38,060 nt of DNA from a virus. Positions within the stretch are counted from its first letter, which is position 1. The number at the start of each line of letters is the position of its first letter. The translations under genes were made by a program, and so were the position numbers. This document shows positions 1 through 38,060 of the stretch, piece by piece. Where the stretch lies: the IMG/VR virus record IMGVR_UViG_3300022751_000030, positions 1 to 38,060 of that record. One strand, written 5' to 3'. The notes below the pieces were generated by a model, which saw nothing but the letters and a program-made list of their open reading frames with translations, searched no databases and was not told the origin of the DNA.

Positions 1-126
1 TATCCCTGCGCTTGGGGTTGTTCTTGTGAGCGCGTGGCTAAGGTAGCCGTACCGATAGAGGCGACTGTTAGGACTGAGATGGATGCGATGATTATTGCTT
101 TCTTCACTTCATTCTTTCGTGTGGTA
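1..126. repeat. Terminal direct repeat, left copy
   Basis: Bases 1-126 are identical to 37915-38040. On the minus strand they encode the N-terminus of the secreted protein gene that starts at 38021 (equivalent to base 107 here), so that gene would be continuous if the window is closed at this repeat. Beyond base 126 the copies diverge: this copy continues into a region with divergent promoters, the right copy into 20 bases that match 36734-36753. A circular genome of about 37,914 bp is the simplest explanation; true terminal redundancy is the alternative. Confidence 0.95.
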
Positions 127-146
127 TGTAGCTTATGCATACGAAC

Positions 147-175
147 AGTATACCATAACATACATTAGATGTCAA
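147..175 (-). promoter_or_regulatory. Strong minus-strand sigma70-type promoter
   Basis: Reading the minus strand there is a perfect -35 TTGACA (170-175), a 17-base spacer and a -10 TATACT (147-152) preceded by TGG (extended -10). It points at the GTG start at base 107, equivalent to 38021, so it drives the two-gene secreted protein operon at the right end only if the window closes on itself. It overlaps the plus-strand promoter of the gene at 217. Confidence 0.75.
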
Positions 176-179
176 GAAG

Positions 180-188
180 TGTTAAAAT
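180..188 (+). promoter_or_regulatory. Extended -10 promoter, plus strand
   Basis: TG at 180-181, one base, then TAAAAT at 183-188, an extended -10 without a good -35. It lies about 30 bases upstream of the ATG at 217. Its position next to the TTGACA box of the opposite promoter suggests the two compete. Confidence 0.35.
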
Positions 189-216
189 AGATGTAAGACG
201 GGCTGGAGGAAAATAT

Positions 217-411
217 ATGATCGTACGAATTATTCTATCAGTAGTAATCGGACTAGTAACCTGGGCCGTATTCTGGCTTATTGGTGTAGGCTTAGCTTTA
301 ATTGCTCCTATTGCACCACTAGGACTCGCTATACAATCTATAGCTTGGCTGTTCGGTATTCTCGGAGGAGTCTGGTACTTCTTCGTTGGACAGAACCTGT
401 TTAACCGCTAA
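217..411 (+). CDS. Small two-helix membrane protein, lone plus-strand gene
   Basis: A 64-residue hydrophobic protein with two predicted membrane helices (about residues 5-30 and 35-57) separated by a Pro-containing turn (APIAPLG). The ATG at 217 is chosen because GGAGGA (205-210) lies 6 bases upstream; an earlier in-frame ATG at 169 has no ribosome binding site and lies upstream of the likely transcription start. It is the only convincing plus-strand gene and ends at a strong bidirectional terminator at 461-493. No family recognised. A role in the cell envelope, such as superinfection exclusion, is a guess from its separate promoter and membrane location. Confidence 0.75.
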   Translation: MIVRIILSVVIGLVTWAVFWLIGVGLALIAPIAPLGLAIQSIAWLFGILGGVWYFFVGQNLFNR

Positions 412-460
412 GATAGACAAGGCATTCAGTTGCCTACCGCTTGTATAAGCATAGAAACAA

Positions 461-493
461 AAACGCCCCACGCATTTTCAACGTGGGGCGTTT
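461..493. terminator. Bidirectional intrinsic terminator
   Basis: A 12-bp perfect stem (461-472 with 482-493, G+C-rich core CGCCCCACG) with a 9-base loop. T-rich tracts follow the stem on both strands (TTTCTTTT on plus, TTTTTGTTT on minus). It can end the plus-strand gene at 217-411 and the leftward late operon that ends with the gene at 567-725. Confidence 0.9.
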
Positions 494-566
494 CTTTTCG
501 TCGTCCCTAGCGGGCATAATCCTGTCAAGACTCTCTCATTATACACCTATTTGAACTGTACCATTC

Positions 567-725
567 TCAATCATACCCTAACCATCTTTCATCGTTATGT
601 TCAGGATTATTAGGTAAGTCTCCCTCAAAAGCATCTACAATTCCCTGGTCAGCCATAAGCCTGCGTACCCGAGCAATATCCTCCTCGCTCATGACAATCT
701 CTACAGGCTCTTTAAACAGTTCCAT
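567..725 (-). CDS. Small acidic hypothetical protein
   Basis: A 52-residue protein beginning MELFKEPVEIVMSEEDIARV and ending NNPEHNDERWLGYD. No domain recognised and no membrane segment; it is strongly acidic in the C-terminal half. It is the last gene of the leftward late operon, about 20 bases after the holin stop codon, and is followed by the bidirectional terminator. The upstream Shine-Dalgarno is weak (GTAACG), so the start could also be the internal ATG preceding SEEDIARV. Confidence 0.6.
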   Translation of the reverse strand: MELFKEPVEIVMSEEDIARVRRLMADQGIVDAFEGDLPNNPEHNDERWLGYD

Positions 726-747
726 TAAGAGTACCAGACGTTACTCA

Positions 748-960
748 TTATTTCTTCTCCGTATTGTACTGAACGTTTGATACCCCTACTAATGCCCCTA
801 GAAAGGCATTTGCAGCCGCTATAGTGACCGATACCTCATTAACTAGTCCAATATGCCAAGTTGGTGCTAAAGCCAGCCACAGGACCTGTAAAGCGGGCAG
901 AAGAATAGCTGCTGTCCATTTAAGTGTTGAGTAAAGTGTGCTGTTACTGATAATTGCCAT
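748..960 (-). CDS. Holin-like membrane protein
   Basis: With the start at 960 the product has 70 residues and two hydrophobic stretches (about residues 13-32 and 39-62), an acidic/basic C-terminus (YNTEKK), and sits directly after the endolysin, as expected for a small holin. AGGAG precedes the ATG at 960. A longer in-frame form starts at 1023, where ATGA overlaps the endolysin stop, and adds a very basic 21-residue N-terminus (RKIQNIINKAREQRRYR). That resembles dual-start holins whose longer form is inhibitory. The function rests on position and topology, not on a recognised family. Confidence 0.65.
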   Translation of the reverse strand: MAIISNSTLYSTLKWTAAILLPALQVLWLALAPTWHIGLVNEVSVTIAAANAFLGALVGVSNVQYNTEKK

Positions 961-1019
961 GGTTCTGTATCTCCTTTGTTCTCGTGCTTTATTAATTATA
1001 TTCTGTATCTTACGGTCTA

Positions 1020-1829
1020 TCATACTTTAGTGTAAAGGTCTGTACCTGTGGTGAGGACTTTTCTATAAGCTCCACCTTCTGCGATTTCCTTTTCTAGCTT
1101 AGCGATCTCTTCGTCCTTTTCAACGACAACACCCTGAAGGCTTTTAATCTGACCTACCCAGTCACCATGCTGTGCGTCTTCACCTGTTTGAAGGGTTACT
1201 AGGGTGCCTTCATCTCCATCTTCAAGGATTTCAATAGCCTGTAGCCAGGTCTTCCCAACGGCTGACTTTCTAAACTCTTCCCTACTTAAAGGAATAAGCT
1301 GGTTATTCTTGTCTACTCGTGAGCGAATGTACTTACTGGTTAAAGCCCAGCGGTTATATGCTTCGTCTGTATCTTCGATCATATCGTCTCCTTCTGTTAC
1401 TACTTGCTTTTTGCCTATCCATTCACTCCATCCTAGATATACGCAGCTGCCGTTAGCTTTCGCGTACACGTTGATAAGATCTTGCAGTGAAGGGTGAATA
1501 TATGCTGTTGGATGAGTGCCTGCCTGCGTCGATGAAGCTACTCGCCCGTCTTCTAGTTGAATGGCAACATGTCCTGCTGGTGTACTTCCTAGCTCAAAGT
1601 AGACTGGCACTCGCATCCCTGCGGGTGGTAGTTCGTCTGGATGATTACCACCACCATAGCCCTGATCCCAGGCACCAGTGGGGTATTTAGGCGGCATCGG
1701 GTGAACTGCGGTAGACCACACGCCGCTTTGCCCAGTTGTCTGTTCTACGAATCGTTCACACTGCGTACCAGTGTAAGGGATATTATAATTTGGAAGAATG
1801 AGCTGGGTATATTGTGATCCTACTGACAT
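1020..1829 (-). CDS. Endolysin, CHAP/NlpC-type cysteine peptidase or amidase
   Basis: A 269-residue protein. The N-terminal half has the catalytic pattern of CHAP-like peptidoglycan hydrolases: Cys in TGTQCERFVEQT (about residue 24), followed about 80 residues later by His in GHVAIQLEDGRVAS and a later YLGWSEW that often ends these domains. The middle (about 150-215) is unassigned. The C-terminal 50 residues (VVEKDEEIAKLEKEIAEGG) form a coiled coil that may mediate oligomerisation. No signal peptide, so export would depend on the adjacent holin, whose start overlaps its stop codon. Confidence 0.75.
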   Translation of the reverse strand: MSVGSQYTQLILPNYNIPYTGTQCERFVEQTTGQSGVWSTAVHPMPPKYPTGAWDQGYGGGNHPDELPPAGMRVPVYFELGSTPAGHVAIQLEDGRVASSTQAGTHPTAYIHPSLQDLINVYAKANGSCVYLGWSEWIGKKQVVTEGDDMIEDTDEAYNRWALTSKYIRSRVDKNNQLIPLSREEFRKSAVGKTWLQAIEILEDGDEGTLVTLQTGEDAQHGDWVGQIKSLQGVVVEKDEEIAKLEKEIAEGGAYRKVLTTGTDLYTKV

Positions 1830-1837
1830 AATTCTCC

Positions 1838-2548
1838 TTAGCTACAAAGTAGTTTAATCCCAATTACGTTTATTACGCAAGTCTGCTCAGGGGTAGGAGT
1901 GACTGGTTGAGTTGGTTGAGGTTCGATGGATGGTTCAGGTTCCTGGAAGGGAGGGGTGATTGTTTGAGGGGTAGGGATCATCAAAGTGTTTACTACGGTT
2001 GGTGAGCCACTCTCTGTAAGACGGGCGTTTACTTCATCAATCTTCTGATTCAGGACAACCAGCTGACTCTCGATGTTCGGTTTAGAGACATTAAAGTAAT
2101 CAGACTCTCCTTGTACAGTGACGCACCTAATTCTTAGGAAGACATCGTAACAGGCTTTTACTCGTAGTTTGTACTCACCAGCGGGGATATTAGAATCAAT
2201 CGGGATTTTAATAGGTACAGAAACACGACATCCAGCTCCTTGCTGTGTCTCGTCTTCAGGGCTTGATGATAGTTCTATAGGGTTTACGAGTGTAGTGTCC
2301 TTGGGGATAAGGAAGCGACGCAATGTACGGTCGGTGCCCTTTTGGACGTTCTGGCAATAGTCGTTTGTATATTCAAGTATACCCCCGACCGTTGTGTCAC
2401 TCTTCACGGTTATGCTCTTAAATTCAGCCACGTTAAATGGGAATAGATTAAAGAAGAGAACAGCGACTACAGCTAAGAAAACTACAGCACCAATAAAAGA
2501 GGGAACATGTTTTGCAATAAAGTCAGTAATCCTTTTTAAAGTCTTCAC
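1838..2548 (-). CDS. Membrane-anchored protein with beta-sandwich-like ectodomain
   Basis: A 236-residue protein starting at a GTG that overlaps the previous stop (GTGA). A single membrane helix spans about residues 15-36 after a basic N-terminus, so the rest is likely extracytoplasmic. Residues 45-155 look beta-rich with paired cysteines (YCQNV, GCRVSVP, KACYDVFLRIRC). A coiled-coil segment (SQLVVLNQKIDEVNARL) follows, then a Pro-rich linker and a terminal CVINVIGIKLLCS. It is the last of three consecutive membrane-anchored proteins before the endolysin. No family recognised; a surface or lysis role is inferred from context. Confidence 0.7.
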   Translation of the reverse strand: MKTLKRITDFIAKHVPSFIGAVVFLAVVAVLFFNLFPFNVAEFKSITVKSDTTVGGILEYTNDYCQNVQKGTDRTLRRFLIPKDTTLVNPIELSSSPEDETQQGAGCRVSVPIKIPIDSNIPAGEYKLRVKACYDVFLRIRCVTVQGESDYFNVSKPNIESQLVVLNQKIDEVNARLTESGSPTVVNTLMIPTPQTITPPFQEPEPSIEPQPTQPVTPTPEQTCVINVIGIKLLCS

Positions 2549-2940
2549 CCCGCTGCCCCTTTAATGGCTGGGTATAAAGCGTATAAACCGAATACAATCG
2601 CTGCCAATACCCCTAGAGCTAAAGCGAAAACCAAGATGCCTCCAACCTTTCCGAATACCCCATTAACCACTTTGACACCCCCTTTATTAATAAGCACGCT
2701 ATCAATCTTTGCTTGGTCTATAGTAGGTTGAAATTCATTCTTCAGGTCTTCTACAGCTGCTGCGACTTCTTTGCGAATATCTCTCATATCCCTATCGTGA
2801 TCTTTTTGTGATACGAATGCAAGTTTACCGATGCTTGTTTTAATTTCGTCAAGAGCTGGGATAACAATAGAGTCCTGCGTCTGAGAGACAGAATTGACCT
2901 TATCACGAAGGTCGCGGAAGTCTTTATCGCTAATTGGCAT
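2545..2940 (-). CDS. Coiled-coil protein with C-terminal membrane anchor
   Basis: A 131-residue protein with long amphipathic helices (residues 1-80, including KDHDRDMRDIRKEVAAAVEDL) and a C-terminal membrane helix (about 101-125). The overall form is a tail-anchored coiled coil. It overlaps the upstream gene by 11 bases and the downstream one by 4, so the three are probably translationally coupled. No family recognised. A spanin-like or envelope-bridging function is possible from topology only. Confidence 0.7.
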   Translation of the reverse strand: MPISDKDFRDLRDKVNSVSQTQDSIVIPALDEIKTSIGKLAFVSQKDHDRDMRDIRKEVAAAVEDLKNEFQPTIDQAKIDSVLINKGGVKVVNGVFGKVGGILVFALALGVLAAIVFGLYALYPAIKGAAG

Positions 2941-3397
2941 CAGGGCATACCAATCTGTAGTCTTGGCAAGCTACTAATAGATTGTAAAACCTTTGGCCTG
3001 AACTTCTTGTCTCGATGTCATTTGTATCAGGATTTACTCTAATATCTAGGCTTGCTCTTAAAGACTCTAGGAAGTCATCTTTACTGCCTGAGTTACCCTG
3101 TTGTAGCCATATATCGTAGGCACTAGGGCCGATGAGTGGCACCTCTTTTATTACAGTCTGCGTCGTCACAAAGCTAACAGCGTTAGTGCCATCCTTTGGT
3201 GCCCGAATAAAGTAGTCGATACCCTCTTTGGGTTTATCGCCTTTTTCGCCTTTGTAAACAACTGTTTGAGTTGGAATAGCTGCAACCTTATCGGCTAAAT
3301 CCCTTGTCTGTTGGGCAGTAGTATTGCTCTGAGCAAGGTTAAATACACTAAATAGAACTAGTACCACTACCGAGACAGTGAGTACTTTATTCCACAT
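2930..3397 (-). CDS. Membrane-anchored protein with fibre-type motifs
   Basis: A 155-residue protein with an N-terminal hydrophobic segment (residues 5-23: signal anchor or signal peptide). YKGEKGDKPKEGIDYF resembles the short collagen-like segments found in phage fibres, and GPSAYDIWLQQGNSGSKDDF matches the recurrent GxSAYxIWLxxGNxGTxxDF module of phage tail and surface proteins. An anchored protein carrying this module is unusual. It begins directly after a tail-type gene and starts the run of three membrane proteins. Confidence 0.7.
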   Translation of the reverse strand: MWNKVLTVSVVVLVLFSVFNLAQSNTTAQQTRDLADKVAAIPTQTVVYKGEKGDKPKEGIDYFIRAPKDGTNAVSFVTTQTVIKEVPLIGPSAYDIWLQQGNSGSKDDFLESLRASLDIRVNPDTNDIETRSSGQRFYNLLVACQDYRLVCPDAN

Positions 3398-3398
3398 G

Positions 3399-3725
3399 TT
3401 AGTTACCGAAGATCAACAACATATCAGGTGGAGTCCCGAGTGTGTTTGTGATTACGTTGAAGTTTACATTTGTACCTGAGAAGCTCGTGAAAGTCGCTTC
3501 GAGTACCACCGCTCCAGATGTATCCTTCACTTTGATGGCCCGAGAGGTACTCATAGCTTCGCCATCCGCTGGATAACAGTATTGAAGCCCGTTACGAATC
3601 CAACCCTCGAAAGACTTTAGCCCGACACCCTTTACTTTGATCTGCATATAGGTGGCGAGCATACCAATGTTAATAGATTTAGCACCAGTTCCAGTCAAGC
3701 TTGCGTTTCCAATATCTCGTGCCAT
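3399..3725 (-). CDS. Small tail-associated beta protein
   Basis: A 108-residue, Gly/Ser/Thr/Val-rich protein without membrane segment, predicted mostly beta. LQYCYPADGEAMSTSRAIKV and the final MLLIFGN are its most distinctive parts. GGAGATCAT precedes the ATG. It sits between fibre genes, so a minor tail or fibre-accessory role is likely by context; no family recognised. Confidence 0.6.
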   Translation of the reverse strand: MARDIGNASLTGTGAKSINIGMLATYMQIKVKGVGLKSFEGWIRNGLQYCYPADGEAMSTSRAIKVKDTSGAVVLEATFTSFSGTNVNFNVITNTLGTPPDMLLIFGN

Positions 3726-3740
3726 ATGATCTCCTTTTTA

Positions 3741-4352
3741 TTATGCTGCTTCAAACATACCGTTTACGACGATTATGTCTCCTGTTGCCCACGTGAACGG
3801 AACAGTTGCGCTCGAACCTGTGGCAAGGGACAAGCCAGTGTAGCTGGTGTCTGCAGTACTTGCCGTCAGCCTTATGGTTGTGGTTGAGACATACTCAGTG
3901 ATGCCTATTTTTTCGTCAGGGGCGCTCGTATCGTAGAACGTCGCTATACCGCTAAGCATTTCGCCTGCGGTCATAGTAGCCATGGTAACTGGTGTTGAGA
4001 AAGTGATACGTCCCGAAACCCCAGCTCCTGCAAGCGTGTATTTTAGTTTATAGAAAACCGTTTTGCCAACTTGTGAGTACTTAGAGTAGTTAAGGGTCCC
4101 ACCACTCAGGTTAGTGAATGTAGGAGTCCATGTTGTCCAGGCACCTCCTGCCTCTCCAGCGCCGCTAGCTAGTTTGGCGTTAGTAACACCACCGTCGGCA
4201 AGTTTAGAACCCGCAATTGCTGCAGTCGCCGATATATTTGAGTTGTCTATACTTCCGTTGAACTCATTAACAATAGTTGTAATGGGCGTGTTATAGTCAG
4301 CAACGTCGATTGTGTCGCCATCTGAAGGTAGTGATACAGATATGTTACCCAT
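3741..4352 (-). CDS. Tail fibre/appendage protein
   Basis: A 203-residue protein with GGAGG upstream of the ATG. The N-terminal part (DYNTPITTIVNEFNGSIDNS ... NAKLASGA) has the repetitive Thr/Asn/Ala style of fibre shafts. The C-terminal 120 residues contain WTPTFTNLSGG, YSQVGKTVFYKLKY and end GMFEAA. The same C-terminal layout (WxxxTPT, Y..xGKxxxY, ...EAA end) recurs in the gene at 11635-12237, so the two are probably distant paralogues. Likely part of host recognition machinery. Confidence 0.7.
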   Translation of the reverse strand: MGNISVSLPSDGDTIDVADYNTPITTIVNEFNGSIDNSNISATAAIAGSKLADGGVTNAKLASGAGEAGGAWTTWTPTFTNLSGGTLNYSKYSQVGKTVFYKLKYTLAGAGVSGRITFSTPVTMATMTAGEMLSGIATFYDTSAPDEKIGITEYVSTTTIRLTASTADTSYTGLSLATGSSATVPFTWATGDIIVVNGMFEAA

Positions 4353-6289
4353 TAAAAGCCTCCTCTTTGCATTAGTGTTTCTTCTAGTGATGGCTGTGAT
4401 GTACCACCTTGTCCGTAAAGCAGGGTATTACCCTTCGCATTCTGCAAACGCTGGCGTAATGCAGCAAACTTAACCGCAGCTTCCTCTGGTGAGTCTTGCA
4501 GTGTTGGCAACGCCTGGATAATTACGCGGGCATCTGCATCTGATACAGTCCCTCCGCCCGCCCCTGCGAGAGCCTTTGCTATTTGAGTAACGCTCGCTTG
4601 AGAAAGGCTGTTGTATACACTAGCATTCTTATCAATACCAGCGTTACCAGCAACGTTCTGGATGAACCCGCCAATACGACCGCCACCGCCACCAGCAGTC
4701 TGAAATAACTGTTCAAGCTGGTTAAGGGTATTGTCGGCGTTGTCAGCACTCGCTAGCGCACTCTGATTAGACTGTGACAATGGCGATCCACTTCCTTGCC
4801 CGAATATTTCGTCTACTTGTTGGTAGTAAGCAATGTACTTGTCTGCATTCGCGGGGTCACGCTGGATGTCGAACAAAAGGCTCTCTTTAGGATAAGGGCT
4901 TTGTGACGGCGCAGTGCGAGCTAGGGGATTACTTGTAGCTCCACCTACTGCTGGGTTGAACCCACCGTTTGGAGCCTGCATTGCTCCTCCGCTGAGACCC
5001 CCAGTAGGTTGTCCAAAGCTTGACTGATTGACGAGAGCTTCGTCCAGTGAAGGTTCCTGTTGAGGCATAGACTGCTTCAAAATTTCACCAGCACCGAAAC
5101 GCCCTAGTACTTGCCCAGCTCCCATACCGCTAGCCGCTCCTCCGCCCAAGGCAGCAAGGCCCCTACCCGCTAGTGTCTGTGCGGCCTGTGTGGCCCTTTC
5201 AGGCACAGGAATGCTTGCAATAGAAGTCCCGTTAGTCCTAGCAATCCCACCACCACTTCCCGCTTTGTTAAGAAGGAGGTCTTGCGCCTCAAATGCTTTC
5301 GACAGGTCGCTCTTAAGCCCCTTGGCTGCACCCACTCGACTCGCCACGTTATCAGTCAGAAGAGCGCGTGCCATCTTGTATACTTGTTCAGCAGCTGGCT
5401 CAGGACTTGCGGAATTGCGGGCGAAGTTAATCTGGTCGTCTATAATCTTTCGGATGCCGTCTAGTTCAGAAACACTCTTAGATTGACCAATACGTGTAGC
5501 GATGTCAGAGAGAATCGCTTGCTGTCTCGTGGTCGGGCTGATCACCTTTGCAGAGAAGTCTTTCATCAACGTTTTAGAAATTGACCCTTTCTCTGCATTT
5601 GTGAGTGCACGATCACCTTTCGATATAGCGCCCGACAAGGCATCGCCTCTCGATTTAATAAACGACTCTAATGATTCTAACTGTTTAGCGGCTGTCAAGC
5701 CCTTCACCTTTACGGTCTTTTCTAGAAAGCTGTTGATGTCACTTGTCTTCTCTGGGCCAATGCGCATGCCTGCAGACTTCTCTCCAACGCCAATGCCTCG
5801 CGCCTCTCCTTTAAGGGTGGTTGCCAGTTTGCTAAGTGTGCCAGGAGCGGTGAATGCTTGCTCGAAAGCTTGCTTCGCACCGCCTCTAGCGACTTCTGAG
5901 GCCCCTTGGCCAAAGACCGTCTTACCTACAGCACCTAGGCCCCTGGCGAGCCTGAGAGGAGGAGCTGCGAACACGCCGCCTAATAAGGCTTCCTGTCCAA
6001 CATTCTTCCACAAGTCATCACCAGTAATAGCGTTCTCTGCCATTTCCCCTGCCCCTGATCCCGTCGCACCACCAGCAATACCACCGATGAGCCCACCGAT
6101 GACCGTACCTACACCAGGAAGGATGAGTGTCCCTGCTCCTGCTCCAGCTGCTGCACCGCCTAAGGTTCCCGCTAAGCCTCCACCTGTCGAGATTTGGTCA
6201 GTCCAAAAGTCTTTCTTCTTAGAAGAGAGTGCAGGATTTTGAGCCTGGTATGCACCTGGAAGTGGTCGATCAAATCCGCCTAATGCCAT
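4352..6289 (-). CDS. Internal virion / DNA-ejection-type protein with glycine zipper
   Basis: 645 residues from the ATG at 6289, chosen because GGAGG lies 6 bases upstream and the start overlaps the preceding stop (TAATG). Residues about 28-80 form a hydrophobic Gly/Ala-rich stretch (GAGAGTLILPGVGTVIGGLI) typical of membrane-inserting glycine-zipper proteins. The rest alternates helical and low-complexity Gln/Ser/Gly segments. In short-tailed phages proteins of this type and position are packaged in the head and form the ejection conduit. The assignment is by composition and context, not by a recognised family. Confidence 0.65.
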   Translation of the reverse strand: MALGGFDRPLPGAYQAQNPALSSKKKDFWTDQISTGGGLAGTLGGAAAGAGAGTLILPGVGTVIGGLIGGIAGGATGSGAGEMAENAITGDDLWKNVGQEALLGGVFAAPPLRLARGLGAVGKTVFGQGASEVARGGAKQAFEQAFTAPGTLSKLATTLKGEARGIGVGEKSAGMRIGPEKTSDINSFLEKTVKVKGLTAAKQLESLESFIKSRGDALSGAISKGDRALTNAEKGSISKTLMKDFSAKVISPTTRQQAILSDIATRIGQSKSVSELDGIRKIIDDQINFARNSASPEPAAEQVYKMARALLTDNVASRVGAAKGLKSDLSKAFEAQDLLLNKAGSGGGIARTNGTSIASIPVPERATQAAQTLAGRGLAALGGGAASGMGAGQVLGRFGAGEILKQSMPQQEPSLDEALVNQSSFGQPTGGLSGGAMQAPNGGFNPAVGGATSNPLARTAPSQSPYPKESLLFDIQRDPANADKYIAYYQQVDEIFGQGSGSPLSQSNQSALASADNADNTLNQLEQLFQTAGGGGGRIGGFIQNVAGNAGIDKNASVYNSLSQASVTQIAKALAGAGGGTVSDADARVIIQALPTLQDSPEEAAVKFAALRQRLQNAKGNTLLYGQGGTSQPSLEETLMQRGGF

Positions 6290-7020
6290 TAGTAACCTCC
6301 TAATATCCAAGGGCTACGTTGTGAGAGTTGCTGTAGAGCGTTTTGGTAGCCTTGTGAGTTAATCCCACCTTCATTGCGCGCTTCGGTCTGAAGAAGGCTA
6401 TATATATTCGCAGCATTTGTGTCGCCCATTGATGCAAGTTCGTAAAGGACTGATCCCAGTTCTTGCCCAGTAGCCTTGGCATACTGAGCTGCGGTGATAG
6501 GTGTATTGTCTGCAGCGTAAAAGTTTCCGCCTCTACCTTTTTGTTCAAAGCGAGCCTGTGGTTGTTGTGCCCCACCGACCGAACCGAATGTAGGAGTCGC
6601 GGCTGATCGTGCAGCGGCTGCCCTAGCTGCAGCTGCTTGTTGAGCCTGGAAATCTCGATCTTGTTCCTGCCCGTATATCTGTTGCCCAAGAGTATCACGG
6701 CGTTCGTTAATACCTAAGATGGCGTCTTGAAGGCCATAGGCACGCTCTTGACCAGACTGGCGAAGACGGGCAAGTGCAGGGAGATACTCGGTAGCAGTGT
6801 ATTTGGCCTGTTCTCCTAAAGGAATGCCAGAAAAACCTAGCCCTCTACGGCGAGCTCCGTCCACAATACTTCCAAATGCTTCACCTTGCTTTGCCTGTAA
6901 GCCAGACTCTTCTGCCTGGATTTGTTGAGGTATGAGGTTAGCCCTCTCTTGAAGGCTCTGTACCTGGGGTTGAAAGGTCGGATTTAACTCCGAGATGATC
7001 TGTTCCAATGTCCTCGCCAT
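6289..7020 (-). CDS. Helical internal/ejection-type protein
   Basis: A 243-residue protein, Gln- and Ala-rich and mostly alpha-helical in the first 140 residues, with an Ala-rich segment (AQQAAAARAAAARSAA) and a Gly/Gln-rich linker before a C-terminal helical part. No membrane segment. It is coupled by TAATG to the glycine-zipper protein, which suggests that the two act together, as paired ejection proteins do in podoviruses. No family recognised. Confidence 0.65.
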   Translation of the reverse strand: MARTLEQIISELNPTFQPQVQSLQERANLIPQQIQAEESGLQAKQGEAFGSIVDGARRRGLGFSGIPLGEQAKYTATEYLPALARLRQSGQERAYGLQDAILGINERRDTLGQQIYGQEQDRDFQAQQAAAARAAAARSAATPTFGSVGGAQQPQARFEQKGRGGNFYAADNTPITAAQYAKATGQELGSVLYELASMGDTNAANIYSLLQTEARNEGGINSQGYQNALQQLSQRSPWILGGY

Positions 7021-7021
7021 A

Positions 7022-7468
7022 TTAGTAGGTTCCTGTCATAATAAGTTTTTTCACAGCATATCGGTTTCGGGTTCGGTCTATCATACATGTACGACAATTA
7101 CGACCATTCCCCTTACTAGCCTTATAGATGTTGCTAGGTGTAAACTCGTGTCCATATTTACAGTGGGTTCGGGCAGCTTCTTGCTTCCATAGAGCATTGG
7201 ATCTATAGACATTCTCTTTTGGCGTAACCGCCTCAAGATGAGCTGGGTTTATACAAGCCCGCTTCTTGCATAAATGATCAATTTGGAAGCCTTCGGGTAT
7301 GCCAGATACAAACTCATTATAAGACACTCTATGTACAAGGTTATCTTTGTGTTTTACAGATATATGACCATAGCCATTTGACGCCCTATAGAGTTGCCAA
7401 ACCCAGCAACCATTGGAATCTATGAGTACATTTGTTGTGAGGCGTTCTTTAAGCGTTAGGCGTGCCAT
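7022..7468 (-). CDS. HNH homing-type endonuclease (HNH_3-like)
   Basis: A 148-residue free-standing nuclease. The first half carries CWVW, HRVSYNEFVSGIPEGFQIDH (HNH core, catalytic His in IDH), CINPAHLEAVTP; the second half has a zinc-knuckle pattern HCKYGHEF ... CRTC. The gene at 31766-32194 is a clear paralogue (GIPEG/EIPEG, IDHLC, CINPxHLEAVT, RTHC/KTHC, CRTC). It interrupts the tail module and begins directly below late promoter motif 7479-7524 with no good Shine-Dalgarno. Probably a mobile endonuclease rather than a virion gene. Confidence 0.85.
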   Translation of the reverse strand: MARLTLKERLTTNVLIDSNGCWVWQLYRASNGYGHISVKHKDNLVHRVSYNEFVSGIPEGFQIDHLCKKRACINPAHLEAVTPKENVYRSNALWKQEAARTHCKYGHEFTPSNIYKASKGNGRNCRTCMIDRTRNRYAVKKLIMTGTY

Positions 7469-7478
7469 ATAGTCCCAG

Positions 7479-7524
7479 ATGCCCGTATTGTCTTGATTAT
7501 ATCAGTAAGGATAGGCATTAACAA
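7479..7524 (-). promoter_or_regulatory. Late promoter with ATACGGGCAT element
   Basis: Minus strand: -35 TTGTTA (7519-7524), 17-base spacer, TGA then TATAAT (7496-7501), 7 bases, ATACGGGCAT (7479-7488). The same arrangement occurs at 11578, 15038, 19725 and 24189. Confidence 0.75.
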
Positions 7525-7527
7525 TAC

Positions 7528-7911
7528 CTAAGCAGGAGTCTCAAACAGATAGGCGTTGGCTGAGATAGTAAAAGCTGCGGAGTTTGTCGCGACTCCCGTG
7601 TAGTTCACTAAAAAGAACGTAAGTGTGATTGAGCCACCTGATCGTGAGCCAACGGTTGCAACTCTGTAGTTTGCATCAATGGTGATGTCTTTTAGGGGGA
7701 ACTTATACCAGTCAGAGGGCGTAGAGGAGAAGTTAATTTGAATCTGTGAAAAGTTACTGGCGCTATCAATAGGAATGGTAATGCTGCCTACGTTCACAGC
7801 TGTTAGTGAGTTGGTAGCTGGAACAGCCAAAGAGCCTTCCCCTCTATCGTAGTTTAGGAAGTACTTATATCTTGTTGAGAACAGAACGTTTGAGGGGTTA
7901 GGATTACTCAT
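7528..7911 (-). CDS. Minor tail protein, paralogue 3 of 3
   Basis: 127 residues from the ATG at 7911, which lies inside the end of the upstream gene (the coding regions overlap by 8 bases). An earlier in-frame start only reads antisense-quality sequence inside that gene. Begins MSNPNPSNVLFSTRYKYFLN, with the same SNVxFSTRY opening as the next two genes, and is otherwise beta-rich. The last virion gene before the HNH insertion. Likely a small tail or base component repeated by gene duplication; exact role unknown. Confidence 0.7.
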   Translation of the reverse strand: MSNPNPSNVLFSTRYKYFLNYDRGEGSLAVPATNSLTAVNVGSITIPIDSASNFSQIQINFSSTPSDWYKFPLKDITIDANYRVATVGSRSGGSITLTFFLVNYTGVATNSAAFTISANAYLFETPA

Positions 7912-8251
7912 CGAGGTATATCCTCCAGTAGATAGGCACATTCGCGGGTGATCCTGTCGCATTAGTCATTTCGGCAAATACAGCAGAAGAAGTGATACGG
8001 AGAGTGCCTGTTATGAGAAGAGTTGTTCCAGGCCCGCCGTTACTATTAGAGTACTGATACCTTACTAGCGGCCATAACTGCCCAGAGATAGGCTCGAACC
8101 ATGCTTTTGCTCTCGGAATATACCCTAGGCTGTGAGTAGCTAGTAGGATGGAGTTGGTGCCTGTAGGGACGGTAAACGTATCATCATCGTTATCGTATAT
8201 CTTCAAGAAGTTATACCGAGTTGAAAAAATAACGTTACTAGGCGTGCTCAT
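7904..8251 (-). CDS. Minor tail protein, paralogue 2 of 3
   Basis: 115 residues from the ATG at 8251, which overlaps the upstream stop (ATGA). Opens STPSNVIFSTRYNFLKIYDN, closely matching the gene at 7528 and, more distantly, that at 8248. SLGYIPRAKAWFEPISGQLW in the middle is typical of small phage proteins built as a single beta domain. Short, coupled genes with similar starts indicate tandem duplication and divergence. Confidence 0.7.
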   Translation of the reverse strand: MSTPSNVIFSTRYNFLKIYDNDDDTFTVPTGTNSILLATHSLGYIPRAKAWFEPISGQLWPLVRYQYSNSNGGPGTTLLITGTLRITSSAVFAEMTNATGSPANVPIYWRIYLDE

Positions 8252-8619
8252 GATTTCCACTCCGCCGTAAGGATATATTGGACTGTTGCGGGCGAAAGAG
8301 TTTGATTGACGGCCACAACAACGAAAGTTGTAGTTGTAGAGTAAGCAGCGACAGTGACGGTTTGAAATACAGGAGAAGGACCAGCGAGGTTGGGAATGGG
8401 CATATCCATATCTTGCCACGTGGTTCCCCCATCCAGAGAGTAGATAAGCTCTAAAAAGCAAGTCTGACCGAAGGTATGGTTAATAACATCATGGGTCCTC
8501 TGAGATAGAATTGTAGAACCACTCGCCGCAGCTGTGAAAGACCCTGGGTACACTTCAACTATCTTGTCGGTTGGATACCGAGTGGTAAACTGCATGTTTT
8601 TTGCTTGAGCAGGAGTCAT
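8248..8619 (-). CDS. Minor tail protein, paralogue 1 of 3
   Basis: A 123-residue beta-rich protein. It opens MTPAQAKNMQFTTRYPTDKI, sharing the NxxFxTRY start with the two following genes. YSLDGGTTWQDMDMPIPN resembles a BNR-type sialidase-repeat loop (S-x-D-x-G-x-T-W), which in phage proteins is often structural. It directly follows the gene at 8619 and overlaps its neighbour by 4 bases. Confidence 0.7.
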   Translation of the reverse strand: MTPAQAKNMQFTTRYPTDKIVEVYPGSFTAAASGSTILSQRTHDVINHTFGQTCFLELIYSLDGGTTWQDMDMPIPNLAGPSPVFQTVTVAAYSTTTTFVVVAVNQTLSPATVQYILTAEWKS

Positions 8620-8897
8620 TAATACTGCTCAGTTATGTTAAAACCCGACTTACTCACTCCAATGTCGATCTCGCCGTCTGGTGCAATACCGATCAAAATA
8701 CGGGAGTTATTGTTTGAGTCATAGTATAGAGAACCATAACCGCCTTCGTAGGGAAGCTTCCCTTGAAGGATAGAGTTACCACCAGGCTGCTTGAAGGCTT
8801 TGACTGTCTGCTCCTTATCAAACTGACGAACCATGTCATTTACTTGCGAATAGTTCTGGAGTGTTGAGTTTTGTGTTGTTAGTGGGCGAAATGGCAT
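8619..8897 (-). CDS. Small tail protein
   Basis: A 92-residue protein whose start overlaps the stop of the 661-residue tail protein (TAATG). The C-terminal half (YGSLYYDSNNNSRILIGIAPDGEIDI) looks like a beta-hairpin repeat of the type that attaches fibres; the N-terminal half is polar and helical. Position suggests an adaptor between the tail body and the three following paralogues. No family recognised. Confidence 0.6.
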   Translation of the reverse strand: MPFRPLTTQNSTLQNYSQVNDMVRQFDKEQTVKAFKQPGGNSILQGKLPYEGGYGSLYYDSNNNSRILIGIAPDGEIDIGVSKSGFNITEQY

Positions 8898-10882
8898 TAT
8901 CGTAACCTCCTTGTTTGCATAACGAACGTGTGACCGAGGAAGCTTTGAGGCTGCCTTGTCGCATAGTGGATGTAACGAATGGCGATACGCCTATACTCAC
9001 CAGGCACGTAGAGGTAAGACTGGACTTCAGCCGTAGTACCATACGTAACTCCACTTCCGTACGTAACCCCACTGCCATACGTTGATCCTGCGCCCTGCAC
9101 ACTTGGCGAGCTATACGTTTGCCAGTTGTTCCGTAGGTCGGTTGCGTACTGAACAGTAATAGAGTAATTACCACTTTGGGCCTCAAATCGAGGTTCCCAA
9201 TACCTGATCTCCTTCAAAACTGCGGGGGACTGTCCAACTATATAGTGAGTTCTTAGCTCAAAGTTAATATCACCACCAAGATTTGTGTCATCGTTTGATT
9301 CGAGTTCCTGCCAGTAAACCTGACCGATAAGTGAGCTACCCACCATAAGGGCATCGTTGTCTCTAAAGGCATTGGCAGCCCGACTCACGTAACTGTCTGT
9401 GTCATGGCTCTCGGTAGTTCCCCCGCCGTCCCCGTAGTTGAGAGCAAAGACATAGCACTCGCTGTTACCGACTGTTCCTGCAGGAGTGAACCAGACATAC
9501 AAGAGCCCGTTACTTACAGAGACACAAGCGTTCTCCTTATTCGGCATCATAAGAACCTCGTTGTATATGTCTTCACTGAGAAGCTGTGCCTCAGAACCAT
9601 TAGAACGATATACGCCATCGTTAGATAGGTAGTACACGAAATTATCATCTGAGGTGATCGTACGCTGAGAGAAGGTCCCCTTTTGGTCTGGGGCCTCGTC
9701 TAGTGAAAATGTAGCGTTATCGTCTCCTGAAAGAATATACTTGTTGTTTAGCGTAGGAATCAGCAAGTATCCATTAAGAGACTCTAGGGCCGTCACAGGA
9801 TCGCCTGTTTTTGGAGATGGGACGTAGATGAAGTCGGTCGAGGTGAACGTCTCATAGTCACCAAAGTTGGAGTAATCAACACGATTCGGGTCGTCCGTTC
9901 GCGCTAGGAACATCAGCCCCTTGTGCTCTCGCAGGGTGCTGTAGTTTGTCGAGTTCACCTGAGATTCAGTAGTAAAGTCCCACTTTCTATATCCATCATA
10001 TCCATTCACGTAATAGACAACATCATTCACCAAACAGAACTCGTACCGCGTAGCCGAAGCATTGAGTCCTGATTTAACTGTAGTTAGAGCCCCCGTAATG
10101 TTATTAACTGAGTACAAGGTTGTCCCCTGTACAAAGAGTGTTACTTTCGTACCGTCGCTCTTGTAAGCTCTTATAAGTCCTATCACGCCTCCACTGGTCG
10201 CGTAGTGCTCCTTGAAATTCAGTGAGAACGAGCCCGTAGCCCATGTCATGCCAGAATCAGTAGATGTTAGCGCGGTTGTCTCGGCTGTTGTTCCACTCCA
10301 ACTGTAAGTGTTAAGCCCTGTCGATTGGACATATACCACGATCCAATAGTTCGTTGCTGCGGTAATATTTGGGGCCTGGGCAAAGCGAGCCGTTAGATAC
10401 TGATATGACCCCGTTACTGATGAGCCCGCCACCGAAGAGCGGGCAAGTAGTACGCCTGGCTTACTCGACACATTTGACCAGACTTCTACAATGACCGTGC
10501 CCGTTGCACTTGTGGTATTTCTAATGTTTATCTCAACCTTGGAAAGCCGCTGGGTGACAGACGAAGTGAAGACCTGCGCCAGTCGTACGGTCTCACTGAA
10601 AGACTTGTTAGAAGCACCCGTGACAGAAGTAATGGTGTCGTCCTGAGTCTCTCCTGCAGCTACGGAGTGAAAATCGACTCCTTTGCGGTTTGTGTACTCA
10701 CCAAGTGTAGCGATGCGAGCATCTTGAGCAAGTCGCCACATATTGGAATCACCACTCTTAAAAGGAATCTTGTCATTTGATAAGAAAGAGTTATACCCTT
10801 TGCTATAGTCGTTAATCTCGTAGGTTTCAGATCGACTACCCAGAGAAGGAATTGATTTGGTTACTCGTTTCGCCCAAGGCAC
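8897..10882 (-). CDS. Large tail protein, nozzle/hub type
   Basis: A 661-residue beta-rich protein coupled closely to the adaptor gene upstream (11 bases). The opening (SETYEINDYSKGYNSFLSND), the block around residues 250-400 with repeated short beta blades (YSVNNITGALTTVKSG, VYYVNGYDGYRKWDF, YLSNDGVYRSNGSEAQ), and the C-terminal YRRIAIRYIHYATRQPQSF are characteristic of the propeller-containing tail nozzle or stabilisation proteins of P22-like podoviruses. Residues 100-200 resemble a carbohydrate-binding jelly roll. Three near-identical YGSGVTYG/TYGSGVTYG units occur near residue 600. Confidence 0.65.
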   Translation of the reverse strand: MPWAKRVTKSIPSLGSRSETYEINDYSKGYNSFLSNDKIPFKSGDSNMWRLAQDARIATLGEYTNRKGVDFHSVAAGETQDDTITSVTGASNKSFSETVRLAQVFTSSVTQRLSKVEINIRNTTSATGTVIVEVWSNVSSKPGVLLARSSVAGSSVTGSYQYLTARFAQAPNITAATNYWIVVYVQSTGLNTYSWSGTTAETTALTSTDSGMTWATGSFSLNFKEHYATSGGVIGLIRAYKSDGTKVTLFVQGTTLYSVNNITGALTTVKSGLNASATRYEFCLVNDVVYYVNGYDGYRKWDFTTESQVNSTNYSTLREHKGLMFLARTDDPNRVDYSNFGDYETFTSTDFIYVPSPKTGDPVTALESLNGYLLIPTLNNKYILSGDDNATFSLDEAPDQKGTFSQRTITSDDNFVYYLSNDGVYRSNGSEAQLLSEDIYNEVLMMPNKENACVSVSNGLLYVWFTPAGTVGNSECYVFALNYGDGGGTTESHDTDSYVSRAANAFRDNDALMVGSSLIGQVYWQELESNDDTNLGGDINFELRTHYIVGQSPAVLKEIRYWEPRFEAQSGNYSITVQYATDLRNNWQTYSSPSVQGAGSTYGSGVTYGSGVTYGTTAEVQSYLYVPGEYRRIAIRYIHYATRQPQSFLGHTFVMQTRRLR

Positions 10883-10893
10883 AATTAACCTCC

Positions 10894-11565
10894 TTAAAAG
10901 TTTCTATTTCTAACGGCCATTTTGTTAATACGCATCCTCATTGCGGTGCCCACTTGCGGGACGCTGTACTTAACGACAAGCTTCTGCAGTATTTCGTCGA
11001 ACTTGTTTTGTAAAATAGCGGCTTGATCGTAGTTATCTTTTACTTGCAGAACTCGGTAAGCAGCCCCCACGATAAGGCCCTCCACAAACTCACTCGGAAC
11101 TTCTGGCACATCTGAGTTGCTGACAAGTTCCGTGGGCTTCTTATAATAGCGCAGAGATACACTTAAGCTGGCTACTGGAGCTGGGAATACCCGAATGGTT
11201 TCCTCGTAGAAATACCAGTAGGTAGGAATTCCAGGCGGGTGGAGTACAGAGTCCTCTGGATTAGGGTAAAAGCTGTCGATCTCTCGAACGTCTTTATACT
11301 GCAGAACGCTTTGTGTTCCACCCGTGGTGAGCATTAAGTCTAGGGCCTGGACATAATTAGCAGGCAAGCCCGAACCATTAGTAATGTCAGATTGCCCAGC
11401 TGTGAGGTTGTAGGTTTGGATCTCCTGAGTAAAAGGCAGTCGATATTCGTTAAATATATCATTTTGAGCGTCGTTAATATACCCAACAATCTCTGTGCTG
11501 GAATATCCCGTATCTCGGATGCGCTGTTGTACTCTAGTAACTATATCGCCAAGAATGTAGCTCAC
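10894..11565 (-). CDS. Head-to-tail adaptor protein
   Basis: A 223-residue, largely helical protein. VQQRIRDTGYSSTEIVGYIN (helix pair at the N-terminus), NDIFNEYRLPFTQEIQTY, the central LPANYVQALDL and the IPTYWYFYEETIRVFPAP hairpin are typical of the gp4/gp6-like adaptors that bind below the portal in podoviruses. It directly precedes the large tail protein and follows late promoter 11578. Basic C-terminus (RMRINKMAVRNRNF). Confidence 0.65.
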   Translation of the reverse strand: MSYILGDIVTRVQQRIRDTGYSSTEIVGYINDAQNDIFNEYRLPFTQEIQTYNLTAGQSDITNGSGLPANYVQALDLMLTTGGTQSVLQYKDVREIDSFYPNPEDSVLHPPGIPTYWYFYEETIRVFPAPVASLSVSLRYYKKPTELVSNSDVPEVPSEFVEGLIVGAAYRVLQVKDNYDQAAILQNKFDEILQKLVVKYSVPQVGTAMRMRINKMAVRNRNF

Positions 11566-11577
11566 GCGGTGGCTCCG

Positions 11578-11603
11578 ATGCCCGTATTAACTTGATTATA
11601 CCA
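11578..11603 (-). promoter_or_regulatory. Late promoter with ATACGGGCAT element
   Basis: Minus strand: TGG then TATAAT (11595-11600), 7 bases, ATACGGGCAT (11578-11587). No good -35 at 17 bases; the extended -10 probably compensates. It lies 13 bases from the adaptor start codon, so the element would be in the 5' leader of the adaptor message. Confidence 0.7.
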
Positions 11604-11634
11604 CTTCTCACGTCAAAACCCTTCTTTAATATTG

Positions 11635-12237
11635 TTACGCAGCTTCGTACATCACAGAGAACGATATAGCCCGTCCGTTTGCACCTGGGTAGCTGTTATC
11701 CGATGAGAATGTCATATAACATCGCGTGGTTGTATCCATGACTCCCGTAACCCCACGTCCAGTGGCGTTGATTTCACGTCCGTGTAGAGGGCCGCTGGTG
11801 ATTCTTGCTGCCGTGACTGGCAGGGGTACGTAGATACCACTTGCAGCCGTGCCGTTCGTTGTGATGCTGATAAGGCCGTTATAGATGACCATTTTACCGA
11901 ACTGTTGGTAATAAGCCTGACAAGATACTGAGGTAAACGTACCACTCCCTGCCGTGATAGTTGGGGTAGAGGAAATCCACGCCGCTCCAACCCCTGAGGC
12001 AGAGTTGAACTGGTCCACAACTGGAGTGGTGAGGGTCTTATTAGTTAAAGTATCCGTACTTGCCCGACCTACTAAAGTGTCTGTCGCTGCTGGCATTGTA
12101 TAGGTGTTTGCACCACCCGCGCTTAGTGTTACGTTTCCTGCTGTGAGTGTTAGGGTACGAGGTGTTGTTCCGCCAGCTATGCTATACCCATCCGCGTTAG
12201 GTGTAATGTCGAGATTTACTGCTGAATTCTTTGCCAT
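11635..12237 (-). CDS. Tail fibre/appendage protein
   Basis: 200 residues. The N-terminal half has fibre-shaft features (TLTLTAGNVTLSAGG, TDTLTNKTLTTPVVDQFNSA), the last being a very widespread phage fibre motif. The C-terminal half (STPTITAGSG, YYQQFGKMVIYNG, ISFSVMYEAA) parallels the C-terminus of the gene at 3741. Probably host-contacting. It lies downstream of the two other fibre genes and ends before late promoter 11578. Confidence 0.7.
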   Translation of the reverse strand: MAKNSAVNLDITPNADGYSIAGGTTPRTLTLTAGNVTLSAGGANTYTMPAATDTLVGRASTDTLTNKTLTTPVVDQFNSASGVGAAWISSTPTITAGSGTFTSVSCQAYYQQFGKMVIYNGLISITTNGTAASGIYVPLPVTAARITSGPLHGREINATGRGVTGVMDTTTRCYMTFSSDNSYPGANGRAISFSVMYEAA

Positions 12238-12247
12238 CTTATTCTCC

Positions 12248-12907
12248 TTATGAAGTTGTTATTGTCGTTACATTTGCGAGAGAGGAAATATTATTTACTG
12301 AGAGTGTGGGGAAATCTAGCGTGTAGGTAACTGACAGACTAACCGCAGTCCAACCGAAGGAGCCAGAACCCGCGACTGCCGACCATGCACCAGAGAAAGT
12401 CCCAGTTTGATCCCAATCACTTCTCAGACCAAATTTACTGACGCCATTTTTAGTAATATTAGACAGCCCCGAACCGTTTAGCGCTATCGAAAAGTTGTTG
12501 CCGACACTTGAATATGCAACGCTTCCAAAGCTTGTCGAGCCTACATTACTATAATCGGAGTTTGCAAGCACAGAATTGCTTGCAGGGTTTGAAGAAACCA
12601 ATACAACTGCAGGGCTCCCAAGGCCATTAGAGCTCGTGACTACACCTGACATTGTAATCGTAGCTGCAGTAATAGTCGCTCCGACTGGTATTGCAGACGT
12701 ATCAAATAATATAATACTTCTCTGTAAGTAAGCGTACTGGTTGAGAACTGCTGACGCCATTAGGAAGGTAGACCCAGACGGGGTACCACTTCCAGTTCCT
12801 ACTCCTCCTCGTATTGTTGAAAAAGCCTCAGATGCTACGCTACGTTCTACATAGCCCTTTAGGCTCGCGGCGAACGTAGGATTATACGTATTAGTAACAG
12901 TAGCCAT
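12248..12907 (-). CDS. Fibre-associated beta-sandwich protein
   Basis: 219 residues from the ATG at 12907, which overlaps the preceding stop (TAATG). A longer frame to 12970 exists but has no ribosome binding site. Secondary structure looks entirely beta. RSIILFDTSAIPVGATITAA resembles the DNRLRE/jelly-roll type domain of surface and fibre proteins. Ser, Val and Thr make up a large share. No enzyme residues seen. Context: second gene of the fibre cluster. Confidence 0.6.
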   Translation of the reverse strand: MATVTNTYNPTFAASLKGYVERSVASEAFSTIRGGVGTGSGTPSGSTFLMASAVLNQYAYLQRSIILFDTSAIPVGATITAATITMSGVVTSSNGLGSPAVVLVSSNPASNSVLANSDYSNVGSTSFGSVAYSSVGNNFSIALNGSGLSNITKNGVSKFGLRSDWDQTGTFSGAWSAVAGSGSFGWTAVSLSVTYTLDFPTLSVNNISSLANVTTITTS

Positions 12908-14316
12908 TATACAACCGTTACGTTTCCTTGAGATGATATGACACTCCAGGTGGTGTTTGCTACGATACAAATGACTCTCACTGCGTCATAACGGTTAAGG
13001 CTAGCGAGAGAGCCCCCTGTGCCCGTTGTAGTAACGTTAGTACCAAAGTTCACCAGCTGGCTGGCATTCTGAGCTAATTTCCAGCCACCAGCCCCAGAAC
13101 CAGCAATCTCTACTATAGAACCGACTGCCGCAGTAGATGGAAGGGTTATTGTAACTAGGCCAGCGTTGTTTGCTATGTATCCGTTATTGATTGCGGCGGC
13201 CTGGGATGTACCCGTGACACTAGTCCAGGTTATGCCTGCGCTTCCGTTAGATGCGGCAGTGATGAGACCTTTTGCGTTTACCGTGATGCTCGCATTAGTG
13301 AAAGAGCCAACGTTTGAGTTCACTGTCGCCAGCGTGGCCACCGCTGAGCCTGGGCCGCTGGCGGTAATATCACTTGTTAAGGCAGTGATATAGTTGCCTG
13401 TGGCCTGCTTAGCATTCAATTGTGTCTGAATGGCAGAAGTAACCCCATTCACGTAACCTATCTCCGTTGCCGTTGTCGTAGCTGGTGTAATAAACCCAGA
13501 ACCATCAGAGACTAACGCACGGCTGATAGTTGTGGCCGCAAGCTTAGTAAGCCCAATAGCAGCTGATGCATTTACGTCAGCGTTGATAATGGCACCCGCG
13601 GCGATCGCAGTAGCAAAGGATCCAGTTCCAGATCCCGTGACATCACCTGTAAGAGTGATCGTCTGGTCACCAGTGTTAGTCCCCGTGATGGCTGCGAGCT
13701 TAGTCTTTTCTGTCTGAGAGTACTGCTTGTAAGTCGTACCGTCTCCCACGTCGTCTTGGTTCAGTGTAATGTTAGAGCTGAGAGCTTTACCATTCACTGT
13801 TCGCGTGTTAGGTACAAGCCCAGATAAGTCTTGATCCCCTGTATTTGTCCCTGACAAGTTAGAGCCTGTAACTGACCCAGATGCCGCAACTGAGGTGGGA
13901 GTAATAGCGCCGAGGCTTAAAGCAATAACGCCGTTTGTGGTAACGGGAGAACCAGAGACGCCAATGCCATTTGCACCCGACACCCCAACCGATGTAACTG
14001 TACCCGTACCACCAGCTGATATCCATTTAAGCCCAGTAGGAGTAGATGAATCGGAGCTAAGTACTTCTCCGTTGGCTCCTACTGGCAGCCTTGCATCAAC
14101 TGTCGAGTATGTATACACATCTCCCTTAGTCGTAAGTGGCGAAGCGCCCCCACCTCCAGTCGAGCTGATGATAGGATTCTGAGGATCGGTGTTATTAACA
14201 GTAATATTTGTGCCAGCCACGACAGATCGGATACCTGACGAGCCTCCGCCTACGTAGGTAGTAGAGTTTTCTAGTGAGACGCCATTAGGCGCGAAAGGGT
14301 CAAGCCTGAACTTCAT
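12907..14316 (-). CDS. Long tail fibre
   Basis: A 469-residue protein built of fibre repeats: GTVTSVGVSGANGIGVSGSP, GTNTGDQDLSGL and GTNTGDQTITLTGDVTGSG, then ATTTATEIGYVNGVTSAIQT and NVGSFTNASITVNAKGLITA. These are well-known phage trimeric fibre segments. The first 60 residues (RLDPFAPNGVSLENSTTYVG) probably attach to the virion and the final 90 form a beta tip. It overlaps the preceding gene by 17 bases. Probably the main receptor-binding fibre. Confidence 0.8.
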   Translation of the reverse strand: MKFRLDPFAPNGVSLENSTTYVGGGSSGIRSVVAGTNITVNNTDPQNPIISSTGGGGASPLTTKGDVYTYSTVDARLPVGANGEVLSSDSSTPTGLKWISAGGTGTVTSVGVSGANGIGVSGSPVTTNGVIALSLGAITPTSVAASGSVTGSNLSGTNTGDQDLSGLVPNTRTVNGKALSSNITLNQDDVGDGTTYKQYSQTEKTKLAAITGTNTGDQTITLTGDVTGSGTGSFATAIAAGAIINADVNASAAIGLTKLAATTISRALVSDGSGFITPATTTATEIGYVNGVTSAIQTQLNAKQATGNYITALTSDITASGPGSAVATLATVNSNVGSFTNASITVNAKGLITAASNGSAGITWTSVTGTSQAAAINNGYIANNAGLVTITLPSTAAVGSIVEIAGSGAGGWKLAQNASQLVNFGTNVTTTGTGGSLASLNRYDAVRVICIVANTTWSVISSQGNVTVV

Positions 14317-15028
14317 TTACAGCCTCGCTAAGAATACGGTATCCAAACGTTGCCGCCTTAGGCCATGCTGCAGAATACCTACTCTTCCCAAATTTATATC
14401 GGAGGCTATTTTCAAGTGAGTTGTTTTCCATAATATACCAATTGCCAGATTCATTAACGAACCCAATATATTGGATGTTTGGGTCTGTGTCGTCGATATC
14501 ATGAGCTTTAAAGTCATCAAGGTCTACCCCTTCCGCCTCTGGGGTTTGAAGTGCCTCCTTGAGGGTCTTCTCTAGACCAGAGAGATCTAGCTTAGAGGGA
14601 GAAACTGTAATCGAAGGACTCACCTGAATAGCCTTTATAGACCGCGCTACTTCTTCCAGGTAGGGAATAAGTGCCTCTGACTTGTCAGTCTCGGCAACTC
14701 TTTCGGGTAGACTTGACAGCTCAGAAAGTAAGCTATCGAATAACTCCCTCACTTCTGTGACTCCGCTCTTCTTTATATCTTTACTCGCAATAGCAATCGA
14801 CTTGAGAAGTTCTGTAAGATTAGATGCAACCTCAGCGATTCTGGGGTCTTTACCAATCATTGTAGCCATCAGGATGTCGTGCATTGATTTAGAAAGGGTA
14901 TCAGTGGTCTGCGCCCCAGTAGAATTAACGGCACCAATAATAGAGTCAGTTCGTGCCTGCTCTGCGTCTAAATCCGCCTGTGTTTGTCTTTTCTGCTGGA
15001 TTCGAGAAATAGGATCGTTAGGGTTCAT
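14300..15028 (-). CDS. Coiled-coil structural protein, fibre base
   Basis: 242 residues. Residues 1-150 are helical with heptads (SRIQQKRQTQADLDAEQART, ELLKSIAIASKDIKKSG), and 170-242 form a small domain (NIQYIGFVNESGNWYIMENN, RYKFGKSRYSAAWP) similar to a short C-terminal domain found in many uncharacterised phage structural proteins. Directly below late promoter 15038 and coupled to the long fibre, so it may link the fibre to the virion. Confidence 0.6.
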   Translation of the reverse strand: MNPNDPISRIQQKRQTQADLDAEQARTDSIIGAVNSTGAQTTDTLSKSMHDILMATMIGKDPRIAEVASNLTELLKSIAIASKDIKKSGVTEVRELFDSLLSELSSLPERVAETDKSEALIPYLEEVARSIKAIQVSPSITVSPSKLDLSGLEKTLKEALQTPEAEGVDLDDFKAHDIDDTDPNIQYIGFVNESGNWYIMENNSLENSLRYKFGKSRYSAAWPKAATFGYRILSEAVNEVQA

Positions 15029-15037
15029 ATTTAACCT

Positions 15038-15063
15038 ATGCCCGTATTGAGTTCATTATAGCA
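15038..15063 (-). promoter_or_regulatory. Late promoter with ATACGGGCAT element
   Basis: Minus strand: TGC then TATAAT (15055-15060), 7 bases, ATACGGGCAT (15038-15047). The stop codon of the glycosyltransferase gene lies inside this -10 box, so the promoter marks the start of the fibre operon. Confidence 0.75.
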
Positions 15064-15745
15064 GTTCCAATCCGTTTTTACACCTGATTATTCCCTTGTC
15101 TGTATTGTCATAGAATTTTAGTTGATTCACGACTGTTCCTCCCTCTATTGTTTCGCCTCTCTCATGATATTGGTGAACCGCCCTGATCTCGTCCACTATC
15201 TTGAAGGGTATCCCAGCACGTACCCATCGTTCACCAAAGTCATTATCTTCATATGCATAGCCTTTCATAAAGTCTTCGTCCCACCCGTTTATCTTCTTAA
15301 TGTCAGACTTCTGGAATTGTGCTAGGAAGTACATAGCAGGGGTATCGCTTCTGAACTCTCTTGAAACGAGTACTATTTCTCTCTTGCCGTCTACCTCCTC
15401 GTCGTATACTTTGCATAGAACGTTCTCTCCGTCAAACCCCGAGAGTTGGTGAAGCACATCTCCTAAGGGAAGGACTTCGGGACTTGTAATGATAACGTTC
15501 TCATACTTGGCCTTTCTGACTCCAATGTTGAGAGCCTTTGAGACGTTGAACCCCTTCTCAACAGTGTAGGGAATAATTGTAACGTCCCTCATAAGCTTGT
15601 GATCATCTAGGTATCGTGCAACTTCAAACTCATGACGTGTGGGAATAATAAACTCTTTTTCCTGGGGCATTCTATCATAGGCGCGTTTGGTTTTCTTAAA
15701 CTGCTCCAGCCTATTAGGGTCTAAGGGAGTTATGATACTAAACAT
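15056..15745 (-). CDS. Family 2-type glycosyltransferase
   Basis: 229 residues from the ATG at 15745, which overlaps the methyltransferase stop; upstream in-frame codons lie within that gene. N-terminal MFSIITPLDPNRLEQF, GFNVSKALNIGVRKAKYENV (sugar-nucleotide fold) and above all GWDEDFMKGYAYEDNDFGER, the ED-x-D acceptor motif of GT-A chondroitin polymerase/galactosyltransferase-like enzymes. Probably adds sugar to a virion or host-derived acceptor. No membrane segment. It ends the four-to-five gene modification cassette. Confidence 0.75.
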   Translation of the reverse strand: MFSIITPLDPNRLEQFKKTKRAYDRMPQEKEFIIPTRHEFEVARYLDDHKLMRDVTIIPYTVEKGFNVSKALNIGVRKAKYENVIITSPEVLPLGDVLHQLSGFDGENVLCKVYDEEVDGKREIVLVSREFRSDTPAMYFLAQFQKSDIKKINGWDEDFMKGYAYEDNDFGERWVRAGIPFKIVDEIRAVHQYHERGETIEGGTVVNQLKFYDNTDKGIIRCKNGLELL

Positions 15746-16274
15746 CAGCTTTTGAGAACGTATAAAACGCTTCCTTGTAGTCGTCTCCCAAGCCACTCAC
15801 GGCATCTTGCTCGTAGGCGAGTTCGAACCCGTGCGCGAACAGTTCTTCTTTGTCCCACCCAGATAGGTGCAGCTGGTGCTTGTCTTCTTTAAGGTGTCCC
15901 CATGTGGCATGGATGTCGTTCTCTACAAATCCCTGGGGCGTGAACACCAGTACCTTTCGGCGCGCTACCCTTTTACATTCTTCTAGGACTTTGTGACCCT
16001 TAGCTTTTGTAAGGTGCTCCAACCCATCAATGATTGCCACGATGTCAAAGCTTTCGTCTGGTGCGTCGGTAATGTACTTAACAGCATCGGCCACGACAGT
16101 CTTTATGAAGGGCTGTCTCTCTTTCAAGACATCAAGGTACTCAGGAGTAAGGTCTACTGCTGTAATGTCCATATTCTCCGTAAGCTTACGAATCTCTAGA
16201 CCAATCCCTGCACAAAGTGAGAGATACGACTCTCCGCCTCGTACTATTTCTCTAATATATATGCTCGGCGTCAT
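15738..16274 (-). CDS. SAM-dependent methyltransferase
   Basis: A 178-residue class I methyltransferase. Motif I is SYLSLCAGIGLEIRKL (about 17-32), followed by DITAVDLTPEYLDVL (acidic ribose-binding residue), VVADAVKYI and FDIVAIIDGLEHLTKA (motif IV/ubiE-like). The gene overlaps a glycosyltransferase at each end, so the likely substrate is a sugar or glycan rather than DNA. No target-recognition domain is present. Confidence 0.75.
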   Translation of the reverse strand: MTPSIYIREIVRGGESYLSLCAGIGLEIRKLTENMDITAVDLTPEYLDVLKERQPFIKTVVADAVKYITDAPDESFDIVAIIDGLEHLTKAKGHKVLEECKRVARRKVLVFTPQGFVENDIHATWGHLKEDKHQLHLSGWDKEELFAHGFELAYEQDAVSGLGDDYKEAFYTFSKADV

Positions 16275-16984
16275 TTTAACTCCTTTATATATTCCACGTG
16301 TTCTGTGTATCCCCTGTCAGACATTGTCTTTAGATAGTACTCTGGGTAGTCTTTCCAGTTATCCTTATTAGCGAAGGTCCAACTTAACCGCTCGTCCATA
16401 TGACCTACAAGCCAGCCGTCATTTTTGATCTCACGAGAAAACTTAGAGTCTTCTTGCAGCTTAGAGTTAGAGCCTTCCCATCGGCCCTCATCGTAGCGCG
16501 CGCCTGATTCAAAAATAAGACGACGGATAATGTTCGGGCCTCCAACACATCCAGGCCACTCGATTAACCCCATGCCATTATAGAACTGAGGTGTTTTGTT
16601 CTCTCCGCCATCAAAGTCTAGTCCTAGCTGTCCAAGGCGGTCTATAGTCTTGAAATATTCCTCCGCCTTTGCATCCCAGCCCTTCTCAAAATGAATATCA
16701 TTGTCCAAACGCATAAGGTGAGTGGCTTGAGGGTATTCTTTGAATCCCTCTGTCCAGCCTATATTGCACGCTTTACCTGGGTAGTAATTCTCTGGATTGA
16801 GGATTAATTTATCAATTCGCCCTCTTTTCACGAGGGTTTCAAGGTACTCTTTTGTACCGTCGTCTGAGTTGTTGTCTACCACCACTAGGTAGTAGGGCAC
16901 TTCTATGGTGTCCCACAGGCTCCTCAAAGTTTGCTTCGTATAAGCGAGTCTGTTAAAAGTAACCAAAGTGATAAGTAAGCGCAT
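16271..16984 (-). CDS. Family 2 glycosyltransferase
   Basis: 237 residues. MRLLITLVTFNRLAYTKQTL and YYLVVVDNNSDDGTKEYLET are the classic GT2 nucleotide-binding start, with NIGWTEGF and the DxD motif in HLMRLDNDIHFEKGWD (about residue 97). It overlaps the methyltransferase by 4 bases (ATGA) and directly follows another glycosyltransferase. Nucleotide-sugar dependent transfer is secure; donor and acceptor are unknown. Confidence 0.85.
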   Translation of the reverse strand: MRLLITLVTFNRLAYTKQTLRSLWDTIEVPYYLVVVDNNSDDGTKEYLETLVKRGRIDKLILNPENYYPGKACNIGWTEGFKEYPQATHLMRLDNDIHFEKGWDAKAEEYFKTIDRLGQLGLDFDGGENKTPQFYNGMGLIEWPGCVGGPNIIRRLIFESGARYDEGRWEGSNSKLQEDSKFSREIKNDGWLVGHMDERLSWTFANKDNWKDYPEYYLKTMSDRGYTEHVEYIKELK

Positions 16985-17814
16985 TATAGTTCTACCTCGG
17001 TATCGTCAATAATGGTGAACCTCTTAGGTGGGTAGCTAGCCATTCCTTGAGCTACAAGGCTCTCAGCGTGCGCTCTAGTGGTGTTTATGCCTCCAGTCGG
17101 CGTATCCACCGTGACGAGCTTGCTCTTGGCCCCTATGGCCACTGGTTGAGCTAGTATCGCATCTAAACGTGCGTTCTTTACGACCTTGCGCCAAGTCTCT
17201 ATGTTGTGAGCTCCGTTATTAGATCCAGCTTTACCAAGCTCAATAAGTTTACGCTGGCCTAGCTTCTGTTTTATAACGTTTATCTTCACTCCATTATTCC
17301 AGAGTTTGATAGAAAAGGTAATATCGTGAGTCCCATACCCAACATCTGCATACTTCCCTACTAACTTAACCGACTCCCCATAATTGAGCATTGTCCATCG
17401 AATCTTATCAGTAAAGTAGGGCTTTTTAAGGTTATCGAACACGCTTCGTTTAGCAAGGAGACAACCCGTGCCTGAAAAGACTACGTTGCCGCCCTTGTCG
17501 TAGAAAACAGAGCCTCGTCCGTCCTTTGTAACAGGGTAGTCTGCTGTCACTGCGTTACAGTCAGCTTCTAAGAGCTTCTGAAGAGTGTTCGGACGAATAA
17601 TCATGTCATCCTCTACAAACCAAAGGTGTGTGATCTCAGGGTCTTTCAAGGCTTCATTTGTAGGGTCTTCAAAGCAGTCTGGGATCGGCTTCTTATGTGA
17701 GAAGAACACCTTGTGAGGTACGCCTTTGAGATTGTTCAACAATTCTTCGGCTGTCTGTGAGAATACAAGGCCCCTTGATGGGAAGATAACACCTATCTTA
17801 ACGGACTGTTTCAT
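16984..17814 (-). CDS. Glycosyltransferase-like protein, paralogue B
   Basis: 276 residues from the ATG at 17814, preceded by GGGAGG; a longer form to 17829 lacks this. KIGVIFPSRGLVFSQTAEEL, IPDCFEDPTNEALKDP and FVEDDMIIRPNTLQKLLEAD (acidic EDD motif at about residue 70) resemble a GT-A fold. It is about 40 percent similar by eye to the next gene upstream (17798-18634) over the first 150 residues. The C-terminal 70 residues, including MASYPPKRFTIIDD, are a separate segment. Coupled to the GT2 gene at 16271. Confidence 0.65.
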   Translation of the reverse strand: MKQSVKIGVIFPSRGLVFSQTAEELLNNLKGVPHKVFFSHKKPIPDCFEDPTNEALKDPEITHLWFVEDDMIIRPNTLQKLLEADCNAVTADYPVTKDGRGSVFYDKGGNVVFSGTGCLLAKRSVFDNLKKPYFTDKIRWTMLNYGESVKLVGKYADVGYGTHDITFSIKLWNNGVKINVIKQKLGQRKLIELGKAGSNNGAHNIETWRKVVKNARLDAILAQPVAIGAKSKLVTVDTPTGGINTTRAHAESLVAQGMASYPPKRFTIIDDTEVEL

Positions 17815-18634
17815 ACTTCCTCCCATCATTTAAGTACGGTTGGTTCTTCTCGTCGTATGAGATAAAGGGTGGAATTTCCTCCCAGAACTTTACATGGCGG
17901 ATTCTATTCAATGCTCCGCGGAACATCTCGCTATTCTCGGGGGTAATCATACCGCTCACCAAATCTCTGCCTACCTCTGTAAGCTCAATGATATCGTGAG
18001 CACCACTATTACTGCGCTTCTCACCCAAAGCTTTTAGCTTGTGTTGGCCGCCTGTACGCTCCATCGGGAGAATAGGCACGCCAGCTGAGTATAGTACCAT
18101 TCCGAAGTTAAGGTCATGTAGCCCATAGTGGATACCTTCTAGTGTACGGGGCCAGAAGTGAATAGTGTCCTTATCAATAAAAGGATCAAACGTTCTATCG
18201 GTTCGCCAGATAGGTTTTTCCATTTGTTGGAGAATCTCTTTAGCTACCAATAAGAACCCAGTACCCGTCCAATATGCAAAGCCCTGTGGGTCGTGTAAGA
18301 CGGTCGAGTCTCCGTCCTGCTGAAATGGGTAGTCAAGAGCAACTGCAGGGTAGTTCTGTGCGAACATTTCCTTCAGTATGCCCTTAGGAATAATCATATC
18401 ATCCTCACAGAAGAGCACTGCAAACACGCTGGGGTCTGCGAGTGCTCTTTCTGTAGGATCGTTAAAACAGTCTGGGAGGGATTTCCCATGAGCCCAAAAG
18501 ATTTCGTAGTCAAACCCCTCTAGCTCGCCAAGGATGTTCTCAAGTGTCTCCGAGAACATTAGGCCGCGTGAAGGGATAACGACGGCTAGCTTAGACGAGG
18601 CTGTCTTCGTGAGGTTCGGCACTAGTATTTGCAC
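17798..18634 (-). CDS. Glycosyltransferase-like protein, paralogue A
   Basis: 278 residues from a GTG at 18634 with a weak ribosome binding site; a start a few codons later is possible. KLAVVIPSRGLMFSETLENI, LPDCFNDPTERALADP and FCEDDMIIPKGILKEMF match the paralogue downstream, and the domain order is the same (N-terminal nucleotide-binding strand, EDDM acidic motif, then GTGFLL). The two are a tandem duplication. It overlaps the upstream head gene by 44 bases and starts the modification cassette. Substrate unknown. Confidence 0.65.
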   Translation of the reverse strand: MQILVPNLTKTASSKLAVVIPSRGLMFSETLENILGELEGFDYEIFWAHGKSLPDCFNDPTERALADPSVFAVLFCEDDMIIPKGILKEMFAQNYPAVALDYPFQQDGDSTVLHDPQGFAYWTGTGFLLVAKEILQQMEKPIWRTDRTFDPFIDKDTIHFWPRTLEGIHYGLHDLNFGMVLYSAGVPILPMERTGGQHKLKALGEKRSNSGAHDIIELTEVGRDLVSGMITPENSEMFRGALNRIRHVKFWEEIPPFISYDEKNQPYLNDGRKYETVR

Positions 18635-18926
18635 CCAGTTCGTTAGTTAGTTCTTGAAAGAAATCGAGAGTCTTTGAGAATTGTCGCAGATCATCCTCAA
18701 ACTGAGCTACTTTCTTGCCGTAGGCTGCCCTAGTAGCGTCTTCTTTAGCTCCAGCCAGCTCATGACGTGCCATAGCTGTATCAACGATGAGTCGGTTAAT
18801 GACTGCTTTTTGCTCGCCAACCTGTGCCTCTACAAAAGCCTGTTTCTGGCGATCATGGAGCTGTTTGTTAGGAGTAATCTTAAATTCTTTTGCTACTTCT
18901 TTGTATAGTTCTAATGGGGTTGCCAT
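18591..18926 (-). CDS. Helical head- or tail-associated protein
   Basis: 111 residues from the ATG at 18926 (GGAG precedes it); the frame continues to 18953 but without a signal. Almost completely alpha-helical, with ELYKEVAKEFKITPNKQLHD and a long charged helix (RAAYGKKVAQFEDDLRQFSK). No domain recognised. Position between small capsid-vicinity genes and the glycosyltransferases suggests a structural or chaperone role. It lies below a weak late-type promoter at 18936. Confidence 0.55.
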   Translation of the reverse strand: MATPLELYKEVAKEFKITPNKQLHDRQKQAFVEAQVGEQKAVINRLIVDTAMARHELAGAKEDATRAAYGKKVAQFEDDLRQFSKTLDFFQELTNELGANTSAEPHEDSLV

Positions 18927-18935
18927 ATCTTCTCC

Positions 18936-18962
18936 GCCCCCGTGTCCACTCAAATAATAGCA
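18936..18962 (-). promoter_or_regulatory. Possible degenerate late promoter
   Basis: Minus strand: TGC then TATTAT (18954-18959), 8 bases, then ACACGGGGGC (18936-18945), which resembles the ATACGGGCAT element of the other late promoters at 6-7 of 10 positions. It would drive the helical protein gene and the glycosyltransferase cassette. Confidence 0.35.
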
Positions 18963-19001
18963 TAAGGATTAAGAAAAGAATGTAACTTTTTATACAACGA
19001 T

Positions 19002-19217
19002 TTACTTCTTTGCGCCGTGCTTGTTGTTTGTACCAGCTGCAGGATAGCCTTCCGTGTTACGGAACTTCCCTGCGCTTTGAGCCTCTGCGACTTCTGTGTC
19101 AATCTTGAGCCACATCTCATGCTCGTTGAGCCCCTGATTAATTGGGAGTGCCCGTGTCTTATCTTCAATAACCTTAGGTGTATCCCCTACTGGGCTTGGT
19201 GTAATTGATTGAGCCAT
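19002..19217 (-). CDS. Small hypothetical protein
   Basis: A 71-residue polar protein, MAQSITPSPVGDTPKVIEDK at the start and GYPAAGTNNKHGAKK at the end, with a helical middle (NEHEMWLKIDTEVAEAQ). The start overlaps the region just after the stop of the 40-residue gene. No domain recognised. Part of the three-gene string between late promoter 19725 and the glycosyltransferase operon. Confidence 0.55.
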   Translation of the reverse strand: MAQSITPSPVGDTPKVIEDKTRALPINQGLNEHEMWLKIDTEVAEAQSAGKFRNTEGYPAAGTNNKHGAKK

Positions 19218-19218
19218 G

Positions 19219-19341
19219 CTACCTCTGTTCTGGTGTTTTACGTTTTAGTCTCTTTACTGCTTCCTTTGGAGTAGGAAGTTGGGTAGGTAGGTCTAGTTTA
19301 CCGCCTTTGTTCTTCTTACCGAGGTCTTTCATTTTTCCCAT
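19219..19341 (-). CDS. Very small basic protein
   Basis: A 40-residue, strongly basic protein (MGKMKDLGKKNKGGKLDLPT ... VKRLKRKTPEQR, 14 Lys/Arg). The ATG overlaps the upstream stop (TAATG), so translation is probably coupled. No domain. A nucleic-acid-binding or head-packaged role is possible from charge only. Ends at 19219 just before the ATG at 19217. Confidence 0.5.
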   Translation of the reverse strand: MGKMKDLGKKNKGGKLDLPTQLPTPKEAVKRLKRKTPEQR

Positions 19342-19712
19342 TATTCTTTACCTTCCCATTTACGAGTTTGTTCAATGCTTGCAACGATCTGGTCGTAGTG
19401 GTTACGAATTTGCTTCTCAGACTGTTCTGGTGTTGTGCCTGAGTCTCCGCTCATATTACGCCAAGACTGCTCAGCTGCCTGCCAAGCGCCCTCATCTAGG
19501 CCCTTAGGCACTTTGAGATCGGTCTTGAACTCTCCTGTAGCTTGAGGAGCCTGCGTAGGTTCTTGGGCCTTTTTCTTATTTACAGGGCCTACGGCGCCAT
19601 CTGAGTCTTTGCCAGTCTTTTTCTCAAACTTCTTCTGTTGAGGTGTATCGTTGTTATCAGTTGCTTTAGTCACTTCGTCTGGTTTACCGAATGGGTATTC
19701 GTATGTTGCCAT
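19341..19712 (-). CDS. Hypothetical head-vicinity protein
   Basis: A 123-residue protein. Residues 1-60 are low-complexity and charged (TKATDNNDTPQQKKFEKK, VNKKKAQEPTQAPQ), residues 65-123 helical (GLDEGAWQAAEQSWRNMSGD and IRNHYDQIVASIEQTRKW). First gene after late promoter 19725. No domain recognised; the arrangement suits a small structural or scaffold-like protein. Confidence 0.55.
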   Translation of the reverse strand: MATYEYPFGKPDEVTKATDNNDTPQQKKFEKKTGKDSDGAVGPVNKKKAQEPTQAPQATGEFKTDLKVPKGLDEGAWQAAEQSWRNMSGDSGTTPEQSEKQIRNHYDQIVASIEQTRKWEGKE

Positions 19713-19724
19713 TTTGGTTCTCCT

Positions 19725-19749
19725 ATGCCCGTATCTATGTTCTATTTTA
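19725..19749 (-). promoter_or_regulatory. Late promoter with ATACGGGCAT element
   Basis: Minus strand: TAAAAT (19744-19749), 9 bases, ATACGGGCAT (19725-19734). It overlaps the stop codon of the upstream HNH gene and lies 13 bases before the ATG at 19712. Confidence 0.6.
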
Positions 19750-20223
19750 ACGCTGTTGGCCCTTAATTACAAATTCGCCGTACATCTCAATCTCTTTATC
19801 CCTGCGAGCCTTTATAGCCTCTTCTACGGTCTTGAACGATCCAAGGTGAACCTTCTTACTATTAACGTAGACTTGAGCTGTGTAGTGGCCGTTGCGGTTG
19901 TCTAGGCTCACCCCTCTTACTCCTGTAGTGTTGTCGCTACGTATTTTAGCGTTTGCTAAGTTCTCAGACATGGTACATAACCTAAGGTTATCTCTAGTGC
20001 AATCAAGTTTCACACCCGATATATGGTCAATATACTCTTTCGAACCCAGCTGTCTGCCTAATGCTCTCTCCATGACCCACCTATGTAAGTAATGAGTCCC
20101 CTCTTTTCGAGTCTTATGCATAGCATACCCATTGCCACCGTAGTACCACTTGGTCGGGGACCAGTCAATCTCATCTATGATCGCCACCTTTCCTTGAGTA
20201 AGTTTAATAGTCACTATCCCCAT
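19747..20223 (-). CDS. HNH endonuclease with AP2 DNA-binding domain
   Basis: 158 residues. HNH core: HYLHRWVMERALGRQLGSKE, YIDHISGVKLDCTRDNLRLC (His-Asn-His type, catalytic His in IDH), then SENLANAKIRSDNTTGVRGV, and a C-terminal AP2-like domain (GVSLDNRNGHYTAQVYVNSK, HLGSFKTVEEAIKARR). This order is standard for free-standing phage homing endonucleases. AGGAGG precedes the ATG. It lies between the capsid terminator and late promoter 19725, so it is outside the capsid message. Confidence 0.85.
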   Translation of the reverse strand: MGIVTIKLTQGKVAIIDEIDWSPTKWYYGGNGYAMHKTRKEGTHYLHRWVMERALGRQLGSKEYIDHISGVKLDCTRDNLRLCTMSENLANAKIRSDNTTGVRGVSLDNRNGHYTAQVYVNSKKVHLGSFKTVEEAIKARRDKEIEMYGEFVIKGQQR

Positions 20224-20277
20224 GAGTGTTTCCTCCTCTATACCGTAATTATATGTGTTTTCAATATATCACGGCAA

Positions 20278-20304
20278 CAAAAAAGGGTCAAGTGAATGAC
20301 CCTT
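20278..20304 (-). terminator. Intrinsic terminator after the capsid gene
   Basis: Minus strand: an 8-bp stem AAGGGTCA (20297-20304) with TGACCCTT (20283-20290), 6-base loop, followed by TTTTTT (20278-20283 region). It lies 21 bases after the capsid stop codon and should end the terminase-portal-capsid message or reduce readthrough. Confidence 0.9.
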
Positions 20305-20324
20305 AATTTGCTTCAACAGTAGTA

Positions 20325-21209
20325 CTACGATTTTAATACGAAGCCGAAGTTAGTACGGAGTGCATTGTGTCCATAAAGTACATCAACTGTTACTAACCAA
20401 CCGAGGTGTTCCTGTTTGTACTGCGCTTGAGTACGAGGAGTCTGTTGGAGAGCAATCGCCCATGCTTCCTTGTGGAAGAATAGGTGGTTGTATTCGTCGG
20501 TTACAGTGTCAAGATAAACCAGGTTCTGGCTCATGTAAACGTCTGCACCGTAAATACGACCAATCTTACCGTTGCGGATTGAGTTGTCATCGCCACCGAC
20601 ACCGAGGGCGTCGTAACGAACATACTTGTCAATCGCGAGCAGCTCAGATTCACCCTTAGGTGCAACCACGATGCTTCGGTCTGATCGAGGAGCTTTGTTT
20701 TCGCTTAGGTAACGGTTTACCGTAAGAATGAGGTTGTCATTCAAGGCAGTACCGTAGGCACCGTAAGCTTGTCCAGCTGTTTTCCATGTGCTGGTCATGT
20801 TTGTTGCCAAGTCAGAGTCAATCTTTTCTGAGATCGCGTAAGCGGCTGCTTTAGTGTAGTCGCTACGAAGATCGTAGACTGATTGAATCTTAACGAGGTC
20901 TTCTACGATGAATGAGCTTTCATAGTGTTTGTTCAAAACAATCGTAGTCTTAGTTTCAGTGTTGTAGTTGAGTGTGACAACGGTGTTCTGAGATTTCAAG
21001 TTAGCTGTAATAGCCGAAACGTTAGGAATCTCAAGAGTCTGTCCACCAGCTTGTACGTCTGCGTCGTAGTGCTTGATCAATGGGAGGAGTACGAGGTTTG
21101 ATTTAACAAACATAAGTACTTCACGTGACCAAATGTTAGGACGGAAGACGTTAGCGGCAGTAGCACCGATGTTCACAGCACCCGAACCGTATAGTCCAGT
21201 TGTTGCCAT
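20325..21209 (-). CDS. Major capsid protein
   Basis: 294 residues, of the usual size for an HK97-fold coat protein without extra domains. RPNIWSREVLMFVKSNLVLL at the N-terminus, KHYESSFIVEDLVKIQSVYD (E-loop-like segment followed by a long helix), YAISEKIDSDLATNM and the C-terminal GHNALRTNFGFVLKS resemble coat proteins of podoviruses with P22-like organisation. Supported by the position after portal and scaffold and by a terminator directly downstream. GGAG is 8 bases before the ATG. Confidence 0.8.
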   Translation of the reverse strand: MATTGLYGSGAVNIGATAANVFRPNIWSREVLMFVKSNLVLLPLIKHYDADVQAGGQTLEIPNVSAITANLKSQNTVVTLNYNTETKTTIVLNKHYESSFIVEDLVKIQSVYDLRSDYTKAAAYAISEKIDSDLATNMTSTWKTAGQAYGAYGTALNDNLILTVNRYLSENKAPRSDRSIVVAPKGESELLAIDKYVRYDALGVGGDDNSIRNGKIGRIYGADVYMSQNLVYLDTVTDEYNHLFFHKEAWAIALQQTPRTQAQYKQEHLGWLVTVDVLYGHNALRTNFGFVLKS

Positions 21210-21231
21210 TAGTGTATCTCCATTTTAAAAA

Positions 21232-22014
21232 TTATTGTGCCATTACCTTATTGATCTCGTCGTAGTGTTTAACGAACCACTCCTGGCTGTTGCTCGCTAC
21301 TAGTTGATCAACGTTTTGTGGGGTAATCGCCGCACTGGCTGCGCCAGAATTGACTGCATTACCTCTAGGTACTGACGCTTGTTGTTTGTGGGCTAAGGAT
21401 TCGAGACCTTCTCGTTTCCCTTGTGATTTCAAAGCGGCAGGATTTTCAGCGACTGCCATAGCATAGCTCGCTTTTAAGATAGCTTCTGGAGAGCCATATA
21501 GACCTGATTCAACGGCAATCTTAGCCATATCAGCTTCGTATGCCTTAGCGTCAGGGTTTGAGTCCCAGAATTCTCTAATAGAGTCTTTGACCTCCATACG
21601 TTGTAGACGTTTCAAGACTTCGGGGTTTTGCCCTGTTGCCTCTGCTACTTGTGTAGCCGATTCGTCTGACATAGAGGACATCGTTCGTTCGAGTTCACTA
21701 GCCTTATTTGCTTTACTGTGCATCAGCTTCTCGGCGTTCATAGCCATTTTAGCTGCTTTTCTAGCGTTGTCGCTATCGAGTTCTAAGCCTTTCGTTTCAG
21801 CAAACTTTGCGAGTTGTTCATCTTCTTCAGATGGCTCACTGGTTGCCTCAGCCTCTTGTCCCTCTTCGGTGGTTTGTTCAACCGCTGTTGCTTGTTCCGT
21901 CTCGTCTGGTTCTGAAGCAGTTACGGCCATTCCTTGATCGTCAATAGCGATCCCATTAATGGTCTGTACTTCGCCAGATTCAACAGGAGCGTCAGTTGTG
22001 GTTTCTTCGTCCAT
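21232..22014 (-). CDS. Capsid scaffold protein
   Basis: A 260-residue protein. The first 75 residues are extremely acidic (MDEETTTDAPVESGEVQTIN, EEDEQLAKFAETKGLELDSD) and the rest is helical with heptads; the C-terminus contains SQEWFVKHYDEINKVMAQ, which may be the coat-binding segment. Size, charge, helicity and location between portal and coat fit a scaffold. An RNA element with two long complementary stems lies just upstream (22033-22094). Confidence 0.75.
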   Translation of the reverse strand: MDEETTTDAPVESGEVQTINGIAIDDQGMAVTASEPDETEQATAVEQTTEEGQEAEATSEPSEEDEQLAKFAETKGLELDSDNARKAAKMAMNAEKLMHSKANKASELERTMSSMSDESATQVAEATGQNPEVLKRLQRMEVKDSIREFWDSNPDAKAYEADMAKIAVESGLYGSPEAILKASYAMAVAENPAALKSQGKREGLESLAHKQQASVPRGNAVNSGAASAAITPQNVDQLVASNSQEWFVKHYDEINKVMAQ

Positions 22015-22032
22015 CGTTGTACCTTTCTTATC

Positions 22033-22094
22033 ACTAGCCCGAATAGTAGCTGGTTTAATACGGGCTAGTATTAATAATATTCCAGCTACTATTC
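22033..22094 (-). promoter_or_regulatory. Potential pseudoknot or alternating hairpins in the scaffold leader
   Basis: Two perfect complementary pairs interleave: ACTAGCCCG (22033-22041) with CGGGCTAGT (22061-22069), 9 bp, and 22041-22053 with 22082-22094, 13 bp (GAATAGTAGCTGG and its complement). Order A-B-A'-B' gives either an H-type pseudoknot or two mutually exclusive hairpins in the 92-base gap before the scaffold ATG at 22014. The CGGGCTAG sequences also resemble the late ATACGGGCAT element. Confidence 0.7.
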
Positions 22095-22105
22095 CGAATA
22101 ATGAT

Positions 22106-22324
22106 CTACAACTTCTTTACACCCCCTACGACACTCTGAATATGCTCAACAACAAGACGAATGCCGCGTGCTTGTTGTGTGAAGTCTCTAGCAAGTAATG
22201 GGTCTCTCTCAGCCTGCTCGTGTTGGTCATCAATCATGCTGTCGAGAGCTTTAACGAAATACTGCCCTTCTTCTGTTTTAAGGAAATTAGCATATCCAGC
22301 AGCTAGTTCTTTAGGGATGTTCAT
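22106..22324 (-). CDS. Small hypothetical protein between portal and scaffold
   Basis: A 72-residue helical protein, MNIPKELAAGYANFLKTEEG then DSMIDDQHEQAERDPLLARD and a C-terminal hydrophobic-helical VVEHIQSVVGGVKKL. The ATG overlaps the portal stop (ATGA). No family recognised. Position suggests a head morphogenesis function. Confidence 0.6.
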   Translation of the reverse strand: MNIPKELAAGYANFLKTEEGQYFVKALDSMIDDQHEQAERDPLLARDFTQQARGIRLVVEHIQSVVGGVKKL

Positions 22325-24177
22325 GCGCCCCCTTGCATATTGCGAAGTTTAGCTACTTTTGTAGCCATGTCGATTTCATGTTGTTCGGCTGCCTGATCCA
22401 TAGCTTGTTGATCTCTCTGAGCTTTAATCTCTAAGCTAGGGTCTGGAGGAGGAGCCATAGCCTCTGGAGGCATTCCGCCCATCATCCCAGCCATCTCAGG
22501 AGGAAGGCCCATACCAGGGTCCATAGGAGGCATTCCGCCAGCCATTGGATCACCGCCAGGCATGCCTTGAGGGGCCATGAGTAGTTCTACCTCATCTGGG
22601 TCAAGATCGAATGAGCGAGCAAGTACTAACTTCTTTAACTCGGCTTGATTCACCTCAGGGTCACCAAGGAACGCCCCTAGTAGTTCTTTGGCGTTCTCTG
22701 CCTGACGTTGCTTGTCGTTGTTGATAGTCGCCTCTAGTTGGACACGAGGCTCATAGTCACCTTTAAACTCTGAAGGATCGAACTCTTCCCATCGTGCTCC
22801 ATCTTTCCCAATAATACGAACCATCATAGGCTCAGTGACGTACAGTTGGATCATCCTGAAGACAATCTTAGCTACCTGGTAGAAATATCCGTTTTCAATC
22901 TGCGTTACCTTAAGAGAGAAGCGTTGGCCAGCTCCTGCAACCTGAGCGTTAATCTCAGTGGCTGTGGTAGAACCGCCTCCCTTCTCTCCTACGCCCTTCA
23001 CTACTTCATTAGAGGCAGTTGTCTCTCGTATCTCGTTCTTAAGGTTCTGGCGTTCTAAGAATGCGTCCTGTGGGATTGGTCGCTGTGGGATAGGCATTAA
23101 AGCGTTAGCCTCTACTGGGTAGACTGCACCAGGAAGGTTCTCAATCTCGCTAAGGAGGTGAGCGTACTTAGGGTCAAGTGTGTACATCTGGTTCAGAGTG
23201 TAAGTGATTGAGTCAATATTCTGGTTGGTAATGTCGTTTAATAGTTCCTGCTCGTCAGCGATAATATCAATCTCGCCTTTAGCATAGAAGAGAGACTCAT
23301 CTGTATAGTCACGAGCGTCTGCAAATGGCAAGAGGCCCTTAGGATACTCTGTACCGTTCGCTTCGTCCTTTGCTTTGTAGTAGTTGTCAGAGTCTTCGAT
23401 AATGACCGAACGGTTTGCAACAGAGACTGTCTTATCCAATGTCCAGTATTCAATAACCTCAATTTGGTTCTTCTCAGGCTCGATAACTGTAGACCCGTAC
23501 CACATATCTTTCTGTTGTTTGTCTGTATTCTCGCCTTGAGAACCGCCTTCAAACTTAATCTTATCAAGATTGGTATACTTCTTCTTCATTGGGTAATTAC
23601 CCTCAGCGTCAGGGTCTTTAGAGAAGTCTACAATCTCGAACTCTTCTAGCTCACTCTTCGATACAAGGTAGCGCCTACCACAGTATCTCGCGTTGCCCAG
23701 ACTTGAAGCGGTTGGGTCGATGAAGAAGTCCCTAATCGGAACGTTAATGAGAACTGGGTGGTCATTCTCCCATGCGAAGTAATCAACAGCGGTTCCAAGC
23801 TTAAACATGTTGCGGCCTGTGTTAATGATCTTCAGAGACCACTGGTCGCAGTCCCAGTAGAAGTCAAGTAGTGAGTTTAGGATGTCTGTCTTCTGATCCT
23901 GTCGCTCTTGTGGTGGGAGGTAGTTGAACTTAGGCTTAGCCCCGAAGAGTCCAGAGGTCAAAGTCTCTACTGTGCTAAAAGACATAGGGACGAAAGTATC
24001 AGTGATGCCTTGGTAGCCACGCTTTGTGCGCTGACCATTATAAAGACGGTAGCTATCTTCCCACCGTTTATGCCATGATCCCTGAGTGTATTCCCAGGCT
24101 CGGTTGAAGTCTTCCACCACTGTATTTAGCGTCGTATCTACAGTGTCAGATTTCTTTGAGGTCTTTTGAGTAGGCAT
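22321..24177 (-). CDS. Portal protein
   Basis: 618 residues, the usual size of podovirus portals. N-terminal WHKRWEDSYRLYNGQRTKRG and VPMSFSTVETLTSGLFG, then NSLLDFYWDCDQWSLKIINT, the central DFFIDPTASSLGNARYCGRR (the widespread DxxFDPxA portal motif) and ETTASNEVVKGVGEKGGGST followed by a long stem helix. The C-terminal 90 residues are Met/Pro/Gly-rich low complexity (residues about 530-585) then a helix, probably inside the head. Directly follows terL. Late promoter 24189 lies 12 bases upstream. Confidence 0.8.
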   Translation of the reverse strand: MPTQKTSKKSDTVDTTLNTVVEDFNRAWEYTQGSWHKRWEDSYRLYNGQRTKRGYQGITDTFVPMSFSTVETLTSGLFGAKPKFNYLPPQERQDQKTDILNSLLDFYWDCDQWSLKIINTGRNMFKLGTAVDYFAWENDHPVLINVPIRDFFIDPTASSLGNARYCGRRYLVSKSELEEFEIVDFSKDPDAEGNYPMKKKYTNLDKIKFEGGSQGENTDKQQKDMWYGSTVIEPEKNQIEVIEYWTLDKTVSVANRSVIIEDSDNYYKAKDEANGTEYPKGLLPFADARDYTDESLFYAKGEIDIIADEQELLNDITNQNIDSITYTLNQMYTLDPKYAHLLSEIENLPGAVYPVEANALMPIPQRPIPQDAFLERQNLKNEIRETTASNEVVKGVGEKGGGSTTATEINAQVAGAGQRFSLKVTQIENGYFYQVAKIVFRMIQLYVTEPMMVRIIGKDGARWEEFDPSEFKGDYEPRVQLEATINNDKQRQAENAKELLGAFLGDPEVNQAELKKLVLARSFDLDPDEVELLMAPQGMPGGDPMAGGMPPMDPGMGLPPEMAGMMGGMPPEAMAPPPDPSLEIKAQRDQQAMDQAAEQHEIDMATKVAKLRNMQGGA

Positions 24178-24188
24178 TTAACATCCTA

Positions 24189-24218
24189 ATACCCGTATCC
24201 AATGGTGGAATTATAGCA
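24189..24218 (-). promoter_or_regulatory. Late promoter with ATACGGGTAT element
   Basis: Minus strand: TGC then TATAAT (24210-24215), 11 bases, ATACGGGTAT (24189-24198, one base different from the other copies). Starts the portal-to-capsid message that ends at 20278. Confidence 0.7.
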
Positions 24219-24240
24219 CGAGCTGTATGAACTGAATAGA

Positions 24241-24311
24241 GTGATTTACAAGAGAGCTGGGTTTGGACACGAAGTATTAAATTACTTAGTCCCAGCCCTC
24301 GTGTAAATCAC
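24241..24311 (-). promoter_or_regulatory. Long nested hairpin between terL and portal
   Basis: Arms 24241-24261 and 24291-24311 pair over 21 positions with one mismatch (24251/24301) and one wobble, and the loop contains a further 5-bp stem (AAGTA 24272-24276 with TACTT 24283-24287). The TerL stop codon lies inside the right arm. There is no T-run, so an RNase III processing site, a leader structure or a packaging signal is more likely than a simple terminator. Confidence 0.75.
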
Positions 24312-25486
24312 CCTGTTTGCTGCTTCGCTCGTACCATGTTTGCAGGCTTATAGGCGTGTGGCATTGTCGTAGTTGCCCTTAGTCCTTCAAAGCCATAGCG
24401 AGTAGCATCCATGAAGTGATTCCAGATGTCGATAGGCTTGTTGAGTATCTTGCCATCCTTGTCTGTGGCCCACATATAATTGCGATACTCCCTAATGCCG
24501 TTGATTGATCGTTCTGTGATGCTGATCTTCTGGTCTTGCACATACTGAATCCCCTGGTTGATTGAACCTGAGCCTTTAACTGTAGGTGTGACGTTAATAC
24601 CGTATAGCTTCAACTCATCAATACTCTTAGGCTCGGCACTATCTGCCATTACTAACGCCTGAGGCTGGTTGTTGATAAGGTCAGCTATTTGCTTATTGCT
24701 TAGGCCCTTCTGGTAGAGAATCTCATCTAAGATATATCCCCCATTGTAGTAGTAGACTGCGACGAGTGCTGATGGGTCGTTAGAGTACCCAAAGTCTAGT
24801 CCGTAACGCTCAAGGCGTGCTTCGTGGGGTATTTCTTTGATAATCTTCCAATCCTTGAATACCTTACCTTCAGCTTCACCGATCAACCCCTCTCCGAACA
24901 CACGCCAAAAAGCCTTATTGCCTCTGCGTGATTCAATTTCTTCCACAATGTTAGGTGATAGGGCTTCATTATCCTTGTAAGTGAGGATATCAAAGTCATG
25001 ATTAGGCTTGGTAACTACTTCATCGTGCACCCAGAACTCGCTCACTGGATTGTAGTCTAAATAAATAAAGTCTGTTGTACGAATAGCCAGTTGGGTGTAT
25101 GTGTCAAATGGAACATTATTACACTCGTTAATAAATAGGATGTTACGAGCTGGCCCACGAACTTTGTCTGGTGAATCTGCCGAGAAGAACTCGATGAATG
25201 ATCCTGTCTCAAACGTATAGATGAAGTCAGTTCTATTCCACCTATCGTCCTTGTAGTAGTTCTGCTCTTTTAAGATGTTTAAGAAGTCACGGATAACTCC
25301 ACGCTTCAGGTGGGGGACTGTCTCTGAGACTACTGAGATGGTCTTACCTTTTTGTGATTGAGCAATGTCTATAAGGATAAGGAGGATGGCAATAGACTTG
25401 CCCGCACGCGCGCCGCCCTGAACGACACGATTGCGTGACTTCATCTTCAGGATTTTGTGTAGTGCAGTTGTTTCAGTAAATGGCAT
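24308..25486 (-). CDS. Terminase large subunit
   Basis: A 392-residue packaging ATPase-nuclease. Walker A is GGARAGKS (residues 24-31), Walker B ILFINECNN (about 113) with a coupling region following, and the nuclease domain has LDFGYSNDPSA (first catalytic Asp, about 230), VMADSAEPKSIDELKLYG (second Asp) and WNHFMDATRYG (third Asp). All motifs are intact. Slightly shorter than many family members. ATG at 25486 has only a weak ribosome binding site; a short upstream reading frame overlaps it. Confidence 0.9.
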   Translation of the reverse strand: MPFTETTALHKILKMKSRNRVVQGGARAGKSIAILLILIDIAQSQKGKTISVVSETVPHLKRGVIRDFLNILKEQNYYKDDRWNRTDFIYTFETGSFIEFFSADSPDKVRGPARNILFINECNNVPFDTYTQLAIRTTDFIYLDYNPVSEFWVHDEVVTKPNHDFDILTYKDNEALSPNIVEEIESRRGNKAFWRVFGEGLIGEAEGKVFKDWKIIKEIPHEARLERYGLDFGYSNDPSALVAVYYYNGGYILDEILYQKGLSNKQIADLINNQPQALVMADSAEPKSIDELKLYGINVTPTVKGSGSINQGIQYVQDQKISITERSINGIREYRNYMWATDKDGKILNKPIDIWNHFMDATRYGFEGLRATTTMPHAYKPANMVRAKQQTG

Positions 25487-25548
25487 TTATATCATCCATG
25501 ACAGCCATATTTGATGTCAGCCCACGATTTAGACATCCTCTGCTCATA

Positions 25549-25926
25549 CTAGCCCTCAATTTCCTTGTCTTTTATATCATCGTTAGTATTTTCTGCTGCC
25601 GAAATGCCACCTAAAATAGGAATTACAATGTCTTTGCCGTTAGAAGTAATATCAAGCTCTTTCTTCCAGCCATATTTAGCTAGCCACTCTCTTGCGTCTT
25701 TATCCCCCGCCACAGCCTTTATAAGAGCTGTCTTAATAATAGCCTTCAGTGGTGCTCCCTTGTACTCAATGAACCCTTCTCGTGCATCTTGAAGATAGGT
25801 AGAAAACTCCTCGTCTTCAGCCATCTCTTGAATCCACGTTGAGATATGCCGAGTACCCTTTGGTTTACCCGCTAGGTTGCCCGACTGACCTGGTTTAAAC
25901 TGTGTATCTGGGTTTGGAAATGGCAT
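25549..25926 (-). CDS. Probable terminase small subunit
   Basis: 125 residues. FKPGQSGNLAGKPKG at the N-terminus is typical of the small DNA-binding proteins that accompany phage terminases; a helical segment follows (WIQEMAEDEEFSTYLQDARE, IIKTALIKAVAGDKDAREWL), and the acidic C-terminus (ENTNDDIKDKEIEG) may interact with the large subunit. Directly upstream of terL in the same orientation. The assignment depends partly on position. Confidence 0.65.
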   Translation of the reverse strand: MPFPNPDTQFKPGQSGNLAGKPKGTRHISTWIQEMAEDEEFSTYLQDAREGFIEYKGAPLKAIIKTALIKAVAGDKDAREWLAKYGWKKELDITSNGKDIVIPILGGISAAENTNDDIKDKEIEG

Positions 25927-25995
25927 AAACCTCTTACCTGCTTCTCACCTGAAATTGATGTCTAAATAGTAACACTAATGCTTTCTTTTGTATAG

Positions 25996-26325
25996 TTACT
26001 TCTTAAACTTGTAGTCCCTGCCAGTGTTCCTCTTATTATATTTACGGACTGGTAGACCTGTTCTTGGGCTGATACGCTTCCGCTCAGGTTTGCTAATTTC
26101 TGCGCTCTTGAATGCGTTCCACAACCACATACCCATGTCTTCACTTATCCCAAACCCTTCACCTGTGAGTCTCGTAACTTCACCTATTGAGCAGGCCGTT
26201 CGGTGGTCGTAAGTTGCATCTTGTGAGAAGAAGAACCCATAAGAAGCCGAAGAAAGCCTCTTGCTCATCTCGAGCCCGTTCCTTTTAATATACGCCTCCA
26301 TTACATTGTACATATCTGTCTTCAT
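25996..26325 (-). CDS. Basic hypothetical protein
   Basis: A 109-residue protein with a basic C-terminus (KPERKRISPRTGLPVRKYNK). The N-terminus is helical (MYNVMEAYIKRNGLEMSKRL); AFKSAEISKP may be a hinge. No domain recognised. Last gene of the small-gene string; the start codon abuts the stop of the upstream gene. Confidence 0.6.
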   Translation of the reverse strand: MKTDMYNVMEAYIKRNGLEMSKRLSSASYGFFFSQDATYDHRTACSIGEVTRLTGEGFGISEDMGMWLWNAFKSAEISKPERKRISPRTGLPVRKYNKRNTGRDYKFKK

Positions 26326-26564
26326 TACTTACTCGCTTTCTTCTGGTCATCTTTATTAAAGTTCATTGGGTTAGCCTTTTGCCAGTTTCCTGTACTTAGC
26401 TTCTCGTCATGTTCGTACATAACCATAGTCTGGTGGAACTGACTAAAAATCACCATTGGGCTGCCAAAGGGTTGCCACTTAGCTTCCAGAGCCCTCTTCA
26501 CTGAATCACGTAGGGTATCAGTTTTGCTAGATGTAATAATGTAGTAGTCTATAATCTTATTCAT
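26325..26564 (-). CDS. DUF1737-like small protein
   Basis: A 79-residue protein. IIDYYIITSSKTDTLRDSVK and EAKWQPFGSPMVIFSQFHQT match the short DUF1737-type fold (YxxVxxxxxxxLxxxVxxxxxxGWQPxGxP) often seen in phages; function unknown in that family. The last 25 residues are polar. Overlaps the upstream gene by 8 bases. Confidence 0.65.
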   Translation of the reverse strand: MNKIIDYYIITSSKTDTLRDSVKRALEAKWQPFGSPMVIFSQFHQTMVMYEHDEKLSTGNWQKANPMNFNKDDQKKASK

Positions 26565-26826
26565 TGCTTTCTCCTAGCTTACTGTTTATAAGGGCTGTGA
26601 CCTCTGATAAAGCACTGTTCCATCCCATTGCGTAGTCTTTGCTGCCTGTACCTCCCCAGTTCTTGTGAGGGATTTGCTTCGGCATCTCTGCGAGTAGTTC
26701 TTTTAGGACGGCTGCCTTAGCGGTATCAAAACCCTGCTTTGGGAAGGTAATGATAGGCTCCCCTGGTGTGCCTAAATCAACATCATCAATGTCGTATTCT
26801 TCATCGTTGTATTCAAGGTTGCTCAT
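26557..26826 (-). CDS. Small acidic hypothetical protein
   Basis: An 89-residue protein with a strongly acidic N-terminus (EYNDEEYDIDDVDLGTPGEP) and a helical C-terminal part (GWNSALSEVTALINSKLGES). The pattern YAMGWNSALxxVxxxI also occurs in the gene at 34341 (YAKGWNDCLKIV). That GWN helix motif is common in uncharacterised phage proteins. Overlaps its upstream neighbour by 4 bases. Confidence 0.6.
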   Translation of the reverse strand: MSNLEYNDEEYDIDDVDLGTPGEPIITFPKQGFDTAKAAVLKELLAEMPKQIPHKNWGGTGSKDYAMGWNSALSEVTALINSKLGESNE

Positions 26827-27038
26827 ATTAATCCTTTCGTTAGGTTCTTCAGGTCGGATAAACGCTTCTCTAAATGCTCTTTAGTTTCCCAATAATCTCC
26901 ACCAATATCATAAATGCTTTGAACTTCGTCTTGCCGTGCTAGGTTCTGTAAACGGGTGAGTAACCTCTCTAAGTCGTCTCGTTCCCACTTTTCTAAATCA
27001 ATGCTGCTTTTACCTAACCAAACATCAATATCATTCAT
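26823..27038 (-). CDS. Small hypothetical protein
   Basis: A 71-residue, mostly helical protein (IDLEKWERDDLERLLTRLQN, EHLEKRLSDLKNLTKGLI). Highly charged. No domain recognised. Overlaps both neighbours by 4 and 8 bases in the leftward early operon. Confidence 0.55.
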   Translation of the reverse strand: MNDIDVWLGKSSIDLEKWERDDLERLLTRLQNLARQDEVQSIYDIGGDYWETKEHLEKRLSDLKNLTKGLI

Positions 27039-27378
27039 TATTCTTCCCCCTTAACTGAGATAGCTTTTGGCCTTTGTACGTGTGTTCTTGGGCATATTGC
27101 CTTAGGTAAAACTCTTTAAACGTCATGTCGGGGTCAGTTTCGGCACGACTTCCCATGACGCTTTTAAGGTAAGCCTGTTGGACTTCTAGGACTTTGCGAT
27201 TGATAGCAATACCGACTTCATGCTCGACTTGTGACCACATCGCGTGCCAGAGTTTCTTGTTAATCTTTGTACCAACTGTTATATACCCTGAATACGACTC
27301 GGCAATGTCTACGAAACGTTTGTGCAGATGTTCGTCTTGCTCTAATAAGGTAGAGGGGTGAGTGTGTTTAGAGTCCAT
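27031..27378 (-). CDS. Hypothetical helical protein
   Basis: A 115-residue protein, helical, with IDKKLWHAMW-type amphipathic segments (KINKKLWHAMWSQVEHEVGI), two Trp residues and a basic end (KGQKLSQLRGKNNE). No domain recognised. Overlaps the upstream gene by 11 bases. Confidence 0.6.
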   Translation of the reverse strand: MDSKHTHPSTLLEQDEHLHKRFVDIAESYSGYITVGTKINKKLWHAMWSQVEHEVGIAINRKVLEVQQAYLKSVMGSRAETDPDMTFKEFYLRQYAQEHTYKGQKLSQLRGKNNE

Positions 27379-27562
27379 GGTGTTCCTTTAGGAAATTATC
27401 CCTATCTATACGTTTGTTGTAGCGAGCAATCTTTCGTGATACCTTCCGTGCTAAATGTTTAGCCAAAATATCCTGAATCCATCCTGTTGAAATAAACTCA
27501 GCAATAACGGGTGTCTCGTACCTCACGAGGTCTTCAATGATAACCTTCAGTCTACCCATCAC
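27368..27562 (-). CDS. Small basic protein
   Basis: 64 residues with a basic C-terminal helix (KHLARKVSRKIARYNKRIDR). MMGRLKVIIEDLVRYETPVI at the start. Isoelectric point is clearly high; nucleic-acid binding is conceivable. The second ATG is an equally possible start. No family recognised. Confidence 0.55.
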   Translation of the reverse strand: MMGRLKVIIEDLVRYETPVIAEFISTGWIQDILAKHLARKVSRKIARYNKRIDRDNFLKEHHGL

Positions 27563-27789
27563 TTTTCTCCTCCCAATGTCTCTAGTTCTCGGATTCTGTC
27601 GTTCATTTCATCTGCAAAGGACTCTGTACTCTTGCTGATGTTCCAGGCATGGGCAGCTTCTCTTGCTTCATCCGCTCTTGCTGCTACAGTCTCTGAGTGA
27701 ATGAGAGCAAGAAGCGGCTCTATCTCAAACTCTGCTATCACAATGCTATTGAGTTTGGCTTTCAGCTCTTCTTGTTTACTTGGGTTCAT
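27559..27789 (-). CDS. Small helical protein
   Basis: 76 residues from the ATG at 27789 (GAGGAG upstream). An upstream in-frame ATG at 27828 lies in the previous gene and has no signal. Ala/Glu-rich helices (ETVAARADEAREAAHAWNIS). No domain recognised. Overlaps both neighbours. Confidence 0.6.
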   Translation of the reverse strand: MNPSKQEELKAKLNSIVIAEFEIEPLLALIHSETVAARADEAREAAHAWNISKSTESFADEMNDRIRELETLGGEK

Positions 27790-28048
27790 GATAACTCCTC
27801 TTGCGGTCTTCTTCGGCCATATTTTCAAGTGTTTCTTTGTGGGCCTTCGCGTAACTCACCACTCCCTCAGCAAAGCCTTCATCTTTCACCTCAGAGAACT
27901 TCAGTAGAATATCTCGCTTCGCATCGTCTACTCGCACATAAGTGTCCATCCCCCAAGCCTCTCCTGTCTTTTGGTTCACATCCTCTGATAAAAAGTGGTT
28001 ACGAATTAACTCGTCTAGCCAAACCTCTAAGTTTTTTGAGTCTTCCAT
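27776..28048 (-). CDS. Hypothetical helical protein
   Basis: 90 residues (EDSKNLEVWLDELIRNHFLS, VVSYAKAHKETLENMAEEDR). It shares a general helical, acidic style with neighbouring small genes but I see no clear homology. The ATG abuts the upstream stop. Confidence 0.55.
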   Translation of the reverse strand: MEDSKNLEVWLDELIRNHFLSEDVNQKTGEAWGMDTYVRVDDAKRDILLKFSEVKDEGFAEGVVSYAKAHKETLENMAEEDRKRSYHEPK

Positions 28049-28389
28049 CAGATACTCTCCTCTACTGAATCGTTGGTTAATGATTGGATGCGGTCAGACT
28101 CCTGGTCGTCTCTGAATTTCTGTAATTGCATTAGACTCAATACCTGTAAACTACCCCTATCTTCTCCTCCATATCCACGGAGAATTATAGGGCTAACATG
28201 GCTAATAAGGAAATCAAGTTGCATCACCAGTGCCTCTTGCACTGCATTAGCCGTATGAGTAGAGATAAGCTTGACCATGTTATCTACTGCCCTATGACCT
28301 GATTTCATCTCGTCGTAACTACCAACACCAAACATTACTAGTGCGCACTCGTTTCGTAGTTCTTCGCTGTGTACATCATTAGAAGGCAT
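28048..28389 (-). CDS. Hypothetical protein
   Basis: 113 residues from the ATG at 28389, preceded by GGGAG and overlapping the previous stop (TAATG). A start at 28404 would only add five residues. Central hydrophobic-helical part (VQEALVMQLDFLISHVSPII). No domain recognised. Confidence 0.6.
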   Translation of the reverse strand: MPSNDVHSEELRNECALVMFGVGSYDEMKSGHRAVDNMVKLISTHTANAVQEALVMQLDFLISHVSPIILRGYGGEDRGSLQVLSLMQLQKFRDDQESDRIQSLTNDSVEESI

Positions 28390-28592
28390 TAGCTTTTCTC
28401 CCATACACGACTCTTTATATCGCCTGTAGTTCCTTTTTTTGCATCATAAGTCGTAACTAATACCATTGAGTCGATAAGATAAGTCGCAAGCTTACGGTGT
28501 AATGCTTTAAACGGTGTCCATTTGTTTAAAGTGAACATCAAGGTGATACCAGTGTGGCTAACCCAGAAGCTTTCGTCTTTAAATTTACTCAT
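28389..28592 (-). CDS. Small protein, MSKFK type
   Basis: 67 residues. Opens MSKFKDESFWVSHTGITLMF; the gene at 29069 also begins MSKFK and is of the same length, so the two may be old duplicates, although the rest aligns poorly. Basic C-terminus (GDIKSRVWEKS). No domain recognised. Confidence 0.55.
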   Translation of the reverse strand: MSKFKDESFWVSHTGITLMFTLNKWTPFKALHRKLATYLIDSMVLVTTYDAKKGTTGDIKSRVWEKS

Positions 28593-28858
28593 TACTTATC
28601 CTCCTCTAGTGGTTTAGGTGAAAGCTCTTTAGCCTGCTCTAGGATGGTGCGAAATTCTCTCAAAGCGTTGTTATATCCTCGGTCTAAGTCGCTGCTCTTG
28701 TATCTCTCTTCTGGTAAAGCCTGTAGGATAGCAGTTAAAACTTTGTCTATCTGTTCGTCAGAGGCGCTGTCAGACATAACTGCCTTAACTCCATTATTAT
28801 CAAGAATTGTTTCTTCTGAGTAAAAAGCATCTCGTATAGATTCTCTTAGTTCGTTCAC
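28592..28858 (-). CDS. Hypothetical protein
   Basis: 88 residues from a GTG at 28858, which overlaps the stop of the upstream membrane protein (GTGA) and has GGAG 9 bases upstream. An ATG further upstream (28975) reads out of frame through that membrane gene and is rejected. Helical (VNELRESIRDAFYSEETILD, YNNALREFRTILEQAKELSP). No family recognised. Confidence 0.6.
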   Translation of the reverse strand: MNELRESIRDAFYSEETILDNNGVKAVMSDSASDEQIDKVLTAILQALPEERYKSSDLDRGYNNALREFRTILEQAKELSPKPLEEDK

Positions 28859-29013
28859 TGCTTTTTCTCCAACACTTCTCTTAAACCGTAACCAAACAAA
28901 GTTGCACCGCTCGTAAATGTGATTACAACAGCCCATGATAAGGGCGGCTGTGTAATCAACGCTGAAATAGTACAAGATAGTATAACTATGATACCTAGAA
29001 TCATGTTACTCAT
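28855..29013 (-). CDS. Two-helix membrane peptide
   Basis: A 52-residue protein with two hydrophobic helices (MSNMILGIIVILSCTISALI and LSWAVVITFTSGATLFGYGL) and a charged tail (REVLEKKQ). The ATG overlaps the upstream stop, and the stop overlaps the next GTG start. Could be a second holin or an envelope protein in the early operon. Confidence 0.6.
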   Translation of the reverse strand: MSNMILGIIVILSCTISALITQPPLSWAVVITFTSGATLFGYGLREVLEKKQ

Positions 29014-29069
29014 TCTGTTTTACCCCCTATAGATGAGAGCTGAGATTGAGGCTTGGGTTTGATATTCAT
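29010..29069 (-). CDS. Very short coupled reading frame
   Basis: A 19-residue frame (MNIKPKPQSQLSSIGGKTE). The ATG overlaps the upstream stop (TAATG), GGAGG lies upstream and the stop overlaps the next ATG. Coupling supports translation, but no function is apparent and the length is close to a leader peptide. Confidence 0.35.
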   Translation of the reverse strand: MNIKPKPQSQLSSIGGKTE

Positions 29070-29272
29070 TACATTTCCCTCCATCCGTCAAATAGGTATG
29101 TCGCCTCGTCGTCAGCAAACTGATATAGTCTAAAGTACAAGCTAAGGGTTTTGTTCTTCAGCTCTGACGATGGTATCGGAATAGGAAACCCTAGAGTAAC
29201 AGGTGGTTTACCTGTCATTTCAAGTACCTTCTCAAAACCAGACATTATAAAAGTTGCTTTAAACTTACTCAT
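29069..29272 (-). CDS. Small protein, MSKFK type
   Basis: 67 residues, MSKFKATFIMSGFEKVLEMT then GFPIPIPSSELKNKTLSLYF and YLFDGWREM. Probably a small alpha/beta domain. Shares its N-terminus and length with 28389-28592. Overlaps the next gene by 4 bases. Confidence 0.55.
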   Translation of the reverse strand: MSKFKATFIMSGFEKVLEMTGKPPVTLGFPIPIPSSELKNKTLSLYFRLYQFADDEATYLFDGWREM

Positions 29273-29490
29273 AGCGTGTTATCTCCCTGTAACTTCTCAA
29301 AAGCCTCCCTGTGGAATGGGTCAATATACGGGTCTACTTGCTTGAATACGGTTTGCTGGCTCTCTACCACTAATTGATAGATAGCGTCTACAAGCTTAGG
29401 AAAGTCTTCCTGTGATGCTTTATCAAAGTCCACTTGTACCGCGGCGTTACTTTTAAGTGTGACCTCTATTCGGTATCTTGTGTCGTTCAT
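29269..29490 (-). CDS. Small hypothetical protein
   Basis: 73 residues. Beta start (TRYRIEVTLKSNAAVQVDFD) followed by helices (FPKLVDAIYQLVVESQQTVF). No domain recognised. Coupled at both ends. Confidence 0.55.
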   Translation of the reverse strand: MNDTRYRIEVTLKSNAAVQVDFDKASQEDFPKLVDAIYQLVVESQQTVFKQVDPYIDPFHREAFEKLQGDNTL

Positions 29491-29669
29491 GACTTAGTCC
29501 TCTTCCTTACAACTGTTGCGACCAGTAAACCGAGTAAAGCGATTGATATAAATACGGGCTTTACCCACTCTAGGCCAGGTTTAGGTGCTCCTAGTGGAAT
29601 CGTGATAATGCTCATAGCAATAAAGATTCCTGCTGCTAAAACAATTTGTCGGTATGTGTCTTTACTCAT
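29487..29669 (-). CDS. Two-helix membrane protein
   Basis: 60 residues from the ATG at 29669, which overlaps the stop of the upstream gene; an earlier in-frame start at 29705 lies within it. Two membrane helices (IVLAAGIFIAMSIITIPLG and VFISIALLGLLVATVV) with a basic tail (RKRTKS). Likely inner-membrane. No family recognised. Confidence 0.65.
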   Translation of the reverse strand: MSKDTYRQIVLAAGIFIAMSIITIPLGAPKPGLEWVKPVFISIALLGLLVATVVRKRTKS

Positions 29670-29821
29670 GACTTCCCCTCTGGTGAGTTTAGTACTTTTT
29701 CCCAACTGTGAGTAAAGTCATACGAAGGGAGCTCTTCGGCTACGCGCACTAGTCTCCATAAGACCCCATTGTCGTCTAACCCGTATGTGGTGTAGTTATC
29801 AGTTGCTATCTGGATAATCAC
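29666..29821 (-). CDS. Small hypothetical protein
   Basis: 51 residues from a GTG at 29821 that overlaps the upstream stop (GTGA) with AGGGG upstream. Contains NYTTYGLDDNGVLWRLVRVA, the pattern of a short beta-hairpin protein. The stop overlaps the ATG of the membrane protein at 29669. Confidence 0.55.
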   Translation of the reverse strand: MIIQIATDNYTTYGLDDNGVLWRLVRVAEELPSYDFTHSWEKVLNSPEGKS

Positions 29822-29913
29822 GATTTCCCCTTCAAAGCTTTCTTAATTTCCTTAATGGACTTGTCCCATTCATAGTGGACTTTGAAGCTGATTGAGTTAT
29901 TTGGCTTGCTCAT
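29818..29913 (-). CDS. Very small protein
   Basis: 31 residues, MSKPNNSISFKVHYEWDKSI then KEIKKALKGKS. The ATG lies in the end of the preceding gene and the stop overlaps the next GTG. Basic; no domain. Overlap pattern supports expression. Confidence 0.45.
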   Translation of the reverse strand: MSKPNNSISFKVHYEWDKSIKEIKKALKGKS

Positions 29914-30100
29914 CGCGTTTTGCCTTTCTTGCGGCTAATCCTTTAGCCTGAATCTCTTTACGCTTCTCTTCGCTCATAGCAGAGAAGCCTTTTTTAATCC
30001 CTGAGACTTTCCCGCCTGCTCGGCCTTTATTGACCCAGAACATCGGATCAACGAGTCCCATTTCTTGTGCTTTAATTTTCGCGCTCTTGCTGTTAGTCAT
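29897..30100 (-). CDS. Small basic protein
   Basis: 67 residues with high Lys/Arg content, MTNSKSAKIKAQEMGLVDPM then NKGRAGGKVSGIKKGFSAMS and a basic helical end (KGLAARKAKRDEQAK). GRAGGKVSGIKKG resembles the short basic segments of stress/DNA-associated small proteins. Directly follows the HTH gene stop. Confidence 0.55.
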   Translation of the reverse strand: MTNSKSAKIKAQEMGLVDPMFWVNKGRAGGKVSGIKKGFSAMSEEKRKEIQAKGLAARKAKRDEQAK

Positions 30101-30259
30101 TTAAATTCTTTCTGGTTTAATAGTATTTTTGATAATATTTCGGATTACGTGCAGTGGGGCTTTGTACATCTCGGCCAGCTCTACTTCGCTGTATCCTTCT
30201 CTTGCGAGGCTTCGGATGCGTTGCTTGTGAGTGTGGTGGACTTTGACGTTATGATTCAT
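30101..30259 (-). CDS. Small helix-turn-helix protein
   Basis: A 52-residue protein, basic (MNHNVKVHHTHKQRIRSLAR) and with an HTH pattern REGYSEVELAEMYKAPLHVI (second helix around ELAEMY, recognition helix around PLHVIRNII). Resembles resolvase-type HTH segments. Probably DNA-binding, potentially regulatory in the early operon. It overlaps the upstream gene by 11 bases. Confidence 0.6.
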   Translation of the reverse strand: MNHNVKVHHTHKQRIRSLAREGYSEVELAEMYKAPLHVIRNIIKNTIKPERI

Positions 30260-30419
30260 CGAACCAACTCGTCATTTCTATGATCTTCTTGTTAATTTCC
30301 TTATCGGTTACTTCCCCACTAAACGCGTAGGTAGCCGCCTTCTCGTCATCTTTGATCAAGTCGAGAATAATAACCATTTCTTGACCTAACATCTCAGGGT
30401 AGAGTACAGACTTAATCAT
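30249..30419 (-). CDS. Small hypothetical protein
   Basis: 56 residues, MIKSVLYPEMLGQEMVIILD then KAATYAFSGEVTDKEINKKI and a short acidic end. Helical. Overlaps the upstream winged-helix gene by 8 bases. No domain recognised. Confidence 0.5.
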   Translation of the reverse strand: MIKSVLYPEMLGQEMVIILDLIKDDEKAATYAFSGEVTDKEINKKIIEMTSWFDES

Positions 30420-30714
30420 AGAACCTCATAACTGGCTGTCCAAACTCATCTAGGTACTGCTCAAATTGCTGTGTACGGCGTTCTAGGGCCTCTTCTGAGT
30501 ACTTTATGTGCCCTAGCTCGTGTAAACGTCGTCTAATACGACTCAGCGATTCTGGGTGAGTCATACGCTGAAGGTTCCAGTACAAAGACTTTGATTCATC
30601 CCATCCATCTACTTCAACCCAGTAACGCTCAAGCAGTAGAGCTTCGTCATTCTGGCAACCTGGGTTACGGTTAATAACATCCAGCACTGCTTGTTGGCGT
30701 TTGGTCAGTTTCAT
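30412..30714 (-). CDS. Winged-helix DNA-binding protein
   Basis: 100 residues. LTKRQQAVLDVINRNPGCQN, then NLQRMTHPESLSRIRRRLHE and GHIKYSEEALERRTQQFEQY follow the layout of a winged helix (helix 1, HTH and wing). This arrangement is common in small phage regulators. It is the second gene under promoter 30986. A transcriptional role is inferred. Confidence 0.6.
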   Translation of the reverse strand: MKLTKRQQAVLDVINRNPGCQNDEALLLERYWVEVDGWDESKSLYWNLQRMTHPESLSRIRRRLHELGHIKYSEEALERRTQQFEQYLDEFGQPVMRFYD

Positions 30715-30956
30715 TAATACGTCCGTACATCTAAGGTATCAATCACCTCAGCGTCTATAATGTCGTCGTTTTTCGCCTCTTCTGCCTCCATAGCCATCTT
30801 ATGAAAGGCTTGGTCTAGTTGCCATGAGCTAGCTGATACGTCGTCGAAAGACTGTCCGCTGGTTTGTTGCACGAGAACGTCTCCGTCTTCGTTTACTGCT
30901 TGAAGTCTGAACGTGATGCCGTTGGTTTCAATATATTTGTCGATGATGTCTTGCAT
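30714..30956 (-). CDS. First gene of the small-gene operon
   Basis: 80 residues from the ATG at 30956 (AGAAGGGG upstream). A start at 30995 is in frame but lies upstream of the expected transcription start of promoter 30986-31014. Acidic; helix-rich, with ETNGITFRLQAVNEDGDVLV beta start and QLDQAFHKMAMEAEEAKNDD. No domain recognised. Confidence 0.6.
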   Translation of the reverse strand: MQDIIDKYIETNGITFRLQAVNEDGDVLVQQTSGQSFDDVSASSWQLDQAFHKMAMEAEEAKNDDIIDAEVIDTLDVRTY

Positions 30957-30985
30957 TGTAGCCCCTTCTATTTGGTTATGCCTTA

Positions 30986-31014
30986 AGTGTATCACATTCG
31001 CTTATTGAAAGCAA
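30986..31014 (-). promoter_or_regulatory. Early promoter P3 with ATTCGCTTATTGA element (inverted)
   Basis: Minus strand: -35 TTGCTT (31009-31014), 17 bases, -10 TACACT (30986-30991). The spacer contains the complement of ATTCGCTTATTGA (plus strand 30996-31008), identical over 13 bases to the element in promoter 36307-36335 but in the opposite orientation. It starts the small-gene operon at 30956. Confidence 0.75.
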
Positions 31015-31019
31015 TATAA

Positions 31020-31041
31020 AAGAGCAGATGTTACTCTGCCC
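31020..31041 (-). terminator. Intrinsic terminator
   Basis: Minus strand: 7-bp stem (31035-31041 with 31022-31028, GGGCAGA and TCTGCTC with one wobble), 6-base loop, then TTTTATATT. It overlaps the stop codon of the 34-residue gene and lies just upstream of promoter 30986, so it separates the RNA operon from the small-gene operon. Confidence 0.75.
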
Positions 31042-31135
31042 TGATAAAATGAACCCACTCAGCCTCTTGGTTAATCCAAGGTCGGCTAAGCCTATGTATT
31101 GCTCTGTCTATGATGTAGTCGTCTAACCAGCTCAT
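31031..31135 (-). CDS. Very small protein after the tRNA-like gene
   Basis: 34 residues, MSWLDDYIIDRAIHRLSRPW then INQEAEWVHFIRAE, amphipathic and Trp-rich. AAAGGAGAATAT precedes the ATG, a strong signal. Stop codon is inside the terminator stem, as in compact phage operons. No family recognised; could be an enzyme inhibitor or membrane-associated peptide. Confidence 0.6.
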   Translation of the reverse strand: MSWLDDYIIDRAIHRLSRPWINQEAEWVHFIRAE

Positions 31136-31167
31136 ATATTCTCCTTTTATCTATTAGAGGACAGATG

Positions 31168-31236
31168 TCCCGAGGTAGGAATCGAACCTACGCCACTTTC
31201 GTCATCATAACGGCACTACCACTATGCTACTCGGGG
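31168..31236 (-). tRNA. tRNA-like gene with abnormal anticodon arm
   Basis: Minus strand: acceptor stem CCCCGAG/CTCGGGA (6 of 7 pairs), D-arm GCAT-AGTGGTA-GTGC, T-arm GTAGG-TTCGATT-CCTAC, a length of 69 bases and no encoded CCA. The sequence between D- and T-arm (21 bases) cannot form a normal 5-bp stem with a 7-base loop and U33; the best stem is CGT/ACG. The isotype is therefore not assigned. It may be a degenerate tRNA or a tRNA-mimicking domain of the adjoining RNA. Confidence 0.65.
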
Positions 31237-31265
31237 TATCTATCTTCTATTAATGTGCTATTAAA

Positions 31266-31735
31266 CTTATAAACAGACGGCGAGCTACAGCATTTCAATC
31301 TGTGTCTTTCATAGCTGGTATGACTGTTCTATTCACGGAAGTTTCGTACGCTCATCCGCTACATCTTTTGAACTAAGCCCCCAGTCTATCTATAAGTCTT
31401 TGTACTATTAGCCTTCTAATGTCAGAAGCAAGCCGAGAAAACAGGGCAAACCTTATCGTCTCTACCTAGGCAAACTTACTCCCAACATTACAGAAGGCTA
31501 ACTTATTTAGGTGCTGCTTATAGGCACTTGAGAGGGTATAGGACAGGCAGACTTGAACTGCAACCTGTTCGGTGATGCATCCTATAGCACTTACGAACTG
31601 TTCTTGAGCAATATTGAACTACTGTACCCTCACAATTACTTACAAGCATCGCTGGAGCTACGAGTAATTAACTCTCGTAGCCAGCTGTTCTCACAAACCC
31701 TTTCGGGGAGGGGCCGACAAAGCCCCAGCGATGCT
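31266..31735 (-). ncRNA. Large, multi-domain structured RNA (3' portion)
   Basis: About 500 bases without a gene that contain four successive closed modules: 31266-31278 with 31384-31396 (two mismatches in 13); 31408-31422 with 31485-31501 (15 bp, 2-base bulge); 31532-31538 with 31625-31631, stacked on 31537-31543 with 31580-31586; and 31645-31655 with 31725-31735 (11 bp). The last encloses GCTACGAG/CTCGTAGC (31657-31681), GGGGC/GCCCC (31710-31726) and a stem closed by a GAAA tetraloop on the minus strand (31698-31708). The GNRA loop and the gene direction indicate minus-strand transcription. The size and nearby tRNA recall GOLLD and ROOL RNAs; family membership is not shown. Confidence 0.7.
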
Positions 31736-31765
31736 GATAATTAAACTGTCTGAACTGTTAATGTA

Positions 31766-32194
31766 TTAAGCGTATGGCTTCGAATTGTAGACCTTCCACT
31801 TTTCTCTATGTTCGGCATAATACTTTCGATTCCGTTCGTTTTCACATGTTCGGCACCGTCTGTATTTATTGCTGTAACTTGAGACGTTAGCTTCAGTGTA
31901 CTCGTGGCCTCTAGGACAATGTGTCTTTCGTTGATTTTTTCCTGCAAATCCTATCCCCCGAAGTGTGTTGGTAATACTTGTTACCGCTTCTAGGTGGTCT
32001 GGATTTATGCAAGACGTAACCCTACACAAGTGGTCAATAACATACCCTTCTGGTATTTCACCCACAAAGTTTCTATAAGATAACCTGTGAGCGCCTTCCC
32101 TTACTGGTTTACCATCTACCGTGTACCACATTTGTCCGTAGCCAGCTTCGTTCTTATAACCAGCCCATATCATACAGTCATCGTGTTTTATCAT
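31766..32194 (-). CDS. HNH homing-type endonuclease inside the RNA region
   Basis: 142 residues, paralogous to 7022-7468: CMIWAGYKNEAGYGQMWYTV, HRLSYRNFVGEIPEGYVIDH (HNH core), CINPDHLEAVTSI, then THCPRGHEY and RRCRTCENE as a zinc knuckle. It divides two structured blocks (31266-31735 and 32243-32434), so it appears to be inserted in the RNA. A TATAAT lies just upstream (minus strand, about 32207), which could give its own transcript. Confidence 0.85.
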   Translation of the reverse strand: MIKHDDCMIWAGYKNEAGYGQMWYTVDGKPVREGAHRLSYRNFVGEIPEGYVIDHLCRVTSCINPDHLEAVTSITNTLRGIGFAGKNQRKTHCPRGHEYTEANVSSYSNKYRRCRTCENERNRKYYAEHREKWKVYNSKPYA

Positions 32195-32242
32195 GGACTC
32201 ATTATACTACATTTAGCTACTACGCTTAATTGTTCTTGGTTA

Positions 32243-32434
32243 CCCAGTAATAGCATGGCTCTCTACAGAGTTTGGCTCGAAAGCCTCTCAGCGCCCTGTC
32301 GTTGCCTAAGGGCTGCCCTCTATTACTGGGATTGTAGGCTGTAGTATTCGGGCTATGTCAAGTCGAAGAGGCTACATTTATCTGAATCGCTCAGTACCTA
32401 CTTTGTGTTGCCGTACTTTCGTACACGGCCTATG
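32243..32434 (-). ncRNA. Large structured RNA (5' portion)
   Basis: Module 32243-32253 with 32320-32330 is a perfect 11-bp closing stem (CCCAGTAATAG) around several smaller hairpins (GGCT-AGCC, CTCT-AGAG). Further upstream on the minus strand, GTTGCC/GGCAAC pairs around 32408-32436 with an inner GTAC-GAAA-GTAC hairpin whose tetraloop is a GNRA loop on the minus strand. No gene fits the interval 32195-32450. Together with 31266-31735 this gives about 700 bases of structured RNA if the HNH gene is removed. Confidence 0.6.
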
Positions 32435-32450
32435 GGCAACAACTATTATT

Positions 32451-32780
32451 CTACCACCAAGAGTGAGCTAACCAGAACGCCTTGGCTTCCGTCCAACTAC
32501 CATACCTTCGCACGGCGTATTCTGAAAACCACTCGTCCTGACACTCTCTATCTTGTAAACTACAGTTCATCTTATTGCAAGGTAAAGCTTGACCTAATCC
32601 GCATGCTCCCGAACCTGGGTTTATTGCATCTGTGCGGTTGGTGCTTTCCTTAAAGTAGATGAATGCTTTGGCCTCTGCTTCTGTAACTACCTCGCTGATA
32701 GGTTGTGAAGTGCTCAGAGGCTCTGTAACGGCTGTTTCTTGTTTAGGTGCTTCACTTACCGTCTTAATTGGTTCAGACAC
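32451..32780 (-). CDS. Lytic transglycosylase-like protein
   Basis: 109 residues. After a Pro/Thr-rich N-terminus (residues 1-35) the domain has KAFIYFKESTNRTDAINPGS (catalytic-type Glu in FKEST), GACGLGQALPCNKM, DRECQDEWFSEYAVRRYGSW and AKAFWLAHSWW. This is the SLT/resuscitation-type fold seen in small Patescibacteria and actinobacterial phage proteins. No signal peptide at this start; the small membrane protein upstream may deliver it. Role: cell-wall cleavage. Confidence 0.75.
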   Translation of the reverse strand: MSEPIKTVSEAPKQETAVTEPLSTSQPISEVVTEAEAKAFIYFKESTNRTDAINPGSGACGLGQALPCNKMNCSLQDRECQDEWFSEYAVRRYGSWTEAKAFWLAHSWW

Positions 32781-32800
32781 TCTGGACGGCTCAGGAGTCT

Positions 32801-33001
32801 TTACTGTTTTACTGAGCTAAGTTCACGTACTGTTTGACCAACTTCACTGCGGATAGTTGAATCAAAGTCTGAGCGTGTCATCCAGCCCGTACCCATTGCT
32901 GCCACAATTGTAGCGAACCATACGATACCGATAACCACTGTGCGAACTTTAACTGTTCGTGCTTGCTTCTGTTCTTTGATGAAATCTTGTTTCTTTGACA
33001 T
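32801..33001 (-). CDS. Small single-pass membrane protein
   Basis: 66 residues, basic N-terminus (SKKQDFIKEQKQARTVKVR), one membrane helix (about 21-42, VVIGIVWFATIVAAMGTGW) and a polar C-terminal segment that would be outside (TRSDFDSTIRSEVGQTVREL). First gene under promoter 33116 and directly before the transglycosylase, so a holin- or anchor-like function is possible. Confidence 0.65.
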   Translation of the reverse strand: MSKKQDFIKEQKQARTVKVRTVVIGIVWFATIVAAMGTGWMTRSDFDSTIRSEVGQTVRELSSVKQ

Positions 33002-33115
33002 TTTGTTTCCTTTGTTTATTATTTGGTGAACCTGAGCAGTTAGGTTGTCTACGACGAACGCTTACTTTAATGCTGCTCTTGGTTCTTTGTAGTCCCTTCT
33101 TTTTGGACTATCTTT

Positions 33116-33144
33116 ATAGTACAGTAAGCGAATGAGAAAGTCAA
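33116..33144 (-). promoter_or_regulatory. Promoter P2 with ATTCGCTTACTG element
   Basis: Minus strand: -35 TTGACT (33139-33144), 17 bases, -10 TACTAT (33116-33121). The spacer has ATTCGCTTACTG (33122-33133), differing by one base from the element in P1. It starts the membrane protein-transglycosylase-RNA operon. Confidence 0.75.
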
Positions 33145-33154
33145 TACATAAGCA

Positions 33155-33511
33155 CTATGAAATGTCTTTCAGGGCTTGTCTCCAGATGAGAGCTTCCATC
33201 TTTCTATCCTTTTTCTTATAGGTATTCGACTGAACGATGAGCTGATCTACCATACTCTGGCCTTTTCGATCTACTTGCCACGCCACGTGTTCGGCTGGAT
33301 GGGCGGTGAAGTACATATGACACCCATAGCAAAGTGCGTCAGCGTTCATAGGCTCAAAGCGTGTGCCCTCTTTTCCACGTCCCATGAAGTGAGAGCAATG
33401 CAGGGCGCTTGTAGGCGGCGTATAAGACGTCTGGCAGCGTTGGCACGTCCAGTTATCGCGTGTGCGTACATACTGGCTAAATGCCTTGTCTGCTGCGTCT
33501 ATCTTTACCAT
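33155..33511 (-). CDS. NinG/Rap-like zinc nuclease
   Basis: 118 residues. TRDNWTCQRCQTSY (CxxC), SALHCSHFMGRGKEGTRFEP and NADALCYGCHMYFTAHPAEH give the CxxC...HCxHFxGR...CxxCH pattern of NinG-type (lambda Rap) recombination nucleases and related HNH proteins. Basic C-terminus (NTYKKKDRKMEALIWRQ). Located after the annealing protein block and next to promoter 33116, consistent with a recombination function. Confidence 0.65.
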   Translation of the reverse strand: MVKIDAADKAFSQYVRTRDNWTCQRCQTSYTPPTSALHCSHFMGRGKEGTRFEPMNADALCYGCHMYFTAHPAEHVAWQVDRKGQSMVDQLIVQSNTYKKKDRKMEALIWRQALKDIS

Positions 33512-33514
33512 CTC

Positions 33515-33769
33515 TTATATATCTTCCTGTTGGGTTAAACTACCGATGCAATCAAAGCTTCTTCCAAACTCGTCACGCACGTTTTTGATTGCCCATGACC
33601 AGCTTTTACCGCTATCTGATTTTTTCTTTACCCAAGTGACAACCCAATATGTATTGCAACTTTCACAATAGTACATGTACTCACCGTTAGACCTTGTCTC
33701 CACTAAGTTGTCATAACCTAGAAGCTCAGAATCTACGGGACATGGAACTTTACGTCTAATCTTAGACAT
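33515..33769 (-). CDS. Small zinc-binding protein
   Basis: 84 residues. VPCPVDSELLGYDN and YMYYCESCNTYWVVTWVKKK supply a CPxx...CxxC set of cysteines. The remainder (SWAIKNVRDEFGRSFDCIGS) has one more Cys. Probably a zinc-ribbon. Four-base gap from the NinG-like gene downstream. No family recognised. Confidence 0.6.
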   Translation of the reverse strand: MSKIRRKVPCPVDSELLGYDNLVETRSNGEYMYYCESCNTYWVVTWVKKKSDSGKSWSWAIKNVRDEFGRSFDCIGSLTQQEDI

Positions 33770-33797
33770 TATATTCTCTCCTTATACTACTTAGTGA

Positions 33798-33944
33798 TTA
33801 CTTATCGTACTTGCTGGTGTTAATTGCCCAGTTTATTAGGAATACGACTATTAGTCCCTGCCATCCAAACCATATCAGAGACAGTGCTATTGATAAGACT
33901 TGTGCGACGTGGAATATGATTTTATTTATTGTTTTGGCTTTCAT
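33798..33944 (-). CDS. Small membrane protein
   Basis: 48 residues: basic start (MKAKTINKIIFHVAQVLSIA), one or two hydrophobic segments (LSLIWFGWQGLIVVFLINWA) and a short polar end. GGAGAG precedes the ATG. No family recognised. Inner-membrane location is likely. Confidence 0.6.
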   Translation of the reverse strand: MKAKTINKIIFHVAQVLSIALSLIWFGWQGLIVVFLINWAINTSKYDK

Positions 33945-33961
33945 TACTCTCTCCTTCTTTA

Positions 33962-34339
33962 TTACTTACTCTGTAGGGGGTCAAGAAGTTCTGAGTTTTC
34001 GTATATGTTGCCAATAACTTCGTAATCAACATCCGACATACTCAGAAAATCGTCGTAGTGCTCGTAGTCGTAGTACGTCTCTTTACGGATAGGGGTTATA
34101 TCTTCAACGCTGAAGCGGTCACCATTTCCGTGTTCGATAATGTCGCCTTCATATATCTCGACACCTTTGCAGTCAGTAATCCCTGTATATTGAACTGTCC
34201 AATAGTCACTATCTCTCAGCACGTAAGCTAGGTTACAATGTGGATTACTTGGTGACCACTCGGCATAAGGTTTATCGTGTACAGTTTTTTCTTCTTCTCG
34301 ACGATAATACGCTCTAAATTTTACTTCTCGGCTGCTCAT
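33962..34339 (-). CDS. YopX-family protein
   Basis: 125 residues. SREVKFRAYYRREEEKTVHD, TVQYTGITDCKGVEIYEGDI and the end VIGNIYENSELLDPL are the family signature (REIKFRAW ... D.KG.EIYEGDI ... GNIYENPELL). YopX proteins are common in phages of Firmicutes and others; their function is not known. Complete length. Confidence 0.85.
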   Translation of the reverse strand: MSSREVKFRAYYRREEEKTVHDKPYAEWSPSNPHCNLAYVLRDSDYWTVQYTGITDCKGVEIYEGDIIEHGNGDRFSVEDITPIRKETYYDYEHYDDFLSMSDVDYEVIGNIYENSELLDPLQSK

Positions 34340-34340
34340 A

Positions 34341-34580
34341 CTATCCCTCTTCTGTTGTGTTAGTTAATTGCTCTTTAAACCAGACTAATTCTACCTTCGG
34401 GTTGTCCTCTAAATTCTCTCGTACTATTTTGAGGCAGTCGTTCCAACCCTTTGCATATTCCATTGAGACATGTGGTGAGTTTTGACCCTCTGATGAATCG
34501 TCTAATAAACTAATTGGAAGATGAAACTTAATACCTCCGTTGGGTATGTCATTTGTTTCTGTATTAGGTAGAGGGGTCAT
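34341..34580 (-). CDS. Small hypothetical protein with GWN helix
   Basis: 79 residues, with DIPNGGIKFHLPISLLDDSS and MEYAKGWNDCLKIVRENLED, the second being the same GWNxxL helix as in 26557-26826. The end is acidic. The ATG overlaps the upstream HNH stop. No domain recognised. Confidence 0.6.
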   Translation of the reverse strand: MTPLPNTETNDIPNGGIKFHLPISLLDDSSEGQNSPHVSMEYAKGWNDCLKIVRENLEDNPKVELVWFKEQLTNTTEEG

Positions 34581-34993
34581 GAGACCCTCGCTTTATTATT
34601 CATGATTAGACTTATATACGAGGGTGATACTCCGTATAGCTTTGCCGTCTCTTGATATTCAATCGTCCAGCCTATATGTCGAATGTTGATAACTTGGTTG
34701 TCAGTCAATTTGAATCCTTGCCTGGCATATCGTGAGTCTTTCTTTCCGTGGCACGGAGAGCAAAGTGTTTGTAGGTTGTCCATACTATTGTTCTTCATTG
34801 CCGAAGGAACTTGAGAGCCATTATTGTCGATATGGTCTACAGTAATATCTCGGCCGAATCTCTCTCGATGCTCGGCTCTCGTCATACCACATTTGACACA
34901 CTTTTCACCGTCTCGCTGGATAGCCTTTTCTCTGTTGCCACCAAACATGTATTTAAATGAGCTACTTGGTTTCTTATCGGTCATACTTATCAT
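34577..34993 (-). CDS. HNH endonuclease with C-terminal HTH
   Basis: 138 residues. CVKCGMTRAEHRERFGRDIT, VDHIDNNGSQ and NLQTLCSPCHGKKDSRYARQ form the HNH/zinc domain (CxxC...DHI...CxxCH), and the C-terminal 45 residues (GWTIEYQETAKLYGVSPSYI) an HTH like those that read target DNA. ATG at 34993 or 34984 are both possible. Follows the annealing protein gene; likely recombination nuclease or homing endonuclease. Confidence 0.75.
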   Translation of the reverse strand: MISMTDKKPSSSFKYMFGGNREKAIQRDGEKCVKCGMTRAEHRERFGRDITVDHIDNNGSQVPSAMKNNSMDNLQTLCSPCHGKKDSRYARQGFKLTDNQVINIRHIGWTIEYQETAKLYGVSPSYISLIMNNKARVS

Positions 34994-35004
34994 CCAATCC
35001 GTTA

Positions 35005-35763
35005 TTAATCACGTGGATCGCTTTGATCACGTTTTTCATTATCGAGTGCATCTGCCACAGAGTCGGCATCGTTAAGAGTATCAATAGTCTCTTTCTGAAG
35101 CACCCCTTTAATAAAAGCAACCATCTGATCAGGGCGGGTATAGTCCTGTTTAATCATCTGTTCCTTAATAGCTTGCTTAGCCCTAGCCAAAATATCCTCT
35201 TGTGCTTCGGTATTCTCTTCTACTCGGTTACGGATTTCACCTGTAGACTCTACTTTTTTACCAAGTGTAAATACAATTCTTCCATTCTTTAGGTTCTTAA
35301 TGGTGAGTTGGTTAATCTCTTTGTTTTCATCGTAACCAATAGTATCAACTGCAAACTTGTCATAAGTTGCCCATTTTCCTGTACGATCGTTCTTATAGCC
35401 ATTGTAAGAGTCTGCACTAATCCAAGTAAATGGAGCCGTGTAAAGCTCACGACCGATGCCAAAGTTGAAGCCTGCGCGTTTAAATGCGTCTGAAGCTTGT
35501 CCTTTTTCCTTCTCGGTGTTGCTTTCAACTCCTACATCTTGACGACTAATCCACTCTTTAATGTCCTCATCCCATATTGAGATAGTACAAAACAAGTTCC
35601 CGTTAATGAGTTCATGTGATCGTTTCCACTTCACACCTGATTCGTCTAGGATATTCATATCTACACGAGCATCTTTATAAAGAAGGAGTGTCGCACCTTT
35701 TTCGTTGATTGAGCCTACGCGTACATCTATCTCGTTTGGCTTAAGTAGTCTTAGTTCTTTCAT
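35005..35763 (-). CDS. Rad52-like single-strand annealing protein
   Basis: 252 residues. The diagnostic block is SRQDVGVESNTEKEKGQASD then AFKRAGFNFGIGRELYTAPF with TWI following, the GEASDAFKRACVxWGIGRELYTAP motif of phage Sak/Rad52-22 recombinases. The N-terminal 60 residues (LRLLKPNEIDVRVGSINEKG) match the usual start; the C-terminal 90 residues are charged and helical, likely for partner binding. It promotes annealing and repair of phage DNA ends. Confidence 0.85.
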   Translation of the reverse strand: MKELRLLKPNEIDVRVGSINEKGATLLLYKDARVDMNILDESGVKWKRSHELINGNLFCTISIWDEDIKEWISRQDVGVESNTEKEKGQASDAFKRAGFNFGIGRELYTAPFTWISADSYNGYKNDRTGKWATYDKFAVDTIGYDENKEINQLTIKNLKNGRIVFTLGKKVESTGEIRNRVEENTEAQEDILARAKQAIKEQMIKQDYTRPDQMVAFIKGVLQKETIDTLNDADSVADALDNEKRDQSDPRD

Positions 35764-36053
35764 TATTTAGGTTCCTTTGCTTGTTTTAGCGTTTTACTTA
35801 CTTCAATAATGGCCTCTTCCTTTATAAGCTGAACAGCTTGCTCTCGTTCAAGCTTTTGTTGCCTTTGCCCATTCGTATAATCATAATAATCAGATATGAA
35901 TATCCTCTTCGGGGCTGGCTTTGGTAGTAAATCTATCATCACATCAATGATGTCATCAATGAGAAAACCAACGTCCTCTGAGTGTTCAAGAATAATCCTG
36001 GTGCCAAGATTTAGCTCAATCTTATCTAAAAGTCTTTGCCTAAGTGGATTCAC
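35763..36053 (-). CDS. Hypothetical helical protein
   Basis: 96 residues from a GTG at 36053 that overlaps the upstream stop (TAGTG). Helical (LRQRLLDKIELNLGTRIILE, RQQKLEREQAVQLIKEEAII) with hydrophobic middle (VGFLIDDIIDVMIDLLPKPA). The gene overlaps the annealing protein by one base. No family recognised; could be a partner of the recombinase. Confidence 0.6.
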   Translation of the reverse strand: MNPLRQRLLDKIELNLGTRIILEHSEDVGFLIDDIIDVMIDLLPKPAPKRIFISDYYDYTNGQRQQKLEREQAVQLIKEEAIIEVSKTLKQAKEPK

Positions 36054-36190
36054 TATCGGTCTCCCACTTCTGATAGATAGTCTTTTGCCTCTTGTATTTT
36101 AAAACCACAGACAAGGCTATCACAGACTGGAATGCTCTCGTATTCTTGAGTGGCGGGTTTCTCACACATGGCGCATAATTCTTGATTCAT
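36053..36190 (-). CDS. Small zinc-binding protein
   Basis: 45 residues, MNQELCAMCEKPATQEYESI then PVCDSLVCGFKIQEAKDYLS. CxxC and CxxxxC pairs (residues 6-9 and 23-28) suggest one zinc ion. The stop overlaps the next GTG. Typical of small phage regulators. Confidence 0.6.
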   Translation of the reverse strand: MNQELCAMCEKPATQEYESIPVCDSLVCGFKIQEAKDYLSEVGDR

Positions 36191-36192
36191 TT

Positions 36193-36279
36193 CTAGGCCC
36201 TCGGTATAACTGTCCAGCTGGTGCCGTCAGTGGTTCCTAAGAAGTTAATAGATGGTTTATATATAATTTGTATGCTCAT
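36193..36279 (-). CDS. Very small protein under P1
   Basis: 28 residues, MSIQIIYKPSINFLGTTDGT then SWTVIPRA. First reading frame below promoter 36307-36335, with AAGGG 8 bases before the ATG. No domain recognised. Confidence 0.5.
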   Translation of the reverse strand: MSIQIIYKPSINFLGTTDGTSWTVIPRA

Positions 36280-36306
36280 GTGTAATCCCTTCGTTGATTT
36301 GTTCTC

Positions 36307-36335
36307 AGTATAGCACGTCAATAAGCGAATAGCAA
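36307..36335 (-). promoter_or_regulatory. Promoter P1 with ATTCGCTTATTGA element
   Basis: Minus strand: -35 TTGCTA (36330-36335), 17 bases, -10 TATACT (36307-36312). The spacer is almost filled by ATTCGCTTATTGA (36318-36330), which recurs at P3 (inverted) and, with one change, at P2. It starts the recombination operon at 36279. Confidence 0.8.
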
Positions 36336-36366
36336 GTATTTACATTTAAGACTTTACTTGTTAAAG

Positions 36367-36372
36367 TATAAT
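36367..36372 (+). promoter_or_regulatory. Plus-strand TATAAT upstream of a structured region
   Basis: A perfect -10 hexamer at 36367-36372, with no good -35 at the usual distance. It precedes the structured interval 36378-36607, which ends in a plus-strand terminator. Confidence 0.35.
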
Positions 36373-36377
36373 TACTG

Positions 36378-36607
36378 CTGGGAGATTCTTTTATTTATGG
36401 TGATGCCCACCTATCCATAAAATTGTGAGTCCCTTCATCCCAGTATAGATAGCCACCTTAGGGTGGTTATTGCTTTATCTATTAAGCTTATGATAATATC
36501 CAGGCATTACCGACCTCCACGTGGTAATGCACCTTTCGGGGAGTAATGCCCCTGTTGAAAAACAAATAGTTAAACGACGCCATAGCTACACACTAGGCGT
36601 CGTTTTT
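36378..36607 (+). ncRNA. Candidate small structured RNA
   Basis: Bounded by a TATAAT at 36367 and a terminator, 36572-36581 with 36596-36605 (AAACGACGCC) followed by TTTTT. Inside: CTGGGA/TCCCAG (36378-36383, 36438-36443), enclosing TTTATGG/CCATAAA (36394-36400, 36415-36421); ATAGATA/TATCTAT (36445-36451, 36476-36482), enclosing CCACC/GGTGG; and GCATTACC with GGTAATGC (36504-36511, 36523-36530). A third TAATGC copy (36544-36549) allows an alternative pairing. No reading frame with a ribosome binding site is present. Transcribed strand and function are inferred. Confidence 0.45.
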
Positions 36608-36624
36608 GATAATTTCACCATCTT

Positions 36625-36714
36625 TTAAGGTGGGTCGCAAATATTGTGGAATACGCAACAGTGAGCGAGGGTATGACGTAAAACGGAAGCAAAAAGGCTA
36701 AAAACTTTCTTCAC
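36625..36714 (-). pseudogene. Truncated secreted-protein leader copy
   Basis: A 29-codon frame starting at a GTG that lies in the same position as the real gene at 38021. It begins MKKVFSLFASVLRHTLAHCC, signal-peptide-like, and then stops. The upstream 49 bases (36705-36753) are identical to 38012-38060. Looks like a duplicated 5' end with the rest lost, or a leader peptide. Confidence 0.45.
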
Positions 36715-36753
36715 TTCATTCTTTCGTGTGGTAAAATTATCGTAACCTAGAGT
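36705..36753. repeat. 49-base repeat, identical to 38012-38060
   Basis: Identical to the last 49 bases of the window, and its first 29 bases also match 98-126. The repeat covers the translation start of the right-end gene plus upstream DNA. Just right of it (36769-36778) is TAAGCGAG-type sequence resembling the early promoter element, next to TTGAGT but without a proper -10. Confidence 0.95.
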
Positions 36754-36803
36754 CTTTCATTTGTCTAACATAAGCGAGACTCAAGGGGGTAATTTGGGAT
36801 AAG

Positions 36804-36828
36804 GAAAACCCCGCATTTGCGTGCGGGG
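36804..36828 (-). terminator. Intrinsic terminator, minus strand
   Basis: CCCCGCA (36809-36815) pairs with TGCGGGG (36822-36828), a 7-bp G+C-rich stem with 6-base loop, followed by TTTTCC on the minus strand. It ends the leftward transcript of the right-end secreted-protein pair. Confidence 0.75.
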
Positions 36829-36851
36829 CGAGTCTTCCATTTGTCTTCTTT

Positions 36852-36879
36852 TATTCTATCAGATGACATACAAATTGCA
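36852..36879 (-). promoter_or_regulatory. Possible promoter just before a terminator
   Basis: Minus strand: TTGCAA (36874-36879), 16 bases, TGA then TAGAAT (36852-36857). Transcription would meet the terminator at 36804-36828 after only about 20-40 bases, giving a very short RNA unless read through. Confidence 0.4.
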
Positions 36880-37234
36880 AATACTTTCACACTAAATCAC
36901 CTACCGTAACCCCTCCTCTTAGAGACGAAAAATGAAGCCAAGGTAGTGAGAACATTGATGGTAACGTTAAACCCAGGCTCTGATTAATTAGCCCCTAAAC
37001 GTCACCCTGGTCTATGCGATGTTATTAATTGTTCGGTGTTATTACCAAGTACTAAGGGATAGGAACGGTCTTAAATAACAAGTGAAAGGTTTGAATCCTC
37101 CGTGCCCCTAGAGCTAGGGAAGGGGGCTTTTATGGGCTTTTGGACACGCTACATGTGGTGTACGAATAAAATACTTATGCCAAGAACATCATTAACAGGG
37201 GCGACCAGTGTCGTAAAAGGTATGTTTCAGGACG
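36880..37234. other. Gene-free interval with short hairpins
   Basis: I see no convincing reading frame on either strand. Short pairings occur: CTACC/GGTAG (about 36900-36945), CCAGG/CCTGG (about 36973-37013), TGTTATT/AATAACA (37020-37026 with 37074-37080) and, at 37104-37127, GCCCCT with AGGGGGC followed by TTTTAT, a likely plus-strand terminator. A T-arm-like AGGTTTGAATCCT at 37087-37099 has no matching tRNA body. Could encode a plus-strand RNA or contain a replication or packaging site. Confidence 0.4.
37104..37132 (+). terminator. Possible plus-strand terminator
   Basis: GCCCCT (37104-37109) pairs with the AGGGGGC segment (37121-37127), followed by TTTTAT. A nested CCCTA/TAGGG pairing is also possible. 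No upstream plus-strand gene is evident, so it would end a non-coding transcript. Confidence 0.4.
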
Positions 37235-37525
37235 TTAGTCGGCGGTTTCTTTGCACCGATAGATGTCATTCACCAGATCATCAAGCCGACAGTTACTACC
37301 ACACTCGAAGTCGTATCTACCCTCTATGTGATTGAGTGGGTTGTGAATCCAGTTCAAGCAGCTATCTCTGCTGTCAAAGGCTAGTGTCTGAGAGTAGGGA
37401 AGGTCAGGTTGGTCATAAAACGCTGTCCATGTGTCAGGCTTTAGAATTTGAGAGAGAAGGACAGCGGCAGTGAATAAGATCAAGACCCCTACAAGAAGTC
37501 CAATAATGCTGTCCCCTCTACTCAT
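37235..37525 (-). CDS. Membrane-anchored cysteine-containing protein
   Basis: 96 residues. One N-terminal membrane helix (about 8-27, IIGLLVGVLILFTAAVLLSQ) and an outside domain with four cysteines (SCLNWIH, FECGSNC, YRCKETAD), probably two disulphides. No family recognised. It overlaps the 167-residue gene by 8 bases, so it is the second gene of the same operon. A cell-surface role such as superinfection exclusion is possible from location. Confidence 0.65.
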   Translation of the reverse strand: MSRGDSIIGLLVGVLILFTAAVLLSQILKPDTWTAFYDQPDLPYSQTLAFDSRDSCLNWIHNPLNHIEGRYDFECGSNCRLDDLVNDIYRCKETAD

Positions 37526-38021
37526 AGAGACTTGCGTCCACCTCTGCTAGGATTCCAACGTTTACCCAAGACTCATCCATAAAGTGTTCGTGAAAGTACC
37601 ACCTTACAAAGTCGATGCTATTAATCGTTTTTGGCTCTGTTCCAACTACCTTATTAGAAATGGATACAGCGTGTAGGTAGGCAAAAGAATTAACCCTTTC
37701 TTCCTCGGTGAAACGCTTAGGGAACATCCAGATAATGTAGTCGATACTCTCCCTGTTGCTTCCAGCTGTCCAGCCATATTGTGAGATAAGCTGTTCGTTG
37801 CTAGGAACGGTCTCTACGGCGCTTTCTGGAGCGTTCTGAGGCACTTCTTCGACAATAGGTGTCTCGATGGCCACTTCAACTGGCTGGAACGATTCTGGGG
37901 CTTCTACGGCCGTATATCCCTGCGCTTGGGGTTGTTCTTGTGAGCGCGTGGCTAAGGTAGCCGTACCGATAGAGGCGACTGTTAGGACTGAGATGGATGC
38001 GATGATTATTGCTTTCTTCAC
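37518..38021 (-). CDS. Secreted or lipoprotein-like surface protein
   Basis: 167 residues from a GTG at 38021. A signal peptide covers residues 1-25 (MKKAIIIASISVLTVASIGT, cleavage near TLA), then a Glu/Pro-rich linker (about 30-75) and a helical C-terminal domain (QYGWTAGSNRESIDYIIWMF, RFTEEERVNSFAYLHAVSIS). The linker is typical of exported proteins in small-genome bacteria. No family recognised. Promoter 147-175 drives it if the molecule is closed at 1/37915. An envelope-associated function in the infected cell is inferred. Confidence 0.7.
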   Translation of the reverse strand: MKKAIIIASISVLTVASIGTATLATRSQEQPQAQGYTAVEAPESFQPVEVAIETPIVEEVPQNAPESAVETVPSNEQLISQYGWTAGSNRESIDYIIWMFPKRFTEEERVNSFAYLHAVSISNKVVGTEPKTINSIDFVRWYFHEHFMDESWVNVGILAEVDASLYE

Positions 38022-38060
38022 TTCATTCTTTCGTGTGGTAAAATTATCGTAACCTAGAGT
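37915..38060. repeat. Right copy of the end repeat with divergent 20-base tail
   Basis: 37915-38040 equals 1-126. The last 20 bases (38041-38060) equal 36734-36753 instead of the sequence after base 126. The right end is therefore either an assembly artefact at a shared 29-base sequence or a real recombinant between repeat copies. Confidence 0.95.

Follow-up and report, generated by a model that had tools for sequence, protein, structure and literature searches.

The switching-on of bacteriophage late genes is usually ascribed to proteins, namely sigma factors, activators, antiterminators or phage polymerases. Elements such as ops (with RfaH) and put or nut likewise have a protein, or RNA polymerase itself, as their reader. 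The packaging RNA of phi29 is encoded by the phage, and is variable in sequence and conserved in fold. In the sections of PMC12197685 drawn on here, the base-pairing RNAs given as examples are directed at host genes, superinfection or single genes (DicF and ftsZ, STnc6030 and a tailspike mRNA, sas and sieB). According to the parts of PMC4933390 used here, the virulent phage PAK_P3 makes abundant late intergenic RNAs of ~100 nt, and RNA-based control was suggested for its structural genes.

Elements at the late promoters

The window, that is the whole stretch of 38,060 nucleotides that was analysed (virus record IMGVR_UViG_3300022751_000030), was scanned for exact copies of ATACGGGYAT. Five mismatch-free copies were found, precisely at the intergenic positions reported in the earlier note (7479, 11578, 15038, 19725 and 24189), and there was no other. 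Each is a minus-strand copy that falls outside called genes, directly 3′ of a -10 box and directly 5′ of the start of a minus-strand structural gene (Table 1). The -10 hexamer and the element are separated by 7, 7, 7, 9 and 11 nt, in agreement with the 7–11 bases given previously. T(G)N-TATAAT-like boxes had been described at all five sites; this held for four, which have TGN-TATAAT, and not for 19725, which has TAAAAT without TG. Counting both strands, there are 11 copies of the shorter AYACGGGY, of which 7 fall in noncoding DNA (4850 of 38060 bases); a first-order Markov simulation gives an expectation of 2.76. TATAAT-N5-12-AYACGGGY was observed 4 times, compared with 0.01 expected. A -35-like hexamer and no element is found at the early promoters of the window, whose -10 boxes lie near 36855 and 36309.

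Table 1. Positions of the late-promoter and hub features within the window
Feature	Position	Strand	Remarks
Leader element ATACGGGT	24191..24198	-	5′ of portal gene 22321-24177; own-loop duplex -14.4 kcal/mol
-10 hexamer TATAAT with TG, portal promoter	24210..24215	-	+1 predicted, from spacing, at the A 7 nt further 3′
Conserved structured RNA (hub hairpin), ~80 nt	22028..22107	-	between gene 22106-22324 and putative scaffold gene 21232-22014
Hub loop segment GCCCGTATTAA	22055..22065	-	reverse complement of leader TTAATACGGGC
Leader element ATACGGGC	19727..19734	-	5′ of gene 19341-19712; -10 spacer 9 nt
-10-like TAAAAT without TG	19744..19749	-	accompanied by -35-like hexamer TTGTAA
Leader element ATACGGGC	15040..15047	-	5′ of gene 14300-15028; 9 nt exact complement in structure region; duplex -17.7
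-10 hexamer TATAAT, preceded by TGC	15055..15060	-	
Leader element ATACGGGC	11580..11587	-	5′ of tail gene 10894-11565; 11 nt exact complement TTAATACGGGC
-10 hexamer TATAAT, preceded by TGG	11595..11600	-	
Leader element ATACGGGC	7481..7488	-	5′ of HNH gene 7022-7468, then 6289-7020; 9 nt exact complement
-10 hexamer TATAAT, preceded by TGA	7496..7501	-	

The element is conserved at the same late genes in related phages, a comparison that the earlier note had proposed: the corresponding spot carries lineage-specific versions (AACACGGGC, AACATGGGC, AACAAGGCGGGT, AACATAGGCTG and AACTGAG) across about 60 related uncultivated contigs. At 100 of 113 sites the seventh nucleotide after TATAAT is an A, indicating that the predicted RNA begins with the element as its first ~11 nt, and the TG of an extended -10 is present in 64 of 69 element leaders. 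The sites therefore have the layout of sigma70-type extended -10 promoters, TGN-TATAAT with an A start ~7 nt downstream. No -35 signal was seen in the element leaders, which average 2.71 matches compared with 2.83 in shuffled sequences and 3.24 in promoters without the element. The proposals that the element lies at or after the expected +1, at a variable distance from the -10, and acts in the 5′ RNA leader have thus fared well, and these data support a reading in which the elements mark late (structural) promoters and belong to the predicted leader.

Several other candidates were rejected. The spacing from the -10 differs between orthologous promoters (for the 19725 site, 9 nt in the window, 7 in L001, 6 in L002 and 8 in L003), which excludes a rigid promoter element or activator contact. 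TATAAT-N5-12-ACGGGC is no commoner than a reversed control in two MAGs carrying relatives, as a host promoter habit would require it to be, and no copy of AYACGGGY precedes a start codon without a -10 in the window, which speaks against a general translation signal. A possible complementarity to 16S rRNA (ACGGGC) was dropped because element sequences differ by lineage. The earlier note knew of no described phage motif of this kind, and we also found none: among the matches listed in a text search of the open-licence literature for ATACGGG none was on phage promoters, and none of the papers listed there on related subjects (late genes and small RNAs of phages, RNA at portal and scaffold genes, RNA motifs, trans-acting RNAs, late promoters) described such a system.

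The hub hairpin and its complementarity to late leaders

The portal-scaffold intergenic region contains a conserved hairpin, here called the hub, with a fold z-score of -4.96 and a cmsearch score of 75.6 bits. In an alignment of 24 sequences, compensatory changes were found at 17 of 21 pairs, with 138 compensatory cells compared with 41.5 ± 5.9 in shuffles, and a U.G pair is conserved in 22 of the 24. Forward-strand scores of the hub model far exceed those of the reverse strand. The compensatory changes, the conserved U.G pair and the strand bias of the scores indicate that the hub functions as RNA. An Rfam scan of the window matched tRNA only, and matches at the hub were all far below gathering scores and mostly to miRNA models; the hub is an RNA family absent from Rfam release 15. 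No conserved promoter was seen just upstream of the hub, and the RNA model, run against the distant named relative MW202692, had no match in L184.

As a reverse complement the hub loop matches leaders of its own genome, exactly so over 9, 9 and 11 nt at three leaders of the window; like trans-encoded base-pairing sRNAs, it thus has an exposed seed complementary to several putative target mRNAs. In the window, G002 and G003 the loop GCCCGTATT is found with the leader AATACGGGC, in G021 GCCCGTGTT with AACACGGGC, in G004 GCCCATGTT with AACATGGGC, in G012 CAGCCTACGTT with AACATAGGCTG, and in G022, G024 and G026 ACCCTGCCTTGT with ACAAGGCGGGT, ACAGGGCAG and ACGGGGCAGG. A joint change has occurred in G015, of the loop to GCTCAGTT, with a 3′ flank GAGC and AACTGAG leaders. 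Complementarity is greatest at the predicted +1 (-14.2), falling to about -4 by -9 and to -4.9 by +12; some exact matches reach 2 nt 5′ of the predicted +1.

For the leader of tail gene 10894-11565, the orthologues in all 16 contigs are predicted to pair with the loop of their own genome, with a mean of -15.17 compared with -11.79 (sd 0.61) when loops were permuted among the contigs (0 of 20,000 permutations as good). Permutation likewise gave 0 of 20,000 for the portal leaders (35 contigs), for the 6289-7020 leaders (12 contigs) and for loops against leaders at the level of lineages, and 3 (tail), 0 (portal) and 33 (6289-7020) of 20,000 when restricted to one contig per distinct loop core; the hypothesis had been derived from most of the data used in these tests. 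A threshold of -11 kcal/mol, chosen after the energies were seen and with six loops trimmed by hand, was reached by 75 of 110 leaders 5′ of late orthologues compared with 27 of 151 other leaders, some of which pair through their Shine-Dalgarno sequence. The leaders counted were picked blind to the element, and at least one reached the threshold in 40 of the 41 contigs having both a hub and a late leader. The sequences thus support the elements, their position at late genes and the predicted +1, the RNA structure, the complementarity and the covariation, and the late-promoter motif appears to be the predicted 5′ end of late messages, complementary to the hub loop of the same genome.

Some leaders pair poorly, including the portal leaders of G003 (-7.6), G017 (-3.0) and L183 (-4.9) and the 6289-7020 leader of G017 (-6.7). 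The portal leaders of four lineages added later comprised two good ones (-17.2 and -19.0), a middling one (-12.5, rank 21 of 59) and one without the element (-3.3); the element is also lacking from the portal leader of L198, which is of a known lineage, that of G019. Opening costs consume much of the duplex energy, leaving a net energy below 0 in 53 of 61 pairs and of -5 or lower in 40. With RNAcofold, whose algorithm cannot represent loop-leader pairing, the predicted gain was small or nil for nearly every pair that was run. In contigs without a hub (L092, G020, L102, L107, L088, L096 and L086) no late leader was found upstream of the genes tested. Portal scans with L014 and L066 returned, respectively, only L014 itself and one further copy from a contig already in the set; megablast against phages and a separate search for repeats at the window ends gave nothing informative.

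A weaker sixth site had also been proposed, at 18936. The sequence ACACGGGGGC is present there and its orthologue in G003 is degenerate; its predicted duplex with the loop of the window itself is weak (-9.0, rank 55 of 56), and 4 of 17 orthologous promoters of the gene reach the threshold. That 18936 is the same kind of element as the other five is not supported.

Alternative readings

It is hardly credible that the match is an artefact of chance or base composition, with G-rich leaders facing C-rich loops: nearly every loop does share a GCC-like core and nearly every leader is rich in G, but the signal is lost on swapping loops among contigs, exact matches extend over 9–11 nt, and the rare cores of G012 and G015 come with matching rare leaders. 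An effect of the initially transcribed sequence alone, with GGGC near +6 to +10 helping the host RNA polymerase to escape from the promoter or to pause, would suit promoters that lack a -35 signal, as the element leaders do, but it leaves the loop match and the covariation unexplained and we regard it as very improbable.

A phage or host protein might instead read the element in nascent RNA or DNA, in antitermination or early elongation as in ops/RfaH or put, the hub carrying a copy of its site. The element is indeed late-only, promoter-proximal, variably spaced and lineage-specific in sequence, and the 3′ flank of the hub resembles the leaders (GGGC). However, leaders of different sequence in the same genome match one loop in different registers, and in G026 and G021 one loop fits several of them, which is not predicted by a protein motif. 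No early gene is common to all relatives, no Pfam match to a NusG-family protein was found in two partly overlapping sets of ten early proteins, and a PHROGs scan of four sets of ten proteins (one protein twice) of the ~65 called genes gave no match to a T7-type RNA polymerase. Such a reader is improbable, and the binding of a phage factor, as put forward in the earlier note, is unlikely to be the whole explanation. An RNA, the hub loop, seems to be the partner, and the pair may in turn have a protein partner. The earlier note had anticipated neither an RNA partner nor an element sequence that changes together with the hub loop. Control in the reverse direction is unlikely too. Here the leaders would occupy the loop GCCC and disrupt a pseudoknot state in which it pairs with the 3′ flank GGGC. 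This would switch the structure 5′ of the scaffold and capsid genes, and the output of these genes would sense the amount of late mRNA. The loop GCCC can pair with this flank in 81.6% of cells, and the flank Gs also pair with the 5′ UC in an extended stem (97-12, 98-11), giving two mutually exclusive states; the scaffold start is just downstream, and in G015 loop, flank and leaders changed jointly. However, the hub-to-Shine-Dalgarno distance differs among lineages, which makes the hub unlike a switch occluding that site, the full pseudoknot is sterically doubtful because the 3′ linker is short, and one hub with many mRNA 5′-end targets is more regulator-like than sensor-like.

A putative hub circuit and its relation to known systems

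We favour, with a probability of about 0.6, the reading that the hub is a base-pairing riboregulator of the late regulon, with 5′ tags on late operon mRNAs complementary to its loop; the complementarity suggests that late genes in this phage are coordinated through RNA-RNA pairing. Late operons would be transcribed from extended -10 promoters of the host sigma70 type, and the first ~11 nt of each mRNA would be a tag complementary to the loop of the single ~80-nt hub hairpin. The hub, situated between the portal and scaffold genes, would be part of the late transcript and probably be freed from portal mRNA by processing. Tags would pair with its loop, in trans for all leaders but the portal's own, and the hub, acting at the very 5′ end of late mRNAs, would control their stability or translation. 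What we infer is that pairing takes place in the cell, that the hub is released, which way the effect goes and where transcription starts. We lean towards protection or activation, because the pairing begins at +1 to +3 and usually ends before the Shine-Dalgarno sequence.

More tentatively, and at somewhat less than even odds, the circuit may extend across the podovirus-like phage family, a structured RNA of the first late operon pairing with co-evolving 5′ tags and licensing (capping, stabilising or translationally activating) the whole late programme. If so, what defines the regulon would be complementarity between RNAs, not a late transcription factor or a phage RNA polymerase. If the co-evolution of loop and leaders reflects control, a large, uncultivated phage family would have an RNA-defined late regulon. 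The hub-leader pairing makes a sharp prediction, testable by compensatory mutation.

Like ops/RfaH and put/nut, the element is promoter-proximal, transcribed and at a variable distance from the promoter, but no cognate factor was found among the early proteins scanned with Pfam. With the phi29 packaging RNA the hub shares phage encoding, variable sequence and conserved fold; it differs in being an 80-nt portal-scaffold hairpin without an Rfam match, in a phage with a terminase large subunit gene, and in a loop that matches mRNA leaders. PAK_P3, as far as the parts of PMC4933390 used here go, is similar in its late intergenic small RNAs and in the suggested RNA control of structural genes; it differs in having antisense RNAs that overlap genes in cis, and sRNAs with at most single 11-nt candidate phage targets, and family-wide covariation is not reported in those parts. 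Bacterial trans-encoded base-pairing sRNAs and phage sRNAs, as presented in the sections of PMC12197685 drawn on, likewise consist of a structured RNA whose exposed loop is complementary to the 5′ region of several mRNAs, whereas here the targets would be the phage's own late operons, contacted at their extreme 5′ end by a hub that lies inside a late transcript.

Late promoters and their leader element

The structural genes of the window, a virus record of 38,060 bases, lie on the minus strand. The earlier note had described five ATACGGGYAT sites behind −10 boxes, and a motif scan bore this out: exactly five copies without mismatch were found, all intergenic and on the minus strand, 7–11 nt past a −10 box and with a start codon shortly downstream. 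The composite pattern TATAAT-N5-12-AYACGGGY was found four times against 0.01 expected. No close relative was found in the phage collection, the best capsid relatives there being at most about 31% identical. Uncultivated relatives (contigs with G or L handles below) were recovered via portal (15), capsid (70) and tail gene (36), in overlapping sets. Comparison with them upheld the association with late promoters, as the same genes have extended −10 promoters there, with a G-rich element behind them that varies in sequence between lineages.

Sites with GGGY between a −10 and a start codon number 113; in 100 of these, the seventh nucleotide after the hexamer, the expected +1, is an A. The element starts at about +1 to +6, in keeping with its proposed placement at or after the start point. 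Its distance from the −10, already described as variable, differs even among orthologous promoters: at gene 19341-19712 it is 9 nt in the window, 7 in L001, 6 in L002 and 8 in L003. Among TG promoters, those of late genes that carry the element show no −35 signal, at 2.71 matches on average compared with 2.83 after shuffling of the upstream sequence; for those lacking the element the average is 3.24. An 11-nt spacer ending in ATYGG before ATACGGGY is kept in the portal promoters of the window, L002, L005, L006 and L007, versus 6–9 nt in most other late promoters of these genomes. The portal mRNAs of L198 (near 4939) and L209 (upstream of 5001) look leaderless, with the predicted +1 A two bases before the ATG.

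Two early-type promoters of the window, with TTGCAA/TTGCTA −35 and TGN −10 boxes, are without the leader element; similar promoters occur in G002, G003 and G012. The first HNH gene separates a late leader from gene 6289-7020, which that leader directly precedes in relatives. Bases 1-126 are repeated exactly at 37915-38040, beyond which the copies diverge over the last 20 bases; the record may be a complete genome, circularly assembled or terminally repeated with a ragged end. A Patescibacteria host is weakly suggested by two capsid relatives, whose contigs were both assigned to a single MAG of Candidatus Saccharibacteria. Nothing in the part consulted of PMC13059738, which deals with a different patescibacterial phage, had a bearing on the element.

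Features of the window
Feature	Position	Strand	Remark
HNH endonuclease gene	7022-7468
Tail-type gene	10894-11565	minus
HNH endonuclease gene	19747-20223
Major capsid gene	20325-21209	minus
Putative scaffold gene	21232-22014
Hub hairpin	22028-22107	minus
Portal gene	22321-24177	minus
Terminase gene	24308-25486	minus
tRNA-His	31167-31236	minus	Anticodon called as ATG, which is unusual for a bacterial tRNA-His; confirmed as a tRNA by Rfam
HNH endonuclease gene	31766-32194
HNH endonuclease gene	34577-34993
Early-type promoter	36307-36335	minus
Early-type promoter	36853-36881	minus

A conserved hairpin upstream of the putative scaffold gene

The hairpin was traced from ATACGGGC on the plus strand at 22058, which pointed to the intergenic region flanked by gene 22106-22324 and the putative scaffold gene; the latter matched no family and is so named because it is located between portal and capsid. 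None of 200 shuffles folds as well as this region (z = −4.96), whose hairpin is referred to as the hub. Across 24 relatives, pairing is kept in 93.2% of 500 alignment cells, compensatory changes occur at 17 of 21 pairs, and cells changed on both sides number 138 versus 41.5 (sd 5.9) in shuffles. A covariance model found the hub in 35 contigs at E ≤ 1e-5 among 125 sources, 11 of the 35 being outside its training set. The matches are on the coding strand between portal and scaffold, and reverse-strand scores are far lower than forward ones. No Rfam family contains the hub. The GCC core of its loop could pair alternatively with GGGC in its own 3′ flank in 81.6% of cells; support for an inner hairpin within the loop did not go beyond composition.

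Later scans yielded eight new contigs (L193, L196, L197, L198, L203, L209, L210 and L212) with four new lineages among them; L198 belongs to the known G019 lineage. Six carry the hub; L203 ends within the portal gene, and L212 gave no hub match. Six relatives that lack the hub (L086, L088, L096, L102, L107 and L170) seemingly have different sequence in its place upstream of the scaffold gene, which in several of them includes a TTGACA-like hexamer.

Complementarity between hub loop and late leaders

Three window leaders are matched exactly by the reverse complement of the loop GCCCGTATTAA, over 9, 9 and 11 nt, and the portal leader is matched over 7 nt. In other lineages loop and leaders both differ from the window's, yet still match: TAACATGGGC in G004 (10 nt), TAACACGGGC in G021 (10–11 nt) and CGGGCAGGG in L069 (9 nt). 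AGGCTG leaders fit a CAGCCT loop in G012, and loop (GCTC), flank (GAGC) and leaders (AACTGAG) are all altered in G015. Read by eye, the leaders ACAAGGCGGGT, ACAGGGCAG and ACGGGGCAGG of the G022/G024/G026 lineage appear to be different solutions to a single loop, ACCCTGCCTTGT; the element leaders of this lineage have own-loop duplex energies of −14.0 to −18.3 kcal/mol.

The set of leaders, drawn up from promoter and start codon alone, numbered 363; 149 of them lie upstream of an orthologue of one of the window's late genes. In hub-bearing contigs, −11 kcal/mol with the contig's own loop was reached by 75 of 110 late leaders and 27 of 151 others, with a threshold set after the energies were seen and six loops trimmed by hand. 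It was reached by 16/16 tail, 30/36 portal, 11/13 6289-7020, 4/4 14300-15028 and 3/3 19341-19712 leaders. The weaker sixth site proposed at 18936, upstream of gene 18591-18926, did not hold up, as only 4 of 17 orthologous leaders reached this value. When loops were swapped among contigs, the observed mean was reached in 0 of 20,000 trials for tail (16 contigs), portal (35) and 6289-7020 (12) leaders, and in 3, 0 and 33 of 20,000, respectively, with one contig per loop core; permutation of 16 lineages also gave 0 of 20,000. The complementarity profile along the DNA has its maximum at +1. At least one matching leader was present in 40 of 41 contigs having hub and late leader, the exception being L183.

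Among the later contigs, the portal leader paired with its own loop at −19.0 kcal/mol in L196/L197 (0 of 59 other loops equally good), −17.2 in L210 (2 of 59) and a middling −12.5 in L193 (21 of 59); those of L209 (−3.3) and L198 (−4.8) had no element. Upstream of the 18591-18926 orthologue in L074, L076, L078 and L079, a promoter is followed by GGAGGGTAAC, which pairs with the ACCCTGCC loop at −12.9 to −15.0 kcal/mol, perhaps through a strong Shine-Dalgarno only.

Possible action of the hub

Predicted pairing begins at +1 to +3 in 55 of 64 matching leaders and ends a median of 12 nt upstream of the start codon, touching the Shine-Dalgarno in 15 of the 49 leaders with a recognised one. With the cost of opening both RNAs included, net energy was below zero in 53 of 61 cases and −5 kcal/mol or lower in 40. 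The transcripts of four of the five window leaders begin downstream of the hub, and pairing would therefore be in trans. The portal leader is on the same transcript as the hub, and portal leaders often pair less well (G001, −10.8; G003, −7.6; G004, −10.3 kcal/mol).

We propose that hub RNA, presumably released from its transcript, would control late mRNAs from their 5′ ends. Protection or activation is the effect that we favour; repression is possible. The main rival explanation runs in the opposite direction: the leaders would act as a switch on the hub, which lies upstream of the scaffold gene.

A literature search found no account of a hub–leader system, and the phage sRNAs and antisense RNAs described in the parts consulted of two papers (PMC12197685, PMC4933390) include none of this design. 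Without claiming membership of the class, which would require a separate RNA and an effect, we liken a hub controlling late mRNAs to a trans-encoded base-pairing sRNA.

Follow-up and report, generated by a model that had tools for sequence, protein, structure and literature searches.

Some phages lack multiple strong promoters and yet produce capsid and scaffold protein in large excess over portal protein from a single transcript; how they do so is only partly understood. The subject here is the leader of a scaffold-like gene in the 38,060-base virus record IMGVR_UViG_3300022751_000030 (IMG/VR), which at its full length is called the window here. The minus strand carries the head genes, namely those for the terminase large subunit and the portal (22321–24177), a 72-aa ORF (22106–22324), a scaffold-like gene (260 aa, 21232–22014) and the major capsid gene (20325–21209; phrog_267, E 4e-41). 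The scaffold-like protein gave no HMM match, and the gene is named as such from its position and the acidic look of its translation. A Shine-Dalgarno-like AAAGG, read from the sequence, lies in front of it at 22022–22026 on the same strand. The leader that separates the 72-aa ORF from the scaffold gene (22015–22105) holds two interleaved stems.

Directly 3' of the capsid gene, a terminator-like hairpin (AAGGGTCATTCACTTGACCCTT, then TTTT) was seen on the minus strand at 20283–20304. The record has a direct repeat at its ends (1–146 and 37915–38060, with 126 identical bases at 1–126 and 37915–38040), which is either a terminal repeat or the mark of a circular assembly, and a related 49-base copy lies at 36705–36753. 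A tRNA gene was found at 31167–31236 on the minus strand (Rfam RF00005, 39.4 bits). HNH endonuclease genes are dispersed in the genome (7022–7468, 19747–20223, 31766–32194 and 34577–34993; minus strand), and the late region holds two of these genes.

Interleaved stems and a competing fold in the scaffold leader

The sequence-only reading had described two perfect stems of 9 and 13 bp in the order A-B-A'-B', and a check of the sequence found both where they had been placed. As given on the plus strand, A is ACTAGCCCG (22033–22041), B is GAATAGTAGCTGG (22041–22053), A' is CGGGCTAGT (22061–22069) and B' is CCAGCTACTATTC (22082–22094). The functional strand of the element is the minus strand, the same as that of the genes. 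On this strand, S1 (13 bp, 22094–22082 with 22053–22041) consists of the 5' arm GAAUAGUAGCUGG (22082–22094) and the 3' arm CCAGCUACUAUUC (22041–22053), both assigned from sequence and covariation. It interleaves with the pseudoknot stem S2 (9 bp, 22069–22061 with 22041–22033), and base 22041 is common to both. The strands of S2 were assigned from covariation: the 5' strand ACUAGCCCG (22061–22069) lies within the S1 loop, and the 3' strand CGGGCUAGU (22033–22041) is late-element-like and shared with a third helix, P0. Among the inverted repeats found in the 38-kb window, the one made by the S1 arms is the longest. The fold of the minus-strand leader was computed at −32.5 kcal/mol (z = −4.98), and none of 200 shuffled sequences was as stable. 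In a scan for A-B-A'-B' arrangements (3798 scan windows, both strands), the scaffold leader ranked second with a score of 57.8, against a 99.9th percentile of 47.8, and its score was reached by none of 100 shuffles. Another intergenic hairpin, at 24241–24311, ranked first.

About 70 relatives were collected from IMG/VR; a capsid search gave 70, and when the capsids of L042 and L034 served as further queries, mostly the same relatives came back. The order small ORF, scaffold gene, capsid gene was maintained in most of them. Most readable leaders kept both helices in the A-B-A'-B' form, with stem sequences that were almost unrelated. Nine relatives were aligned with plain MAFFT; 99.4% of the S1 and S2 cells in this alignment were paired, and 9 pairs had changed on both sides. 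Covariation was 0.485, compared with 0.186 after shuffling and no more than 0.076 after sliding. Among 25 divergent leaders, 63 of the 75 S2 pairs outside the conserved core were Watson-Crick, compared with 40.2 ± 3.3 when strands were exchanged between leaders (0/5000), and the positions flanking the GCC core showed up to three Watson-Crick types. The leader thus has two interleaved helices supported by covariation, as in an H-type pseudoknot.

The remaining helices were also assigned from covariation on the minus strand. P0 pairs AUCAUUA (22099–22105), directly after the UAG stop of the 72-aa ORF, with UAGUGAU (22030–22036), which overlaps S2. P2 is an apical hairpin in which UUAAUAC (22068–22074) pairs with GUAUUAA (22055–22061). 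Together, P0, S1 and P2 were 97.1% paired in the aligned relatives, with 12 pairs changed on both sides. Bases 22036–22033 are common to P0 and S2, and column 84 of the alignment holds a base that covaries with its S2 partner and also with its P0 partner. Because P0 and S2 share a 3' strand, and P2 and S2 share a loop strand, the hairpin (P0-S1-P2) and the pseudoknot (S1-S2) are mutually exclusive; both are conserved, except that the predicted fold of a second group of leaders, class II, has no P0. In 57 sources, a covariance model built on S1 and P2 matched scaffold leaders or their reverse complement and nothing else.

The sequence-only reading had offered a pseudoknot or a switch between two hairpins, which would fall if the two stems were not conserved in related phages. 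This did not happen, since S1, S2 and a competing stem all covary. The idea of alternative folds came close, but the rivals of S2 are P0, a helix with the 5' flank, and the P2 apical hairpin, and not simply S1. We regard it as close to certain that the pseudoknot and the competing hairpin are conserved as constraints on the sequence.

By estimate, the energies of the two folds mostly differed by no more than about 6 kcal/mol, given a generic pseudoknot penalty of 9.6 kcal/mol; in one outlier with an incomplete leader sequence (L008), the hairpin was favoured by about 12 kcal/mol. The hairpin fold paired part of the S2 3' strand with the 5' flank in 20 of 25 leaders. Of the 27 leaders tested, 17 had an S1 that started 8–13 nt past the upstream stop. 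P0-type leaders show this spacing although their stem sequences are unrelated, and in the window S1 starts about 12 nt past the stop of the 72-aa ORF. In the class II leaders (L004, L012, L014 and others), S1 lies partly within the upstream gene; these look like constitutive pseudoknots, so that a switch would not be universal. The Shine-Dalgarno sequence of the scaffold gene is buried in neither fold. A terminator-like site, as expected of a transcription attenuator, is absent from 22010–22110 on the minus strand.

No Rfam family scored above its gathering threshold for the scaffold leader, phage records searched at the nucleotide level with the leader and the head region yielded no useful match, and our literature searches found no description of this element. 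The annotated cyanophage relatives A-4L and Pf-WMP3 have no such leader; their scaffold gene overlaps the portal gene or starts 4 nt after it. The hosts of this phage group are uncultured. Two different relatives (L181 and L183) occur within one Candidatus Saccharibacteria MAG (JACDEK), possibly a host hint or possibly misbinning, and this one MAG with two related contigs, the sole support for Saccharibacteria as host, is too weak for an assignment.

The late element and the antisense loop

Transcription starts were predicted from −10 boxes. The predicted late promoters in the window consist of TATAAT, a few bases and then AATACGGGC, the late element (LE), immediately before late genes, and the distance of the LE from the −10 box is nearly constant (10–12 bases). 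On the minus strand, TATAAT is followed by TTAATACGGGC (11580–11590) before a 223-aa gene, by TCAATACGGGC (15040–15050) before a 242-aa gene and by ACAATACGGGC (7481–7491) before a 148-aa HNH gene, and TAAAAT is followed by TAGATACGGGC (19727–19737) before a 123-aa gene. An LE-like promoter (TAAAAT, then GTAAGACGGGC) was also seen on the plus strand at 183–203, just inside the left terminal repeat region and before a short ORF.

The loop of the scaffold leader (window sequence UUAAUACGGGC) is antisense to the bases at which transcription from the predicted late promoters would begin. That the loops hold copies of the late element had been noticed before, and in substance this was correct. At 22055–22065 it is the plus strand that matches exactly over 11 bases (TTAATACGGGC); therefore the leader RNA carries the LE complement, and the minus strand of these positions, GCCCGUAUUAA, is the anti-LE strand. 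The earlier description had stated neither that the link is antisense in RNA nor that it spans several late promoters. When sense-strand complements of the loop are ranked across the genome, the top four are the late-promoter starts at 11590, 15050, 7491 and 19737, and the computed loop–LE duplexes amount to −15 to −18 kcal/mol. An antisense promoter at the leader was considered and rejected, since no −10 box lies at the proper distance on the plus strand.

The LE varies among relatives (AACATGGGC in the genome of L008, AACTGGGC in G007, AACTGAG in G008 and AACAAGGCGGG in G017), and the loop varies in step. When loops were permuted between lineages, a loop matched its own LE with a score of 19.1, compared with 14.7 ± 0.8 for permuted loops (0/20000), some of the promoters being hand-added; when the set was restricted to automated promoters, the values were 17.8 and 14.3 ± 0.75 (1/20000). 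The control region upstream of the promoters gave no loop match in the permutation test. In five P2-type lineages, the match extended beyond the core (GGGC), and the own loop exceeded letter-shuffled loops in 5000 of 5000 trials; compared with permuted lineages, this beyond-core match was weak (4/120). The complementarity is thus held by compensatory change, with the exception of L183, in which the pseudoknot is present and none of three detected promoters has an LE. Structure-less genomes have too few recognisable promoters for a comparison of structure and LE co-occurrence.

The scaffold leader had been called the only intergenic gap in the head operon; a further non-coding stretch, 24178–24307, lies before the portal gene and contains a related element. 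This element is the long hairpin at 24241–24311 (minus strand), whose loop strand GUGUCCAA at 24270–24263 pairs with the late element UUGGAUAC (24195–24202) at the predicted portal mRNA start, downstream of the portal promoter −10 box TATAAT (extended TGC, 24210–24215). In nine relatives, pairing of both helices was complete (100%) and included compensatory changes. Both partners would be present only in transcripts entering upstream of the portal promoter. We consider this portal-side element related to the scaffold leader in design.

In one relative, L058, S1 and the loop are absent and a TATAAT box stands in their place, followed by the downstream GGGCGAGCAATTTAA/GGGCGAGCAATTTAATTTTAAGAGGAGG as in its relative L183, which retains the structure. 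This swap suggests that structure and promoter can serve one end, the expression of scaffold and capsid.

A proposed two-state leader and its alternatives

From its position and conservation, the element is likely to regulate scaffold–capsid expression, and control of the scaffold:capsid:portal ratio is plausible. The reading that we favour, tentatively, is that the leader is an undescribed cis-acting two-state RNA element, which, on a read-through late transcript, would control the scaffold–capsid portion. The long hairpin would be state 1 and the pseudoknot state 2. Given the general size of a ribosome footprint, a ribosome at the upstream stop would span P0 and not S1. One that terminates at the stop of the 72-aa ORF would cover P0, spare S1 and tip the RNA to the pseudoknot; without ribosomes, the hairpin would re-form. 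The contested 3' strand, 18 nt upstream of the start codon, resembles the scaffold gene's version of the LE. Its pairing state may set ribosome access, 5'-end stability or both, and would thereby set scaffold and capsid output relative to portal. Least certain, other late mRNAs may bind the loop in trans, which is possible because the loop is antisense to their LE, and so link scaffold output to the late-mRNA level. Three steps of this model are inferred, namely the sensing of ribosomes, the exposure of the LE and the pairing in trans. A phage-wide RNA circuit is possible but somewhat doubtful: late mRNAs would share a lineage-specific 5' element, the scaffold leader (and in some lineages the portal leader) would carry its antisense in a ribosome-sensitive pseudoknot switch, and head-protein synthesis would respond through base pairing to the amounts of other late mRNAs.

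A serious alternative, which we nevertheless think unlikely, is mRNA processing or stability. Either an enzyme such as RNase III would cleave the P0-S1 helix or 5' decay would be halted by the pseudoknot, giving a stable scaffold–capsid mRNA with a 5' end like those of the promoter-made late mRNAs. P0 and S1 form a near-continuous helix of about 20 bp, and the TATAAT box of L058 replaces the structure and leaves the LE-like strand in place, as if it did the same job. In T4, the gene 32 transcripts with a leader pseudoknot are the most stable mRNAs (PMC3014915). Processing alone, however, needs neither the competing pseudoknot nor the match between loop and LE, and the stem of class II leaders has just about 11–16 bp.

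We also doubt that the leader is primarily a trans-acting antisense RNA, whose loop would pair with and control the 5' ends of other late mRNAs while S2 served as a cis lock. The co-variation of loop and LE past the GGGC core, the genome-wide specificity of their complementarity and the strength of the computed duplexes are consistent with this. However, L183 has the structure and detected promoters without an LE, the cis S2 and the trans duplexes are similar in strength, and the match could reflect the scaffold leader's own LE copy needing capture in cis.

It seems improbable that the leader is an operator for autogenous control of translation, to which scaffold or capsid protein would bind in a gp32-like manner. 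The element lies in the leader directly upstream of the scaffold gene, as such an operator would, and scaffold autoregulation in P22 is a parallel. The gp32 leader pseudoknot of T4 offers another precedent (PMC3014915). Autogenous control would leave the LE match, the portal element and the spacing to the upstream stop unexplained, and the stem sequences vary almost freely. A DNA-level site, with the LE bound by a transcription factor of the phage and an inverted copy of it in the leader, would suit the nearly constant spacing of LE and −10 box but is very improbable, since no −10 box is positioned to serve the inverted copy on the plus strand and compensatory changes in four helices require single-stranded pairing.

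Comparison with known systems

If a large group of uncultured phages conserves a two-state leader with an antisense loop, this would constitute a new family of RNA and offer a route that can be tested. Candidate structured RNAs, some of them in phages, have been found in metagenomes via covariation (PMC2864571). The scaffold leader was likewise recognised by covariation and has no Rfam match. The nearest described case is gene 32 of T4, T2 and RB69, in which an H-type leader pseudoknot controls translation and the transcript is unusually stable (PMC3014915). As judged from sequence, the scaffold leader similarly has an H-type pseudoknot in front of a phage gene. Gene 32 differs in encoding an ssDNA-binding protein and not a scaffold, and no sequence relation was found. 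To our knowledge, the gene 32 leader has neither a competing conserved hairpin nor an antisense link to other phage mRNAs.

The scaffold gene of P22 is under post-transcriptional autoregulation, and post-transcriptional control is what we propose for the scaffold gene here; we know of no pseudoknot leader in P22. The RNase III processing sites of T7-like phages are long hairpins between late genes, as is the hairpin state of the scaffold leader, which additionally has the competing pseudoknot and the conserved antisense loop. In amino-acid attenuators, translation is coupled to the leader and the position of a ribosome selects between RNA folds. Ribosome position could choose the alternative fold in the scaffold leader in the same way. 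This leader, however, has no terminator stem with a U-tract, and its proposed sensor would be the termination of a structural-operon gene instead of stalling on a leader peptide.
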